Shown here piece after piece: positions 1-64,000 of a stretch of 64,000 nucleotides of DNA (positions are counted from its first letter, which is position 1; every line of letters begins with the position of its first letter). The notes beneath the pieces were generated by a model. The model was not told the origin of the DNA. It ran no database searches and worked only from the letters and a program-made list of their open reading frames with translations. The stretch spans positions 699,194-763,193 of the forward strand of contig CM026432.1 of assembly GCA_014871385.1 (NCBI GenBank), read 5' to 3'. Position numbers and translations under genes: made by a program. Source of the DNA: Ceratodon purpureus (taxonomy: Eukaryota; Streptophyta; Bryopsida; Pseudoditrichales; Ditrichaceae).

Positions 1-15
1 ACATTTTAAGACTCA

Positions 16-831
16 TTTGATTGTGTTTATATTGATGAAAAATTGTTTTATCTCACTGAAGAGAGCAGCTGTTTCTATTTGGTCCCTGATGAAGAAGAGC
101 CCCATCGTACTGCAAAAAGCAAGCGCTTCATTCTCAAGGTGATGTTCCTTGCAGCTGTTGCTCGCCCTTAGTTTGATTACTTGAGAAATAAATATTTTGA
201 TGGCAAAATTGGAATATATCTTCTTGTTTTCGAAGAAGCAGCAAAATGATCTAGCAAGAACCGTCCAATCGGTACGATGGAATCAAAGCCAATTTCAGCT
301 ATCACAAAGGAAGTTACGAAACGGATTCTGATAGAGAACGTGTTTCGAGATATTAGATCAGTATGGCCACGAAGCTCAAGACCACGACCACTTGAAGTGT
401 ACGTTCAACAAGATAATGCAGAGCCGCATCCAAGTCCAGATGATCCCATTTTGATTGAAGAAGGCAATAAGGATGGACTCAAGATTTGTTTAGTGTGCCA
501 ACCACCAAACAGTCCAGATACCAATGTATTGGACCTTGGATTCTTCCGAGCCATCCAATCACTACAGCATCAGAAGGCACCTAGTGTGATTGATGAGTTG
601 GTCAATGCAGTAGTGACCTCATTTAATGAGATGAAGAAAGAAAAACTAAATGATGTCTTTCTTTCCCTTCAAAACTGCCTCATTAGTGTAATGAAAGTTC
701 AGGGGAGAAACAACTACAAGCTTCCTCACATGGGCAAAGCAAAATTAGCAAGATTAAGCCGTTTGCCCATAAATTTAGAGTGCCCTATTGACATATTACA
801 AGGCGCCTTCGACGCTACTCGTGACATGTAG
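16..831 (+). pseudogene. Plant mariner-like (Tc1/mariner, DD39D) transposase, decayed 3' part
   Basis: This is the catalytic half of a plant mariner-like transposase, a DDD nuclease that cuts and pastes its own element. The frame starting at base 16 reads an IDEK motif (first catalytic Asp, codon 34-36) and FYL. From the Met at 277, QQDNA holds the second Asp (residue 46 of that stretch) and NSPDTNVLDLGFF the third (residue 86). The 39-residue gap between them is the DD39D signature of plant mariner elements. The frame is broken by TAG at 169-171 and TGA at 247-249, and the part upstream of base 16 appears frameshifted (TAA at 7-9). The C-terminal end is complete, with a stop at 829-831. The N-terminal DNA-binding half would lie outside the window. 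I found no terminal inverted repeat downstream. It is a dead copy. Confidence 0.85.
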
Positions 832-3800
832 TTCACTAGAGAGAAAAATTTATAGTAGAAGCACCTAGAATTTCCTTTGGATTATTTTGACCTTGTGCAG
901 CTTCACATGTTTTTGCCTTACATATGGGAATTTGACATTGGTAGAAAGCCTATCTTTGACTTGTTGAATGCAATTGTGTTTTTGTACATCAAAAGTCAGT
1001 ACATAAAAAAATTCACAGTACAATATCCAATCAACTGTTCTATTGCTATATTTGTCTTTTTTTTTAACGGAAATAAAACAAAAATTTTCTCTTTTTAAAA
1101 ATTCATGGACAATTTTCATTGATGGAGGAAACAATTCAAAGAACTAAGATAACAAACTCCCAGCAGGATTACTTTCTATTTGATACACCAAAAAGAATCG
1201 GCAAATCAACTTGCAAGGGAGAATTTCTAAGTAACTGCGGGGTGCCAACTCAAGATGTATGGAGCCGTCACCTTCCAGTCAAAGGTGCCATGGAGCTCCT
1301 ACTTGCTCCCCAATTTCATTGAAATACTAAAATACTCTCTTCCATTTAATTCTATAGGCCTACTATCATGATGACTACACTCCCAACAAGTTTCCATGAA
1401 ATTGCTCTGTGAATGAGGAATTCATTTCCCGGGCTCTTCTTCCATGTCACACTTGGAAAATCATTTTGGGACAAGAAAAGAAGACTAACTGGAAGATCAT
1501 TTTGGGACGAAGAAAGTGTTATGTGGTGGCTTTTCGGCTGGTGCAAACGATTGATCCCTTGGCACCAATGTATACACAATTCTACAATCCATTATACATT
1601 TCGATATTTAAAAAGAATTATATATCTGTTCATCAAAGAGTTTGTGATAAAGTAATTACAACAAAATAATAATTTAAAATAAAATAAAATTATTGAATTT
1701 AAAGTCAATTTGTATCTAATTTAATATATCATTAATAAAGAGAGGAAAACACAAATGTGGAAACTTACATAATGTGAAAACGTAAACATAAAAATCTGAA
1801 ACATACATAGTTTTCTAATGCAGTCATGTAATTTGTAGTGACGCATTGGTTTAGTTTCATAATGGTTTAAACGTTCAAACATTGTATTTAAAAAATACAT
1901 ATAAAGTTTAATGTGGTTGGCTAATTTTCAAAGCTTTTAGAAATAGCAAAATGACGGCATGAGTATAAAAAGAAACATGTAAAATGTATTCCGAGAAAAA
2001 AGATATATAAAGTTATGAAATATTTCAATCGTCAAGTAAAGACCCATTCAAATAATGGAAAGGTTGCATGTTGTTCTAGAAGACTGAAATAAGGTGTGAT
2101 AATGAAATTGAACATAGGTTTAATAAAAAAAACATTCAATTTCAGTTCACAGCATGACACTTTTTTACAGTACACACTTGTAGTTGCTACCACTTCGGCA
2201 CAGCTACACCAAGCTCGTCAATTGTACTCCCTTTATAAACAGCCTTAGAGATAACCTTTCGGCTTTTAGCAATTGGGGTTTTATACTCGTCAGAGATAGG
2301 TTTCAGGTTAATATGTTCGTAAAATTGCAAACTAAAGATAGACCTTTCCAAGAATTTCAGTCAAGGCAGTCCATCACAACTTGCCTAACTCTTAGAGTTA
2401 CATTCTCCATTTGAACTATGCAAATTTGAAGTTGGTTCTGTAGGTAAGCAAGAAGTTCGAACACCAAAAATTGATCGACGTTTTCGTACAATGACTAAAC
2501 ACACTCTCCCAAAACAGTTATAAGCAAAAAAAAAATCTATGGATCAATGAGTCTCGAGGGATTTAGACGACATTGCTACTATAGCAACTGTTATAATCAA
2601 ACTTTGGTTATAAGGATATTTACAAAAATTCAACAAGAAGGTTGAAAAAACAATAGCAGCGTATCAGAGTTTCCAAACTTTTACCAAAAATCTATTGCTA
2701 TCAACTCCTACACTGCAAGAAACCTGATGATTCAAATGATTGTCAAAAATTGTGAACTCAACCCGATTCTCGGAAAAAAGAAGCAAACTTAATTATGATG
2801 AATAGGATTTTACAAGTCGGATATCACAATTTCAGCAATCTAGCGTTGCTTGCAAAGTGTCCAGATTGTGAATGAAAGTCGCAGCCGACAATTCAAATGG
2901 CATTGCAATCATTCCTTCCATGACAACGAGGTAGGAGTTTCAAATTGCGTCACAAGGAGTGCACATAGCCTCCCCAGGGCGGAATATATGCTGATTTTGT
3001 TGGAAAATAGCCTCCCCTCTGTTACATTACTGCATTGAGTGTACACACTGGATGAACAGGAAACAAAACTGGCAGAGTGAAGCCAAAACCTTAAAACTGA
3101 CTCCTTTTATTTTTATATAATGAATAATTAAATTAATAAATTTTTTTAAAATAATAATTAAAAAAAACTTTTAGAAATTTAACTATTACATTCATGATTT
3201 TCTAATAATCAAAAACTAATTTGATTAATTGAATCAAGTGACTATTTTTTTATAAATAAATCTGTATTAATGGTTTTTGCATCATAGTTTTTTAATTTTG
3301 ATAATTTTGAGATTTATGTTCTTTTAGCATTATGTCAATGAATGCTACTGGACCCATTGCCCTTAATCAAACCCTTCTCGCTACGCTCAATGGGTTTGAA
3401 ATTCTTAATGTTGTTCAGATATTTTTATGAGAAATATATCGTTTATTTATAAAACTAAATTAATTTTAAAAAAAAAAAAAAAAATCTTAATTTTTTTCCT
3501 TTTAGGAGTAGCTACATTACACAATCTGAAACTATACATTTCATTGAACCCTTCATAAATGTCCGTCTTCATCTCCTTCCACCACTTAAATCAGATTCTC
3601 AATCTGTCAATTGACATGCAGTTGACAAGCTATGTACACTCTCTTTGATTCACTCTGAAACGCTATCGTCCATCATAAACAATATACCACTTCCAGATTT
3701 GGCTTGAATTGACACAATTCAAAAACAAAATGATTAATTTCTATCACAAGCACATACATTTGAGAGACATTCTTGTATAAGAAACATTTACAGGTACACC

Positions 3801-4849
3801 AAGGCAGAGGACATTTGTATCAACATGAGTAGAATCTGAAAGACTAAAAGACAAGATACGAACCTCTTGGGTGTATGTTTCAAGACTCTATGTTGATTCC
3901 ATGTGACAACGGATACTTTGTGAGGTTGTATACAAGACCTGCACTAACTTACCGCATGTTAGACATAGGTCGGAAAACACTGTCACTTTGGATCACCAGA
4001 ACATCACTTAAAAATAGTTTCACATATCACAAGTAATTTAGTATTTGAGTACGTGATATGTGAAAAGGGTGCGAGCTAATAGCGAGCAACGGTGAAATAC
4101 TATCAAATACTTGAGTAGTAGAGTGCTCTAATAGCTCACAAATTGGATTTAATAGAAGGCTAGAGGGTTCTGATAGCTAGTAAAGGTGAGTACCAATGGC
4201 AAAATATGAGGGTACATTTCAAACTAAACCCTAATAAATTAAAGTCAAGATTATAAATTGTACCCAATTCAATGTTGGTGATCATACTAACCGATCACGT
4301 GGGATCCAACTTATCAAGTAGCATTCATATCAAGAAACTACACTGGTGATAGATCAGACCTGTAGACCATCAATCTACAAAAGAGAGTTGTTTCATTACA
4401 CCAAACAAAAACAAACATGTAAAAAAAACATTGAGCAAAACCAACGAGTAGAAATCTCGACGCGCAGTTCTTTCCAAACCAAATGCAGGGTATGATATAG
4501 GTCAGTAACAGGTGGCTCCGGTCATCAAACAAAGGCATCACATCATGCTACAAGCTAATTTGTAACCTCCAAACCCTTCCGACCGCAAAACCCCAAACAC
4601 CCAAAAAGACTCAAAATACCCTCAAAAATGCTGAAAATCTCGGCAAACAAAACGGCATACCAAGATCTGGCTTTGCACATATTTGCACATATGGCATCGT
4701 GGAGAGCGGCAGGAGTTGGCACAGAGACAAAGCATGGTGACCCCACAGCAGTGGCAGAGCTCGCGCCTTCTACATCATGGCGTCTAGAATGCCTCCATAG
4801 TGGTTCGTCTTTTCGGCTTTAGTGTTTCTAAGCCCTCACTGAGAACATA
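832..4849. other. AT-rich intergenic DNA
   Basis: I see no gene here. The sequence is AT-rich with short poly-A and poly-T runs (for example around 3465-3485), and its small reading frames overlap on both strands with no recognisable motif. One short perfect inverted repeat is listed separately. Confidence 0.5.
4018..4065. repeat. 13-bp perfect inverted repeat
   Basis: TTTCACATATCAC at 4018-4030 is repeated as its exact reverse complement at 4053-4065, with a 22-base loop. It could be a small hairpin or the relic of a transposon end. Nothing around it decides between these. Confidence 0.6.
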
Positions 4850-5640
4850 TTGCGGATATACAATGTTGATGGTCAATATGTTGTAGATAAGCGACAATTT
4901 GTCCAACATACTAAGTTGTTGTTGGAATCCACTAATCTAAAAAAATATGCCATATGTGCAATCATGCATTTGCCTCGCCTCCAAAAGAATTGACTTCTTC
5001 TTATTTCTATCACCAAAATCTCCATGTCAAGCCACCAGACAATTCTTCCACTTATATGCATACCATTAAACAACGCAACCTTCTTGGAAAACCACAATCA
5101 TAATTTATTGTCAACTTCTTTTTTAAGTCAATCCTCAAGTAGATTGATTAGATGATACGCCTCAAACTCAGCCCTAATTACAAGACAAAATTGCTTCATA
5201 GATCTAATTGAAGTAGTTTTACTAGTCTTGCAATGTGTGTTTGTAGCATCAACACGCAACTTGTAATACAAAATCCTCAAAGTCAATATGATCTTCTGAT
5301 GAGGAGATAAATCTATGTAGTTACCCGCATCCTTTTTTAAAACAAAGTATTCATCTCTATCGTAAATCCTATCTAGAATTGTCAAAAACAATGACATTTG
5401 TCTAAAGTATTGGTGTTAGAAAATGTGTGGTCCATACCCTAGTTCTTCTGCCAAAAACTCAAACATCATATGGGTGTGCGTCTCTTGTCTATGTCTTTCA
5501 AAGTTAGACAATTTCCAAGGACGTGATCCTTGAACACCTCTAGGCACTTGACCATGTAATAAAGTCAATCCAAATTCCATCATCTAAGTCATATTCAAAT
5601 CGTCTTCCTCATTGAGAGCTCTCCAAGTAGCAAATATGCG
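4850..5640 (-). pseudogene. PIF/Harbinger (ALP1-like) transposase relic
   Basis: Read on minus, 5397-5128 gives a stretch with YFVLKKDAG, a segment close to SPHQKIILTLRILYY, then SIRSMKQFC. This is the order seen in the N-terminal part of plant Harbinger/ALP1-like nucleases, whose usual form has KKDA, LSPxQK, RxLAYG and ESLKRFC. Upstream on the same strand (about 5640-5400) is a related leader with an in-frame TAA just before it. Downstream, about 5100-4850 keeps scattered nuclease-core remnants in shifting frames (GFPRRL, then an MH, then an LDKLSLI segment like the family's NVLDxSxL). Several stops and frameshifts show it is dead. Family assignment rests on motif order only. Confidence 0.6.
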
Positions 5641-7348
5641 TTGCCACCATAAATCCATAGTGTTGACCATAATAAACACTTAAATAAAAATAAAAATTGA
5701 AAGAACCTCAAAGCATGTCTGGGCAAGCTTCCATTCTCCGATCACACCATGTTGACATGACAATAGTGCATACAAGTTGACCCAGATTCAAAGGGGGCCC
5801 CACTCAAATCTAGCCTGGGCGATTTGCAAATTTGGGTTGGAATTTGCAAATTCACCCAGCCCAGATTTGCAGCACCTTCATGATCCTAAAGTTGTTTCTA
5901 GAGCGAGGGTAAGGGTCTGCTTATTACCAAGTCAAGTTGTTGTAGAACGCTCTACAAGCCATTTTTTAGGGTGCATGATTCTCAACAAGGGTGCGGATGC
6001 TCTTAGATACCATAAGTTTAGATTTACTATCATCTTAATTACTTACTCTATATATCAAACAGATATATAAGAGTTTGATGGTCTCTTCATATTGGATGTT
6101 TTAAAGCTTGGTGGTCTTTAAACTCAAGGAAAACTAGTTTTGAAGGATGGCATGACAACAATTTTAAAAATAAAATAAAATAGAGATCGCCAAGCTCTTA
6201 TATGCCAAACAGAACAAGACTACGATGATCTCCATGCCGCCCAACTTTTGTATAAAATAATAATAATAATACAATAAAATAAAACTCATGGTATTTTTTG
6301 AAACTAAAGGTGACTTTGAAGAGAATTTTAACCAAAAATTATTTTATTTGATAAAATTTAAGTTAAATAAATGATATCCATTGAAATAAAGCAACCCTGA
6401 TTCCATGGAGTTTTGATGGTGTTTAACTAAAAAACTGAAATAATTCATATAGAATGTTTATTTCAAAGGTTGCATTGAAGAAGAATAATGTTTTCCTTAT
6501 TTAAACCAAAGTAAAGAAAGTGTTCACTAGTACTACTTCCACTCAAAACTCTACATACACAAGGACAATCTTGGCCTCCGGATCCTTGGGCGGCCCGAGT
6601 TGAGCCTTCAACTCGTGGAGGCGCGCCTTTAAGTTCACCCTCTTTTATCACACAAAAGAGGAATCCTTGGTACCTTGTTTTGGATTAAAATTGAGTTACT
6701 ATACTCTGATTTACGTCAAATGTCCGCCGCGTGTATCGCAAAGGCGTTATGCGGAGTAGGGAGACCTAGTATCAAAGTATGTCCTCTCTTGTCAAGTATT
6801 TAGAATTTGATGTTTGTTGTATGTAACAGTTTTCTATGGGGCAGCCCTTAGAGTGCCATGAGCAACAAGATGCTGCAATACTCAAAACTGAGTTGAATAC
6901 CAAGTTCTATACAATTGTGAATTGAATATTCAATGTTGCAAAAATCTGTATAAGCAGCAATGAGCGTCGTTGATATCAATTGCTTATCCGTAAAGAGACT
7001 TTGTACAATTGGACTTGTCAAAACTCAAAATCTTTATTTGCAACAAAATAGAGAACTGATGAAACAAACTACAAATGCAACCTTAGTTATTGCAGAGCAA
7101 CTCGAACCAACTCGCTACAATTGGTATGACTTGTCCGAAGTACACGAAGCCCTCTCATAATTGCCAAAGCACATCAATACCTCAACTTAACCATCAACCA
7201 AAATGAAATTGTACGTCGTCAAGCTCTATCATCCCAATCTACAAGCAAGCTTATTAAGTGACAAAGTCTATGTTAGTAAGTAGGAAGTCAACTAAATCCT
7301 AAATTATATGTAGAGCCTAATTCGACAGCTTCTCACTAGTGATGACAT
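5641..7348. other. Intergenic DNA, no gene seen
   Basis: The stretch includes AT-rich parts (about 6120-6480) and a short GC-richer patch (about 6540-6650). Open frames are short and unsupported. Confidence 0.45.
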
Positions 7349-7352
7349 ATAG

Positions 7353-8089
7353 GGGGGGAAGCACAATAAAGTGTACCACAAAAGTGCTTAGCTCATTGTC
7401 AATTTCAGCCATTGTTGTAAACACTAGGAAAAGTGACATATAATTTGATGATATGTTGGAAGGGGCTTTGGGTATAGAAAATAGACTCGGTCATCTTGAG
7501 TCTACGAAATTTTGGAACCGATGTGTGCCTTTTACGAAGCCTTACGAGTCACGGCAAGTGATCCAAAGTGAATGCTATCATTTGAAGAAGTGGACAAAAA
7601 AGAGTGCACAAATGTTAGAAATCACTTTTGACTGCGCTGTACCCGCCGATTGTGAATTGTGGTTTCAAAAATGGGCCTAAGCAATTCCTTTGAAAGTTTG
7701 TATAGCCGAAAAGTTTCGTTGGGACGTTTTCGGGGAGCTGTTTTCGACGAAACTTTTTGTGAGGTTTTTTTCACCGAACATTGTTTTTTAAATTGGAAAA
7801 AACATCCTCTAAAGACAATAGAGGGCCCCAAATGAAGAAATTAAGTTTTTGGAAAAGTTCATTTTCATGATTTAGTACTAGTGGTCAAATTAAGTTTCAA
7901 TTGAAGATGTTTTTTTTATGGAGATGCCTGTAAGATACCTTGAGACACCTTAAAAAGTGACTAAAATGCTCAAAAACTACACCAAAATGCTCAAAATTAG
8001 ATTTGAGCAATAAAAAACAGCACACTTCAAATTCACTTCCTAGTGATCACATGTTGCACTTTGTGGTACACTTTATTGTGCTCTCTCCC
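7353..8089 (+). mobile_element. 0.74-kb inverted-repeat DNA element, intact copy 1
   Basis: The element is 737 bp with imperfect terminal inverted repeats of about 30 bp. The left end begins GGGGGGAAGCAC. The right end, read inwards, begins GGGAGAGAGCAC, and both continue AATAAAGTGTACCACAAA. It is flanked by a 4-bp duplication, ATAG, at 7349-7352 and 8090-8093. It has no transposase, so it is non-autonomous and MITE-like. A 4-bp target duplication is unusual among common plant MITE families and recalls Sola-type elements, but I do not assign it. A second copy in inverse orientation starts at 8563 and is split by the CACTA element. The site matching that insertion is TGA at 7629-7631. A 75-codon open frame on plus (7453-7680) is shared in part by both copies and is most likely chance. 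Confidence 0.9.
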
Positions 8090-8093
8090 ATAG

Positions 8094-8558
8094 TGATCTT
8101 CCTCACAATTCCGTCTCGTGACATTAGGAGAAATCTATAGTCTCAAAGGGGCCTTTGAATTTCCCATGTGCCAAAAAACTTGATTCAAAGCGTGATCTTT
8201 TGATGGTGGGACCAATGGTGCCATCTGGCTGACAATAGTGTATTTCCATGGGTCCAGCAAGGGGTCTAGTTAATCAATGTTGCTAGCGTTACTAATACTG
8301 CCAACACTACCATCACTACTAGCATTGCCATCACTGTGGTTTCTGGCGCTATCAGCAAGCACCGACATGCACCATGGGCTTTTATAGAGACGGGTGTTTG
8401 GATAGCAGGTTCATCTAACACGGGTTGTCTTACAAGACACCTTTGGGACCCCATTTTTCTTCTAATGCATCTATTCAACAAGAATAAGTAAACAATCACC
8501 ACACTCACCAAATGCTATCCTTGCCAAAAGATTTGCTAGCAGTTTTATCCATAGAGAT
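8094..8558. other. Spacer between the two inverted 0.74-kb copies
   Basis: These 465 bases of host DNA separate two inverted copies of the same element. I see no gene. The spacer would form the loop of a long hairpin if the region were transcribed. Confidence 0.5.
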
Positions 8559-8562
8559 GTCA

Positions 8563-9024
8563 GGGAGAGAGCACAATAAAGTGTACCACAAAGTGCAACA
8601 TGTGATCACTAGGAAGTGAATTTGAAGTGTGCTGTTTTTTATTGCTCAAATCTAATTTTGAGCATTCTGGTGTAGTTTTTGAGCATTTTAGTCACTTTTT
8701 AAGGTGTCACAAGGTATCTTACCGGGCATCTCCATAAAAAAAACATCTTCAATTGAAACTTAATTTGACCACTAGTACTAAATCATGAAAATGAACTTTT
8801 CCAAAGTCTTAATTTCTTCATTTGGGGCCCTCTATTGTCTTTAGAGGATGTTTTTTCCAATTTAAAAAACAATGTTCGGTGAAAAAAACCTCACAAAAAG
8901 TTTCGTCGAAAACAGCTCCCCAAAAACGTCCCAACGAAACTTTTTGGCTATACAAACTTTCAAAGGAATTGCTTAGGCCCATTTTTGAAACCGCAATTCA
9001 CAACCGGAGGGTACAGTGCAGTCA
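8563..9024 (-). mobile_element. 0.74-kb element, copy 2, part before the CACTA insertion
   Basis: This is the inverse copy of the element at 7353-8089, nearly identical over the compared stretch with only a few single-base differences. It starts GGGAGAGAGCAC and is preceded by GTCA at 8559-8562. The homology stops exactly at TCA (9022-9024), after which the CACTA terminal repeat begins. The rest of the copy resumes at 47566. Confidence 0.93.
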
Positions 9025-9041
9025 CACTAGTAGAAATCCTG
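9025..9041 (+). repeat. CACTA left terminal inverted repeat
   Basis: CACTAGTAGAAATCCTG, identical over 17 bases to the reverse complement of 47549-47565. The CACTAGTAGAAA start is typical of plant CACTA ends. Confidence 0.95.
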
Positions 9042-9962
9042 GAATCAGTGACATGTTTAGTGACTACATTATGAGTCATTCTGTACAAATGTGAAAAAAA
9101 AGGACACGGAATATTCATGTACATATGGACGAGTCCTTCTTCTGTCCGCGTTGTTTTGGACTCGTTTTACCAACGCAGTAAAACGCTTCCCCCGGATCGA
9201 CTGTATGTCATGCCTGTTCAGTGTGCGATGATTTCAATATCTTCCCCATACTCATATGCCATCAACGTTTCAGCTCGAATAACGTAATAGTCATGCTGTC
9301 TACATTAGAAACATTGATTGCATCTTCGTAATCGCTGTAAAATCTACGAACTTCAATCCATTTGATCTTGTTCGGTAGCACAAATGTCGGCTTCAAGGAG
9401 CCACACGCGCACACACGCCCCGTTCTCGTTGGTCCATTGAATTTTGAATTCAAACATCAATCTTGTCTTCTCCAATAAGTGTCGGACATGTGTTAATCAT
9501 TTCAGTGGCACCGGCAATGTAGAGAAGACTGAGCGTCGTAGTACAGTGGCATCCGTTGGCATCTTGGTACACGTGGCTCTCTAGAACTGGATCATTAATT
9601 TCACATAATAAGCAAATTTATCGAAAATCGCCGATGATATTGAAATAAATCCCAAAATAGGGTTACAGCATTCAGCGACGGGACATTATCTCCCGCTGCG
9701 TAGTTGTATTCTCGCTATATCCTGGACACGCATTTCTCTGATTCAACAGAGGAACTGCTTAAGATAATATACCATGACTCCCGCTACGGATACCTAGGTT
9801 TTATAGGTCATTAAACCTATACACTACATTGGAAGTGTTGAGTAGAAAAAATGATATACAGCGACTAATACTCTCCGTCCATCAACCATCCACAGCGGGA
9901 TATACATGGTAGTTTACACTAGAGTTTTTATAATAAAATACTGCCTAGAAGTGAAATGTCGC
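9042..9962. other. Left subterminal region of the CACTA element
   Basis: No convincing gene. A 63-codon minus frame (9453-9262) is possible but unsupported. The motif CAGTAAA followed by C-rich bases occurs near 9176. Similar CAGTAA motifs occur two or three times in the right subterminal region (about 47371-47455), so they could be transposase-binding repeats. This is weak. Confidence 0.35.
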
Positions 9963-12900
9963 TTACTGGCGTAGAAAAACCAGTTCTTTGAGCCATAAGA
10001 CACTCGATCCAAGGGCGTCGCTCAGGTTTGCTTGATCTGCTTGCTCGACGGGCACCATGAGGGGGAAGTCGACAATTACCTCTTCCAAGTTCACCCGCAG
10101 GTACTGCGACGGAATTGGGCGGTTGTGGAACATTCCCTCACCACCGACGCTCAAAACTGTCCCTGCACCCACTCGTAGCAACAGATCGAGATTGTCCGCT
10201 AGCCATACCTTATCCCCAGGTCCGATCTGTATCATACTTTAAACTCAGTGAATGATAACTTGAGTTATTTTGAAACTCAAACTTAGAAATAGCGGATAAT
10301 AATTTGCAATGAATTGTGAATCGCATTTCATCGCATATATGGTCCACACTGTTATCCATGTTGTTCTATATTCATTAGATTAACGAGTCATGAAGGTGAT
10401 TTAATATCTCAACCATGCACAATTTCTTATTTAAAAATGAAAGAGGTTCATGACTATTGAAATGTAATCAAAAAAATTAAGCGCAAATCGTGTGCATGGG
10501 ACTGGTAGTCGTTACCTTTTTCAAAGATTTCTCCTGGTTTACTGAATCTTTGTATTCCGATCCCTGCATCATGACCCAGTCATAAGTACTTGAAATCACA
10601 TAACCTAGGAATTTCCTATACATGTGAAAGTAAAGACATGTTTTACTTCATTGAACAATGGGATGAATAGAGGAGATGTAACTCTGTACGCGGTTGTACA
10701 GTAACTTACAACGTTGCATAATGAAACCATTACCATACATGGTGCTTGTTCCTTGCTATTATATCTGAATTTGAAGGGTCCCAGGTTGTAATATTTACCA
10801 AATGTTTATACTCATCTAGTCTCCACCACCTCTTCCTACATAGTAAACCTAAGTTCCTTTTTGATTAATCACCAAATACAATCGATTTAACATGTTTAAT
10901 GAACTCTCTCCATGACGACCACGTAGTGTAATTTCATAAAAATAAAAATACATACCTGTACTCCTGTTGTTTGTTCATTAACTGTTGTTTCCTTGCAAGT
11001 ATTCTGAGCAATGCCATAGTAAGTGTCAGTTCCTCAACTGAAAGGAAAAAAGATCCGGAATACAAAGTTTCACTCGCAGTAGCTACGCTGTTATCCAGAA
11101 CAATATACAAGAGTTTAATATGTAAATCAAGTATTACCAATTCTCAGATAATTATGTAGAAATGGGTTCACTGCATCATACATATCTAATATATTTGAAC
11201 TTTGACATTTTTCAATTACATCGTCAGTCGATCACATTTACAATTATTCCAATTACTCAGCTTCCTGTAATTTTTTTTTGTCTATTTAATACGCATCCAA
11301 TCCAGGTCGTCTCTATTATGAACAAATGTACACATAGTATGTAGTCCAGAGTTACATTTGGACCTATGTTTGTGGAAATCCATAACTGTCTTGGGGCAGA
11401 AGACTATTACCTTTGCATGAGTACTGTCTCCCTCTCTCCTAGAGGATTTGATAACCCTCTCAACCACGCGTTTCTGCGAACGCACGGGATCACCTATTAT
11501 TATCCCAGTAGCAAGATAATTCTGTATGCTTTACGACTACCTCACGATTGTTACACGGTTGTTATAAATGCACATAAAAACTTGCATATCTAAAATCAAA
11601 TTACCCGTATTAGAAATGCACAAGTACGATGGACTTCATATATGACGTTTGTCTTAAGTCAGACGGTTATTCACCCAAAACACATGATACATCGTACTTC
11701 AGATCCTCTGTTGCATCAATAACCGAATCAATACATCTTACTTACTGAAATCTCATGAATCTCCATGTTCATATTATATTTTTAATATAATAAAAAGGGG
11801 ACAGGTTCGATCGTCGTTGTGATGAACAAACAAAGACAGTGGACCTTGTCAATACATACATGCATCGAACCTTTATAGAATATCATACATTTTTTAAGTG
11901 CAGGTGTCGATTACCTTTACTTTGTTCACGCCTACGTTTGGTTTGGAACTTGAAATAACCCTGACAACCTCGTGTCTCTGAGATTCCATGCAAAACCAAG
12001 TTAGTAATACAGAAGACAACATGTTATGTTTATTTGAAGCCTACCTCACAATCTAAAGTGTCCATCTCCAAAAAATCATAAATGGAATTTTGCACTCTAA
12101 GAAAATTTCTCCGTTATTATCATAGCAGTAATACATGTAACGTCCAATATTCCATATGTCGCTAGTTATCCGGTTAACCCCATATAGTGTTCTCCTATCA
12201 GAAACCATAAACCTACATTTGTCCTCATATTTGGGACATGCACTTCCTAGAAACAACAACTACTGAGACTACAACTTCAGAATTGATGAGCATACAAGTT
12301 CCTAGTCCACTCTGAGAGACATCACTGCAAATTTAATTGATAAGAAACTGAAATGACTTGTACAGAAAAGTATGTGCAATAGTCATTTGGTTTTGTTTAC
12401 CTCTTCACAACGTCTTATCTCATTGACTGAAGACTTCAATCTATCGTCTTTTCGACGTTCCTCCTCATCTGATGACTTACATACTTCACTCCACCATTTT
12501 TCGGTTGTGCCGGGTGCTCCCCGACTACTTTCCCCTTCAATGAAGACAACATTGTCTTCCCTCGATTTATCTATTGAGGGGGGCTTCAGCGATTGCTCGG
12601 GTTCCTTACCTCTTCTATCGTCATTACATGTTAGAGTACTGAGCACATTCTGCATCATACTTTGTAGATCATCCAGCCGCCTGTTGGTTTCGATTTGGTT
12701 GCGCTCCATTGCTGAAAGCCGGACTGCATTTTTTTTTTCCATCTCCTACAATACATATCAAAAAGTCAAGTAATATTCTGTGACTGCTAATATCTACATA
12801 CTTGCAATAACATATTGTTTTTAAAACACCAGCGCATACAAAAATATGAACAAAATAAAATAAAAAATTTCCTATAGAACCTAACAACAGCATTAGCAGA

Positions 12901-15322
12901 TGTAGGAAGAGTTAAGTGCCAGAAATTGAGTCTCCTGTGTATCACCTAACTTGCCCTTGTCGTCATTACGGCTACCACACTTTACAAAAAGACTCCTCTA
13001 CTTATTTCTGAGGAGATGTTGAAAACTGAAGTGCGACACTAAGCACTGCCCATAATCTCATACAACAACCACGTTTTTAATCTCATACAAAAATAAAACT
13101 TGTACTATGTTGCGTTTATCAAATCCTACTACGGTAATCAATCGCGGTAATATATCATATTGACCAATGTATACAAATTAAGTAAACGGTGGCCTACGAG
13201 GGGTTCCATACTGCGGTGCCTATAACAAACCTCATTCACCGGATTTTCCATAGTAGTCCGTACGTCCTTAGTGAGATCGGTCATTCCGTTGTTGGTTTCA
13301 CGCACTTGTTTCTGGCGTGGGAATATAATTCAGTGCAGGTGCACAGTTTATGTTAGTGCTGAATAACACCAAACAATAACGTAGAAATTAACAACAATCA
13401 GAATCCTTTCTCTGTTTATTTAATGTAACTCAAACTAAGGAAAAACAGAGTTCACCACTAAAACTCACCAGCCTAGCTTCTTTTCCGGCATAGCCATGTC
13501 TACCGACACGAGGGTTGTACAATACTTTTTTCCTCCTCTCTGTCATTTGCTCAGACTTCTCTTTATATCCTGGAGAATTCCAATACTCCCTCAAAGCATC
13601 CCACTGTTTGTCAGAATACTTGGGTGGCCCCTTAGACTTATGACCATGCACTCTTCTTGCCCTTTCCCTATCCCGACGTAGCCAGGTTTTTATCATTCTA
13701 TCGAAGGACAACTGCGTGACTTCGTGGTCCATAAATTCGAACATCCCCGTTAAGGTATCCCGAAGCATGTCTCTAGACATTTCATTCTGATCTTCATATT
13801 TAATAATACTCAAGTCCAAAAATTGAGGCGTCAGGTCGCGAACACTCTCCTGCCACTTCAAGTGCCCGGTACAACCACTATCAATCAATCCAGACGCTCT
13901 TACTTGCACAACATGGGGTTTGATACCTGCTGTTTCTCTTCGCCTTGCTTCATCGTCTTCTTCTTTCTTTTTTGCCCTTCTAATCATTTTTTTCAAAGAC
14001 TCCGCCTTAATTGGCATAGGAGAAGACGGACCTCCTTCACTTAACTTTTGGGGTAACTGACTATGGGGTTCGCCCGTGTTCAAAACAACATTCGAGTAAG
14101 GGAACCGCCATTCCGGGGGGAGACATACCTGAGAGAACCCACCCTGCACATTATACGTGCTTGTCCCCAATTGATTATTGGCGACAGGCACCCACGTCCA
14201 CCATGGAGGGGCTTCGTTAGGGTTTGCATAAGGTGTGGGAATTGCGTTTCCGCCTCCGGATGTGCCCCAGCTCTTATAACGGGGTCTGCCAACGTCTTCA
14301 TTAGAGTCATTCGGGCGACCTTGAAGACGTGGACTACCCTGCGACGGTGATCCTTCATTGTTCCTCCTATTCCGACGAGGGGGGGACCGTGGCTGTATGT
14401 TTTCAAACCTTCCCGAAGATGAAGATGTTGAATTCCCGCTACCACTGCCATCTGAAATGTGAGAGACACAGTAATTACATATCGTGTCCTACAACAATAC
14501 TAAATTTACTCACAGGCATCTGCTTCCCTAGCATTAAATTATGTTACAGTGGGGATTATATCACTGTTATTCTAAATCAGTAATGGATTAAAAACATATA
14601 GTAGTAGCATTATATGGTTACTAGTGGTACATAGATACACCTTTGTGAGTGCTATTGTACAAAGAAATATGCACAGTTTCCGACAATGGAGATCTAAAAA
14701 AATAAAGTGACACAACAAGATGGGAACCATTTGCTCAAAAATAATTAGTGAACATCACCTGGAACATTATGCTCAACTGGGTCTTCAAGAACACGTTCTG
14801 TCCTCGACGGCGAGTCCCCATACTGGACTTGGGTCCCTGTATTTGTAACACCGTCGGGAGCACCTGATTTATGTCGCTCACTACGCCTCAGCGGTATGTT
14901 TTCGTGGTCGCGTTGCCGCTTCCTCGACTTCTTCGAAATCAATTTTGGTAAACGATTTCTACAACACATAAACAACACATTTCAGCGACGTAACATACAA
15001 CCTCTGCCCAGACTACAGGATACGTCCTGCGTCTCATCCCAATCTTGTACACCTTGAAAACCTAGCACATCAAATCTGAGCCATCAATTTCGACACGTGT
15101 CTTCGATCCATCAAGTACTGGTTTCCAGATAATAGGGTTAAACAGTACAAGCGCAACTGACAACTCATTCGCGGCATCCTGGACCGGCTGGAAGTAAGCC
15201 CTGTTTTGTGCCATGGTTGCTTCCCTGAAAAGCTCATACTCATTATTCTCGTTGCTCGTATCTGTATCTTCATGATCTCTCCCACCGTCACTACTGCCCT
15301 CTGAAACAGAGTTACGAGACAT
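9963..15322 (-). CDS. En/Spm ORF1-type protein (Transposase_24/TnpA-like), multi-exon
   Basis: This is probably the accessory or regulatory protein of the CACTA element. Exons supported by splice consensus and mostly matching phase are: 15322 downwards (start MSRNSVSEG, acidic, Ser-rich), 14958-14759 (basic, KKSRKRQR), 14451-13469, 13311-13231, 12745-12401, 11977-11915, 11473-11411, about 11060-10960, 10604-10516, and 10226-9963 with the stop. The 14451-13469 exon has the family hallmark YWNSPGYKEKSEQ followed by a basic run. The last exon carries a GG...HNRPIP..YLRV..V block, like the small C-terminal domain of plant En/Spm ORF1 proteins. The 12745-12401 exon is charged and probably coiled-coil. 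The join of the first exon to 14958 is unresolved, with an in-frame TAG at 15062-15064. The gene is divergent from the tnp2 gene, as usual in this superfamily. Confidence 0.75.
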
Positions 15323-16670
15323 TTAAAAGAGAACCTACTCCTGGAAACCGTAACAACAACGACGGATAATTCGTATCGAATAAGGAGTAAAAACACGTAA
15401 ATCTAGTACATTTCTCGGCATGCCAATCCAACAAGTGACTACTGATTGTGTGCTATCACAAACCCGGTGTTCGGATTCTGACCTACAAATAAAGCAGGCG
15501 CGCATGAAGTTTTGGCAGGCGGTTGCATGTGTTCCTAAACTCCTAGTCCAGTGTAGTTGCATATAGAAAGTTTTGTCTCCACTGCTTTTGAATTGCATAC
15601 ACAGGTCAAAGGTGTTCCCGTCCTTCAGTTTCGTATCATCTTCGAATGTGGTTCGTTACATACTAGGTAACAGTGGCTCAGAGGGAGAGGCTCACCCTCA
15701 ACACCAGTGGACGCACTCTTTGTTGTCACATGCAAGGAATTAGAACAGTGCAATTTTGGTGACGAACACTTCCCACATTGGAAGGGCTTGCCCAGGTATT
15801 GTACACTGTTCACCTTTCTTGATTCAGTAAAATGCCAATTAAAACTCCACACTGTGATCCAAAAACTAACTTCTTCATGATCAGCTTCCACTGGCATTTC
15901 TCAGGCATGTTACTTTCTGCAATTGTAGCTAAATGACGACGGCGGTGAAGTAGAAGCATCCACTACTCCTTCACGGTACACCTATGCTTCTGATTTGCCA
16001 ATTTGTTCCACCACTAGGGTTTAGGGTTTCTATTCAACTTATGCTTATTATGTAGTTCGTTATCATGCTCGCCACTCTCTTCCCCATGGAGTGGATTTAG
16101 TGAGATTACCGACCCGTTTTCAGTTGTACTGCCCCGCAAAACCAACTATGACATGAAACTAAGAAAGTGACAACGTATGTGTAGGATAACGTTGATCGAA
16201 AATTTGTTTGCAGACCGTGGAACATCAGGTACTCATAACTACACGTTTCTGGAGACGTGAAGTTCCGTATCGTTTTCACGAACTACAAACAAAGATTTAT
16301 AAGCCACGTGAGTTCTAAGCTAACTTCATCTCACAATCCACTTTCGCAGTTCAATTTTGAATTTTTTTATCTCGTATGTGTCAATGTATGGATTGTTAGA
16401 GATACACACCCATGTGACGCTAATATTATCAGGGACTGATTCCATTAACGTGTTCAATTTCTTTAAATTTGTATATGTTTTTTTCGACACTGCAGTCATG
16501 TGGCCCGATGCTGGACTCTACATGAACCTGCTTTTTATATATCACTATATTCACACAGTGTCTTAGGTTCTCAAACAAATTAAATCCTATTCTATACGTC
16601 GCTGTAAAATTTTAACTGATTGATTGCTGACTACGTTACCTTAGCTTAGCTTACATTTTTCTAACTCAAT
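15323..16670. promoter_or_regulatory. Divergent intergenic region between ORF1 and tnp2
   Basis: These 1.35 kb separate the starts of two genes that read away from each other and should hold both promoters. I cannot pick out a single convincing TATA box. Short open frames here look like chance. Confidence 0.4.
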
Positions 16671-19600
16671 ATGTGCTACTTCAATCGCAGAATGCAACAC
16701 CGGTTGCTTCTTACAGATACAACCAGGATAAACCTACGGGATGACAAGCTCTGGGAACGTGAAAAGCGACGGGCGACACTGTATGGGTTCCAGAGAATTG
16801 CGTGTCCTTGCAACGTGCATAAGGGGACTGGTCTACCGTTTCAGATTACTGAGATTCGAAAACATCTCATACGGTATGGTAGATCAGCGGACTGTAGGAT
16901 CTGGCGTGGACCTGACCCTGCGGATTCCTCAGATGAGGAGTGGGAAGCGGAATTCGCTTCAAGACATGCTGCTCAGATATCACGTCCCCAGCCGCGAGAC
17001 AGCGGACTCGAAGTGCGAGAAATGATACAGGATATTTATCAACAGATGGAAACTTTTTCAGCGGCCGAGGATACCATAAACTCCATAGCTATGTCGGCAT
17101 TAGAAGAGTCTGATGCAATACTAGGGATAAATGCAGATACGGGAACGCCGGAATACTTGCATACCCAGGGACAAGATGGTGACGGAAACACTGGAACAAA
17201 CAGATCTACGTCGACTTCTACAGGAGATCCAGACCACAGCACGGAACATACTGACACCGACCTCCCCCGCAGCATGGACGGAACAGACTTAGATGAGCAC
17301 GGTTTTACTCAAAATACCGGAACATGCAGCGGAGAGATACCGCAGAGAAACACTGTACATGGAGATACAGTCATGGAAGGAGGCAGAACTGTGCTCGACA
17401 CTGACAAGTTGGAAGAAGAGAGAATGAAGGATGTGCAAGCACTGGAGGATGCAATGGTAAAACTATTTGATGGTTCTAACCATTCCAAGCTGGCCGCAAC
17501 AGTGATGGTCGTAAACCTCGTTGCAACACACCCAGGTATCACAAACCAAGCCGCAGATGATATTCTCGCTACTTTTAAAACCTTACTTCCTACAGATAAC
17601 TGTATGCCAGGGTCTCTATATCATGCCAAGACGCTAACAAAACGACTAGGTTTAGATTTCCGTAATATAGACGGCTGCATTAACGGGTGCACGTTGTTTG
17701 ACTTAGAGGAAACAAAACACCTTGACAGATGTCCGAAATGCAGTGCTGGAAGGTATAGAGACATGCAGCATAGGATTAGGCCTTTGAAGGTGTTGCGACA
17801 GTTCCGTATTATTCCTAGGTTGCAGCGATTTTACAGGATCCCCGTACTTGCGAAGCTCATGCGGTGGTATAAAGAGAACCTTAGCAGTGACGGAAAAGTA
17901 AGGTACCCGGCCGATAGTAGAGCTTGGAAGAAACTAGACACAATGGACCCTCAGGTATTTGATACAGGTGGCTTCGGGATTGATGAGAGGGATGTTAGAA
18001 TGCAAATATCCTGTGACGGAATTTGTCCATTCAAGTTACATAAATCTACCTGGTCCGCATGGCCCGTGCTTGCAAGTTTTTTAAACTTGCCACCATGGCT
18101 CATAACCAAGAAATTCTTCACAATCCTGACCTTGTTAATTCCAGGGAGATCGCAAGTGCCATTTGAGCATTTTGATGTGTGGATACGACCTCTATTGGAT
18201 GAGCTTAAGGAGTTGTGGGTAGGAGTTCCTGCTTATGACATTCTCAAACCTGAAGGACAACGTGCATTTAAGTTGAGGGCTGCAGTCCTCTACACAACTC
18301 ATGATTTTCCAGGTTATGGGACTGTTAGTGGGGCAGCCCATCAAGGTTATGCTGCATGCCCACCTTGTGGTAACCAATTGAAAGGGAAATACGCCTATGA
18401 GAGTAAAAAAATGACCTACAGGGACGCAAGGCGTTGGCTCAGGCCGGATCACTTCATGCGGTCCAGTAGGTTTGACAAGTTTTTTAACGGTGAATCAGAG
18501 AGGCGATTACCACCGACAGCAAAAACAGCTGCCCAGCAACTCGAGGCTCTCCGTCTGTACCATTCTTTCCTGTCAAGGGGGAGAGATGGAAGTTCTGAAC
18601 ACACTGTTGTTCCAGAACAGGCCCACGCTGATGTGTATGATGGCACCACGGGAGATTCTGTTGGAAATACCAGACCCCCAGAGATGCATGTCCGTACAGG
18701 TGGTGCTCGTGCCAAAGCGGCACCTACTGCTAACCTCCCTGAGCGTCGCAAGAGGTCAAACACGAACATTAGGAGTACGATGACCGGTCAGCGCCATTCC
18801 GAAACAGTTGATATGGAGATGGGTATAGACGGGAGTAATGGGCAGTCTGCAACAACATCTACACGGACTAGGAAACGAAGTGGTGCCAGAGTACCTCGGC
18901 TTGAAGATCCGTCAAAAATTTATGGAATGAAGCGCAGAAGTGGGTTTTTTGACCTACCCTACTGGGAGGTAAGTGCAGTTTCCTTTGTCGCCCTGCTTAT
19001 CTAATTACAAATTCGTCCTCGTCTTCTCATCGATTTCTGCGTATATTTTGCATGCTCTTAATTAATCGTGTTTGTTTGTACTGTCTATGCTTGGATCTGC
19101 ATGGTATCAAGCCAAGTCATTGCCTTCCTCTGTTTTTGTCATACTCAGATAAACCGACAGTTGATCATGATTAGTTAGCGGTTATTTCCCTTAGTTTCGT
19201 GTCATCAATCCGGAGTAATTATTCTATGGGATTACAATGTATTGAATGATTATTCTTCTTTTTTATTTTTAATTAATGTAAAAAAAAATTATTCAATGGA
19301 ACATAACTTAATTGATTGATAAATAATCACCTGTCCAAAGAGTTCATTAATATTCTAGCAGAATTCTAGTTTGTTAAATATCGCGTTGCCTTTGGCTGGG
19401 TTTTTTTCACGAGCTATGGCTTAGTTGAGTTGTTACTGAAATTATAAAACATTCACAAATCTAATATGTTCTTGTTTAGGAGAAGTTACAATTCAACATC
19501 GTCATCCATGTGTCCATTCCTCATGTAACAGAGATGGCATCACGTCTTAATCTCATTGGGATTTCAGTATTGCGGTTGGTCATAAACTTTAACAAAAATT

Positions 19601-22600
19601 CCATCTGCGTTGCACGTGGTTAGAACATCATAAGGATTTTCAGAGTCCATTTGAAATGAATTGTAAGAGACATGGCTGACATTTCAGAGTATTCATAGTA
19701 TATTCAGTACGTAATCGAAGTACCTCGTTTAGGTTGGCACTGGAAATGAGAAAACCTAGTTAAAGTTTGCACTGAAAATGAGTATACCTAGTCCTCAAAA
19801 TCCAATTGCTTATTGGAAATCGTGTTTGTTTTATATGACAGTTATAATTGAGTATACTGAAACATCTATAACGTACAATTATAATCCAGTCCTCTCTGGT
19901 ATTTGGTAAGGGCAAATTTCTCAAACAACCGACACACTAATATGATTACCACAGTTACGCTTCTGTCGATGGTGTCTGCTAAGTTATGCTACACTCTTCT
20001 TATTAACTATTAAGCGTGGTTTCAATAATAGGTACAATTTAACCATTTCTCCGATTTCGTATGTCCGTTATTATACTACATGTGTGCATTGGAATCACTT
20101 GAGTCTCGTACAGCGTCGTTGAATGTTATTAAACTGTACACTGTGGAAATAATAAAATCTACGCAGTCGATTACTTATGATCGTATTATAATTTCTGGGG
20201 TTGTGGTATTCATGGTCTGGGATGGCATATTGGTTTCTTAATTGTAATTGGTAAAGTGAATGACTGATGGCGGGGGACTGGTTTCCTAACATTCTTTAGT
20301 TTCCAGGATTAGTCAGTAGCAAACGCAGGAATAACATTTACTGTGATTGGTCGAAATAATATGTAATTTTCGATAGGACAAGGGATGACCGCATTTGTAA
20401 TGGATTTGACACAGTATTATTTACCATTCATTACAGAAATATTTAGGTCGTCCTAGAATTAAAAGCATAGTGTCATTTAATTTTTTGCAAGCTCTCATTT
20501 CAATACTTTCGATGTTGCATGAAGTCCAGGGTTGTTGAAAGTGCTAAGTAACAGTTGGTGGCCAATGAATCTACTGTCGAGAAAGGTCTGCTTTGTTAAA
20601 TTACGCTGTAACATGTAAGCCCGTGTATTCAGTGAACAATAATGGAGCCTATTTAGCCTTTCGAATCTGCTTATTTCAGGTTATGACTGTCCATCCTTGG
20701 CTTCGAGTTTACCAAATCGATTTTTACAATTGATAACTTTGCATGTCCGGTATGATATGGTTTTAACTTATATCTCTGCATTGCACATTTGCAGCATTTA
20801 GAAATCAGGAATTCTCTTGATATCATGCATTGCGAGAAGAATCTTGCTGAGAACCTTCTCAAAACAATCTGTGGTGTAAAGGAAAAGGACAGCGTGAAAG
20901 TGAGGCGAGACATGGAGCGAGAGGGTATACGTAAACACCTTTGGATGACCAAAGACCCTAACAATTCCTCTAGAATGCTCAAACCCCTTCCTAACTATGT
21001 GCTAACTCCTAGGGAATTTAATTTATTTTGTACTAGGTTAGAGAAGTTAAAAGTACCCTCTGAATATTGCTCTGATATTGGGTCTCACATTAGGAATAAG
21101 AAGTTTGGTGCTTTGAAATCTCATGATTATCATATTCTCATGCAGACATTACTTCCCCTAGCTCTGAGAGGTCTCATGGACCAAAATACAAGGATGGCAA
21201 TAATGAGGGTTTGTAGACTTTTTAGAAGATTGTGTTGTAAGGTTTGGGACCCATTGCAGGAGGATAACTTACGAGAAGATGTAGCAGTCACCATGTGTCT
21301 CGTGGAGATGACATTCCCTCCAACATTCTTTGATATCATGTCTCATCTTCCAATGCATCTAGTGGAGGAGTTGATTATTTTGGGACCTACACAGGTACGG
21401 TGGATGTACCCTGTTGAAAGAACTATGATGACATTGAAAAACCATGTTAAAAATAGAGCGAGGCCGGAAGCTTCAATTGCACATGGATATTTAATGGATG
21501 AAACAATGGGGTTTGCAACATCGTACATGCATGGGTTTGATGTGGTAAGGCGTAGAGTTTGGGATGCGGATCCGGAAGATTGTGCAGAGTTTGAAGTTCT
21601 ACAGGGGGCGCCAGCAGATTTTATTCTAACAAGAGCACAGCGTGATAGCATCCACAAATTTGTTCTATGTAACAATACGCTTACTGCTTCATTTTACAGG
21701 TACACTAGTATACCATGGTATAGCATAGTTTTCAAGTTCCACTGTATATCTGATCATATGTGTTGTTTTATTTGTTGGACATATTGCTTTTGGCCTAATG
21801 AGAATTCAGGAGTTCCCGACTCTAAGTAATCAAGCACACCTACTTGAACGTAGATAACGATCAATTCTTCGGCCTTTCAAATTTAATTCCATGTAACCAG
21901 GATGACACTGTTAATCTCGATTACAACACATGGCAATTTTAGGGAATATGATGTGGTACCTCTGAAGTGACATAGGCAGGTCAGTGTTGAAATTTGTAGT
22001 AACAAGTACAATAGTTGAGAAATATTCCTTGTTAAGTAGTATCCTTGACCTGTTGTAGTTGGGGAAATTCTATTATGTTTGTTGGATTTGTGATTTAAAC
22101 ATTGTGATAGTTGATTTGCGCCTCTGTACGATACACCGCAGTCCACTATGCCATTGGTCGAACCGGGCCTCGGTATGTGTGAGCTACCTGTCGAAATTGT
22201 TCTCTGCATTCCGTGAATTGAAAAGTGGAATTAAAAATCCCAACATCCTCCGTTCCTTCATTTTCTAAGGCTTTTTTTTTTAAAGTTTCCACTGCGTCAT
22301 CGCTCCATCATTTGACGATTCCTTTTACAATATAGTTAGAATTAATGGTAGATTTTGTTTGTTATGGTAGAGTAGATTAACCGGTGAGGAATGTGGGGGA
22401 CATGCCTGAATAAAATTCTTGCAAATACGGAGTTAGTCGATTGCAACAGTTCTAAAATTTACTGAGCTTGTGTTGCGGTGACCTGCAGTATAAACGGTTG
22501 TTCATTATCTGTAGAGGCCACTGACATACCTCATACTGTTGTACAGGGATTGGGAAAAAGAGTGGGCGGATAGTGGGGGAGCGGTAGGGCCAGTGGAAAC

Positions 22601-23363
22601 CTGGATAAAGGCTGCCGTTCATTCATTGAAACTTGATATGTCCAATCCGGATGATGCCGACACAGTACTTCTGTGCAATCCGCCATCACTTTTATGCAAG
22701 AAATACGCCAAAATGTCGGCATACGGGAACCACTGGCGTATAGACAATGCAAAACATAGGAGTCTAGATACATATGACTGCGGGGTGGCATGCATGGAAG
22801 CGAGCGAGCAGTCTTCAGGATCCGGGATTAATTACGTCGGGGTCCTGGAGGACATACTCTTACTTGATTATGGTGACACTAAAACACCTATTATCGTTTT
22901 CTCTTGCCAGTGGAAAAGAAGGTATGACAACCTCAGAAGGGACACTTATTTACGGGATGCCGATGGATTTCTAGTGGTGAATTTTAAGTACAACACACCT
23001 AAATCAATAGAACCCTACGTTTTCCCCAGTCAATGCTCCCAGGTTTTTTTTTCGGACGACGATCTACAGGCTACTGGCTCACAGTGGAAAGTCGTTCTTC
23101 GGAAAGAAGCGCGATCGAGGAGGAAGGTGGAAGAAGATGACGATGCTTTTATTACAAGTACGGTTCATGGGGTGGAAGATATTCCGAGAGGTGTCTTTCA
23201 AAACCATCCGGAAGAGCCTGACTTAGCAGGTGCTATATTACTGAACGAAGTGGATAACGCACTTGCGTTGCAAGGTTTCGAGAGAAGAGAGCGTAGGAAG
23301 GTTGACGGGAATAACCAGCCCGGACGTAAGAGCAGAGCCAATGCAAAGCGTAGACGGGTTTAG
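16671..23363 (+). CDS. CACTA tnp2-family transposase
   Basis: This is the catalytic transposase of the CACTA element. There are three exons: 16671-18968, 20795-21699 and 22547-23363. The joins keep phase (TGGGAG|gtaagt, gcag|CAT; TACAG|gtacac, cag|GGAT) and give 1339 residues. Residues 30-90 hold a transposase-associated zinc motif (ACPC...). A zinc ribbon CPKC lies at about 354-357. The tnp2 core follows, with SCDGICPF (Asp 449) and HDFPGYGTVSG (Asp 545) and then CPPCG. Exon 2 starts in the LPYWE/HLEIRNSLDIMHCEKN junction conserved in the family and continues to SHDYHILMQTLLPLALRG. Exon 3 has the downstream domain with NYVGVLEDILLLDYG and a basic C-terminus (KSRANAKRRRV). No stops interrupt it, so it may be functional. 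The start could instead be Met at 16692, because a cag acceptor lies just before it. Intron 1 is 1826 bp. Confidence 0.9.
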
Positions 23364-26223
23364 GAGTTGTGAATTTAGAGGCAAGTTATAACAGCGAAAT
23401 AACTCTCCAGCTATATGTTGCGGTAATATCCCAGTACTCTCGTTATGTCTTTTAAAAAAAACTATGACTCTTAAACGCGAAACGTAGAAAACTAATATAT
23501 TTTTATATTGAATGATATTGTACATGGTGAAAAGTAGTTGGTACACTAGATATCCGGTGAGCCTTTTTTTGAATTGCACCTGCTTTGTGATCAGGGAAAC
23601 GGTGCAACACTAAAGGACGGAGTAATACAGATGGCTGAGTCCAGACATGATGCACTGCCTTCAGTACACGTTTGATAGAGGTTTCAATCGTTCGTACGGT
23701 AGTATACTAAAGACTTCTATTCTATTTTTGATTTACTTGTTTGCCATTGGAAGCTGTAAGGAACCCTCGTCATACGGGATATAATTGATACCGTTGATGT
23801 ACATTTTTGTTACTATTTATTAAGTTCTTCGCCAATTCTGTTCCGGCGAAGGTAAACGATGCAATTTTTTGTAACTGCCCCAGATGTTTTATACTGTTAA
23901 TGCGGTTAGAATTCTAACTGGTACATTGGAGAAGTACCCGTTTAAACGATATGTGAATTGTTGTGTGCCTTTGACAGAAGCTTTTGTTAGAGACCATGTA
24001 ATATAGTCGATTCTATCTCTGTTGTTGTTGAATATCTGTGTCGATGAAACTGAGACAAACGCTGTTGCAGTCCATATCCTTTGGTTGCGAAATATTTTAC
24101 TCATTCACTTACGATGAAAATTATATTCATAGGTCAGCCCAGCACTTTATTGTCTAAAAGCATGGTCGTTCCTAACAGTGTGTGTAATTTGTTTTGTACA
24201 GTTTAAGTACATTTTTTTTAAATTTTCTTCGAAGTGGCTGTCCATTTTTCAAGTCGGATTCCTTGGATTTCAGGGTACTCTGTGTACCCTAAACATATTT
24301 CTGACTCCTTCTCTTAAATTGGAGAACGGACCACCTTTAAGTTTTCGGAGTATTCTATTACATTCAGATTTTGCTCCGGGGGGTTAGGGGTTCCATGGTT
24401 CATAGTGTAGGGATTCCCGCTACAATTAAACTCGGAGGTTTATGTGCCTTTTTTTTTTTTGGAGACGTCGTGTTGTTGTTGTAAAGTATGATGCGCTATG
24501 CAGCCTATGCCGCAGAGATGCTCTCGCATTTAAAATGAGATATTATAGATTGATTCTTGGAGAATCTGTCTCTATGGAGGAACTGGGCACATGTTGGAGA
24601 AATAAATTAGAGTTCGTTATGGCCAACCTGTAGAGTTACTCAGCAAAAGCTTCATTCGTGGCCATTGAAATATTTCCTTCGCGAGCGTTAATGGAAGGCA
24701 ATATCACGAATCATCAGTCTACGTTTGATAAGTTGGTGTGGTCGATGTTGGCTTCGTTTTGAAGTGAAGTGGTTGATATTTTTCTATGGTTCGAACGATT
24801 TGATATTTGATAAATTGAGGTGCGTCATTCGACTCGGCTTCTATGAATTTTATAGCGGATCTAGTCAATCGACAAGTGTATTTGTTTTCTTGTGTCCTGC
24901 AATGCATGTTTTCTTAATCTCACAAATTGTTTTTGTAATGCATGTTCTACTATTTTGTCAATTTTATACCTTCTTATGGAAAATAATTTTTATGAAGGTC
25001 TAAAAAGCGTTTTTTTACCTAAAATTTTGCATGTGCATAGCTAACCTAGTTAGCTACATGGAAAAGAATATGACCAAATTTTTTGAAGTAATAATCATTA
25101 AGTCTCTCTTTTGCCCATTTGCACCATGCCTCTTGGCGAAGTCCCAAAAAAATATCTGCTCAAACTTTGAACACTACGATCTCACTAATGAAAATCATCC
25201 AACGGTTGAAATTTGGATCAGTTCTTCCAAGAAGGGTTAGGTACAAGATCTTATGGTTGAAATTTCAAAAAAAGTTTAAAAATTTGTTTAATATCCTCGG
25301 GAGGGCATAGTGGTAAAAACTCGCAGTTTTGAGTATTCAAGCTCTCAAAAACACAAGGAATTTAGGGGTTAAAAGACATTCTTACAAGTTGGCAAATTTG
25401 ATCAAATCTATTAAAAAAACTACTTCCTACAGCAAGGGATACACAAAAACAAAGAAGCTTGTATGATTTTTTATTTTTATTTTTATTTTTATTTTTTTAT
25501 TTTTTTTAAAAAAAACACATACAAACAAACAAACGTCGATTAGATTTCTCTTTCCGGCTCTTTTCAATATATTGTACTTAACAGAAGGTTTGCTTGAAAA
25601 AAACAAATTAGTTTCATCTGCCAAAAATTGACAAAAGGCAAAAAAGAAAACCCATGAGAACCTTTCCAAAATTAGTCAACGGAAAATCATACTCCCAAGA
25701 ACTTCAGTCCTTCATAGTTTTCAAGGTTCACTGGGAAAATCAACTCAAGAAGCAAATATTCATTTAAAATTTAACAGATTCAATTCAAAAAATCCATCGA
25801 CAGATGATAATAACTATTCAATAGTCGATAAAACAAAAACAGAGTCTTATGATTTTTCAATGGTCTAAACAAAAATCAAAATTAAAAAAGAAATCATGCA
25901 ACAAATCAAATTTCTAGAATGTAAACGGAGCCGGTCATCAACAGTTGTTATGATTTCGGAGTATACTGGGTCATGGCCTTTCTTTATAAATCTACTATGT
26001 TAAACATATAATGAAGGTTCATATAATATAAGAGTTTACATTCATGGAAGTAAATAAATATTCAAAATGTTTAAAGAATAATCTAGGTAAAAGAAAAATA
26101 CCATTATGCATATGAAATGGAATGTTTATAGTCCACATACAAATCCAAAATCATATAATGAAAACCATATATTCAACATTGTGCATTTCTCTATACACAA
26201 AGAAAAGTGATAAGATATAAAAT
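23364..26223. other. Non-coding CACTA interior
   Basis: No gene recognised. It holds A/T-rich tracts, including a (TTTTTA)-like run at about 25463-25508. A tRNA-like box A/box B pair near 25296-25345 is too degenerate to call. Confidence 0.4.
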
Positions 26224-27714
26224 CTAAGCAGCACCATAAAATCTCTCAGAATCTAGCCAACTCTTAGTCATACGGTCATTAATACCGTCATGGAGTTTCT
26301 GCTCCAATAGATGGTAACCCTGGAAAAATGTACAACTCTGAAACAACGCAATGCCCAATTGTCCTGTTGATCCAATAGTCTTCGAACAATGAACTATCTC
26401 ATTGCTCTTGCAAAGAAGAATATCTCCGATAGCAGGCTCAAAATAGTAACCAAGAGCTGGAAAATAAAACCTCGTTTCATTTCCAGCATCATCTTGAGTA
26501 CCTACATTCAAAAAATAGAATTACAATTAAATTAAAAAACATAAAAACAAAAAAAGATAATAAAGACATAATATAAAGTTTGAAGAATTACGGAATACTT
26601 ACCATTGGCGCCCAACCATATAAAGAAGCCATAATTCTGATCTCCTTCGTCTGTATGGGGGTTACAGGAATAATCCTTGGTAACACTGATAGTTGTGAAA
26701 GGAGATTCACCAACTCTACCAACACCAGTTGGTAGATTCTCCTTGGCCCAAATCATCTCCAACTGCTCCAAGACTAGAGGAAATAGGGACCTCAAATGGT
26801 GGTAAAGCATAGAAGCTAACTTATCACCATAAGAGTAGCAGAGAGGATCATCCTGCTTAAACCTACAAAAATATTTATAAAAAATTAGATTTATGTAAAA
26901 GTAATTATAAAGACTTAAACTATAGATAGACAAAACAAAATGTTAAAAAATATACATAAAAGTAGTCTTTGTTTAATAAAACTTACCTTCCAATATAACC
27001 TTGGCCATGGCGGAAACCGGAGCACATCATTTTAGTTCCACCTTTTATCTCTTCTTTCTTATCATCATTCCTCACACGATTACCTTTTTTCGCAAGGTAT
27101 AAGGCCAAGGTAGTCATCTCCTTAACATCACTCTCATTGAATTCTCCATTCACAATTTGAAGAAGAAATTCATTTCCACCATTAGAAAGGATAATGGTCG
27201 GCCCTGTAAGCTTCTTAAAATCTGGAATCGCTGAAGGTAAATCAAAGTTCTTCCAGAACTTCTTGGTCTGCTTTGCTCCTTGATTGCCATGAATAATCTT
27301 CGGTACCTGAGAACCCCTGTAACCTAATGGAGATGGAGGAGGATAGAAAGGTTGAACAGTAGACAAGTGTTTTTTGAACACATGATGCTCCAGCTGTTCA
27401 TAATTTGCGGGCAAATTCTCCCGTTGGCAACACTCCTTGTCACACCTGAAACCCTTTCTCCCTTCCATCCAACTCAAACCCTGTTTCAATAGGAAAGGGT
27501 AGAATAACTCCAACTTCTCCATATTTTTGTGAATTCTCCCTTTGAAATGTTCTTCAAGTCCTTGGCGTGCAACTGTTTTAGAACATGAAGAACAGAAGAA
27601 ATCTTCATTTTCCTTCAATATGAAATCTTGACCGCTTGGTAAGATTACATTCTCCTCAGGCCGTCTACATGGCCGTTTCGATGGTCTTCTATTTCCTCTT
27701 TTCTTGTCTGCCAT
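26224..27714 (-). CDS. Zinc-finger / 2OG-Fe(II) dioxygenase (TET/JBP-like), CACTA cargo
   Basis: Three exons, 27714-26987, 26862-26603 and 26501-26224, join in phase with good gt/ag sites and give 421 residues with no stops. Basic N-terminus. Two C2H2-like fingers: C41, C44, H56, H62, and C91, C95 or C96, H110, H116. The C-terminal third has the iron-binding pattern of a double-stranded beta-helix oxygenase: HTD at 312-314 and, 53 residues on, the distal His in IVHCS (367), followed by QLGIALFQ. The usual 2-oxoglutarate Arg is not obvious at the expected place; Q377 may occupy it. Motif spacing resembles the TET/JBP group, which oxidises modified bases in DNA and is linked to transposons in fungi. 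That assignment is inference. The gene is intact inside the CACTA element and has tandem repeats just upstream. Confidence 0.6.
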
Positions 27715-27800
27715 CCTACATGAAACAAATTTAAAATCTTATTAAAATTAAAAACAGGATTGGAAAAGAAAAAACATTTATTATATACATTTAATTAAAC

Positions 27801-28260
27801 TTGTACGGAATCCAGGAAATCAACCCTTTGAAGAAGATAATTCAACAAATGTATTGTCTTAGGAAGTTCAAATAATATTTTTAATTTTTTAGAGAACATC
27901 AAGAATCCAACTTATCAACCTTTTTGGGAAGATAAATCACCATCTGAATTCCCTATGCCAAGTTATTTTTATTAAATTAATATTTCATAATGTAAGGAAA
28001 AACATCAGGAATCCAACTTATCAACTTTTTGAGAAGATAAGCCACCAACCGAGTTCTCCATATTATTTTAGATTTTATTAAATATGGAGTTAAATAAAAC
28101 ATCAGCAATCCAGAGAGTCAACCCTTTCGGGAAAACAATCCACCATGCGAGTTCTATAAATTTAAAATAATTATTTAAATTATTTAAAGGACATCAGGAA
28201 TCCGACTTATCAACCTTTTTAGGAAGATAAACCACCAACCGAGTCCTACAATGAATTTTA
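27801..28260. repeat. About 95-bp tandem repeats upstream of the dioxygenase gene
   Basis: Five diverged units share the pattern CATCAGGAATCC, TATCAACCTTTTT, GGAAGATAA, CCACCAACCGAGT. They start near 27801, 27897, 28003, 28100 and 28192, so the period is 92-106 bases. They lie directly 5' of the minus-strand gene starting at 27714, in its likely promoter or leader. Confidence 0.8.
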
Positions 28261-28320
28261 TTAAATTACAATGCATAAATTAGAACAAAAAAAGATTTAC
28301 ATTGCACTTAATATCTCACT

Positions 28321-28378
28321 ACATTCACATTCACATTTACATTCACATTCACATTTACATTTACATTTACATTTACAT
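28321..28378. repeat. Hexanucleotide repeat (ACATTY)n
   Basis: About ten units of ACATTC or ACATTT in a row, just beyond the tandem repeats of the dioxygenase upstream region. Confidence 0.95.
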
Positions 28379-30287
28379 AAAATGATATAGAGGTGAGCAA
28401 CTCCAAAACAGAACTTACAAATACAATGGAGATAAAACTGAAATGCAAATAAGAAGACATTCTAATTTGTTTCTACCACTGTGACCACACAGTACTATTA
28501 TAATTGGTCAACCTGTGCAAGATGGTATAAAGATCACTTGCCCACTCTTCTACAGCCAACGTCTAGAGAGCTTGCAAATATGGATGATTTAGAGCTGCCA
28601 GTCCCAAATTGTAGCCACCTGAATTCCTAGAAAACACAATTGATAGCCAAAGGCACAAACAATTTTTAGTTAGCCAATTTAAAGTCCCCATAGTTAGCCA
28701 ACTAGAGTCCCCACCGGCACTAGATTATTTTATTGCAAGAGACAATTAATACTAAAGCATCCCAACATCAATTTGAACCCCCTTTCCTTCATTATTTGAA
28801 TCGAGATCGTCTATTGCTCAACAAACTCAATGCACCAACAACTCATCTTTTTCCAAGGTCTTCACGCAGATATCATCAAAGCACATCACATACTGGAAGC
28901 CATTCAGAACAGAGTATGCTTAATGCTTAAAAAAACAAGCATCCATGAAGATGAAACATAGCAATCCAGCCTGCGGCCTCAACATGGTCCACACTGTAGA
29001 TCCACAGATGCTAATTCTGACCTCGAAAACTTGGTCAGTTTGGAATCTGGGCTTGATTTGATTCACAATGTTGTGAAGTGCAGTCCAGGGAGCGGTTGAA
29101 TGCCACTTACAGTTATTAACTGAGCACAACAAAATCCCCACAGGAAGCTCTCAAATTTGCAAATATCTCCATCCTATACCGAGCTGTTGAATGGCTTTCA
29201 TAACTGCACAAAACCACAAGAAGGTTTCGCATAAGAAGGTTTCACACTTGGCAATTGCTTTGAGGCAATGCAAAGCGCATCAGACACCTACAATCCTTCT
29301 GAAACCACAATGCAGTAGTAAGTCTCATGCTCTACTCACTCGTGCTCTTAGGACATTTTAAAGTTTTGAAAGCAAACGCAGAAGTCCTAAGAATAATTCA
29401 CGAATACACGGTAACAGCAGGACGGGATGAGCTAAGCAGGGGTAGAAAATGAACCAAAGGTATTCTCAAGCTCAATCTACAAGGTTTATAAACAGAGTCG
29501 TCTGTGTAGAGCTAAATTTGTTCATCGCACTCGTGCGACGTAGCCCTCACATGCCTAGAGATTTGTCGGACATCATCCATTGCATACTACGGGTCGGTTC
29601 TGTACCAAAGAATATGCCTACTCAGTGTCAACACCGACCATGGCGAGCTCTTCGAACTCCTCATAAACTGCCGTATTCAATCTCCCTCGACAGGGCCTAA
29701 ACCACGGACATGAACATAAGACTGTTAATTAATCTGTTAACTCCTCTGAAATTCAACGTAATCAAAGGCAAAACTAAGGACAGTCATAAACAATGCAGTG
29801 GAAAAGGAGTTTAAGGTTGTAAAAATTGATAGCTACGCCACATCTGCAAACACGTTATGTGAAGAAGAAACACCAACGGCACCATCCTAGCATTGCTTGA
29901 ATAAAATAGGCTGTTCTAATCATCTCCTTTCCCTAATATTAAAATCGGCGCACAAAATATACATCTTGAAGCTAGTAATATTAGAGATAACCTCAGCTTG
30001 TCAGTGAAGCTGCACCCTTGATCAACGGACCATGGTCCTTCGATCAGAGTGGGGCGTTCTGTCTCCCTGGAGGTTGTCATGCATGGAGATAAATTTTGTT
30101 CACCACTTGAGGCTTTTTTCTACCTCATCCGCCACTCATGGCGGATAACTTTGTGAAAATTATCAAGTTTCGACCCAATGCCAGAATACAGGACTGCCTA
30201 GCCTGACCTTATTATATTTCGTTTTATGAATACGTGGTGTCCAGCAGTTCTCACCAGTACTGATCGATTTGTAGCTGGAGTCTGGCA
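28379..30287. other. CACTA interior, no gene recognised
   Basis: Small open frames on both strands without recognisable motifs. It may hold further captured, decayed exons belonging to the minus-strand sequence at 30288-31450. Confidence 0.35.
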
Positions 30288-31450
30288 AATGTCAAACGGA
30301 ATGTTGCTTGTGGTCTCCACGAACTTGATTATAGGTACTCTAGCTTTTCCAATTACCTGCCCCAAATATAAAACACCAAATATGATAAGGGGGAAGATAA
30401 TATGAATTTCAAAATTTACAACGAACTTGAACCTGTTCCCAAAGCACAAATGAATCACGGTAAGCACGTTTTCATAGACATCATGCAACAACATGCACTT
30501 CTCAGCAACAGGTTCCAAAACAACACATGACAAGATACAAGTAATTAAGAGCCGGGAATAGAAAGGAGCAAGACTTGCAAACAATGTCAATTTGAAAACT
30601 ACTTCTCCCGTCATCGAATACAGCCAACTTCTGAAGGAGTGCTAACATTATTTCGTCAAGGCACGGGGAATAGATTTTATCCTTTCCACAGTCCTGAACA
30701 TCTAATGAACCGAACAAGCAATGCAATTCAACGCAATAGAAGATCGCATTGTTACATCCCCAGGACCTAGCATCGCGATCGAATGTCCTCATTAATAACC
30801 ATTTATTTTTTGATAATTGCTACTGACTCACTCAAGGCTCATGGAAGTTGGCTATTTTAAGCTCCAGCGATATTCTCCGAACGAGCACAGAGGAACGGGT
30901 ACCAATTCACTTTCCAACGCATATCGTACTGACATGGTAAGCATGATTCCACCGTAGCCCTTATAAATGCATAGATCCATACAACTGCTTAAGTACGGCT
31001 TAGGCCAACCTGAATGCTATTGCCCACATGGCCCCTCGTTAAGGCCTTCGCCAAAGCTTTCAATCCATCCTGTAGAGCTTGGCAACCAGAATTTAAATCC
31101 ACCACCTGCCATGGCAAGTAGCAAGAAAGAGTAACCACTTCAATTTACGTAGTCAATATCTCATCGTTCCTACATTTCACAGTTTCAAAAATGGCAGAAC
31201 TTTTTTCAAAACGACCAGCTCAAGTCGATTGAGCTAGTCCCGACACAGTTTACGTGTTAAACCGTAAGACTCATGTAGCACTTGAGATTTTCCACATTGA
31301 GAAGCAGCAATTCAGTATATGTCAAGGAACTTACTTCGACATCGCTGGTTGGCAAGAAGAGACCAGTCGCAAACGAGCCGAAAACCTTCACCTGCGGTAC
31401 CTTCACCTGGCGAAAACCTTCACCTGCAAAGAGCAGAAGACTTTCATCAT
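30288..31450 (-). pseudogene. Captured TRF4/TENT4-like nucleotidyltransferase exons
   Basis: Three exon-like pieces lie in the right order on minus. The piece ending at 31335 (donor GAA|gtaagt) reads VKVFGSFATGLFLPTSDVE, the GS...DxD active-site motif of non-canonical poly(A) polymerases. The second acidic residue is Glu where Asp is usual. The 31105-31010 piece reads NSGCQALQDGLKALAKAL in a 32-codon exon with cag acceptor and gt donor. The piece from 30356 reads GKARVPIIKFVETTSNIPFDI, the conserved block just after it in the family. What follows no longer resembles the family, and I find no C-terminal half. The 11-mer ACCTTCACCTG occurs three times at the first acceptor (31384, 31399, 31416). 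Most likely it is a host gene fragment picked up by the CACTA element and now non-functional. Confidence 0.7.
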
Positions 31451-34400
31451 ACAACAACATGCACTTCTGAGCAATCTCGTTGGTCTGCTGTACATCGCAA
31501 CGACGCTCAAAAACATAAAATTTGAAGGAGCCATAGAACCACTTTAAAGTACAAGGGTAAACGATGGTGAACTTACCAGTTGACACTGCCGTCCTTTACC
31601 GAACGTAAACACTGATCCTTGCTCTGTGTCCCATCCACTGTATCAATACCGCTTTGTATACCTTTCCTCCTTTTCACTTAGCAATGCTAAACCAAAATAT
31701 TCAGAGCATAGATAATATCTCTTTAGAATTTCATATTGCTCTAGGGAATGTCTAAATGCAGATTGTAGTGCATAGAACTTAAATCAAAGTCCAGAATATA
31801 TACATACATATATATATATGTATACATATACATACAAGATTTGGTCACTGAAGGGCAATTGGTGTTAGAACTGACCTCAAGGCAGGCGGAGTGAGTCAGT
31901 CCAGCAGCAACTTTCCCACCTGAATGATAAAATACAACCAAATTTAACTCAATTGTGCTGGTTGACATAGAATGCATTGATCGATTAGCTCTCTCTAAGT
32001 AGCATTTTATCGGACAATGGATTCTCCAAACGACGCGTACGGAGGTTAATTCGTGACGATGAAATTTTGCCAATACTAAGGTGTGTTACAAGTCTGTTTT
32101 TGACCTTGACATCCTGAAAGTCCTTCACTAGTCTGGGTGTAGTTCACTGCAAAGATATTACATATTACACTTTTGTGTATGTTTCTTAGTGCAACATATT
32201 ACATCTTTGAGCCACAACGATAAATGTGAAAGACCGTGTGCGTAAACTAAGGTTCTGGGCCATAAACTATGCTGGCACCATGACTTCGCCAATGAATGAG
32301 CTGCCACAACGTGGTTACATTTGAGCAAACACAGACGAGATAGCTTATCTGTCAACCTAAAACTGAACAAAGCAGACATCTATTTTCAAATACAGCAGAT
32401 ATTAGTACAGTAGCAAATCCTTTGTGAAGAACATAGACGGTCCTTACCTGAAGAATAAGAGTTGAAGTTAGAAATCCAAATGCGTTCTCTCCAAATCGAA
32501 GATGTCGAACAATAGCAACTTCCTTGAATGCTTGAGTATTATGATCTGCGCGATGTCAAAACAAGTTACACCAAACTTAGAATATTTTGCAGGAAAGAGA
32601 TTCGCTGTCATACAGCTCAATACATTTACAGTAAAATGCAAACATCCAAAAAATAGAGAAGCATTATGACCAGACCAGAAGTTTAGCATATTACGGAGCG
32701 GTGAGAATAAAACGACCTGTTCAGCAACGCAACTTCAATTAAGAAGTGGTGTTTGGTAACTGCGATCCTTCAACGGGGTTTCTACCATGTGCAAAATAAA
32801 ATTACTGAGAGCACCAACAGTGCAAGCAAACGAAAATGCACAACCATAACTTGTTCCATGCAGCTTTCACCAGAAGCAAATTCAGTACCGCCTCAGCTTG
32901 TAATCATTTCGAATCGCAATACATAGTCTACAAAGCCTAGGAAGAGATCTCACCAGATTATCTTTCTCTGCAAAAATGATGGCGCTTGTGAGCTCAGCTG
33001 CATTCCCCACAATTCGCAGATTGGTGACGCTGATGAATGACAGTGGAATTGGCCACGCCTCAGATGCACCCTGGTACCAAAACGAGAAGATTAATTAACC
33101 TAATTCAAAGATTACTCACGAATAGTCTTGCTCCCAAAATGTCTGCAGAGAGGGAACCTAAATTCAAGTTACTTCTATGGCATCAACGATAAACTTGGAC
33201 AGAATGGAATTGAAGACGGACCGAACCTTATCTATGGTAGGAGAATTCTTGTATTGGATGCTAATACCCTGAAGCATTGGATTGGCATCCCTCACCCTTC
33301 AACAGAAAAGAGAATCACATGCACAATCCTGAAGCAGCATCAAGTAAACCCCAGCTTCCCATGTTAATAAGAATCCATTCTACCTCAGTCACCGACGTCT
33401 TAAGCAGATCAAAGTTTCAACCAAGCCAGGCGTAGAATCAGAAGTTCGTTTTAATGCTACCATAGCTGTGATGGTCATCAGAGCTGAAAGTAAACGAAGA
33501 AAGAAGCTGAAACCATCCGACAAATCACACGATCATGCTTGCAAATCGCCCATCGACAGTATACATTGAAAAACAGAGTGGTTATGTACAATGCGGATGA
33601 TCCACTGAGAAAAAACGCAAACTGGTGATGATGTCGCAAATAATCCTAAAACTCGCCACAAAAGCTACCTCAGACACAGCGACAACAGCATCGAGGCAGG
33701 GCCACGAATTCCCGCAATCGTTATCAATCAGTTGAGATGCACTTGAGAGAAGCTCGAGAATGCAACGAAAGGTTAAGACAGAGGCAGTATCATTGAAGCA
33801 GAAAACCTCAAATACCATCTTCCCAAACAGAGGACAGGAGTCAATCGATGGGTCTAAGCCAGATAGAAAAACCCATAAGAGGAAATAGATCTAGAGAAGA
33901 ACCGCAGTCACAGCTAAAAAGGCTTAGAACATATCAAAAGATGAAAGAGGGTTTACATTGGTGGCAACCGGAGGACAAAGCACTTCAAATAAATTGCCTC
34001 TGAAAACGTCGCTTAAACTTGCACTTGACGGGGGGCTGTCAAACTGCAATTAACACACCGCAGACGTTTACATCTCCAAGTAATTCCGTAGAAAACAGGA
34101 CAGTCTCTGCAAGATACATCTACAAAAGAAATTGAGATAGTAACCATTTCCACGGCTTCACGAAGCATATATCCTTCCACATCAGAAGTCTAGAAATCAT
34201 TCAAACCTAGAAGAGTATCAGCATTACGTAGAAACTAACCAAGAACAATGCAGAAAGAACAACTGAACAACGGCGCTGAACGTGCGCCTTCTCTCTACGC
34301 AAGCATACAGTCCACCATTGCGTTGGTCTGCGAAGTCCCAGCACTAAGCCGGAGAACCAGAACGAACGAGCTAACAGAAACCAGAAACTCAGTAACAAGT

Positions 34401-34734
34401 ACACAGACAAATACCACAGGCACGCCTTCACGGAGGTTCTCTCACATCTAAGAAACCAGAAGGACTTGACTCCTTTCAGCGCCAAAACAATCCAGAGCGC
34501 CTGAGTAACAGCCAAGAAGCATACACCAAGAGTAACGACCAAGAAGCATAGACAACAATCCAGAGCTCTTGTTAGAGTAACGAAACATACCCACCAAGAA
34601 GCACACACCAAGAGCTCAGTACAGTCACTGCATTCAAACTTGGCTCCCCGCCCTCTTCCCGCGCCCCCCCAACTGCCATCTAACGTAGTGTAACTCCCCA
34701 CTACCTCCCTAATTATTACTCCCCCAACTTCCAT
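31451..34734. other. CACTA interior with possible captured exons
   Basis: No complete gene. Several short minus-strand frames end at plausible donors, for example one near 33675. The best supported piece is listed separately (32954-33070). A 175-codon minus frame (34734-34207) is rich in Cys, Trp and Leu, has no motif I know, and is probably chance. Confidence 0.35.
32954..33070 (-). other. Candidate captured exon, 39 codons, unknown
   Basis: A 117-base open stretch on minus with an acceptor (ggtaccag|GGT) and a donor (CTG|gtgaga), phase 0 at both ends, reading WPIPLSFISVTNLRIVGNAA within it. It looks like a real protein segment. I do not recognise the family. Confidence 0.4.
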
Positions 34735-36417
34735 CCAACACTGTGAAACCCCACTCCCTCCCTCATTATTATTCAGCCATCATCACTGTACCCCTAACCC
34801 CCCAACTAATCACCTCTTTGACAACTTTCTAATCACATACTAATCACCTTAATCATCACTAATCCAGCTCTAACTTTGAACTCTATCATCCCTATGTGAT
34901 TTAAAACTAGTGGATTAAATTTCATTTATCCTACAATTCTTACTAAAATAATTTTTTTTTAAAAGGACAATGAATTGGATTAATTTTTCTTTACAAATAT
35001 AATTTATGGAATTTCAATAGGATATATAATTTTTATATAAATTTATTTGTATATGAAATAGTAAATCAAGTTCTCACATTAAGCATGCTCACGTAGACTA
35101 GTCAATCATAGATTTTTATATATTTTTGTGGTGGTTGTTGAATGCTAAATATAAATAAAGATTAACAGTTACAACAAAAATGATACCACCTGAATATCTG
35201 TTTTCTTTGTTCCAATAAATAAAATGAAATAAGAAAAGGATAGAATCACACTGGATATGCAAGGTTATACACTATACCCTAGGCCGGATTTGTTTATAGA
35301 ATACCCGGAATTTATTTTACAAACGCTTAAAATCGCAAACAAATAAAATTATAAGATTATAGTGAAATTATTGCTTGGAATCATATTGAAATGCGTAAGC
35401 ACTGTGAATTTTTCAAGGTACATACCTAAAGCAAGAGAATTCATAGATCGAGTATTAGTTATGTTTCTAGGTCACGAACTGACTAATCAAAAATAAGGTT
35501 TTAACAAATTTCAACAACCATTTATTGTAGAATCTATAAGAAGTAAAATGAATTTGGTATTAAAGTATTGAACTGAATGTAATAGGATAATAGAAATCCG
35601 GAAACATAGTCAGTAATATGTTAAATAGTTTAACAATATGGCTTACCTTACTTCCCACACACATACAACTAGGAAAAACAAAATTAAGGAATTCATGTAC
35701 CATGATAAAAAACTAGATGAGTACTGACATATAAAGAGAATTTGCTTCCCTACAATTATAACTTCAAAAATAAATAAATGAAAATAAAAACATAGAAATA
35801 ATTCAAATATTAAAACATCCAAATAAAAAATAAAAAAGTATAAGTATTGATATTAATAAACAATGAAAATCATGCTATAGAAAGTAAGGAAGTGGACATG
35901 AAATTATTTCTGGTTTTTTTCATGAATTGAGTATAAGAAAAAAAAAAGTTTAAAACAATTTAATAAAAATAAGCAGTTTTCTAATTTGCTAAATTCAATT
36001 AAGTTTTTCCGTTTTCTTAGAAAGTACGTAACATGACCTGGAATTTGTTCAAGCTTTGATATCCAAGACATACTTAATATGCATAGTCAAAATTATAAGA
36101 AAGGGAAGTTTGTGTCTTTTTTAAGAATATTCCTTTATATTCTAATTTTTACAATAAAAGTAGTTTATAAATATTTATAATAATCTCTTCATGTGTGAAC
36201 TCCACAAACAGGATATCCATGTATCTATGATATACCTAGTTTTGCAGTATTGAAATGAACAATTCAATCAGTGAATTGCACATCTTAAAGTCTACTGTTA
36301 TTAAGAACATGGCATACATCATACTGTAAATTTATTAATGTCAATAATATGCTTAGTAGTCGAAATATTCATTCTTATGCTTTATGTAAAACATACATCT
36401 GGGGCATGCAAACTATG

Positions 36418-36483
36418 TTAAAAATAGAGGGATACTGACAATTAAATTTGTTAAAAATAGAGGGATACTGACAATTAAATTTT
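36418..36483. repeat. 33-bp tandem duplication
   Basis: A 33-base unit starting TTAAAAATAGAGGGATACTG occurs twice head to tail, nearly identical. Confidence 0.9.
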
Positions 36484-36780
36484 TTACTATCTTTCAGTAT
36501 TATTTTTTCAATCTCCTATGAGCAAATACATAGAAATGAGAAGACAATAACATTTCCTAAAATAAGAAAAATTAGAGAAGAAATATCATCAGAAATCGAT
36601 CAACATGTTTCAAGCAGTACATACCTTTATGGGGAAAAAAAAAAATTAACAAATAAGAGTTACTGTAAATAATATTTGCAAGGGCACAAAAACTACGAAA
36701 TACTATAATGCTGAAATGTACTAATCACATGTTCAATTTAGACATGTATAAACCCATAAGAAGGAACAAGTATATATAAA

Positions 36781-36782
<2 letters not shown>

Positions 36783-36827
<45 letters not shown>

Positions 36828-36857
36828 GTATATATATATATATATATATATATATAC

Positions 36858-36925
<68 letters not shown>

Positions 36926-36960
36926 GTGTATATGTGTATATGTGTATATACAAATATACA
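36783..36960. repeat. (TA)n microsatellite with CGTA and GTATG interruptions
   Basis: Long alternating TA run, interrupted by ACGTA near 36825 and 36855 and grading into GTAT/GTGTAT units at its right end. Confidence 0.97.
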
Positions 36961-37690
36961 TATTTTAAAACAATCATATGAAGATTCAACATTGAAGTGT
37001 ATGCTAATATTACAAAGTTTAGAATTAAACGAGAAAAGCAATGGAAGATTTTATAATTTATAATTTATGATTTTGAAAAATCTACATATCCAAATGGAAA
37101 ATATCTATATATAGAATAATGGTATGAGAACTTAAGAAACGAAATTTACTGAGAAGGAGTGAAATAGAAAACAGACAAATGAACACATTTTTTTTTTATA
37201 AAAACCCACAAAACAATACAACGCTACAATGTGTTATACACCTATGCAGACTGGACATCTTAATGTCAAAAAAAGCAAAAGATAAATAAATATTACAGAT
37301 GTTTTAATAAATAGAATATAAAAAATAAAAATAAAAATAAAGTAAAAAGAGATAACATTAAGACTAAGCTCAACATCTTAAGTGAAAAAATATTGTGCTG
37401 GAATGTACTCTGCACATGTTTAAATTTATCACAAGTAGTAAATTTATCACAAGTAGGTTCAGTTGTCAATTATCATATTTTTAATCACATGAAGTTATCA
37501 AGAATTATGTGGGTCTGAGTCACATGTATCTGAATTGGGCAAATTACATTGGTCATTCGCACGTCAATGTGTAGTGACGGTATGTTTTGTCCAAATTACT
37601 TATCTTCCCTTCTCTACATCAGCAATGAAATTCAAGAACATACAAGGATCCCAGCTTGATGGTGTCAGAAACTAAAAATAAAAACCTAAA

Positions 37691-39909
37691 CTAATATAAT
37701 GGGTTTGAAACTACTAATATACAAACTCGGATAATATTTAATAAAACTGTTCGAGAAAATATCCCCATCGAATCATGGTGTTCACACTCATGTGATGACC
37801 AACTCTCCAGTTGAACTGTGAGACTGGTACCACTCAAGAGGTCGTGGTGGGCATGTGACGCAGTGAGGTGGATCCCACATAGAACAAAACTGCGAAGCGT
37901 ACATGTGAACCTGTCCACGCATACACGGGTTCGCGAGGAGAACTCCGTTCCTAGGATCAGACGTTGCTTCCACTCGAAAAATGTTGCTTCGCAAACCTCG
38001 CCGACCCATATTTCAGAAAACGTCGCTAAACGGAGAAAACGTTGTTTTCAAACGTGGCTTCGGGGGGGTGATTCTAGTAGTGGCAGTGACCGATTGCCTA
38101 ACCTTATTCTTTGGTTGTTCATAATAATGTGGATCAGAACTTGAAGGAATCAGTTGAATGTAACCTGATGCGTTTGCTCTTGTGGTATAAGTTCCTCCTT
38201 GGCTTATTCGTTTCTGGAACTATAACCTATTCTGCTGTTAGTGTCCAAGAAATGTCTGGCTTCGCCGGAGTGGTTGCGTGTTACTCTGGGTGTAAGGCTC
38301 CGTGGTTTGGAAGCGTGGGCATTTCCTGGTCGTTTCTGTAATTTGAGCCAAAGACCCTTGAGACACTATTGCGTCAGAGTATGGATATTCCAGGTGCTTT
38401 TTTTTGGGCTTGCTTTATTGTTGCCCTTTGTAATTCTATTTTGCAGATAGTGGAAACCACGTTCGATGATCGCGGTCACCAAACAGCATTGAAGGAAGTT
38501 GGTATTATTCCACATCCTCGAGATCAAGAGTACGCAATTGGATTCTTAACTTCAACTCTTATTGTTCAGGTAAGGGCTGTCGGTTTGTTCTTCAGTAATG
38601 AATGTGGATTTCAGTGAAACGCACAACCCCGCACAACCACGCAGCCTGTTAGGCACTTCGCAAAACCACGGACAATGTGCTCTTGTGGTTGCCATTCCTC
38701 GGAGAGATTTGGGGATTATGATGTTTTGTCGTTTGAAACATTTGGAATTTCCTTGCCTTGTTGATGAGCATGATTACTTAGCACGCCTGATGTTCTTCGT
38801 GGGGGTGTCTTTGGATATCTCCGTCGGAGCGTTTTGGTGACTTGTGTTTTCGTGCCTTGACTGTTTTACACGGGGACACATCACAAATCTGAGGTGAGTC
38901 AAACTGGGTGTGTGTTTCCTTACTGGAAGGTTAATATGAAGCATTGGTTAAGCAACTGCTACGGCCGTTTGAAGCTTCAGGGGAGTCCATCTATAGATCA
39001 GTTTAAGGAAATAACGTGTTGTGATGTTTTACCGGATTTCTAAACGAGCTCTTGATGGTTTGAGGAGGGTTTAACTACAGATTTACATTGAGTCATGAAA
39101 CAAATCATTAGACGAGCCAGGGCTGATTCTGTATGTTATCGGCGAAGTAGATTACATTGAAGATTGAGTATAAGTTCTACCCTTATCTCAGGAATATGGA
39201 CACTCCATGCCTGGTTTCGGCTGCTACTAGTGGAAAGAATCAATCTATACAGGTATGCATGAAATTTCGTAGACTTTTATTCTGTCAATTATGTTTGAAA
39301 TCTTTTATTGGATTTCAAGGGCCTCTATTGGGCATGAGTGTAGATGAGAGCATTGAGCGGGCGTTGAAGCTTGCAAAATTCTATTCTTCTTCCTTTTGTT
39401 TAGAGTCTTTTTATTATCCTGCCGTCATCAACTTTGTATTCCTGTAATGCTGAGTAGAGTATATCATCCGCTTGAATGATGCGTAAGCAGGTATTGTAAA
39501 GTCTCTTGTAACTATTGTGGTGTTATGGTGAAGGTGCAGTCTGCGGGAGGGGCAGTGGAGGCACTCGTCCAGTCGAAGATGCAACTGACGGAGTTAAGTA
39601 TCCTATGTCTTGGAGACTCGAGCAACTGGAGAAACAATACTACTCGCCGACTGGTCATAAATGTGAGCTCCTGAGTTCCTTCAAAGCTATGCAGAAGGGG
39701 CTTCAACCCCTTTGCGGGGACGGCGGACTCCGTTGTTGTGAACAACGAGTTTACAGCACCTACATTTAATTCTACGTGTAGTCAACCTCGGGCGCCAGGC
39801 TTGCGTGCAGCAATACTTTATCCGGCTGCTTGTATCACTGAATTTGATACATCTCTAGATGTTCCTCGTGATCTCCCGTTCTTACCTGGATTTCCAGTCA
39901 ACGGATGAG
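37691..39909 (+). other. Candidate plus-strand exon cluster, unidentified
   Basis: GC-richer than the zone before it. A 41-codon open stretch at 38447-38569 has a cag acceptor and a gtaagg donor and reads TALKEVGIIPHPRDQEYAIG within it. A second piece at 39192-39252 has ctcag and gtatgc borders. A third open stretch ends in a stop near 39908 and reads LYPAACITEFDTSLDVP within it. They may belong to one captured or element-encoded gene reading towards 41 kb. I recognise no family, and the joins are not proven. Confidence 0.3.
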
Positions 39910-41179
39910 TAGTAAACATCATGTGGTAAGTTCGAATATAAACTTATTCTGCCTTCTGAAGTCGCATCTGCCGTTTCTTCCATTTTATATCTTGAACTGA
40001 TTTCTGTTAACTGAAAGCATGAATCTCAGATACAGAGGACGACATTCATATATCATGTAATCTTCAGCTTAGCTTGTCGTCCTTATATGTACGTGCTCTT
40101 TTCTAAGTCCTTCAACAATGGTACTGCGGAATTGCGTTTTTTTCTTCTTCAGTAACAGCTATAAAACGTATGTGTCGTGTTCGTGGTGGACCTTTGTGGA
40201 CGCATTGTTTTTTATTAGTTGCTTTGAGAGAAAGAAGAACATTTGCAGTATCAAAATTTGCATCCCTCGTGAGAGAACAAAGGAATCGTAGGTAACCAGT
40301 GTGTCCTGACTACTTGTTCTTCTAATCGTTGCAGCTGGGCTACCTGTTCTGTGAACTATTCCATTTATTATGGGAAATTTGTTTCTGATCCACGCTAAGT
40401 GTTGTTAGTTGTGTACATTTCGTGGAAAGATTGCGAAAGTGTTATGCTATGATTAATAATTGTATTTTCTAGCAATTCAAGTAGCTATGATCTGAGGCAC
40501 GTAGAAAATCCAGAGTATTTGCGGAAGTTGAAGACAGTCGCTTTAGAGAAGTGGTGTATTTGTTATAAATGGATACATTCTGAACGTTAGTAACTACCGT
40601 GTCATAATGCGTATAATGAAATTATAATGCGTATAAGTCCTGAACAGTCAATTAGGATCGGCTTTTCATGAATCATCTTGAAATTGGTTTGAGTATTCCA
40701 CCATGTTGATGACGTTCATAACTGTGTATGAAGAAATGATAGTGGACCGGATTGAAGAGGGGCTGCATAACCCAAAAATTACATGTCCGGAGAAGGGGCG
40801 GGTGAACTGGTCATTTTTTTTTTTATAATTTTTTTAAGCGGAACAGGTCATTTTCTATTTCGAAAATTAAAGCTATCTATGTACTGAATAGCATGAATTG
40901 GTAATGAAAAACTGTGAATTATATTTAGAATGAGAACCTTTAACTAGCATATTCTGTAGGGTCATTAATTAAACGTAAGAGTCATCGTCTTCGAGGTATC
41001 TATCTAACTATCAACAACTTTTTAAAAAAGAATATATAAACGTGGCACAAAATCTGAGCGGGGCAGATGGGTTTGAACTCGACTTCGTATAGAAGTAGCA
41101 TCAATTTCAGGAAAGTTACCCGGATCTTGATATGTTCTCATACAGTTATCTTGCAGTGCATTTTTAACACTTTCTGCAG

Positions 41180-41293
41180 AATGAGCGTGTGCCTACTCCT
41201 GCCATGCATAGGCAAAAAGGAAGCATGGAGATGCATGGAGATCTACTTGTTACACACCCAGTTTATGTCAACCCATGCTATGTACTAAAAAAG
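41180..41293 (+). other. Candidate exon, 38 codons
   Basis: Open in phase between a tgcag acceptor and an AAG|gtagta donor, reading RVPTPAMHRQKGSMEMHG near its start. No family recognised. About 1.3 kb of gene-free sequence precedes it (39910-41179). Confidence 0.3.
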
Positions 41294-41945
41294 GTAGTAC
41301 AGACGAAGAGGGAATGGTCATGTCTTACTAGGTATGGGTTCGAGATATATATCTTTCGCTCATTGTCAATGCGGGCAATAAGTACAGAGTATAAGAACTG
41401 ACAATTTCTAACATAGGTAGACGTTGTCCTCCTTGGTTCTCTTTCATCGAACTAGAGACCGTGTTTCTTGTCTGTTCTTGAAAAATATGGCTGACAAGGA
41501 ATGGCATAGTTCGCATGAGAAACAGGGGGGTGGGGTAAATGATGCCACAACTGGCATTATTGTAGAAGAATGTTCTAATCGAGTATTAGATTCGGTGAAT
41601 CCAGATGAGGCGAACTTGAGTAGAGCTGTTCCGGCACCTGGACCTTCGGACGATTTACAGAACCAAGGTGATGAGTCACATCTTACACTGATCCCTTGGT
41701 TCGCAGAAAGGTATACACCCCCTGTAGCACGACGTGGTATCAGTATTCCTCCGGAAGGCACTTAATTGACACTAAATACCCTCCAAAGTAAACCACTCCG
41801 TGTTCGTTCCCACGAAGACCTATAGTTTTCTCCCTTTTAGATTTTAACGGAAATCACCACCCGTGTCCGACCGTACACCGTCTTACAGACGGTTGGACAA
41901 ATCCGGTAGTTTTTGCCTCGTTCCTATTTTCCGGCTTTTTAGACT

Positions 41946-42032
41946 AGTGGCCGGTTCCCACTGATCCGTCTATCCTTTCAAGTGGCTGGATTTTCCACCG
42001 TCCCGTGACTTATAGTGGCTGGACACCCCACT
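41946..42032. repeat. Three short stem-loops with AGTGG...CCACT arms
   Basis: AGTGG...CCCACT at 41946-41962, AGTGG...CCAC at 41981-41998 and AGTGG...CCACT at 42014-42032, spaced 35 and 33 bases. They lie downstream of the minus-strand ORF, near the left edge of the GC-rich insertion. Confidence 0.6.
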
Positions 42033-42779
42033 GTTCCTATCTACCACCCGGGGAGTGGAGTAATAATCCTTCCGTACGGCTATGGACCGGTCCGGATAAC
42101 TACTCAGTACCGGTTATTGATACGGAGATCATACTACAATGACATCACCTTACGGCTGCACGGTATTCTACCATACTATCTTCCTTCCGGATTGGTTCGC
42201 AGTAGGGCATCCGGCTTTTATCCCATCTACAGGAAGCGACCGGTCCGTTTCCGGATCCCGGTGTACACACGGCTCTCCGTGTCCTTGAGACTACCAGCCC
42301 TGCTGCAATACGTCCCTCCTTCCCTACGGACTCCTTCCGGGACTGGAAACCGTCAACACTCGACGCTTGACACCTCCCCAGTCTCTCCGGGCGCTCTCCT
42401 GACCTTCCTACTGTTCAACACTCCTCCGGAACACTACTGAAGACAATAGTACCACAAACCATACGGCAACGGACCCGTCAGTAGCCGGTTGACACAACAA
42501 ATCCAAAAGTATATTCTCAATTGCAACAACAAAACGGCGTACAAAAACAAGGCCCCGGCCTTGGAAAAACGTCTAACTTAAATACTAAAACCTATCGGTT
42601 CCCAAAGCGACCAAGTGGTCCACCGAGATCCAGAAATTCCGGATCTTGGATCCGGGAATCCCGGACCGGTGGCCGCCTTCTATTCCTAGTTACTGCCGCT
42701 ATCTATCCGGATTGGCAGCCGGGTGCACTGGAGCCCCATCGTTAGTCGCTGCCATTTTATCCGGTCCTTATCCTAAACC

Positions 42780-44645
42780 CTACTCCTTGTGCTTATCGAG
42801 CCGGGGACTGTGCCGGGTTCCGTCCAACCGTTCCTTCTTCTGTACCCGCTTCAGTTTCTTCAACGGGGGGTCTTCTTCCGGAGCCGCAGATGCTGACGGT
42901 TCGCTGGACTTCCGGGATCGGTCTACTTGAACTGCCGGGGATGGAGATCGTGCCGCCACCGGAACTGCGCTGAGATCCACCTGGAGCGTTTCCGGAGATC
43001 CCTGTACCGGTATAAAATCTCCCGGTGGTGGTCTCTGGTCCGGTCCCAAAGGAATGTTTCCGGGGTTAACAGTCTCGACTCCATCCAAGTTGGGTAGAGT
43101 GTGCAGACTGCTCAAGTTGTCCGGAATAGGATCCTCCAGCGGGTGTCCTATCTCCTGTTGGGCGGGCCGGATGGCCGACCGTATCGGAGAGGCTGGAGGT
43201 GGCATCGGTGCCGGTTCCCTGGTTGGGGACGGTGGTCTGGGATCCTCTTGATTTGCCGGTGGCCCTGATGACGGACCGGCCTCTGCGTAACCGAGGACTT
43301 CCACCAGGTTCTTCATCATCGTCCATGTGTCCCTCATCACCTGCGTCCGGTCGTGCATGAACTTTATAATATTCTTCATAGTCGGATCCGGTTGACGGGT
43401 CAGGAAAGCCTGGTAAACGGCGCACTGATTGGCCACATCTACCGGAAGAGCTAAAGTAGCCTTGATCTCGGCGACCGACCGGATGGCCTCGACTGACCGG
43501 TCACGGGCGTCATTGAAATCCTTCCGGGCATCACGCACCTCCTCCTCGAGCTTCCGATTCGTCTCCCGGTACTTCGCCAGCCGGTCCATGTGCTTCTCCT
43601 GGAGACCGGCCAAGTCCCGGTGCTTGCGAAGAATGCTCAGGCAATCCTCCAACCGGTCCGAACCCGTAAGGATCATTACCTCCCTAGCCAACCGGCCCTC
43701 CGCCTTCCTAGTCGACTGTAAGAACCGGGCATATGTCGTTGCCTGCTCCGATAGGTTAACTAAGTCCTGGTACGGATCTCCGGTGTGCTCCGGTGGTCCG
43801 GTGGGCTGTTGGATCTCCGTGTTCAGGGTTCGCTTGGCCGGTGCGGGAGTCCGAGGTGATCCGGATGGCTGTCCCTTTTCCGGGCTAGGACGGGGTCTCT
43901 TAGCCGGCGTGGGGGAGACCTCAATAACATCATCCTCGTCGTCCTGGTCGGACACTTCCTCCGGCTCAGCGAACTGCTGATAGCTTAAGAGCTCATCGTA
44001 CTCCCGGACCTCTTCAGCACTCAACAGCCCCTTAGTACGGTAGAGGTGAATGAGGAAAGACGGAAGGCAGGTGGCCTGCTTCTTGGTCTTCCGGAGATTG
44101 GCCACCTGTCGGTCGACTATCGTCTTCATCATGACCCCCCAGTCCACCGTGAATTCACCGATCATGGCCCCAATGAAAACGGACGCCCACTTGTTGGTGA
44201 TCCGTTTGGGCTTTTCCGGATGGAAAATAGGGTTCATAAACCCTACTACTCTCCGGGCCTCCGGATCTGCAATGTCATCCAGCCCCCATCCTTCTCTCGG
44301 GTCTCCGGTCCCCTTGAGATACTGGTGTACGAAGTCCCGGGGCTCCGGCGTCGAGACCTCGCCGGAGTTCTTGAAACCATACGTCTCCCTCCAGAGTTGT
44401 GCCGTCCACTTATCCGGCTCTCCCCGGATGGTTCCTCGATTCTCGGGATTCTTGACGAGGATCTCCTGGGCCGGAAGGGCAAGCTTCCAACCCCATGCCT
44501 TGTCCAGTAGGACCTCACAACCCATAGACTCTAAGGCGGTCCGGAGGAGCTCCTTCTCCTTCTCGCCGGCCGGTATCAACGGCATTACCCGTTGTACCCT
44601 GAACGACTGTCCTTCCGCCGCCGGTTCCTTCCCTTTCCTACCCAT
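42780..44645 (-). CDS. 621-residue coiled-coil protein of the GC-rich element
   Basis: One uninterrupted frame from ATG at 44645. Residues about 20-220 form a folded-looking N-terminal domain (RVMPLIPAGEKEKELLRTAL, then FVHQYLKGTGDPREGW, then TVDWGVMMKTIVDRQVANLR), ending before an acidic run (DQDDEDDVIEV). The middle (about 290-420) is a charged, probable coiled coil. The C-terminal third is Pro/Ser-rich and ends basic. The layout recalls the proteins that large non-autonomous plant retroelements carry (the putative plant transposon protein type), but I cannot confirm the family. No catalytic motif is visible. GC-rich codons set it apart from every neighbour. A TATA box lies about 200 bases upstream. 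Confidence 0.65.
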   Translation of the reverse strand: MGRKGKEPAAEGQSFRVQRVMPLIPAGEKEKELLRTALESMGCEVLLDKAWGWKLALPAQEILVKNPENRGTIRGEPDKWTAQLWRETYGFKNSGEVSTPEPRDFVHQYLKGTGDPREGWGLDDIADPEARRVVGFMNPIFHPEKPKRITNKWASVFIGAMIGEFTVDWGVMMKTIVDRQVANLRKTKKQATCLPSFLIHLYRTKGLLSAEEVREYDELLSYQQFAEPEEVSDQDDEDDVIEVSPTPAKRPRPSPEKGQPSGSPRTPAPAKRTLNTEIQQPTGPPEHTGDPYQDLVNLSEQATTYARFLQSTRKAEGRLAREVMILTGSDRLEDCLSILRKHRDLAGLQEKHMDRLAKYRETNRKLEEEVRDARKDFNDARDRSVEAIRSVAEIKATLALPVDVANQCAVYQAFLTRQPDPTMKNIIKFMHDRTQVMRDTWTMMKNLVEVLGYAEAGPSSGPPANQEDPRPPSPTREPAPMPPPASPIRSAIRPAQQEIGHPLEDPIPDNLSSLHTLPNLDGVETVNPGNIPLGPDQRPPPGDFIPVQGSPETLQVDLSAVPVAARSPSPAVQVDRSRKSSEPSASAAPEEDPPLKKLKRVQKKERLDGTRHSPRLDKHKE

Positions 44646-44845
44646 TCTGCTAAGTCCTCCTCTCCGTCACTCCGGTAACACCTGCACGCACGATCCTCAC
44701 CACAATCTCTCGCCTAACGGAAACACTTTCGTCTCACCGTCTCTCTCCTACCGTATAACCCTAACTGCGCCCTCCGCCGTAGAACGCAAGGACCCGTCGT
44801 GCCACAAAATGACAAAGAGAAAGGAAGAGCATGGCGGTTCTTCCT

Positions 44846-44854
44846 CCTTTTATA
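44846..44854 (-). promoter_or_regulatory. TATA box for the 621-residue ORF
   Basis: TATAAAAGG on minus, about 200 bases before the ATG at 44645, in otherwise GC-rich sequence. Confidence 0.6.
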
Positions 44855-45701
44855 CCTGCCCTCGCGCCCACCCGTTCGTAGCTCATCATGACGGACGGTC
44901 GTAGCCCCTCATCATTGGACGGTCGCGACCGGCGGCGTTTTAATGGTTGCAGCCATTATCCCCGTGTGCGTTGTACCTTTTGGTGGTTATCCTTAAGTCT
45001 GCCGGGTCAAGGCTCTGTCATATGGACTGCACCCGTCTCTCCTCCACCGCAGACGACCGGATCTCACCCGGCTGGCCCTCCGGACCCTTATTTATTCAGC
45101 CGACCGGCTTAACCGGTTGTTTTACTTAGAGGCTTAGTACTTCCGTATTTCTAACATAAAATTTTAAATTTTTTTATCATTTCCTACCGGAATTAGTATT
45201 CCGGTGTGTCAACCGTGGAAATCACTTTCCACACCCCCCCCTGGATGGCAGGAGCGACGTCGTAAGGCTAGGAGAGCTGAACGAGAGAAACTACTCGCAC
45301 AGAAGGACCCCCCACATTTACCTGGTACGAGATGATTTTAATTCTTCGCTTATACATCTAAGATATGGTTTTACTCGAAGTGGAGTAGACTGAATATATG
45401 AAGATGGTCACAATCTAGACATTTGTTTCTTTGGAGATTGTAATAGGACCGTCGTCTAACCCGCTCGCGTTGTATCATGTAAGCAGTTGTGGGGCAGGCG
45501 GATTTAACACCACCGATAAGGAGTGAAGTTGGGAATGAGTATGACAACACAAAAGAGGACGTCGGTTCGTCGTCTGTAGTTGACAAAGTTTCGGAACCGG
45601 AAGTAATGGGGACGGAAGGTGAAGAGCAGGGGAAGAAGACCGCCTCTAAGTTATGGATACCCATTTTACGTGGAAAGTTTTTGAAGAGAAGGAAACTTTG
45701 A

Positions 45702-47548
45702 GCAGGGATACAGCATCACTCAGAAACTATTACACCGAGCCGGTAAATTATCCAAGTCCAGGTTCCTTCCAAATAATGAAGTCCTTTTTACAGAACTAGT
45801 AATTCATACACTAGGTTCTTTTCTCCAGATACTGATGTTATGTCGGAAGTGGTTTATCCTACAATGGAAATACCCAATCATTTGATTCAGTAAGGGTGGG
45901 GGGGGGGGTGAGGAGAAACGCTCTGGCTTTTCATGGTACATGAGAGTTTGTTAGAAACTCCGTTGGTCAGAAACTCCGTATCAGATGGGGTTATTAGACA
46001 ACAACTGACATGTAAATATCCTGTATTCATTATATATGTTTTGCAGGGAATGTGGTGGATGATGGAGAACGATAAAACAGTGATAATTTCTAGCATCTCA
46101 TAGTTTGTATAGCTTCTGGATTTCTGTTATGTAGACAGAGGCGGGGAAGATGTATTCTATGTTCTTCATACGTCATGAATCAGTTGAAGTTGAACAATTT
46201 TATTAAACGTGCCAGTAATCCCTGTTTTTTACTGTACGATTTTTAATAAAATATAATGTTTGTATCCTCTCCCGTTCTTATATTCTAAAATTTAGTTCTG
46301 TCTTCAAATAAACTGCGATTTATTCCTCAGTTTAGTTTATTAGATTTTCAATGATGAGCGTAATTCAACAGTATTTTGGAGGTTCTTTACTCATAAATGT
46401 AACTTTGCGTGTTTTCTGCTCTGAATTCTAACGGACCGTTTTGGTTGTTCCAAAACTTTGCTAATCTGTAACGTTTTCTAGACAAAGGACATAACGGATC
46501 ACTGAACGCAGTACATGTCTCTGAATGAACTTTTTAATTGAAATCGCAGGGATCATTTCAGAACCTGTGATCTCCCGTAATCCAGGCATTTCATTTACTT
46601 AATTCATTTATCAGAACTATGACACTCAGTAAATGGTTGCACAAAGATTTCAGGATTCATTGGAAGAGTAACAGCTGAGAGACATGGGCAATTTAATTCT
46701 TCTTTCTCTATTCACATGTCAGGTGATACAAAGGGCGTAGTGGGATATGCAATAAGTCGTTACTTTTTTGAAAGAGGAAGGGGTAAAATAAGCGGAGAAA
46801 TACAGCTATGTATTGATAGAGGTGATTGAGCGACCTGAGAAGTTGATAGGAAATAAATGCCGTCCAAAATGTAAGAGAGGACAGTGATGTACATGACACC
46901 AACGAACAAATCCTCACATGGGCGTTCCAAGAAATTTGTCTGATTTAAAGACAACGTTGTGAACATGATCATGTTCTCAAGGTTCTAAATGATGGAAATC
47001 ATATACAGCAGGAAATGAGTGTCCTATCAATAATACGGTGTCATCTACATAAGAGTGTCGGTGCCGATTAACGTCAAATAAACGTAGAGTACGAAGTGAT
47101 GAATCTAAACTAGGGAACAATTAAGGCAGGCAGTACATTAGGTACTCGGAGATATCAGAATCCTATGTACAGAAATTTCCATTCTTCATTAAGGCGGGCC
47201 TGTCAAAGCTGAATTCAATCTTCTAATTTCAAACACTTCACGAAATGTACCCTCGGCATTCAGAGGTCGTAGATCGCAAGGAAACGCATGGCTCGTACGG
47301 AACTATGAAATGTAACGATTATCGGAGATCGGAATCTTATTTACACTCAACGCACATGCGAGCTCCCCAGTAAATTCGAGTAAAGCCTCCGATCCATGGA
47401 CTATACACCCAGTAAACTCCAACTGCAACGACCGCTTGACACGACACTGCAGTAAGGTCCGCGTATTTCTCGAAACATTGCAGACATTTCTCTTGACTCT
47501 AAAGACAAGAACCGGACATCCTGTCATTTACGAGGACACACCATAGGA
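45702..47548. other. Right subterminal region of the CACTA element
   Basis: No gene. CAGTAA motifs at about 47371, 47411 and 47450 are possible subterminal transposase sites. Confidence 0.4.
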
Positions 47549-47565
47549 CAGGATTTCTACTAGTG
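47549..47565 (-). repeat. CACTA right terminal inverted repeat
   Basis: Reverse complement CACTAGTAGAAATCCTG, identical to the left end over 17 bases. It is followed at once by TCA (47566-47568), the target duplication. Confidence 0.95.
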
Positions 47566-47568
47566 TCA

Positions 47569-47851
47569 AAAGTGATTTCTAACATTTGTGCACTCTTTTT
47601 TGTCCACTTCTTCAAATGATAGCATTCACTTTGGATCACTTGCCGTGACTCGTAAGGCTTCGTAAAAGGCACACATCGGTTCCAAAATTTCGTAGACTCA
47701 AGATGACCGAGTCTATTTTCTATACCCAAAGCCCCTTCCAACATATCATCAAACTATATGTCACTTTTCTTAGTGTTTACAAGTTACAACAATGGCTGAA
47801 ATTGGCAATGAGCTAAGCACTTTTGTGGTACACTTTATTATGCTTCCCCCC
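47569..47851 (-). mobile_element. 0.74-kb element, copy 2, part after the CACTA insertion
   Basis: This continues the copy begun at 8563 and ends in six C, mirroring the six-G start of copy 1. GTCA follows at 47852-47855, matching GTCA at 8559-8562. It is nearly identical to 7353-7631 reversed, apart from an 8-base insertion and a few changes. Confidence 0.93.
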
Positions 47852-47855
47852 GTCA

Positions 47856-49319
47856 GCCTCGCTGCACTGCCTACCTAGGTCCTAGCGTGCAAGCTCATTC
47901 ATAGGCTTCAGCAGCGACTACTTAGCTAAAGTTGTCAAGAGTATGGCGATAGCGGTGGCTATAGTTATCAAAAAATTCACAGCTAAACACAGAACTCAAG
48001 ACACGGAAGAGAAATGTTTTTCAATGCAAGGGTTGCTAAAATATCTGAAGGATTCAACTACATAGAAGGGAAGTCATGTCTAGTTTTCATTACTTGCTTG
48101 TTTTCACTTCAATTTTTGTTATCATGATCACTTAAGTCTGTCATCACTTCTAGAGCAACGACTGATGGAAATGCTAGTTAAACGTAACAATAGGAAGCAT
48201 TGGAGTAAAATACGGTTGAAGAAATGCCAGAAGTAATGCCACGTTAACAGCTTATTCACCTCGAAATTTAGATGCAAAATATAAAGTTACATACAACTAA
48301 AAGGAATACTTCCGGACTTCCCAGTCAAAACAAACGATTCCATTGATCCTCACAAAGTTTAGCATTACAGATGTGTTGCACCTTAAGAGGCCGCTTCTAG
48401 GTCTCTGAGACATCCACTACAGGATCCAGACTATGTTGTAGTGATATGAATGATACATGTTGATTATATAAAAATCTTAATATATTTTCCTTTCAAGAAT
48501 TCACTCTTTTTTAGTAGTAAACATCAAATAATCATTTATCAAACCAAGAATAATGTATCAAGACGGATGTAAAATTATTGAAAAGAAACAAATGTTTGTC
48601 AAATGAAGTATGGAATTAGCAAATTTTAATTCCATACTTCACTGAATAGGCATAAATCCTAGTGGTGAAGATATAATATTAAATAGAGGTTAAGTTAGGT
48701 AATCTCAATACAACTCCATGATTTCATTACTTGAGGTGGGAGTATACTGTATTAAACTCTCTTCAACAAATCAAACAAAGACTCTCATCCATCATGCAAA
48801 CTTGTCAATGGTTCATATTTATTCATTCAAAGATACTCATTTTTGTGTGTACAATTTGATACAAATAGACATACTCCGTGGTTGACGAGAGCAACAAGTT
48901 TTGAATTGCTTGTGAGATGTTGATAAACGAGCTTTCAGCATTCTGGAGACTGGAACAACTTGGAACGTCATGTCGGACATGGTGAGATTAAACCACAAAC
49001 ATATTTCCGAACATTTCATCAGTCGAAACCGAAAGTGAATTTATTTGCAGTGGAAACAATTATCTGTTTGTATCAAAAACTAAAAGAAGGATAGGAAGTA
49101 GATTGATGGGCGACAGTGGATGTCGCATGAACACAGGCCATGTTTGTGCGGCAAAGGTATGATAGGAGCCCCGTTGTTAGTGTTAAAATTTCACAATGCA
49201 CACCACATGCACAGATTATTGTACACGGCAAGCACTAAAGAAGAAATGAACGTCGTAACTGCTGCTAGGCCTCGCTGCTAACGATCGAATGACAGTACTC
49301 GACTGGGATTGTTCTGCTT
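47856..49319. other. Intergenic, 3' side of the pectin methylesterase gene
   Basis: AT-rich, no gene seen. It should include the 3' untranslated region and terminator of the minus-strand gene. Confidence 0.45.
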
Positions 49320-52046
49320 CTAAATTGTCCCAGAGTATGAGATGTTATAAGAAGGCAACCACTGATACCCTCTGATGAACTTATCTACGCTGTAGTTCTG
49401 GGCCTCCTGAGGTGTGAGTTGCTTGCTCCAAGGTACACGAAGAGAGAAGTCGGAGCCGGGACCGAAGTTTTTGTACTCGCCATAGATGACGTGACTTTTA
49501 GAAGTAACATTTTTGTTCCAGAGCGTCCAGCCTCGGGGGTCAATCAGTGCGCCCAGCTTTGATTTGATGAAAATTGTGCGCGCATACTGATGCCAAGGCC
49601 GACCTAAGAAGACGAGCTGGAATACACTTCCATTCTGCATCAAATCTGGGGCGGCATCAACTGTGCAGGAATGGAAGACCTGTCCAGCATACTTTTGGAC
49701 CAAAGGTGAGGCGATGCCGCTTGCGGTGTATGTTATGACTTGCCCGGGATTCGGGAGCCGTGCTAGCAGTGAGCAGTTCTGGAACACGACGGCTGCGCTC
49801 CCGAATATGAAGTCAATGGTCCCATAGATCGTGCAGTACGAATAAAATTGTTGACTGGTGTGTACGTAATGGGCGTCCTGCGTTCCGAATTGCAATTAGA
49901 GGTAATGGAGCAAGCGGAAGCAGAACTCTCGACAAAGTGATGCCATTTACAACATTGCACCAAAAGCTGTGAAAGTTTTGGAAATTTGGGCTACCTGATA
50001 ACCTTCAATGGAGAGCCATGTGAACGCCGACTGGAAAGAGGTCACACGAAGTGCCACAGCTTGATGGCCGTCTGGTCCGGCCGTGTTCCGGATAGTTAAG
50101 TTCTTTGCAATGAAATAATCGCCAGAGACAGCTGCCAAATGGTACACTGTTTATTAGCTATTATCTCGAGAAGATGAGGTCGAATCAAACTTCATAGAAT
50201 TTTCCAAGTCACACATTTCTCTAAAGAGTCATTGGATCAGGGAAACAGAGGAATGCACATACCAACAGTGGCTGTGAACTTTGTGGTCACATTATCCATT
50301 CTACTACTCATGTTTCCGGTGATGATCGTCTGTCCAGGGCCATCGCCGATGAATGTCAACATCGTCTTGTTTCCTGGAACCCTTACTTGTTCATAGTAAA
50401 TTCCCTTTTTGATGTGTATCACATATCTCACGGTTGTCAAATTGGACGGAGCATAATCGACCGCCGCTTGTATGGAAGTATGGTAAGCCGAGCCATCAAG
50501 TGCAACCACAGTGTTCACCTTGATGTTATTGCTGCTCTGGAGAAGGCGTCGGTCTCTCTTGCTCAACCACGCTGGGAACCGTTCCTGCTCGTCATCCTCC
50601 ATTTCGTAGACCACGTCTGGAGTCCTCGATTTGACATCACTCCTCAAGCTCCCAGCTTCCTGTCAGATCTCAGGAAAAAAAAAAGGTTAAAGAAGCGGGA
50701 ATGGATGACAGTGATGTCATATCTCCTTGATCCAGTCCAGTGATTTTGTACTGGGAGAAGTTTTCAACGCTAAACACTGCAACACTTCCTCTTCTATATG
50801 CATTGGTCACTATATAGCTTTGCAAAGCTGGCGAAAAGGTACTACAACGAGCATCCCGACATGTCTACGTGTCTTTTGAATCGACAGAATCTTAATTCGA
50901 CAAGAATTACTCTGAGGAAGACCTATATGTTGTGGCACTGTAAGGCTTTGACCTTACCGGATCAGAGAGAAGTCTGCGACGGGAGGGCGGGCTGGCCAAT
51001 TGCACAGTCTCGTTTGAGAAAGTGAAATGCTCCAGCAGCGATATCGCATTTGACAGAAGTGCTGTCATTCGTTCTGTATCGAGAGAACACATTGCAGCTT
51101 TATCACCAGTCAAATTCCATAAACCTTGATCTTGCAAGCCATGGACGCATGTTAAATGATAGGTCAGAGCGGCAGTCGCCCGTTGCTCAAGATCGTTGAG
51201 TATTGTGGCTTCGTCCACAGGGCTGAACCACTTTATAGTGTCTAAAGAGATGCTGACTACGTCAGCAATGTCTTCATACATATCAATGCACATTTGCCAC
51301 GTCGAATACTGAATCCCGGTCTTTGTCGGCCAAGAGTCTCTGCATCTTGTAAGATTCAGAAGTGTTTCGTTTGTGGCTGACATAGACACTGTCATGGACT
51401 TTGAAACATAGGATTTTGGATTTGTCGTGTCTGCTCCCACAAGAGTGCTGTTGCAAGTTTCTGGATACCTGTAGCGATGGATAAAGTATTAAGGGACCTT
51501 ATCATGGCGATAGGAGATTGTGTGTGTAGAATATGTCAGTGATTTGCCAAAACATCGTTGAACAATTCTGAGTGGCCTGTGTACAAAGTGTGATGACATC
51601 TCGAGATCCGCTTCAAATGTCGGTAAATTACCAGCTACAGATTTTGAAGGATTTAACAGTGGGCATTGCCAGTACTAAACTCTAGAAGCCTAGACAAAAT
51701 GAAGCATGGACTCATTTAGCGACATTGTGAAAAACAAACGAGACGAAGAAACTTACAGAGTGAATTCGCAGACATTCCCGAACCCGTCTGTGAAGAATGG
51801 AGTGTCATAGCCGCCATGTTTCATCCGGTAGCCAATAAAAATCCCTACAGCGATGCCCACGGCCAGGCTCAGTAAACAAGCTCCTATGGCTCTCTGTCCT
51901 TTCCTAGAAACCGTAGGAATTTGCTTTCCGGGCGTCTTTTGCAAGGACTCGGGCGCCACACCCGAATCATCGACGTTTTTGGTCTCCTTCGGCGCTGCAC
52001 CAGCGGTGACATCCTGTGGAGTCCCGACATCCTGTGACTGCACCAT
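49320..52046 (-). CDS. Type I pectin methylesterase with inhibitor pro-domain
   Basis: This enzyme removes methyl esters from cell-wall pectin. Five exons (52046-51757, 51468-50958, 50659-50263, 50131-49995, 49877-49320) join in phase to 630 residues. Near residues 55-75 is a membrane anchor or signal anchor (LLSLAVGIAVGIFIGY). Then comes the inhibitor-like pro-domain starting YPETCNSTL, with RRRLLS and RDRRLL, the usual processing sites for the subtilase cut. The catalytic domain follows. All five catalytic positions known from the family can be placed: Gln in HQAVALR, Gln-Asp at the exon 4/5 join (GYQ|DAHY), Asp in GTIDFIFG, and Arg in LGRPW. The usual GYQDTLY reads GYQDAHY here. The start was chosen as MVQSQDV; the frame stays open upstream to 52163. 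It is the only clear host gene in the window. Confidence 0.9.
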
Positions 52047-52480
52047 GAGCCTATCCTTGCCTTCTCCTCCGATCCTTGCCAATCCTATGGCCTCAAGATC
52101 CAATTCTTCACAAAATGCATTCGTAACGAAATATAAGTGAGCACCAACCTGGATCCAACACACTGCTTGTAATAATCTGGCGCAACCGGTACCTTACACC
52201 GACTATCAACTTCACCTGCACCTAGCGCCTTCTTGACGAAGATATTGAAAATGCATCGTTTCTTTCCAGCACTGTAATAAGAAAAGCATAGGAAAGAACC
52301 GGTCGTAACGCAATTCATAATCTCTGACATTTCCACTGCACCACATAATATGAAATGTCACCAACACAAGCGGCTTTTCAGCTTGGCGAGGAACTTATTG
52401 AAATCCGCCATAGACAAAAATCGAGGATATTACGAAGAAACTTGGGTGATTGACTGACGAGATCTAGACCAATGCAGGAT

Positions 52481-52849
52481 TCACGTGCCCGGACAAATGG
52501 CAATGCCCCACAAGCGAGGGCCGCGAACTGTTCTCAGCAAAACGGAATCCTGAATATCCGTCTTCAGTTTCCGCGATACTGGCCCCGTCTTCGCGACTCG
52601 CATCTGCACGGGATCGCGTCCATAAAATACTAGTTTCACGTCCACAGTCCCCACAGTCGGCACGCCGCTTCCACCACCACCAGATAGTCCTCCTCCGCTA
52701 ATAATTCCACAAATCGTCAACCTCTTCCGAAAAATCTGTCGGACGCCCATTAGCTGATTCTCAACCTGATCGAGATTCACGAAATCAGTCACCCCGCAGT
52801 GGGAGCCACACGGTTGCGTCCACATCCCCGAACCTCTCCCCCGGAACAT
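52481..52849 (-). CDS. Possible small gene or 5' exon, unknown
   Basis: 122 codons in a GC-richer patch 435 bases upstream of the pectin methylesterase start, on the same strand. It has a Gly-rich stretch (GGGLSGGGGSG) in the middle. I recognise no family. It could be a separate small gene, an upstream frame in the leader, or chance. Confidence 0.2.
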   Translation of the reverse strand: MFRGRGSGMWTQPCGSHCGVTDFVNLDQVENQLMGVRQIFRKRLTICGIISGGGLSGGGGSGVPTVGTVDVKLVFYGRDPVQMRVAKTGPVSRKLKTDIQDSVLLRTVRGPRLWGIAICPGT

Positions 52850-55042
52850 CTAGCAGCTGATCTATGCAATCTCAGGACTTTCTAGTCTCAACCTTGCTTC
52901 CGCACAGCTGCCCGAACTGCAGCCGCTTTCAACGCCGTGTGACGCACTCCGACGACCAGCTGGTCCATCACAGTTCCCACCATTAAAAAAAAGAACACTT
53001 AGCTCGAGATCATCTACTCGATTTCGGAGCCTTCCTGGGCCGTCCCAACCATGCGCAACTCACGGATCCGACCGGCGTGAGCCGTGAAGTTGCACAATCT
53101 ACTGCATCTTGTGTATGTTCGCAGCCGAGATCAGCTTCGACGTCGGCAATTACGATATTTGCCAAATGTCCATTTCGACAGACACCCGCCTGAGTATCAC
53201 AGGAGTGTCATCTGTGTATCATGTAGGTATTGACCTACAATGTTGAGTGAATGTAATGAGCTAATTGAATCCTGGCTGCAGCTTTGAGTCTTTTCCAGCT
53301 TCTTTGCATATGGTTTCACAGATGCAAATAGTGATTGATGCAAATTTCATTTGTCATTGTGTGCAGTTTCGAACATGCAACTGTGGCGGTGACCCCATGG
53401 TGGGTTCCCCCGAGGTGCCCATTTCTGGGTTATCTGAATTTTTTGGTTTTATTTGTTTTCCATTTTATGGAGGCACGGATTTCAAAGTTTGGAACATGCA
53501 ACTGAATTGACCTTGGGTTGACTCTGATGCCAAACAAGTTGATTAGTCTGCCCAAAGTGTTTGGTGGAATCTAGCCTGGGTGAAAATTTTAGCATGCATT
53601 TAGCTTGGGGAGATGGAATTCGGATATTTGTTGCATGCCCTAGGGCTGGTTCACATGAATCAAGGCAATTTCAGAGCTATGACATGCTTGAATTCATACC
53701 AAAATCAATTTTTAAGCCTGGACATGATATTGTCATGCTCATATTTTAGTTACGTGAAATTCTAATCTACTACTTTAAAATAAATTCTCCCAAGACCACT
53801 CTCCAAAAGTAGGTCAAACAAAGAAATGAAACCCACCTTACTTTCCTCGGGTAGTGTCAAAATTTTCTCCTCTATTGACCTTGAAGACCTATTGACCTTG
53901 GAGCTATCACAACAAGTTTGATATTTTCATGGCGCCCACTCTTTGTATATATTGGCACTTACTAGATGGCACTTTTTGGTAATAAGACACTATGACAAGG
54001 AGAGATTTCTATTATTGATCAATGAAGAAATTTGAAAACTTCCGTAATGACATGGTAGTTTGGCAATAAAGATGGCATAATTTCAAGATTTTTAAAAAAT
54101 GAATCTTAAAATAGATTTTCTTCAAGTAAATCCCTCCATTATTCAAACATGCTTTTGGAACATAACCACATTACTTCAACAATTATGGGACATTATTACA
54201 AAAAATTGCGTAATAAATTTCAAATTAGTATTGATTTATTTTTATATTAAGAACACATATAAATTAAGTTTCATGTACGATTCTTTGAAGGATTGGTTTG
54301 TGATTGACAACAAATAAAAAGATTAATAAACAGACACTTTAAATTGTATATATATAGTTTTTTGTATAGTTTAAATATAAATTTTTATCTTTTGTTCCAA
54401 ATTTACTAACTCTCTATAATCACTTTCTAGTTACTTTTTTTTCTAATGTGATATTGTAACTTTAGTAGAGTCCTATGGTTCAATGATTCAATCCATTTTC
54501 TAATCTTGCATTAAAAGCAGATTTAAGTGGCTTGATCAAGGAATCACAATCCTAGTTGAAAATAACCTTTTTAATCCATAACTACACAGAATGACAGTTT
54601 TGGTTATAATAATAATTATTGCTATTTAATATAAAATAATTTATGACTATTACTAAAAATATTAAAGTAATTTTACTTTTAAAAGATTTTAGGAAGGAAG
54701 ATGTCACCTTCTTATGTAGAACTCAATTTAATTGTCATTTTTTATATTACGTGGGGTGCTATAATTATAAAAAATGGTAGAAGCAATGTATAATATATTT
54801 TTGATTTTTAGAAACTTAAATTTCAAATATTCATTTTAAACATGAAACCGACTTCTGTTATATTTGCATTCAAATTAAAAAAGAAATGGCATTAAGGCTA
54901 ATTTCTTACCTAAATGAATTTTTTTGAATATTTAAATAATTCAGTACTTCATTGCAATTAGAGAGTGAGGATGTTTTATTGTGGAAAAATGTTTTACTTT
55001 ATAATTTTGATTTATTAATTTTGTTTCTTTAACTATGATTGG

Positions 55043-55080
<38 letters not shown>
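55043..55080 (+). repeat. Poly-A run, 38 bases
   Basis: Uninterrupted A run. It might be the tail of an old retroposon, but no body is evident upstream. Confidence 0.95.
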
Positions 55081-55082
<2 letters not shown>

Positions 55083-55462
55083 AAAACCTTAGAGTGTGTT
55101 TTAAAATTAATCGTATTCTTTTTTAAATCTAACAAAGAATCACAATAGTCTTAATTTGCCATCAAAATTTGAGATTTTTTGAATTTTTTTTTAATTTTTA
55201 ATCATGATAGATATTTGCAATCTTCCACTACACCTATAAGGTATAATTTAGTACTCTTTTTTACAATGATGAAATGGAGTGTGAAATGTACACCTTGGCT
55301 CATTTATGGTTGGAGGCCCTGTGTTTCTATGGGTGCGTGTGTGCCCCGTGCGACTTGCATAATGAACTCTTATTGGTCTACTCGACCTTCCCTTAGGACA
55401 TTTCTAATCGATCATCGCCAAATTTTCTCTGCAAACTACCTTGACAAGCTCCATGCATAGCA

Positions 55463-55683
55463 TCGAGGGATTCGAGGCAGAGTGGCATCGCCTCAATGGG
55501 CACGCGTTGTAGAGTCTCAAGTTCAAATCTGATTATTGCCGTGTCACTCTCTGAAGAGGCCGCATAGAGTTGAGGTCACACGTTATGATTGTGGGTCCAG
55601 CTCAAGCCAACTCAATCCGTCGAAACATAAGCGGAGTCCACCATGGACTGGACTTAGCTAACAAAAATTATCTTTCTTTATAA
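55463..55683 (+). repeat. Possible tRNA-derived SINE
   Basis: A box A-like segment (TGGCATCGCCTCAATGGGC) near 55483 is followed about 40 bases later by a box B-like GTTCAAATC, as in RNA polymerase III promoters. The segment ends in a T/A-rich tail near 55660-55690. The tRNA fold is poor, and the borders are guesses. Confidence 0.3.
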
Positions 55684-56061
55684 AAAATAAATTTAGCGAG
55701 AGTGGGTCATATGTGGCGCGCCTTGCGAGGTTCAAGAAGTCAATGTAGAGTCCAATGGAACAACCTTTTGGCGGAGGATCCGCTAAACCTCATTGGTGTG
55801 TGTTAGCGTGACGATTGGGGATGCTCTTATACTCTCGAACCCCAAATCATTACAGCACCCCGAAACCCTCAATCATCTATAGTAAACTTGCCTATGACCG
55901 CCACAATAAGGATTAGCAATATTTGGCATGTAGTTGTATTTTGTAACTATTTTTCAGTAATAAAACTTAAGATTTAAAGAAGACAAGAGGTGGAATGATA
56001 ATTTTTGGACATGATATGAATTAGTTATAGAATTTTAAAGGGTGTCACTACTGACTACCAC

Positions 56062-56125
56062 TAGGGTATTCATAGATGGGGGGCATTAAAAAATAGGGTA
56101 TTCATCGATGGGGAATGCCACTTCT
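56062..56125. repeat. 32-bp tandem duplication
   Basis: TAGGGTATTCAT followed by AGATGGGG or CGATGGGG occurs at 56062 and again at 56094. Confidence 0.8.
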
Positions 56126-56324
56126 CAGGATGGCAGTCATAGGAAAGTGGCGGTCATACCACAATTTACCATACCCCGCCTATATTTGTCCTCCCCAAAG
56201 TACCCTCACTCCATGATTGCCGGAATTGGGGTACAGCAACCTTCCACGTCACCCCCCCCTCTCCTGCCCCGACGAACGTGAACGATAAACAACGACGCGT
56301 CACAAGAATGAGTATTGTTTGTCG

Positions 56325-56565
56325 CTGTACTGCAACAGTACTGCGTCAAGTTGTACACCGTATAGTATAAAGGCAGTACTGCAAGGGTCTTGTTGCAGTA
56401 CTATGTATGACATATTTGCTGCAGTACTAAGGCAGGTTAAAGGGTTGCAGTGTTGTTTCCATGTGTTGTACTGTTGCAATTAAAAAGTCATATAGCATAT
56501 TGTAGCAGTACTGTTTTATAAGCTACTACTGCAGTACTGTAAAAATTGCAAAGATTGCAGTACTG
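56325..56565. repeat. Array of CAGTACTG palindromes at the end of the Plavaka element
   Basis: The self-complementary octamer CAGTACTG occurs at 56336, 56374, 56506, 56532 and 56558. CAGTACTA occurs at 56396 and 56422, with a degenerate GCAGTGTTG at 56447 and CTGTACTG at 56325. Several neighbours are exactly 26 bases apart. The array lies just beyond the 3' end of the Plavaka-type gene, where subterminal transposase-binding sites would be. I see no matching array beyond the gene's 5' end. Confidence 0.8.
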
Positions 56566-56762
56566 TTTCAATTGGTATTGTGTTATTATTGTTCCAAGTG
56601 ATTGTATTAACCAATATCATTTAAGTGATTGATGTTTTATTATGTTCTTTGAATACAATGTGCATAATAAACATATAGTTTGAGATAACATAAACGTTTT
56701 TAATTTTTGTCCTTCCTACGATTGTATGATCGAGTACAAAGGTGGAGATAAAACATATTGTT

Positions 56763-59700
56763 TTAAAATTTATAAGCATTTACAAAGAAATGATCATCTC
56801 TTTGAAAATTTGGCAAAATCTGAACAGCCTTTAGAATCGAACCTATTTCTACAACAGCATATGAACCACCGTTATTGCCACGCCATTTTGATTCATTGCT
56901 ATTCAATAACCTATCAAATTGAACATGGTCGTATAAACTTATCAAACACAAGTCTTTGCTTAGAGTTTCGTCATGTTCTCCTACCATGTTGCATCTAAAG
57001 AGGAGGCGGAGTTGTGCGTAATATTCATTTTCAATATCGTCTTCACTTTGAATGGAAACGTTACCAAACCATTCTCTCCCTAAAAAGTTTGGTGTTGCCC
57101 GTGTGAACATAGGGATATCTCCATATTTTGGAACCACACCAGGACATAATGCCAAAGACCTATAAATCTGCATAGTCTGCAATCACAAAATAACAATCCT
57201 TTAAAAAATTATTAATTGATTGATAAAAATTATGAAAATTGTTTTTTGCATTGTAAACATACCTGAGCTTCCCTGAATCCGTGCTGATTCGTATAAACAT
57301 CCAAGCATTGCTTTAAATGAATAAGGACCTCCTCTTGCGCCATTAGAATAATATGTAACTTTGGTTTATCCAATAGATAATTCACATTAAATTCAGTACT
57401 TTAAATTGTTCTAGATAAACTTCCTTGGAACCCGGCTAAGATATGAGTTCCACTTTCCAAAGCCTGTGAATTACAGGAAAACCAAAAATCAACTTGACAA
57501 TTACATTTTCAATGAATAAAAAGTACTTTTACTTGCTTATCCATAAAAAATCATCATTTTAGATGGTTCTTGTAGAAAGTTAGATAAACATACCTTGTCT
57601 AATGTACTATTATTTCCAATAGGAGGCAAAAATCCATCCATCTCCACAGCATTGCGTCTTAGGGCCTCCAATCGTCTGTTGTGTTTTATGATGTATTCAA
57701 TATACTCTCTTTTATTGCTAGCGCGATATGGAGTTTTCATTAGCGCTATATGAAGATGTTCGTACATGTTAGAGCTATATTCGATCGGAGCTCCAGAGCG
57801 TCGAATTGAAGACGCATAATGTATCATATTATGAACCTTGATAATCTTAAAACCAAACTTTTGCCACCTATGCAAATTTGTTTTAAATGATTGTACCGCC
57901 CGATAAACAAAAATAAAAAATAAAAAAATAAATTAACTTCTCTCTTCTACTTTGCAGTCTTTCAGTTTAAGAAAGAATAAATTGTTAAAATAAACGAAAT
58001 TATATAGAGGATGAGAAGTTCAAGAACATAACTTCTCATTTTTTCTTCCATTGCAGTTAAAGTGTTCTCTGTGAACTCCTTAGAACGACATGCAATGTCA
58101 TACCATTGTAAAAAATTCACAATGGTTTCGATAACGAAGGTTGGTAATAAACCCACTAAACAATATACAATCACCTGGAAAGTAGATACTTCTTAGTAAA
58201 AATATTACAAATATCAATCATTATTTCATATTTTTAAAACATGTTCACATTTCAACATTTGGCAAGAAAATTACGAACGTGATTCTGATTTTTTAAAAAG
58301 GTATAATTATTTTCAAAAGACATACCTGCATAATGTTCCTTTGCTCAAATGCGGCAAAGTTTGCATTTGAGCAAAAATACCCACCCTTGTCAGTCCCTGG
58401 CACACGAAAATGAAAAAATCAGCTACGAAGTTTAATGGTAGTAAGTCTTTTGTCTAAGATTGGAAGAGGATCTTCCCGAAGCTCTTTAGAGACACTGATC
58501 ACAATGTCCACAAGTGTCTTAAAAATTCCAATATCTGCTTGATGGAGTATATCAACATTGATAGCAAGATAGGGATTCCCAAAATCAGTACACCCTCCAG
58601 CAAAATCCCACAACGCACACTACACAACAAAATACAACAATGTCTTCAAAAAATGTTATTTAAAAAATTAAATTGAATTAAATTAAAATATGTTAAATTA
58701 AAAACTAATAATAATAATAATAATTTTGTAGATATTTAAATTAGAATAAAAACTTTCATAGTAATATATAATATTGGCAGTTTAAGATGAATTATATACC
58801 TTAACCGGATGTAGAGAATGACTTTTGGACAATACATCTCTAGCTCTGCCTTGTAGTCTAGTTAAGTCTTCATAAATTTCTTTCATTGCAGGTTCAGTCC
58901 GATAGGCTACCATACTCTCAACATTTGCCAAGTCATTTGTAGGCACCATACAAGTACTACAAGGATGTTGCGATTTATTGGTGTCAAAAGTACACGTAAC
59001 CTGTGGAGGAAAAAAAAAATTAACATTTACATTTTTAATCACTAAATAAACCTTTAAATTAAATGAAATAAATAAATAAACAAATAAGGTGAATTGTTTA
59101 AAATTAAATATTTTAATTACCTTGCAACCTTCTGGGTGATCAACCACATAAGAGTATAACCTCGGATAAACCGTGTGCTCATTGCCGAAAGGATCTATAA
59201 GATCTAAACCGCTGTATCAAATACCCCAAAAAATGACCAAAAATTAAAATCCCATGTTCAAATGTGTGTATAATATTATTGGAGTTAAAAATCATGTATA
59301 AATAAAGAGTTTTAAAATACATAACACAAAACAATAGGGTAGGGTGTTTATACAAAAAATAAATCTAAAGAGAAATTCATTTACAAACTGTATAAGAAGT
59401 TGTTTGGTTCTTTTCAACATGATAAGGGCAATAATGAATATTAGGACTGTAAGGAAACAATAAACTTACCTGAAACTAGTTTCTTTAAATCGCTTCAATA
59501 CATGATCAAGACATCTTTGAAATGCTTCCAATTTTTGTAAGGAGTTTAGATTTTGAGTTGAAAAATCAGGTAGTACAGCAAGAAGACAGTGACCTTCTGG
59601 TTGGTATCTCTGTTCACAAGCTATATTTCCAAGCGATAGGTAGATAGGATGCCCACTAACCTTTCCATCTTTAGAGAGTGATGTTTGGTCACTATAAATA

Positions 59701-60563
59701 ATTAATGGCGCTATAACTCCATCACCATGCTCAGAATTCACATGTTCCTATGACAAAAAAATCATGAATATTTATAACTTAATAAATAAAACAAAGTAAA
59801 AAGAAAATCATCTCATAATACTATCCACCATTTAAACAAATAAACAAAAACTTACAAAAACTTAAACACTTACTTGCATCAACTCCCACCACACTCCTGT
59901 TGCAGGTGTAGAATATATTCTTTTTCCACTTGCATCATAATTAGTAGTAGGCTTGATATCAAAATTCTCAGCATTCATGGGTGACGAAAACAGACTCTCC
60001 AAAGCTACAAGTGAATCGCGGTGGTGTAACTTATAGCCTTGGATCTCTTGAGACTGCCATCCATCATCCTCGCGGTAGTACGATTTTTCATAGTTTTGAA
60101 CGTCTACAGCGGATTTTACTGTAACATTTTCCATTCTGAATTGAGGATGGAGTAATACATTTTTGAACAACTTGTCTATATCACTGTTGGACAGACCAGC
60201 TGTGTTTTTAACCATTCTAATCCACTGTACAAGACTGTAAGTCGAATCATAAGCAGAAGTAGATGATTGAGTGTAAAGTAGTTCAGAAAGGTCTTCATCA
60301 AAGCAATCACCCAAATCATCAACATTTATTTCACGCAAATGAAAATTTAAAGGTTGACTAGGCAGCGAATGTTCACTTGGGAGAGGAGCTTCTTCTGGAG
60401 GGAAGGAAATTGGTGTACGTGGCCTTGTTTCTGCAATGTTTCTTCTACTCGACGAGGGTCTTTCACGTGGAATATCTTCTGATAAACAAATAGCTCTGTG
60501 TGTAGCAAGAGCTCTACTAGATCTAAAAGAACCGCGACATATGTTACAGATATAAGTATTCAT
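56763..60563 (-). pseudogene. Plavaka-type transposase (CACTA-like), two in-frame stops
   Basis: Exons on minus: 60563-59874, 59747-59470, 59211-59121, 59000-58800, 58619-58326, from 58174, 57867-57594, 57463 on, and a last one ending at 56763. Most joins keep phase. Exon 1 opens MNTYICNICRGSF, a C2H2 finger with HRAIC. Exon 2 has GVIAPLIIYSDQTSLS and GHPIYLSLGNI, the Plavaka transposase hallmark. Later come a zinc CSTC, HQADIGIFKTLVDI, and the C-terminal block KVHNMIHYASSIRRSGAPIE with KTPYRAS. Stops: TGA at 58419-58421, which sits in a 30-base gt...ag stretch that would restore frame if removed (implausibly short for an intron), and TAA at 57401-57403. The 3' end of the 58174 exon is unclear. 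The family is best known from fungi. Confidence 0.75.
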
Positions 60564-61704
60564 TATGACAACTTGGAAATGAATAAATTTTATATGATAT
60601 ATAATTCTTTTGACATATATTTTATTGTTGAAACAATAAAATACTTTGCAATCACATAAATATATGCCACCTATAACTTGGAATATATATGTGACTTTCT
60701 TGACCTTCAATGTAAACAAGATAAAGTGAAATATATTTTGAGTATTAAACACTTCAATTCTTTTTTAAAATCATAATAAAAAAGTTTAACTTTTGTTTTT
60801 ATCTTTTGATTTAATGTAAGAATTTATTTTTAATTTAGAAAATCATTTAATCTTTTTAGAACTAAAGATATACTAGCCAACTATTTGAGCCAATATAAAG
60901 CCTTCTTGGTAGTTCAAATTTATTCCAACCATATGCAGTGGCACAAGAAATAGGAATTTTAAACCCAATTGATAGTCTTTTTCAAAGATTCAATTTAAGA
61001 ATCTCTATCCAAAATAACTTATTCCAATGACTCTCCAACAGTATATTTTATTATAAAATTAATCTAAATGTTAAAATATTATTATTATTAGGTACTACAT
61101 TATTATGTAAAAGATATACTTTTATCTAAATTTAATCAACCATTCTTAAGTAACTTTTGTTTGGTTATACTTTAGGTCATTAATATCCACTAATAAAAAT
61201 TTGTTTGATTTAGTTTAACACGAAACCATGTGCGGGCAATACAACGCTATTCTTCACTACAATGTGCACTACTTCTAAAAGAATCAGATTTTTAGAATGT
61301 ATTTTGTATTTGATATAAATTACACATATATATTCTTTTGAAAATTGAACGTAATTTTCAATCGTCACAATAGAATTTTATATTTTATGAGCATACATAA
61401 AGCATATGATTCCATGACAAATTTTTTTAAAAAAAATTTCCATTTCATTAGGTTGGAAAATACATTTCCATTATAATGTAAAGATAATCTACGTTTTGGG
61501 TTGATTTTCGAAAAACTTGCTGTAGTGTTGATACTTCCAAAATCACTCTCAAATAGGGATCTTCCCTGTGTTCTCCCCTCTCCTTTCCCTCCTCCTACCC
61601 TAAACCCTTGTCTACCTGATCGTCTCTCCTTTCCCTCCTCCTCTAAACCCTCTAAACCCTTGTCACCTTCCAAATCCTCTTTCCTTTCCATACAACCTTA
61701 AACC
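60564..61704. other. AT-rich spacer with a pyrimidine-rich end
   Basis: No gene. At 61540-61690 the sequence is C/T-rich with CCCTAAACCC-like units (about 61597-61664), reminiscent of plant telomere repeats but too short to mean much. The 5' end of the Plavaka element should lie here; I cannot see its terminus. Confidence 0.45.
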
Positions 61705-61961
61705 TGTTGGAGTAACCAGCCCAACAGGATCCTGTGTGTCAGAGGATCTAGTGGGCACAGCTAACTCCAGTTCAAACAGAGTATTCACTATTAGTTGCTT
61801 AGTTTAACTGTAGCAGTAAGGTAGGTGCAACCTCTTAGCAGTATTAGTTGTGTCATTAGTCAAGGGCCAACTACTCCAGTATGTATAAGGAGCATTGGTT
61901 CATTTTCGAATTATCTCTTTCAATCAACTTGCTTTATCACTCAGTGATTTCATTCTCAACA
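61705..61961 (+). repeat. 5' LTR of the copia element
   Basis: It begins TGTTGGAGTAACC and ends CTCAACA, the usual TG...CA borders, about 257 bases. The primer-binding site follows at once. The left border is inferred from the TGTTGG start; the 3' LTR is outside the window. Confidence 0.75.
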
Positions 61962-61973
61962 TGGTATCAGAGC
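61962..61973 (+). other. tRNA-iMet primer-binding site
   Basis: TGGTATCAGAGC, complementary to the 3' end of initiator methionine tRNA, the standard primer of plant copia elements. Confidence 0.9.
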
Positions 61974-62150
61974 AGGTGCTTTAGAAATCGCTAACTCTTG
62001 CTTACTACTTACTGACCAGTGCAGACTCTCGCAGGATAGTGCTGACTATCGTAGGACAAGTGCTCACTGTAGTAGACTAGTGCAGAAGAGGAAGGAACAA
62101 AGATTTGTGATTAGAGATCAGTCAGAGAGAACCTCTCAAGGAAGGCCCTT

Positions 62151-64000
62151 ATGGCAATGAGCAGCAACTCTCTCATCGATGCCTCTAAGTTGGATGGCAA
62201 CCCGAACTATAGTGTATGGAGCTTTAAGCTCAAAAATATGCTGACTCGAGAGGACATGTGGAAACTGATAGAAATTCCAGAGGGAACCGTAGCTCCAACT
62301 AATCCTGCCGAAATAGAAGCGTTACAGCAGCAGAAAAACAAAGCACTTTCCATAATTGCATTATCGGTTAAGGATAATGTTATCCCTTACATAGCTCATA
62401 TAACTGAGCCCGATAAATGCTGGAAAACTTTGAAAGATCTTTATGCCAGTAGCACTAACAGTAGGAAACTCATGCTGAAACGGCAACTGACCAATCTGAA
62501 GATGGAAGAAGGTGTATCGATGTCATTGTTCCTGCAGGGTGTGAAGGAACTCTTAAACGAATTCGCATGCATCGGAGAGATCATTCCTGATGCAGATGTG
62601 GTCGAGCACATTCTCATGGGACTCCCAGACAGCTTCGAAGTAATGGTGAACACCATCATGTACCAGCAAAAACTGCCGAGTTTTTCAGAGTTGACCGTAT
62701 TACTTATGCAGGATGACCAACGCAGAGCGATTCGTGGCAAGAGAAGCGAAGGAGACATCCTGATGGTTAGAGGAAACACCAGAAGGCCATCTTCTCAGCG
62801 CAATGAGGGGACCTCCAAATCCACGAAGAAGGTCGGAGGTGACTGCCACTACTGTGGGAGCAAGGACCACTGGATGAGAGCATGTCCCGAACTGGCAACC
62901 GAAGTGAAGCGAAGGAAGGCTGATCGCTTGGAGAGACTAACTGGACGTCAAACTATGAACCTGGTCGACAACTTCAGTGAAGGCCCAGGATCGGACTCTG
63001 ACTCCGAAGGTGAACCAAGCGACACCACCGACGTAGCTGTGAACGTTATGGAGCTCAACATTGCAGATCACCACAAGTACTCGTCCACCAAAGACTGGTA
63101 CATTGACAGTGGTGCAACTAAACATGTTACTGGTCAGAGAGAGTCACTATTTGAAATAGGACCAGGAAATAGATCCAAAGTTAGCACAGCAGGAGGAGAA
63201 ACTCTGCATGTTGAAGGAAGAGGCTCTGTGAACATTCCCACAACCTCAGGAAAAATAAAATTTGAGAGTGTTCTTTACGTACCAGGGATCACTAAGAACT
63301 TACTGTCCGTAGGCTCCATTACAGATAGTGCACCTAACCGCATGGTACTCTTTGATTCAAATCGAGTGTGGATACTTGGAGACTTTAGTCCACCACAGGC
63401 ACAGCACATCATAGCCGTAGGCAACAGAAATAGAAAGAACGGCCTCTACCGATTTCAGCCCCCTGAAACCACCATCAACATGGCCAAGGAAATATCAAGG
63501 GCACATCTGGAGTTAATCATGTGGCACAAGAGATTCGGCCACCCCAACTTTAGACTGCTGATTACTATGCAGCAACAAGCCGTTGTGACTGGACTACCAC
63601 GCATGAGCCACTCGTTGCTGCCTGCACCAGATTGCCCTGCCTGCCACTCTGGCAAACAATGTCGCTCACGACGCCGAGCCAATCACAGAGCATCACGCCA
63701 GGAGACAACAACGACGGATTCACCAGCAATGTCACCTGTACTACTGACTAGCACCGGCAACAATGGCTTTAATGGTGCTCCACGAGCCACCACGCTTCTC
63801 CAGCTGGTTCACACAGACATATGCGGGCCACTTGCTAAGCCATCGCCCTCAGGATCCAGGTACATCCTGACAGTAACTGATGATTTCAGCCGTTTCACAT
63901 GGGTGTTTTTCTTGAAAAAGAAAAGTGAAACATTGAAGTTTTTTCAAAATTTCAAGATCATGATTGAATTACAAACTGCATGCAAAATCAAGGCAATCAG
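62151..64000 (+). CDS. copia Gag-Pol polyprotein, N-terminal part
   Basis: Open from ATG at 62151 to the window edge (616 codons seen). Gag comes first (LDGNPNYSVWSFKLKNML, a copia gag-type start). A CCHC zinc knuckle at about residue 232 reads CHYCGSKDHWMRAC. The aspartic protease has WYIDSGATKHVT with its catalytic Asp at about 319. The gag-pre-integrase and zinc region has LIMWHKRFGHPN and CPACHSGKQ, giving the HHCC finger. The integrase core begins VHTDICGPL with its first catalytic Asp at about 556. It encodes the particle, processing and integration functions of the element. No stop or frameshift in the visible part. Confidence 0.93.
   Translation, partial: MAMSSNSLIDASKLDGNPNYSVWSFKLKNMLTREDMWKLIEIPEGTVAPTNPAEIEALQQQKNKALSIIALSVKDNVIPYIAHITEPDKCWKTLKDLYASSTNSRKLMLKRQLTNLKMEEGVSMSLFLQGVKELLNEFACIGEIIPDADVVEHILMGLPDSFEVMVNTIMYQQKLPSFSELTVLLMQDDQRRAIRGKRSEGDILMVRGNTRRPSSQRNEGTSKSTKKVGGDCHYCGSKDHWMRACPELATEVKRRKADRLERLTGRQTMNLVDNFSEGPGSDSDSEGEPSDTTDVAVNVMELNIADHHKYSSTKDWYIDSGATKHVTGQRESLFEIGPGNRSKVSTAGGETLHVEGRGSVNIPTTSGKIKFESVLYVPGITKNLLSVGSITDSAPNRMVLFDSNRVWILGDFSPPQAQHIIAVGNRNRKNGLYRFQPPETTINMAKEISRAHLELIMWHKRFGHPNFRLLITMQQQAVVTGLPRMSHSLLPAPDCPACHSGKQCRSRRRANHRASRQETTTTDSPAMSPVLLTSTGNNGFNGAPRATTLLQLVHTDICGPLAKPSPSGSRYILTVTDDFSRFTWVFFLKKKSETLKFFQNFKIMIELQTACKIKAI

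Follow-up and report, generated by a model that had tools for sequence, protein, structure and literature searches.

Why would a plant transposon of 38.5 kb carry, besides what it needs for transposition, a gene that resembles enzymes altering methylated DNA? The question is raised by a 64-kb stretch of the genome of the moss Ceratodon purpureus (the window, whose sequence contains no N), in which a complete CACTA/EnSpm transposon is inserted into a 0.74-kb repeat (Table 1). We think it rather probable, partly by inference, that this element bears a selected accessory CMD1-like gene which would loosen its silencing by 5-methylcytosine; for the oxygenase gene taken by itself, an accessory anti-silencing role is the most likely reading of the sequence.

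Table 1. Features of the transposon, its cargo and its insertion site (positions in the window)
Feature	Position	Strand	Evidence
Intact 0.74-kb element with ATAG 4-bp duplication (empty site)	7353..8089	+	Self-comparison, alignment
Split 0.74-kb element, one half (outer duplication GTCA, 8559-8562)	8563..9024	-	Alignment
Target-site duplication TCA, left	9022..9024	.	Read in sequence
Whole CACTA/EnSpm element, 38,541 bp	9025..47565	+	Terminal inverted repeats and duplications
Left 17-bp terminal inverted repeat, CACTAGTAGAAATCCTG	9025..9041	+	Sequence comparison of ends
Possible TnpA-like second transposition gene, in divergent orientation to tnp2	13430..14488	-	Pfam PF03004 E 0.0018, below cut-off
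tnp2-type transposase (Transposase_21), 779-aa open frame	16665..19004	+	Pfam PF02992 E 1.5e-55; 99% copy at C6:92155812
Probable further tnp2 part, DUF4218	20756..21829	+	Pfam PF13960 E 1.9e-33
Probable further tnp2 part, DUF4216	22515..23363	+	Pfam PF13952 E 6.3e-7, 30.3 bits against cut-off 30.6
Putative C2H2-like finger and TET/JBP-CMD1-like oxygenase gene	26224..27714	-	Family-profile match to CMD1, E 7.2e-11; PF12851 under cut-off (E 9.9e-5)
Degenerate repeats (offsets ~100-300 bp) directly upstream of oxygenase gene	27809..28268	.	Self-comparison
Nucleotidyltransferase / non-canonical poly(A) polymerase-like gene fragments	30198..31595	-	PF22600 E 0.0027, PF01909 E 0.0016, below cut-off
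GC-rich insertion of ~3.5 kb with a 628-aa minus-strand open frame; not in the C6 copy; ends approximate	41723..45231	.	Copy comparison
Right 17-bp terminal inverted repeat, identical to left	47549..47565	-	Sequence comparison of ends
Target-site duplication TCA, right	47566..47568	.	Read in sequence
Split 0.74-kb element, other half (outer duplication GTCA, 47852-47855)	47569..47851	-	Alignment

The identical inverted ends, the TCA duplication and the base-exact borders proposed in the initial annotation could all be read directly at 9025 and 47565. The left end is CACTAGTAGAAATCCTG followed by GAATC and the right end, reverse-complemented, is CACTAGTAGAAATCCTG followed by TCCTA, the 17 bases being identical and the sequences divergent beyond them; CACTA termini, duplication and a tnp2 gene together confirm the assignment to this class. 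The two halves of the interrupted 0.74-kb element do sum to its full length, as had been claimed: rejoined they make 745 bp, inverted relative to the 737-bp intact copy, to which they are identical at 722 positions, with 8 columns gapped (97.96% identity without gaps), in agreement with the role of that copy as the empty site. An origin of the halves from different elements is answered by the GTCA duplication flanking both of them, because of which they can be assigned to a single 0.74-kb element. In the 362-Mb genome the 17-mer, with at most one mismatch, has 131 + 125 matches against 4 + 6 for a reversed control pattern, so that such termini are above chance; another end pattern tried initially as the terminus, CACTACTAGAAAAATTT, gave zero matches.

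The search of the genome for other copies with the same ends yielded a second copy on C6 (left end C6:92148172, right end C6:92331930), the sole other full match at 100% over 400 bp of each end, with a GAA duplication and a tnp2 at 99%. Furthermore, among the elements with related ends, five that are contiguous have lengths of 38.5, 39.4, 53.2, 32.6 and 51.3 kb, each flanked by a matching 3-bp duplication, and the duplications at five related end pairs are TTA, GTG, CCT, TAG and GAA, the window element having TCA. Since these five elements span 32.6-53.2 kb, a length of 38.5 kb is ordinary for this genome, and the statement that CACTA elements of such size are rare does not apply to C. purpureus.

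Judging from its domains, the tnp2 of the element is of the plant type. Of the two transposition genes announced as readable, tnp2 is clear, while of the second there is only a weak hit to Transposase_24, at 18.9 bits with the cut-off at 28.7. Likewise, of the cargo estimated at about 20 kb, some 3.5 kb is the insertion missing from the second copy; the 628-aa frame at 42780-44666, considered as a part of the element, was discarded because it sits in this insertion. A TET/JBP/CMD1-like gene within the cargo had been missed.

This gene is composed of three exons (27714-26987, 26862-26603 and 26501-26224) separated by GT-AG introns and encodes 421 aa plus a stop. It resembles enzymes that alter methylated DNA, with C2H2-like fingers and a putative catalytic domain of TET/JBP type, CMD1-like. 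The finger motifs were assigned by eye, the Pfam matches being below cut-offs and in relatives only (P0023, E 0.047; P0025, E 0.01). With the Pfam Tet_JBP domain the window protein scores 22.1 bits, under the 34.9-bit cut-off, and its relative L009 has E 1.4e-8, with 35.9 bits in the genome search and 34.5 in the protein scan. In searches of the PDB with family profiles, the closest solved structure is that of algal CMD1, at E 3.5e-9 and 7.2e-11; with the first profile the next match is TET2, at E 0.67, and with the second TET is absent among the 8 matches up to E 10. The window protein alone reaches CMD1 at E 0.042 only. Protein databases returned one match for the window protein and two for that of L009, all of them unnamed proteins.

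The gene has moved with the element, because the second copy, bounded by a different duplication (GAA), carries the same gene. Twenty copies were examined across the genome; the coding sequence is free of indels in 19 and intact over the three exons in 12. For the 19 other copies, dN/dS was computed relative to the window gene; it lies at 0.10-0.23 in 18 of them and at 0.37 in one, and there is a synonymous excess in comparison with three copies that do not belong to the element pair (p 2e-6, 5e-6 and 6e-5; four comparisons tested). By these substitution counts, the protein sequence of the family is kept by selection.

Where this selection was exerted is the point at which the main rival enters. 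CACTA elements pick up adjacent DNA, and the oxygenase gene could be a passenger captured from a more numerous TET-bearing family, the low dN/dS reflecting selection there and not in CACTA. We regard this as somewhat unlikely, yet it has arguments on its side: 14 of the 20 copies belong to a single tight group, with 97.4-98.9% identity to L021, and 12 of these 14 have, by position, within a few kb a 300-bp block that is absent from the segment shared by the window. At the places inspected, the L021 group lies outside this CACTA lineage, for which reason selection may have acted mainly in that group; the presence of gene fragments in the CACTA cargo and the broken state of the diverged copies L019, L020 and L035 point in the same direction. 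Against the passenger reading, the frame is kept in two CACTA copies with different duplications, between which 5 synonymous changes stand against 2 non-synonymous ones (p only 0.02). A second CACTA lineage has its own, different TET-like gene, open in two duplication-bounded elements (C3:11026035-11077333 with TAG and C6:69204078-69236660 with CCT, tnp2 61% in each). Moreover, at other copies the polymerase-like fragment that adjoins the oxygenase gene is broken by stops and changes of frame: its matches there come in pieces that fall in several frames, and at C6:92.34, C1:24.04 and C6:108.79 Mb at least one of the matched pieces contains a stop. Two observations weigh against an accessory role of the gene. 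Among the matches listed, two of six related elements are without a TET-like match. Across the genome, the nearness of tnp2 and TET-like loci is only weakly above chance (3/58 within 20 kb against a mean of 0.77 at random, p 0.04; 4/58 within 35 kb against a mean of 1.45 at random, p 0.056), because TET-like loci are so common, 127 having been typed.

If the gene is, as we prefer, an accessory of the transposon, the enzyme would target 5-methylcytosine within the DNA of the element itself, either by oxidation or by a CMD1-like glyceryl transfer, and its C2H2-like fingers may guide it there. Methylation-based silencing would in this way be loosened, and the element would thereby be transcribed and moved more readily. 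CpG depletion along the window, taken as a proxy for methylation, was uninformative.

The nature of the substrate opens a second alternative, quite improbable to our eyes, namely that a TET/JBP-fold oxygenase serves the element otherwise, by acting on something other than 5-methylcytosine in DNA (thymine, RNA or protein). As described for the algal enzyme of Chlamydomonas, CMD1 uses vitamin C to modify 5-methylcytosine, its Asp350 helping to read the 5mC base and its Trp358 blocking 2-OG (PMC7854593). In the moss family, H312 and D314 of the HxD...H iron triad are kept in 20/20 copies and H367 in 19/20; D317 and W325, the equivalents of Asp350 and Trp358, are found in 20/20 and are invariant in alignments A1 and A3. 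A candidate equivalent of Arg244, chosen by eye upstream, has a spacing of 77 residues in the window protein and 92 in L009, against 101. The best match is an enzyme of 5mC whose base-reading residue has an equivalent in every copy, which argues against another substrate. In favor of one stand the distance in sequence from the characterised enzymes and the 2-OG anchor: the three Arg after the second His in L009 are K, T and S in the window type, where the anchor is not recognisable. A similar reservation is voiced in the discussion of fungal types by Kojima (2025, PMC12730594).

That we face an ordinary large CACTA with meaningless filler and an accidental oxygenase similarity is barely credible, weak as the single-sequence scores are, in view of the family-profile match to one specific enzyme and of a spliced frame so often intact, with low dN/dS.

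Plant CACTA/EnSpm elements, including Pack-CACTA, share with this one the termini, the 3-bp duplication, a tnp2 with DUF4218/DUF4216 and internal gene fragments; what differs here is the size and the intact accessory gene of putative DNA-modifying type. Enlarged EnSpm elements are also described in algae, with 16-20 kb in Chondrus (PMC6431247) and up to 15.2 kb in Ectocarpus (PMC12477816), that is, about half of 38.5 kb or less. The nearest parallel is that of the fungal TET-positive DNA transposons, some of them EnSpm with 3-bp duplications, reported to carry a TET/JBP gene (Kojima 2025, PMC12730594); here the host is a plant, the tnp2 is plant-type and the catalytic domain is nearest to CMD1 in the PDB. 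In the literature searched, no case of a TET-bearing transposon in plants was found. With CMD1 the moss proteins share HxD...H, D at H+5, W at H+13 and a detectable sequence similarity, although CMD1 is presented as an algal enzyme and not as a transposon gene (PMC7854593), whereas the moss proteins are transposon-borne and have N-terminal C2H2-like fingers. A transposon-encoded factor that counters silencing is likewise known from VANDAL elements of Arabidopsis, whose VANC are described as sequence-specific anti-silencing proteins (PMC5735166, PMC10398659), the present candidate being a putative oxygenase.

Plants are reported to remove 5-methylcytosine by ROS1/DME-type glycosylases (PMC11065753). 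A selected, transposon-borne TET/CMD1-like gene would, if true, represent a second route beside them, owned by a parasite, and would mean that transposons came to be armed with TET genes in plants as they did in fungi. A bolder proposal, which we hold to be unlikely, is that a land-plant transposon encodes for itself an enzyme of CMD1 type that would use vitamin C to convert the 5-methylcytosine of its DNA into 5-glyceryl-methylcytosine, and so evades methylation-based silencing, such genes having been taken up by several unrelated mobile families, as in fungi. To our knowledge, this mark has been reported so far from Chlamydomonas alone, and the gene offers a direct test for 5gmC or oxidised 5mC in land plants.

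As to the remaining cargo, the polymerase-like fragments also have a match at C3:4090781 (84%), and an Rfam scan of the window gave nothing at the gathering score. A dispersed 5.75-kb block, considered as a nested copy that would contain the oxygenase gene, was rejected, the window sharing only 25663-28428 and not the block ends. No transposase was recognised, by eye, among the frames of the dispersed copy at C2:8.49 Mb, a copy flanked by inverted repeats that are at least 1.9 kb long and extend into an assembly gap.

The oxygenase gene carried by the CACTA element has three exons separated by GT-AG introns and encodes 421 aa; the start of the protein (MADKKRG) is basic, with C2H2-like finger motifs recognized by eye, and its C-terminal domain contains SPF...HTDEGD...W...H. 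The Pfam Tet_JBP model matches it under the cut-off (E 9.9e-5) and matches L009, a relative elsewhere in the genome, at E 1.4e-8. Against PDB chains, profiles from two alignments of relatives point to CMD1, the Chlamydomonas 5mC enzyme: the first gives CMD1 an E of 3.5e-9, with TET2 second at 0.67, and the second gives CMD1 7.2e-11, with TET in none of eight hits up to E 10. Single-sequence searches for CMD1 are weaker than the profiles (0.042 for the window protein, 1.5e-4 for L009).

The catalytic residues are CMD1-like. According to the structural study (PMC7854593), CMD1 binds iron through H345, D347 and H397, D350 participates in 5mC reading, and W358 sits where TET has its 2-oxoglutarate-holding arginine. 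Matched by spacing, the counterparts H312, D314, D317 (H+5) and W325 (H+13) are kept in 20/20 copies and H367 in 19/20; D at H+5 and W at H+13 are also invariant among the aligned relatives. TET2 has N at H+5 in the printed profile alignment, and W at H+13 is taken as a CMD1 mark from the structural statement of PMC7854593, the residue comparison with TET being confined to H+5. Degenerate repeats upstream of the gene (27809-28268), possibly regulatory or binding sites, are matched at its other copies too.

The protein family is under selection. The sample consists of the 20 best loci among 137 stretches matching the window gene, which include a tandem array on C9 of a relative 63-64% identical. 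The whole frame is kept in 12 of these 20 copies, all four splice dinucleotides in 18 (exceptions L026 and L033), and the coding sequence is free of indels in 19, L036 having two single-base deletions. dN/dS against the window lies between 0.10 and 0.23 in 18 of 19 copies (L035, 0.37), and variation among the 12 intact copies affects 39 of 240 positions in the N-terminal part and 13 of 181 in the catalytic part.

The carrier has the structure of a cut-and-paste transposon. Its ends, its duplication and the split 0.74-kb repeat match the initial annotation, which lacked a 4-bp duplication, GTCA, at both outer sides of that repeat. The GTCA and TCA duplications settle the order of events: the 0.74-kb repeat arrived first and the CACTA element entered it second. 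Pieces related to the 0.74-kb element also occur near other CACTA ends (L042, L046, L052, L058). The host is a plant, as seen from the pectinesterase with a plant PMEI domain in the right flank and from TTTAGGG arrays found by a sequence search.

Features of the element and its flanks
Feature	Position	Strand	Evidence or remark
tnp2	16665-19004		Pfam search
Further tnp2 parts (probable)	20756-21829 and 22515-23363		Pfam search
TnpA-like frame, weak likeness	13430-14488		divergent from tnp2
0.74-kb element	7353-8089; 8563-9024 + 47569-47851		inverted ends around GCACAATAAAGTGTACCACAAA(A)GTGC; 4-bp duplications ATAG, GTCA
Pectinesterase with plant PMEI domain, right flank	49320-51488		PF01095 E 1.3e-53, PF04043 E 5.5e-13
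Plavaka-like transposase fragments, right flank	58782-60764	minus	PF18759 E 1.2e-6 and 0.0015 in two scans

In the genome searched (362,488,568 bases in 151 contigs, C6 alone measuring 110.5 Mb), the ends of the window's element match seven right and 18 left ends, which pair up into six elements, one of them split and five contiguous. Among the matches listed, 12 left ends and the right end C6:16178123 stay unpaired. The 3-bp flanks are equal in all six pairs (TCA, GAA, TTA, GTG, CCT, TAG), and tnp2 lies inside all five contiguous elements and near the left end of the split one. The contiguous elements measure 38,541, 39,404, 53,226, 32,583 and 51,299 bp, so that the rarity first claimed for CACTA elements this large does not hold here: five contiguous elements with equal flanks and tnp2 inside make such sizes a normal product of this lineage in this genome.

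The second copy of the element, on C6, is 100% identical to the 400-bp ends of the window's element (left C6:92148172, right C6:92331930), and its right part shows 123/17,475, 39/4,881 and 4/2,341 mismatches over aligned columns; the window's insertion at 41723-45231 is missing from it. In the assembly 184 kb separate its ends, whose relative orientation is not that of an element, and an N gap adjoins the right part. Since GAA is the outer flank at both ends, we read it as a single, mis-scaffolded insertion, the 184-kb spacing being likely a scaffolding error on a giant chromosome.

The oxygenase gene is co-mobilised with the element. Both cargo genes are shared between the window, C1:24.04 and C6:108.79, and the cargo block thus predates the two close copies. 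The second of these, a nearby nucleotidyltransferase-like fragment (30198-31595) resembling a non-canonical poly(A) polymerase gene, has matches elsewhere that are broken up over several frames; at C6:92.34, C1:24.04 and C6:108.79 one or more of the matched stretches contain a stop, the main C6:92 stretch being stop-free. C3:4090781, an 84% match, might be the parent of the fragment.

The enzyme may act on 5mC and could work on the element itself, whose mobility would gain. The closest precedent is that of Kojima (2025), who describes TET/JBP genes in eleven fungal transposon lineages, including EnSpm, and proposes an anti-silencing role without experimental validation. No report of a plant or moss transposon with a TET-like gene was found in the literature searched, partly seen and mostly outside subscription journals, and neither TET nor dioxygenase occurs in the main text of a 2026 review on plant gene capture (PMC13317346). 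PMC12458080 states that no report documents 5gmC in other species.

Who benefits from the gene calls for caution, mainly because 14 of the 20 copies belong to a single group (97.4-98.9% identity). Two members share a 5.75-kb block; a 300-bp stretch from the end of this block is found no more than a few kb away from 12 of the 14, and at eight places it also occurs as inverted pairs with a spacing of ~12-20 kb. At C2:8490100-8508600 (L069-L072), a TET-like gene is flanked by inverted repeats no shorter than 1.9 kb; the structure spans at least 16 kb, with its outer end masked by a gap, and may be another type of TET carrier.

Another TET-like gene, which reads as a single 371-aa open frame at the loci examined, sits inside the C3 element and the element at C6:69.2 Mb; compared with a third copy on C11, 18 kb from a related tnp2, these two show 94% and 95% identity. 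TET-like stretches are numerous, the L009 query finding 108. Tandem arrays of TET-like stretches lie at C9:8954178-8980007 and C2:5970400-5978820 (spacing 1,044 bp and 1,353 bp). Genome-wide, tnp2 relatives and TET-like loci co-occur only slightly more often than by chance, as estimated from 127 typed loci with exon rows and arrays merged, small contigs excluded and the lengths of C1, C8, C12 and C13 guessed.
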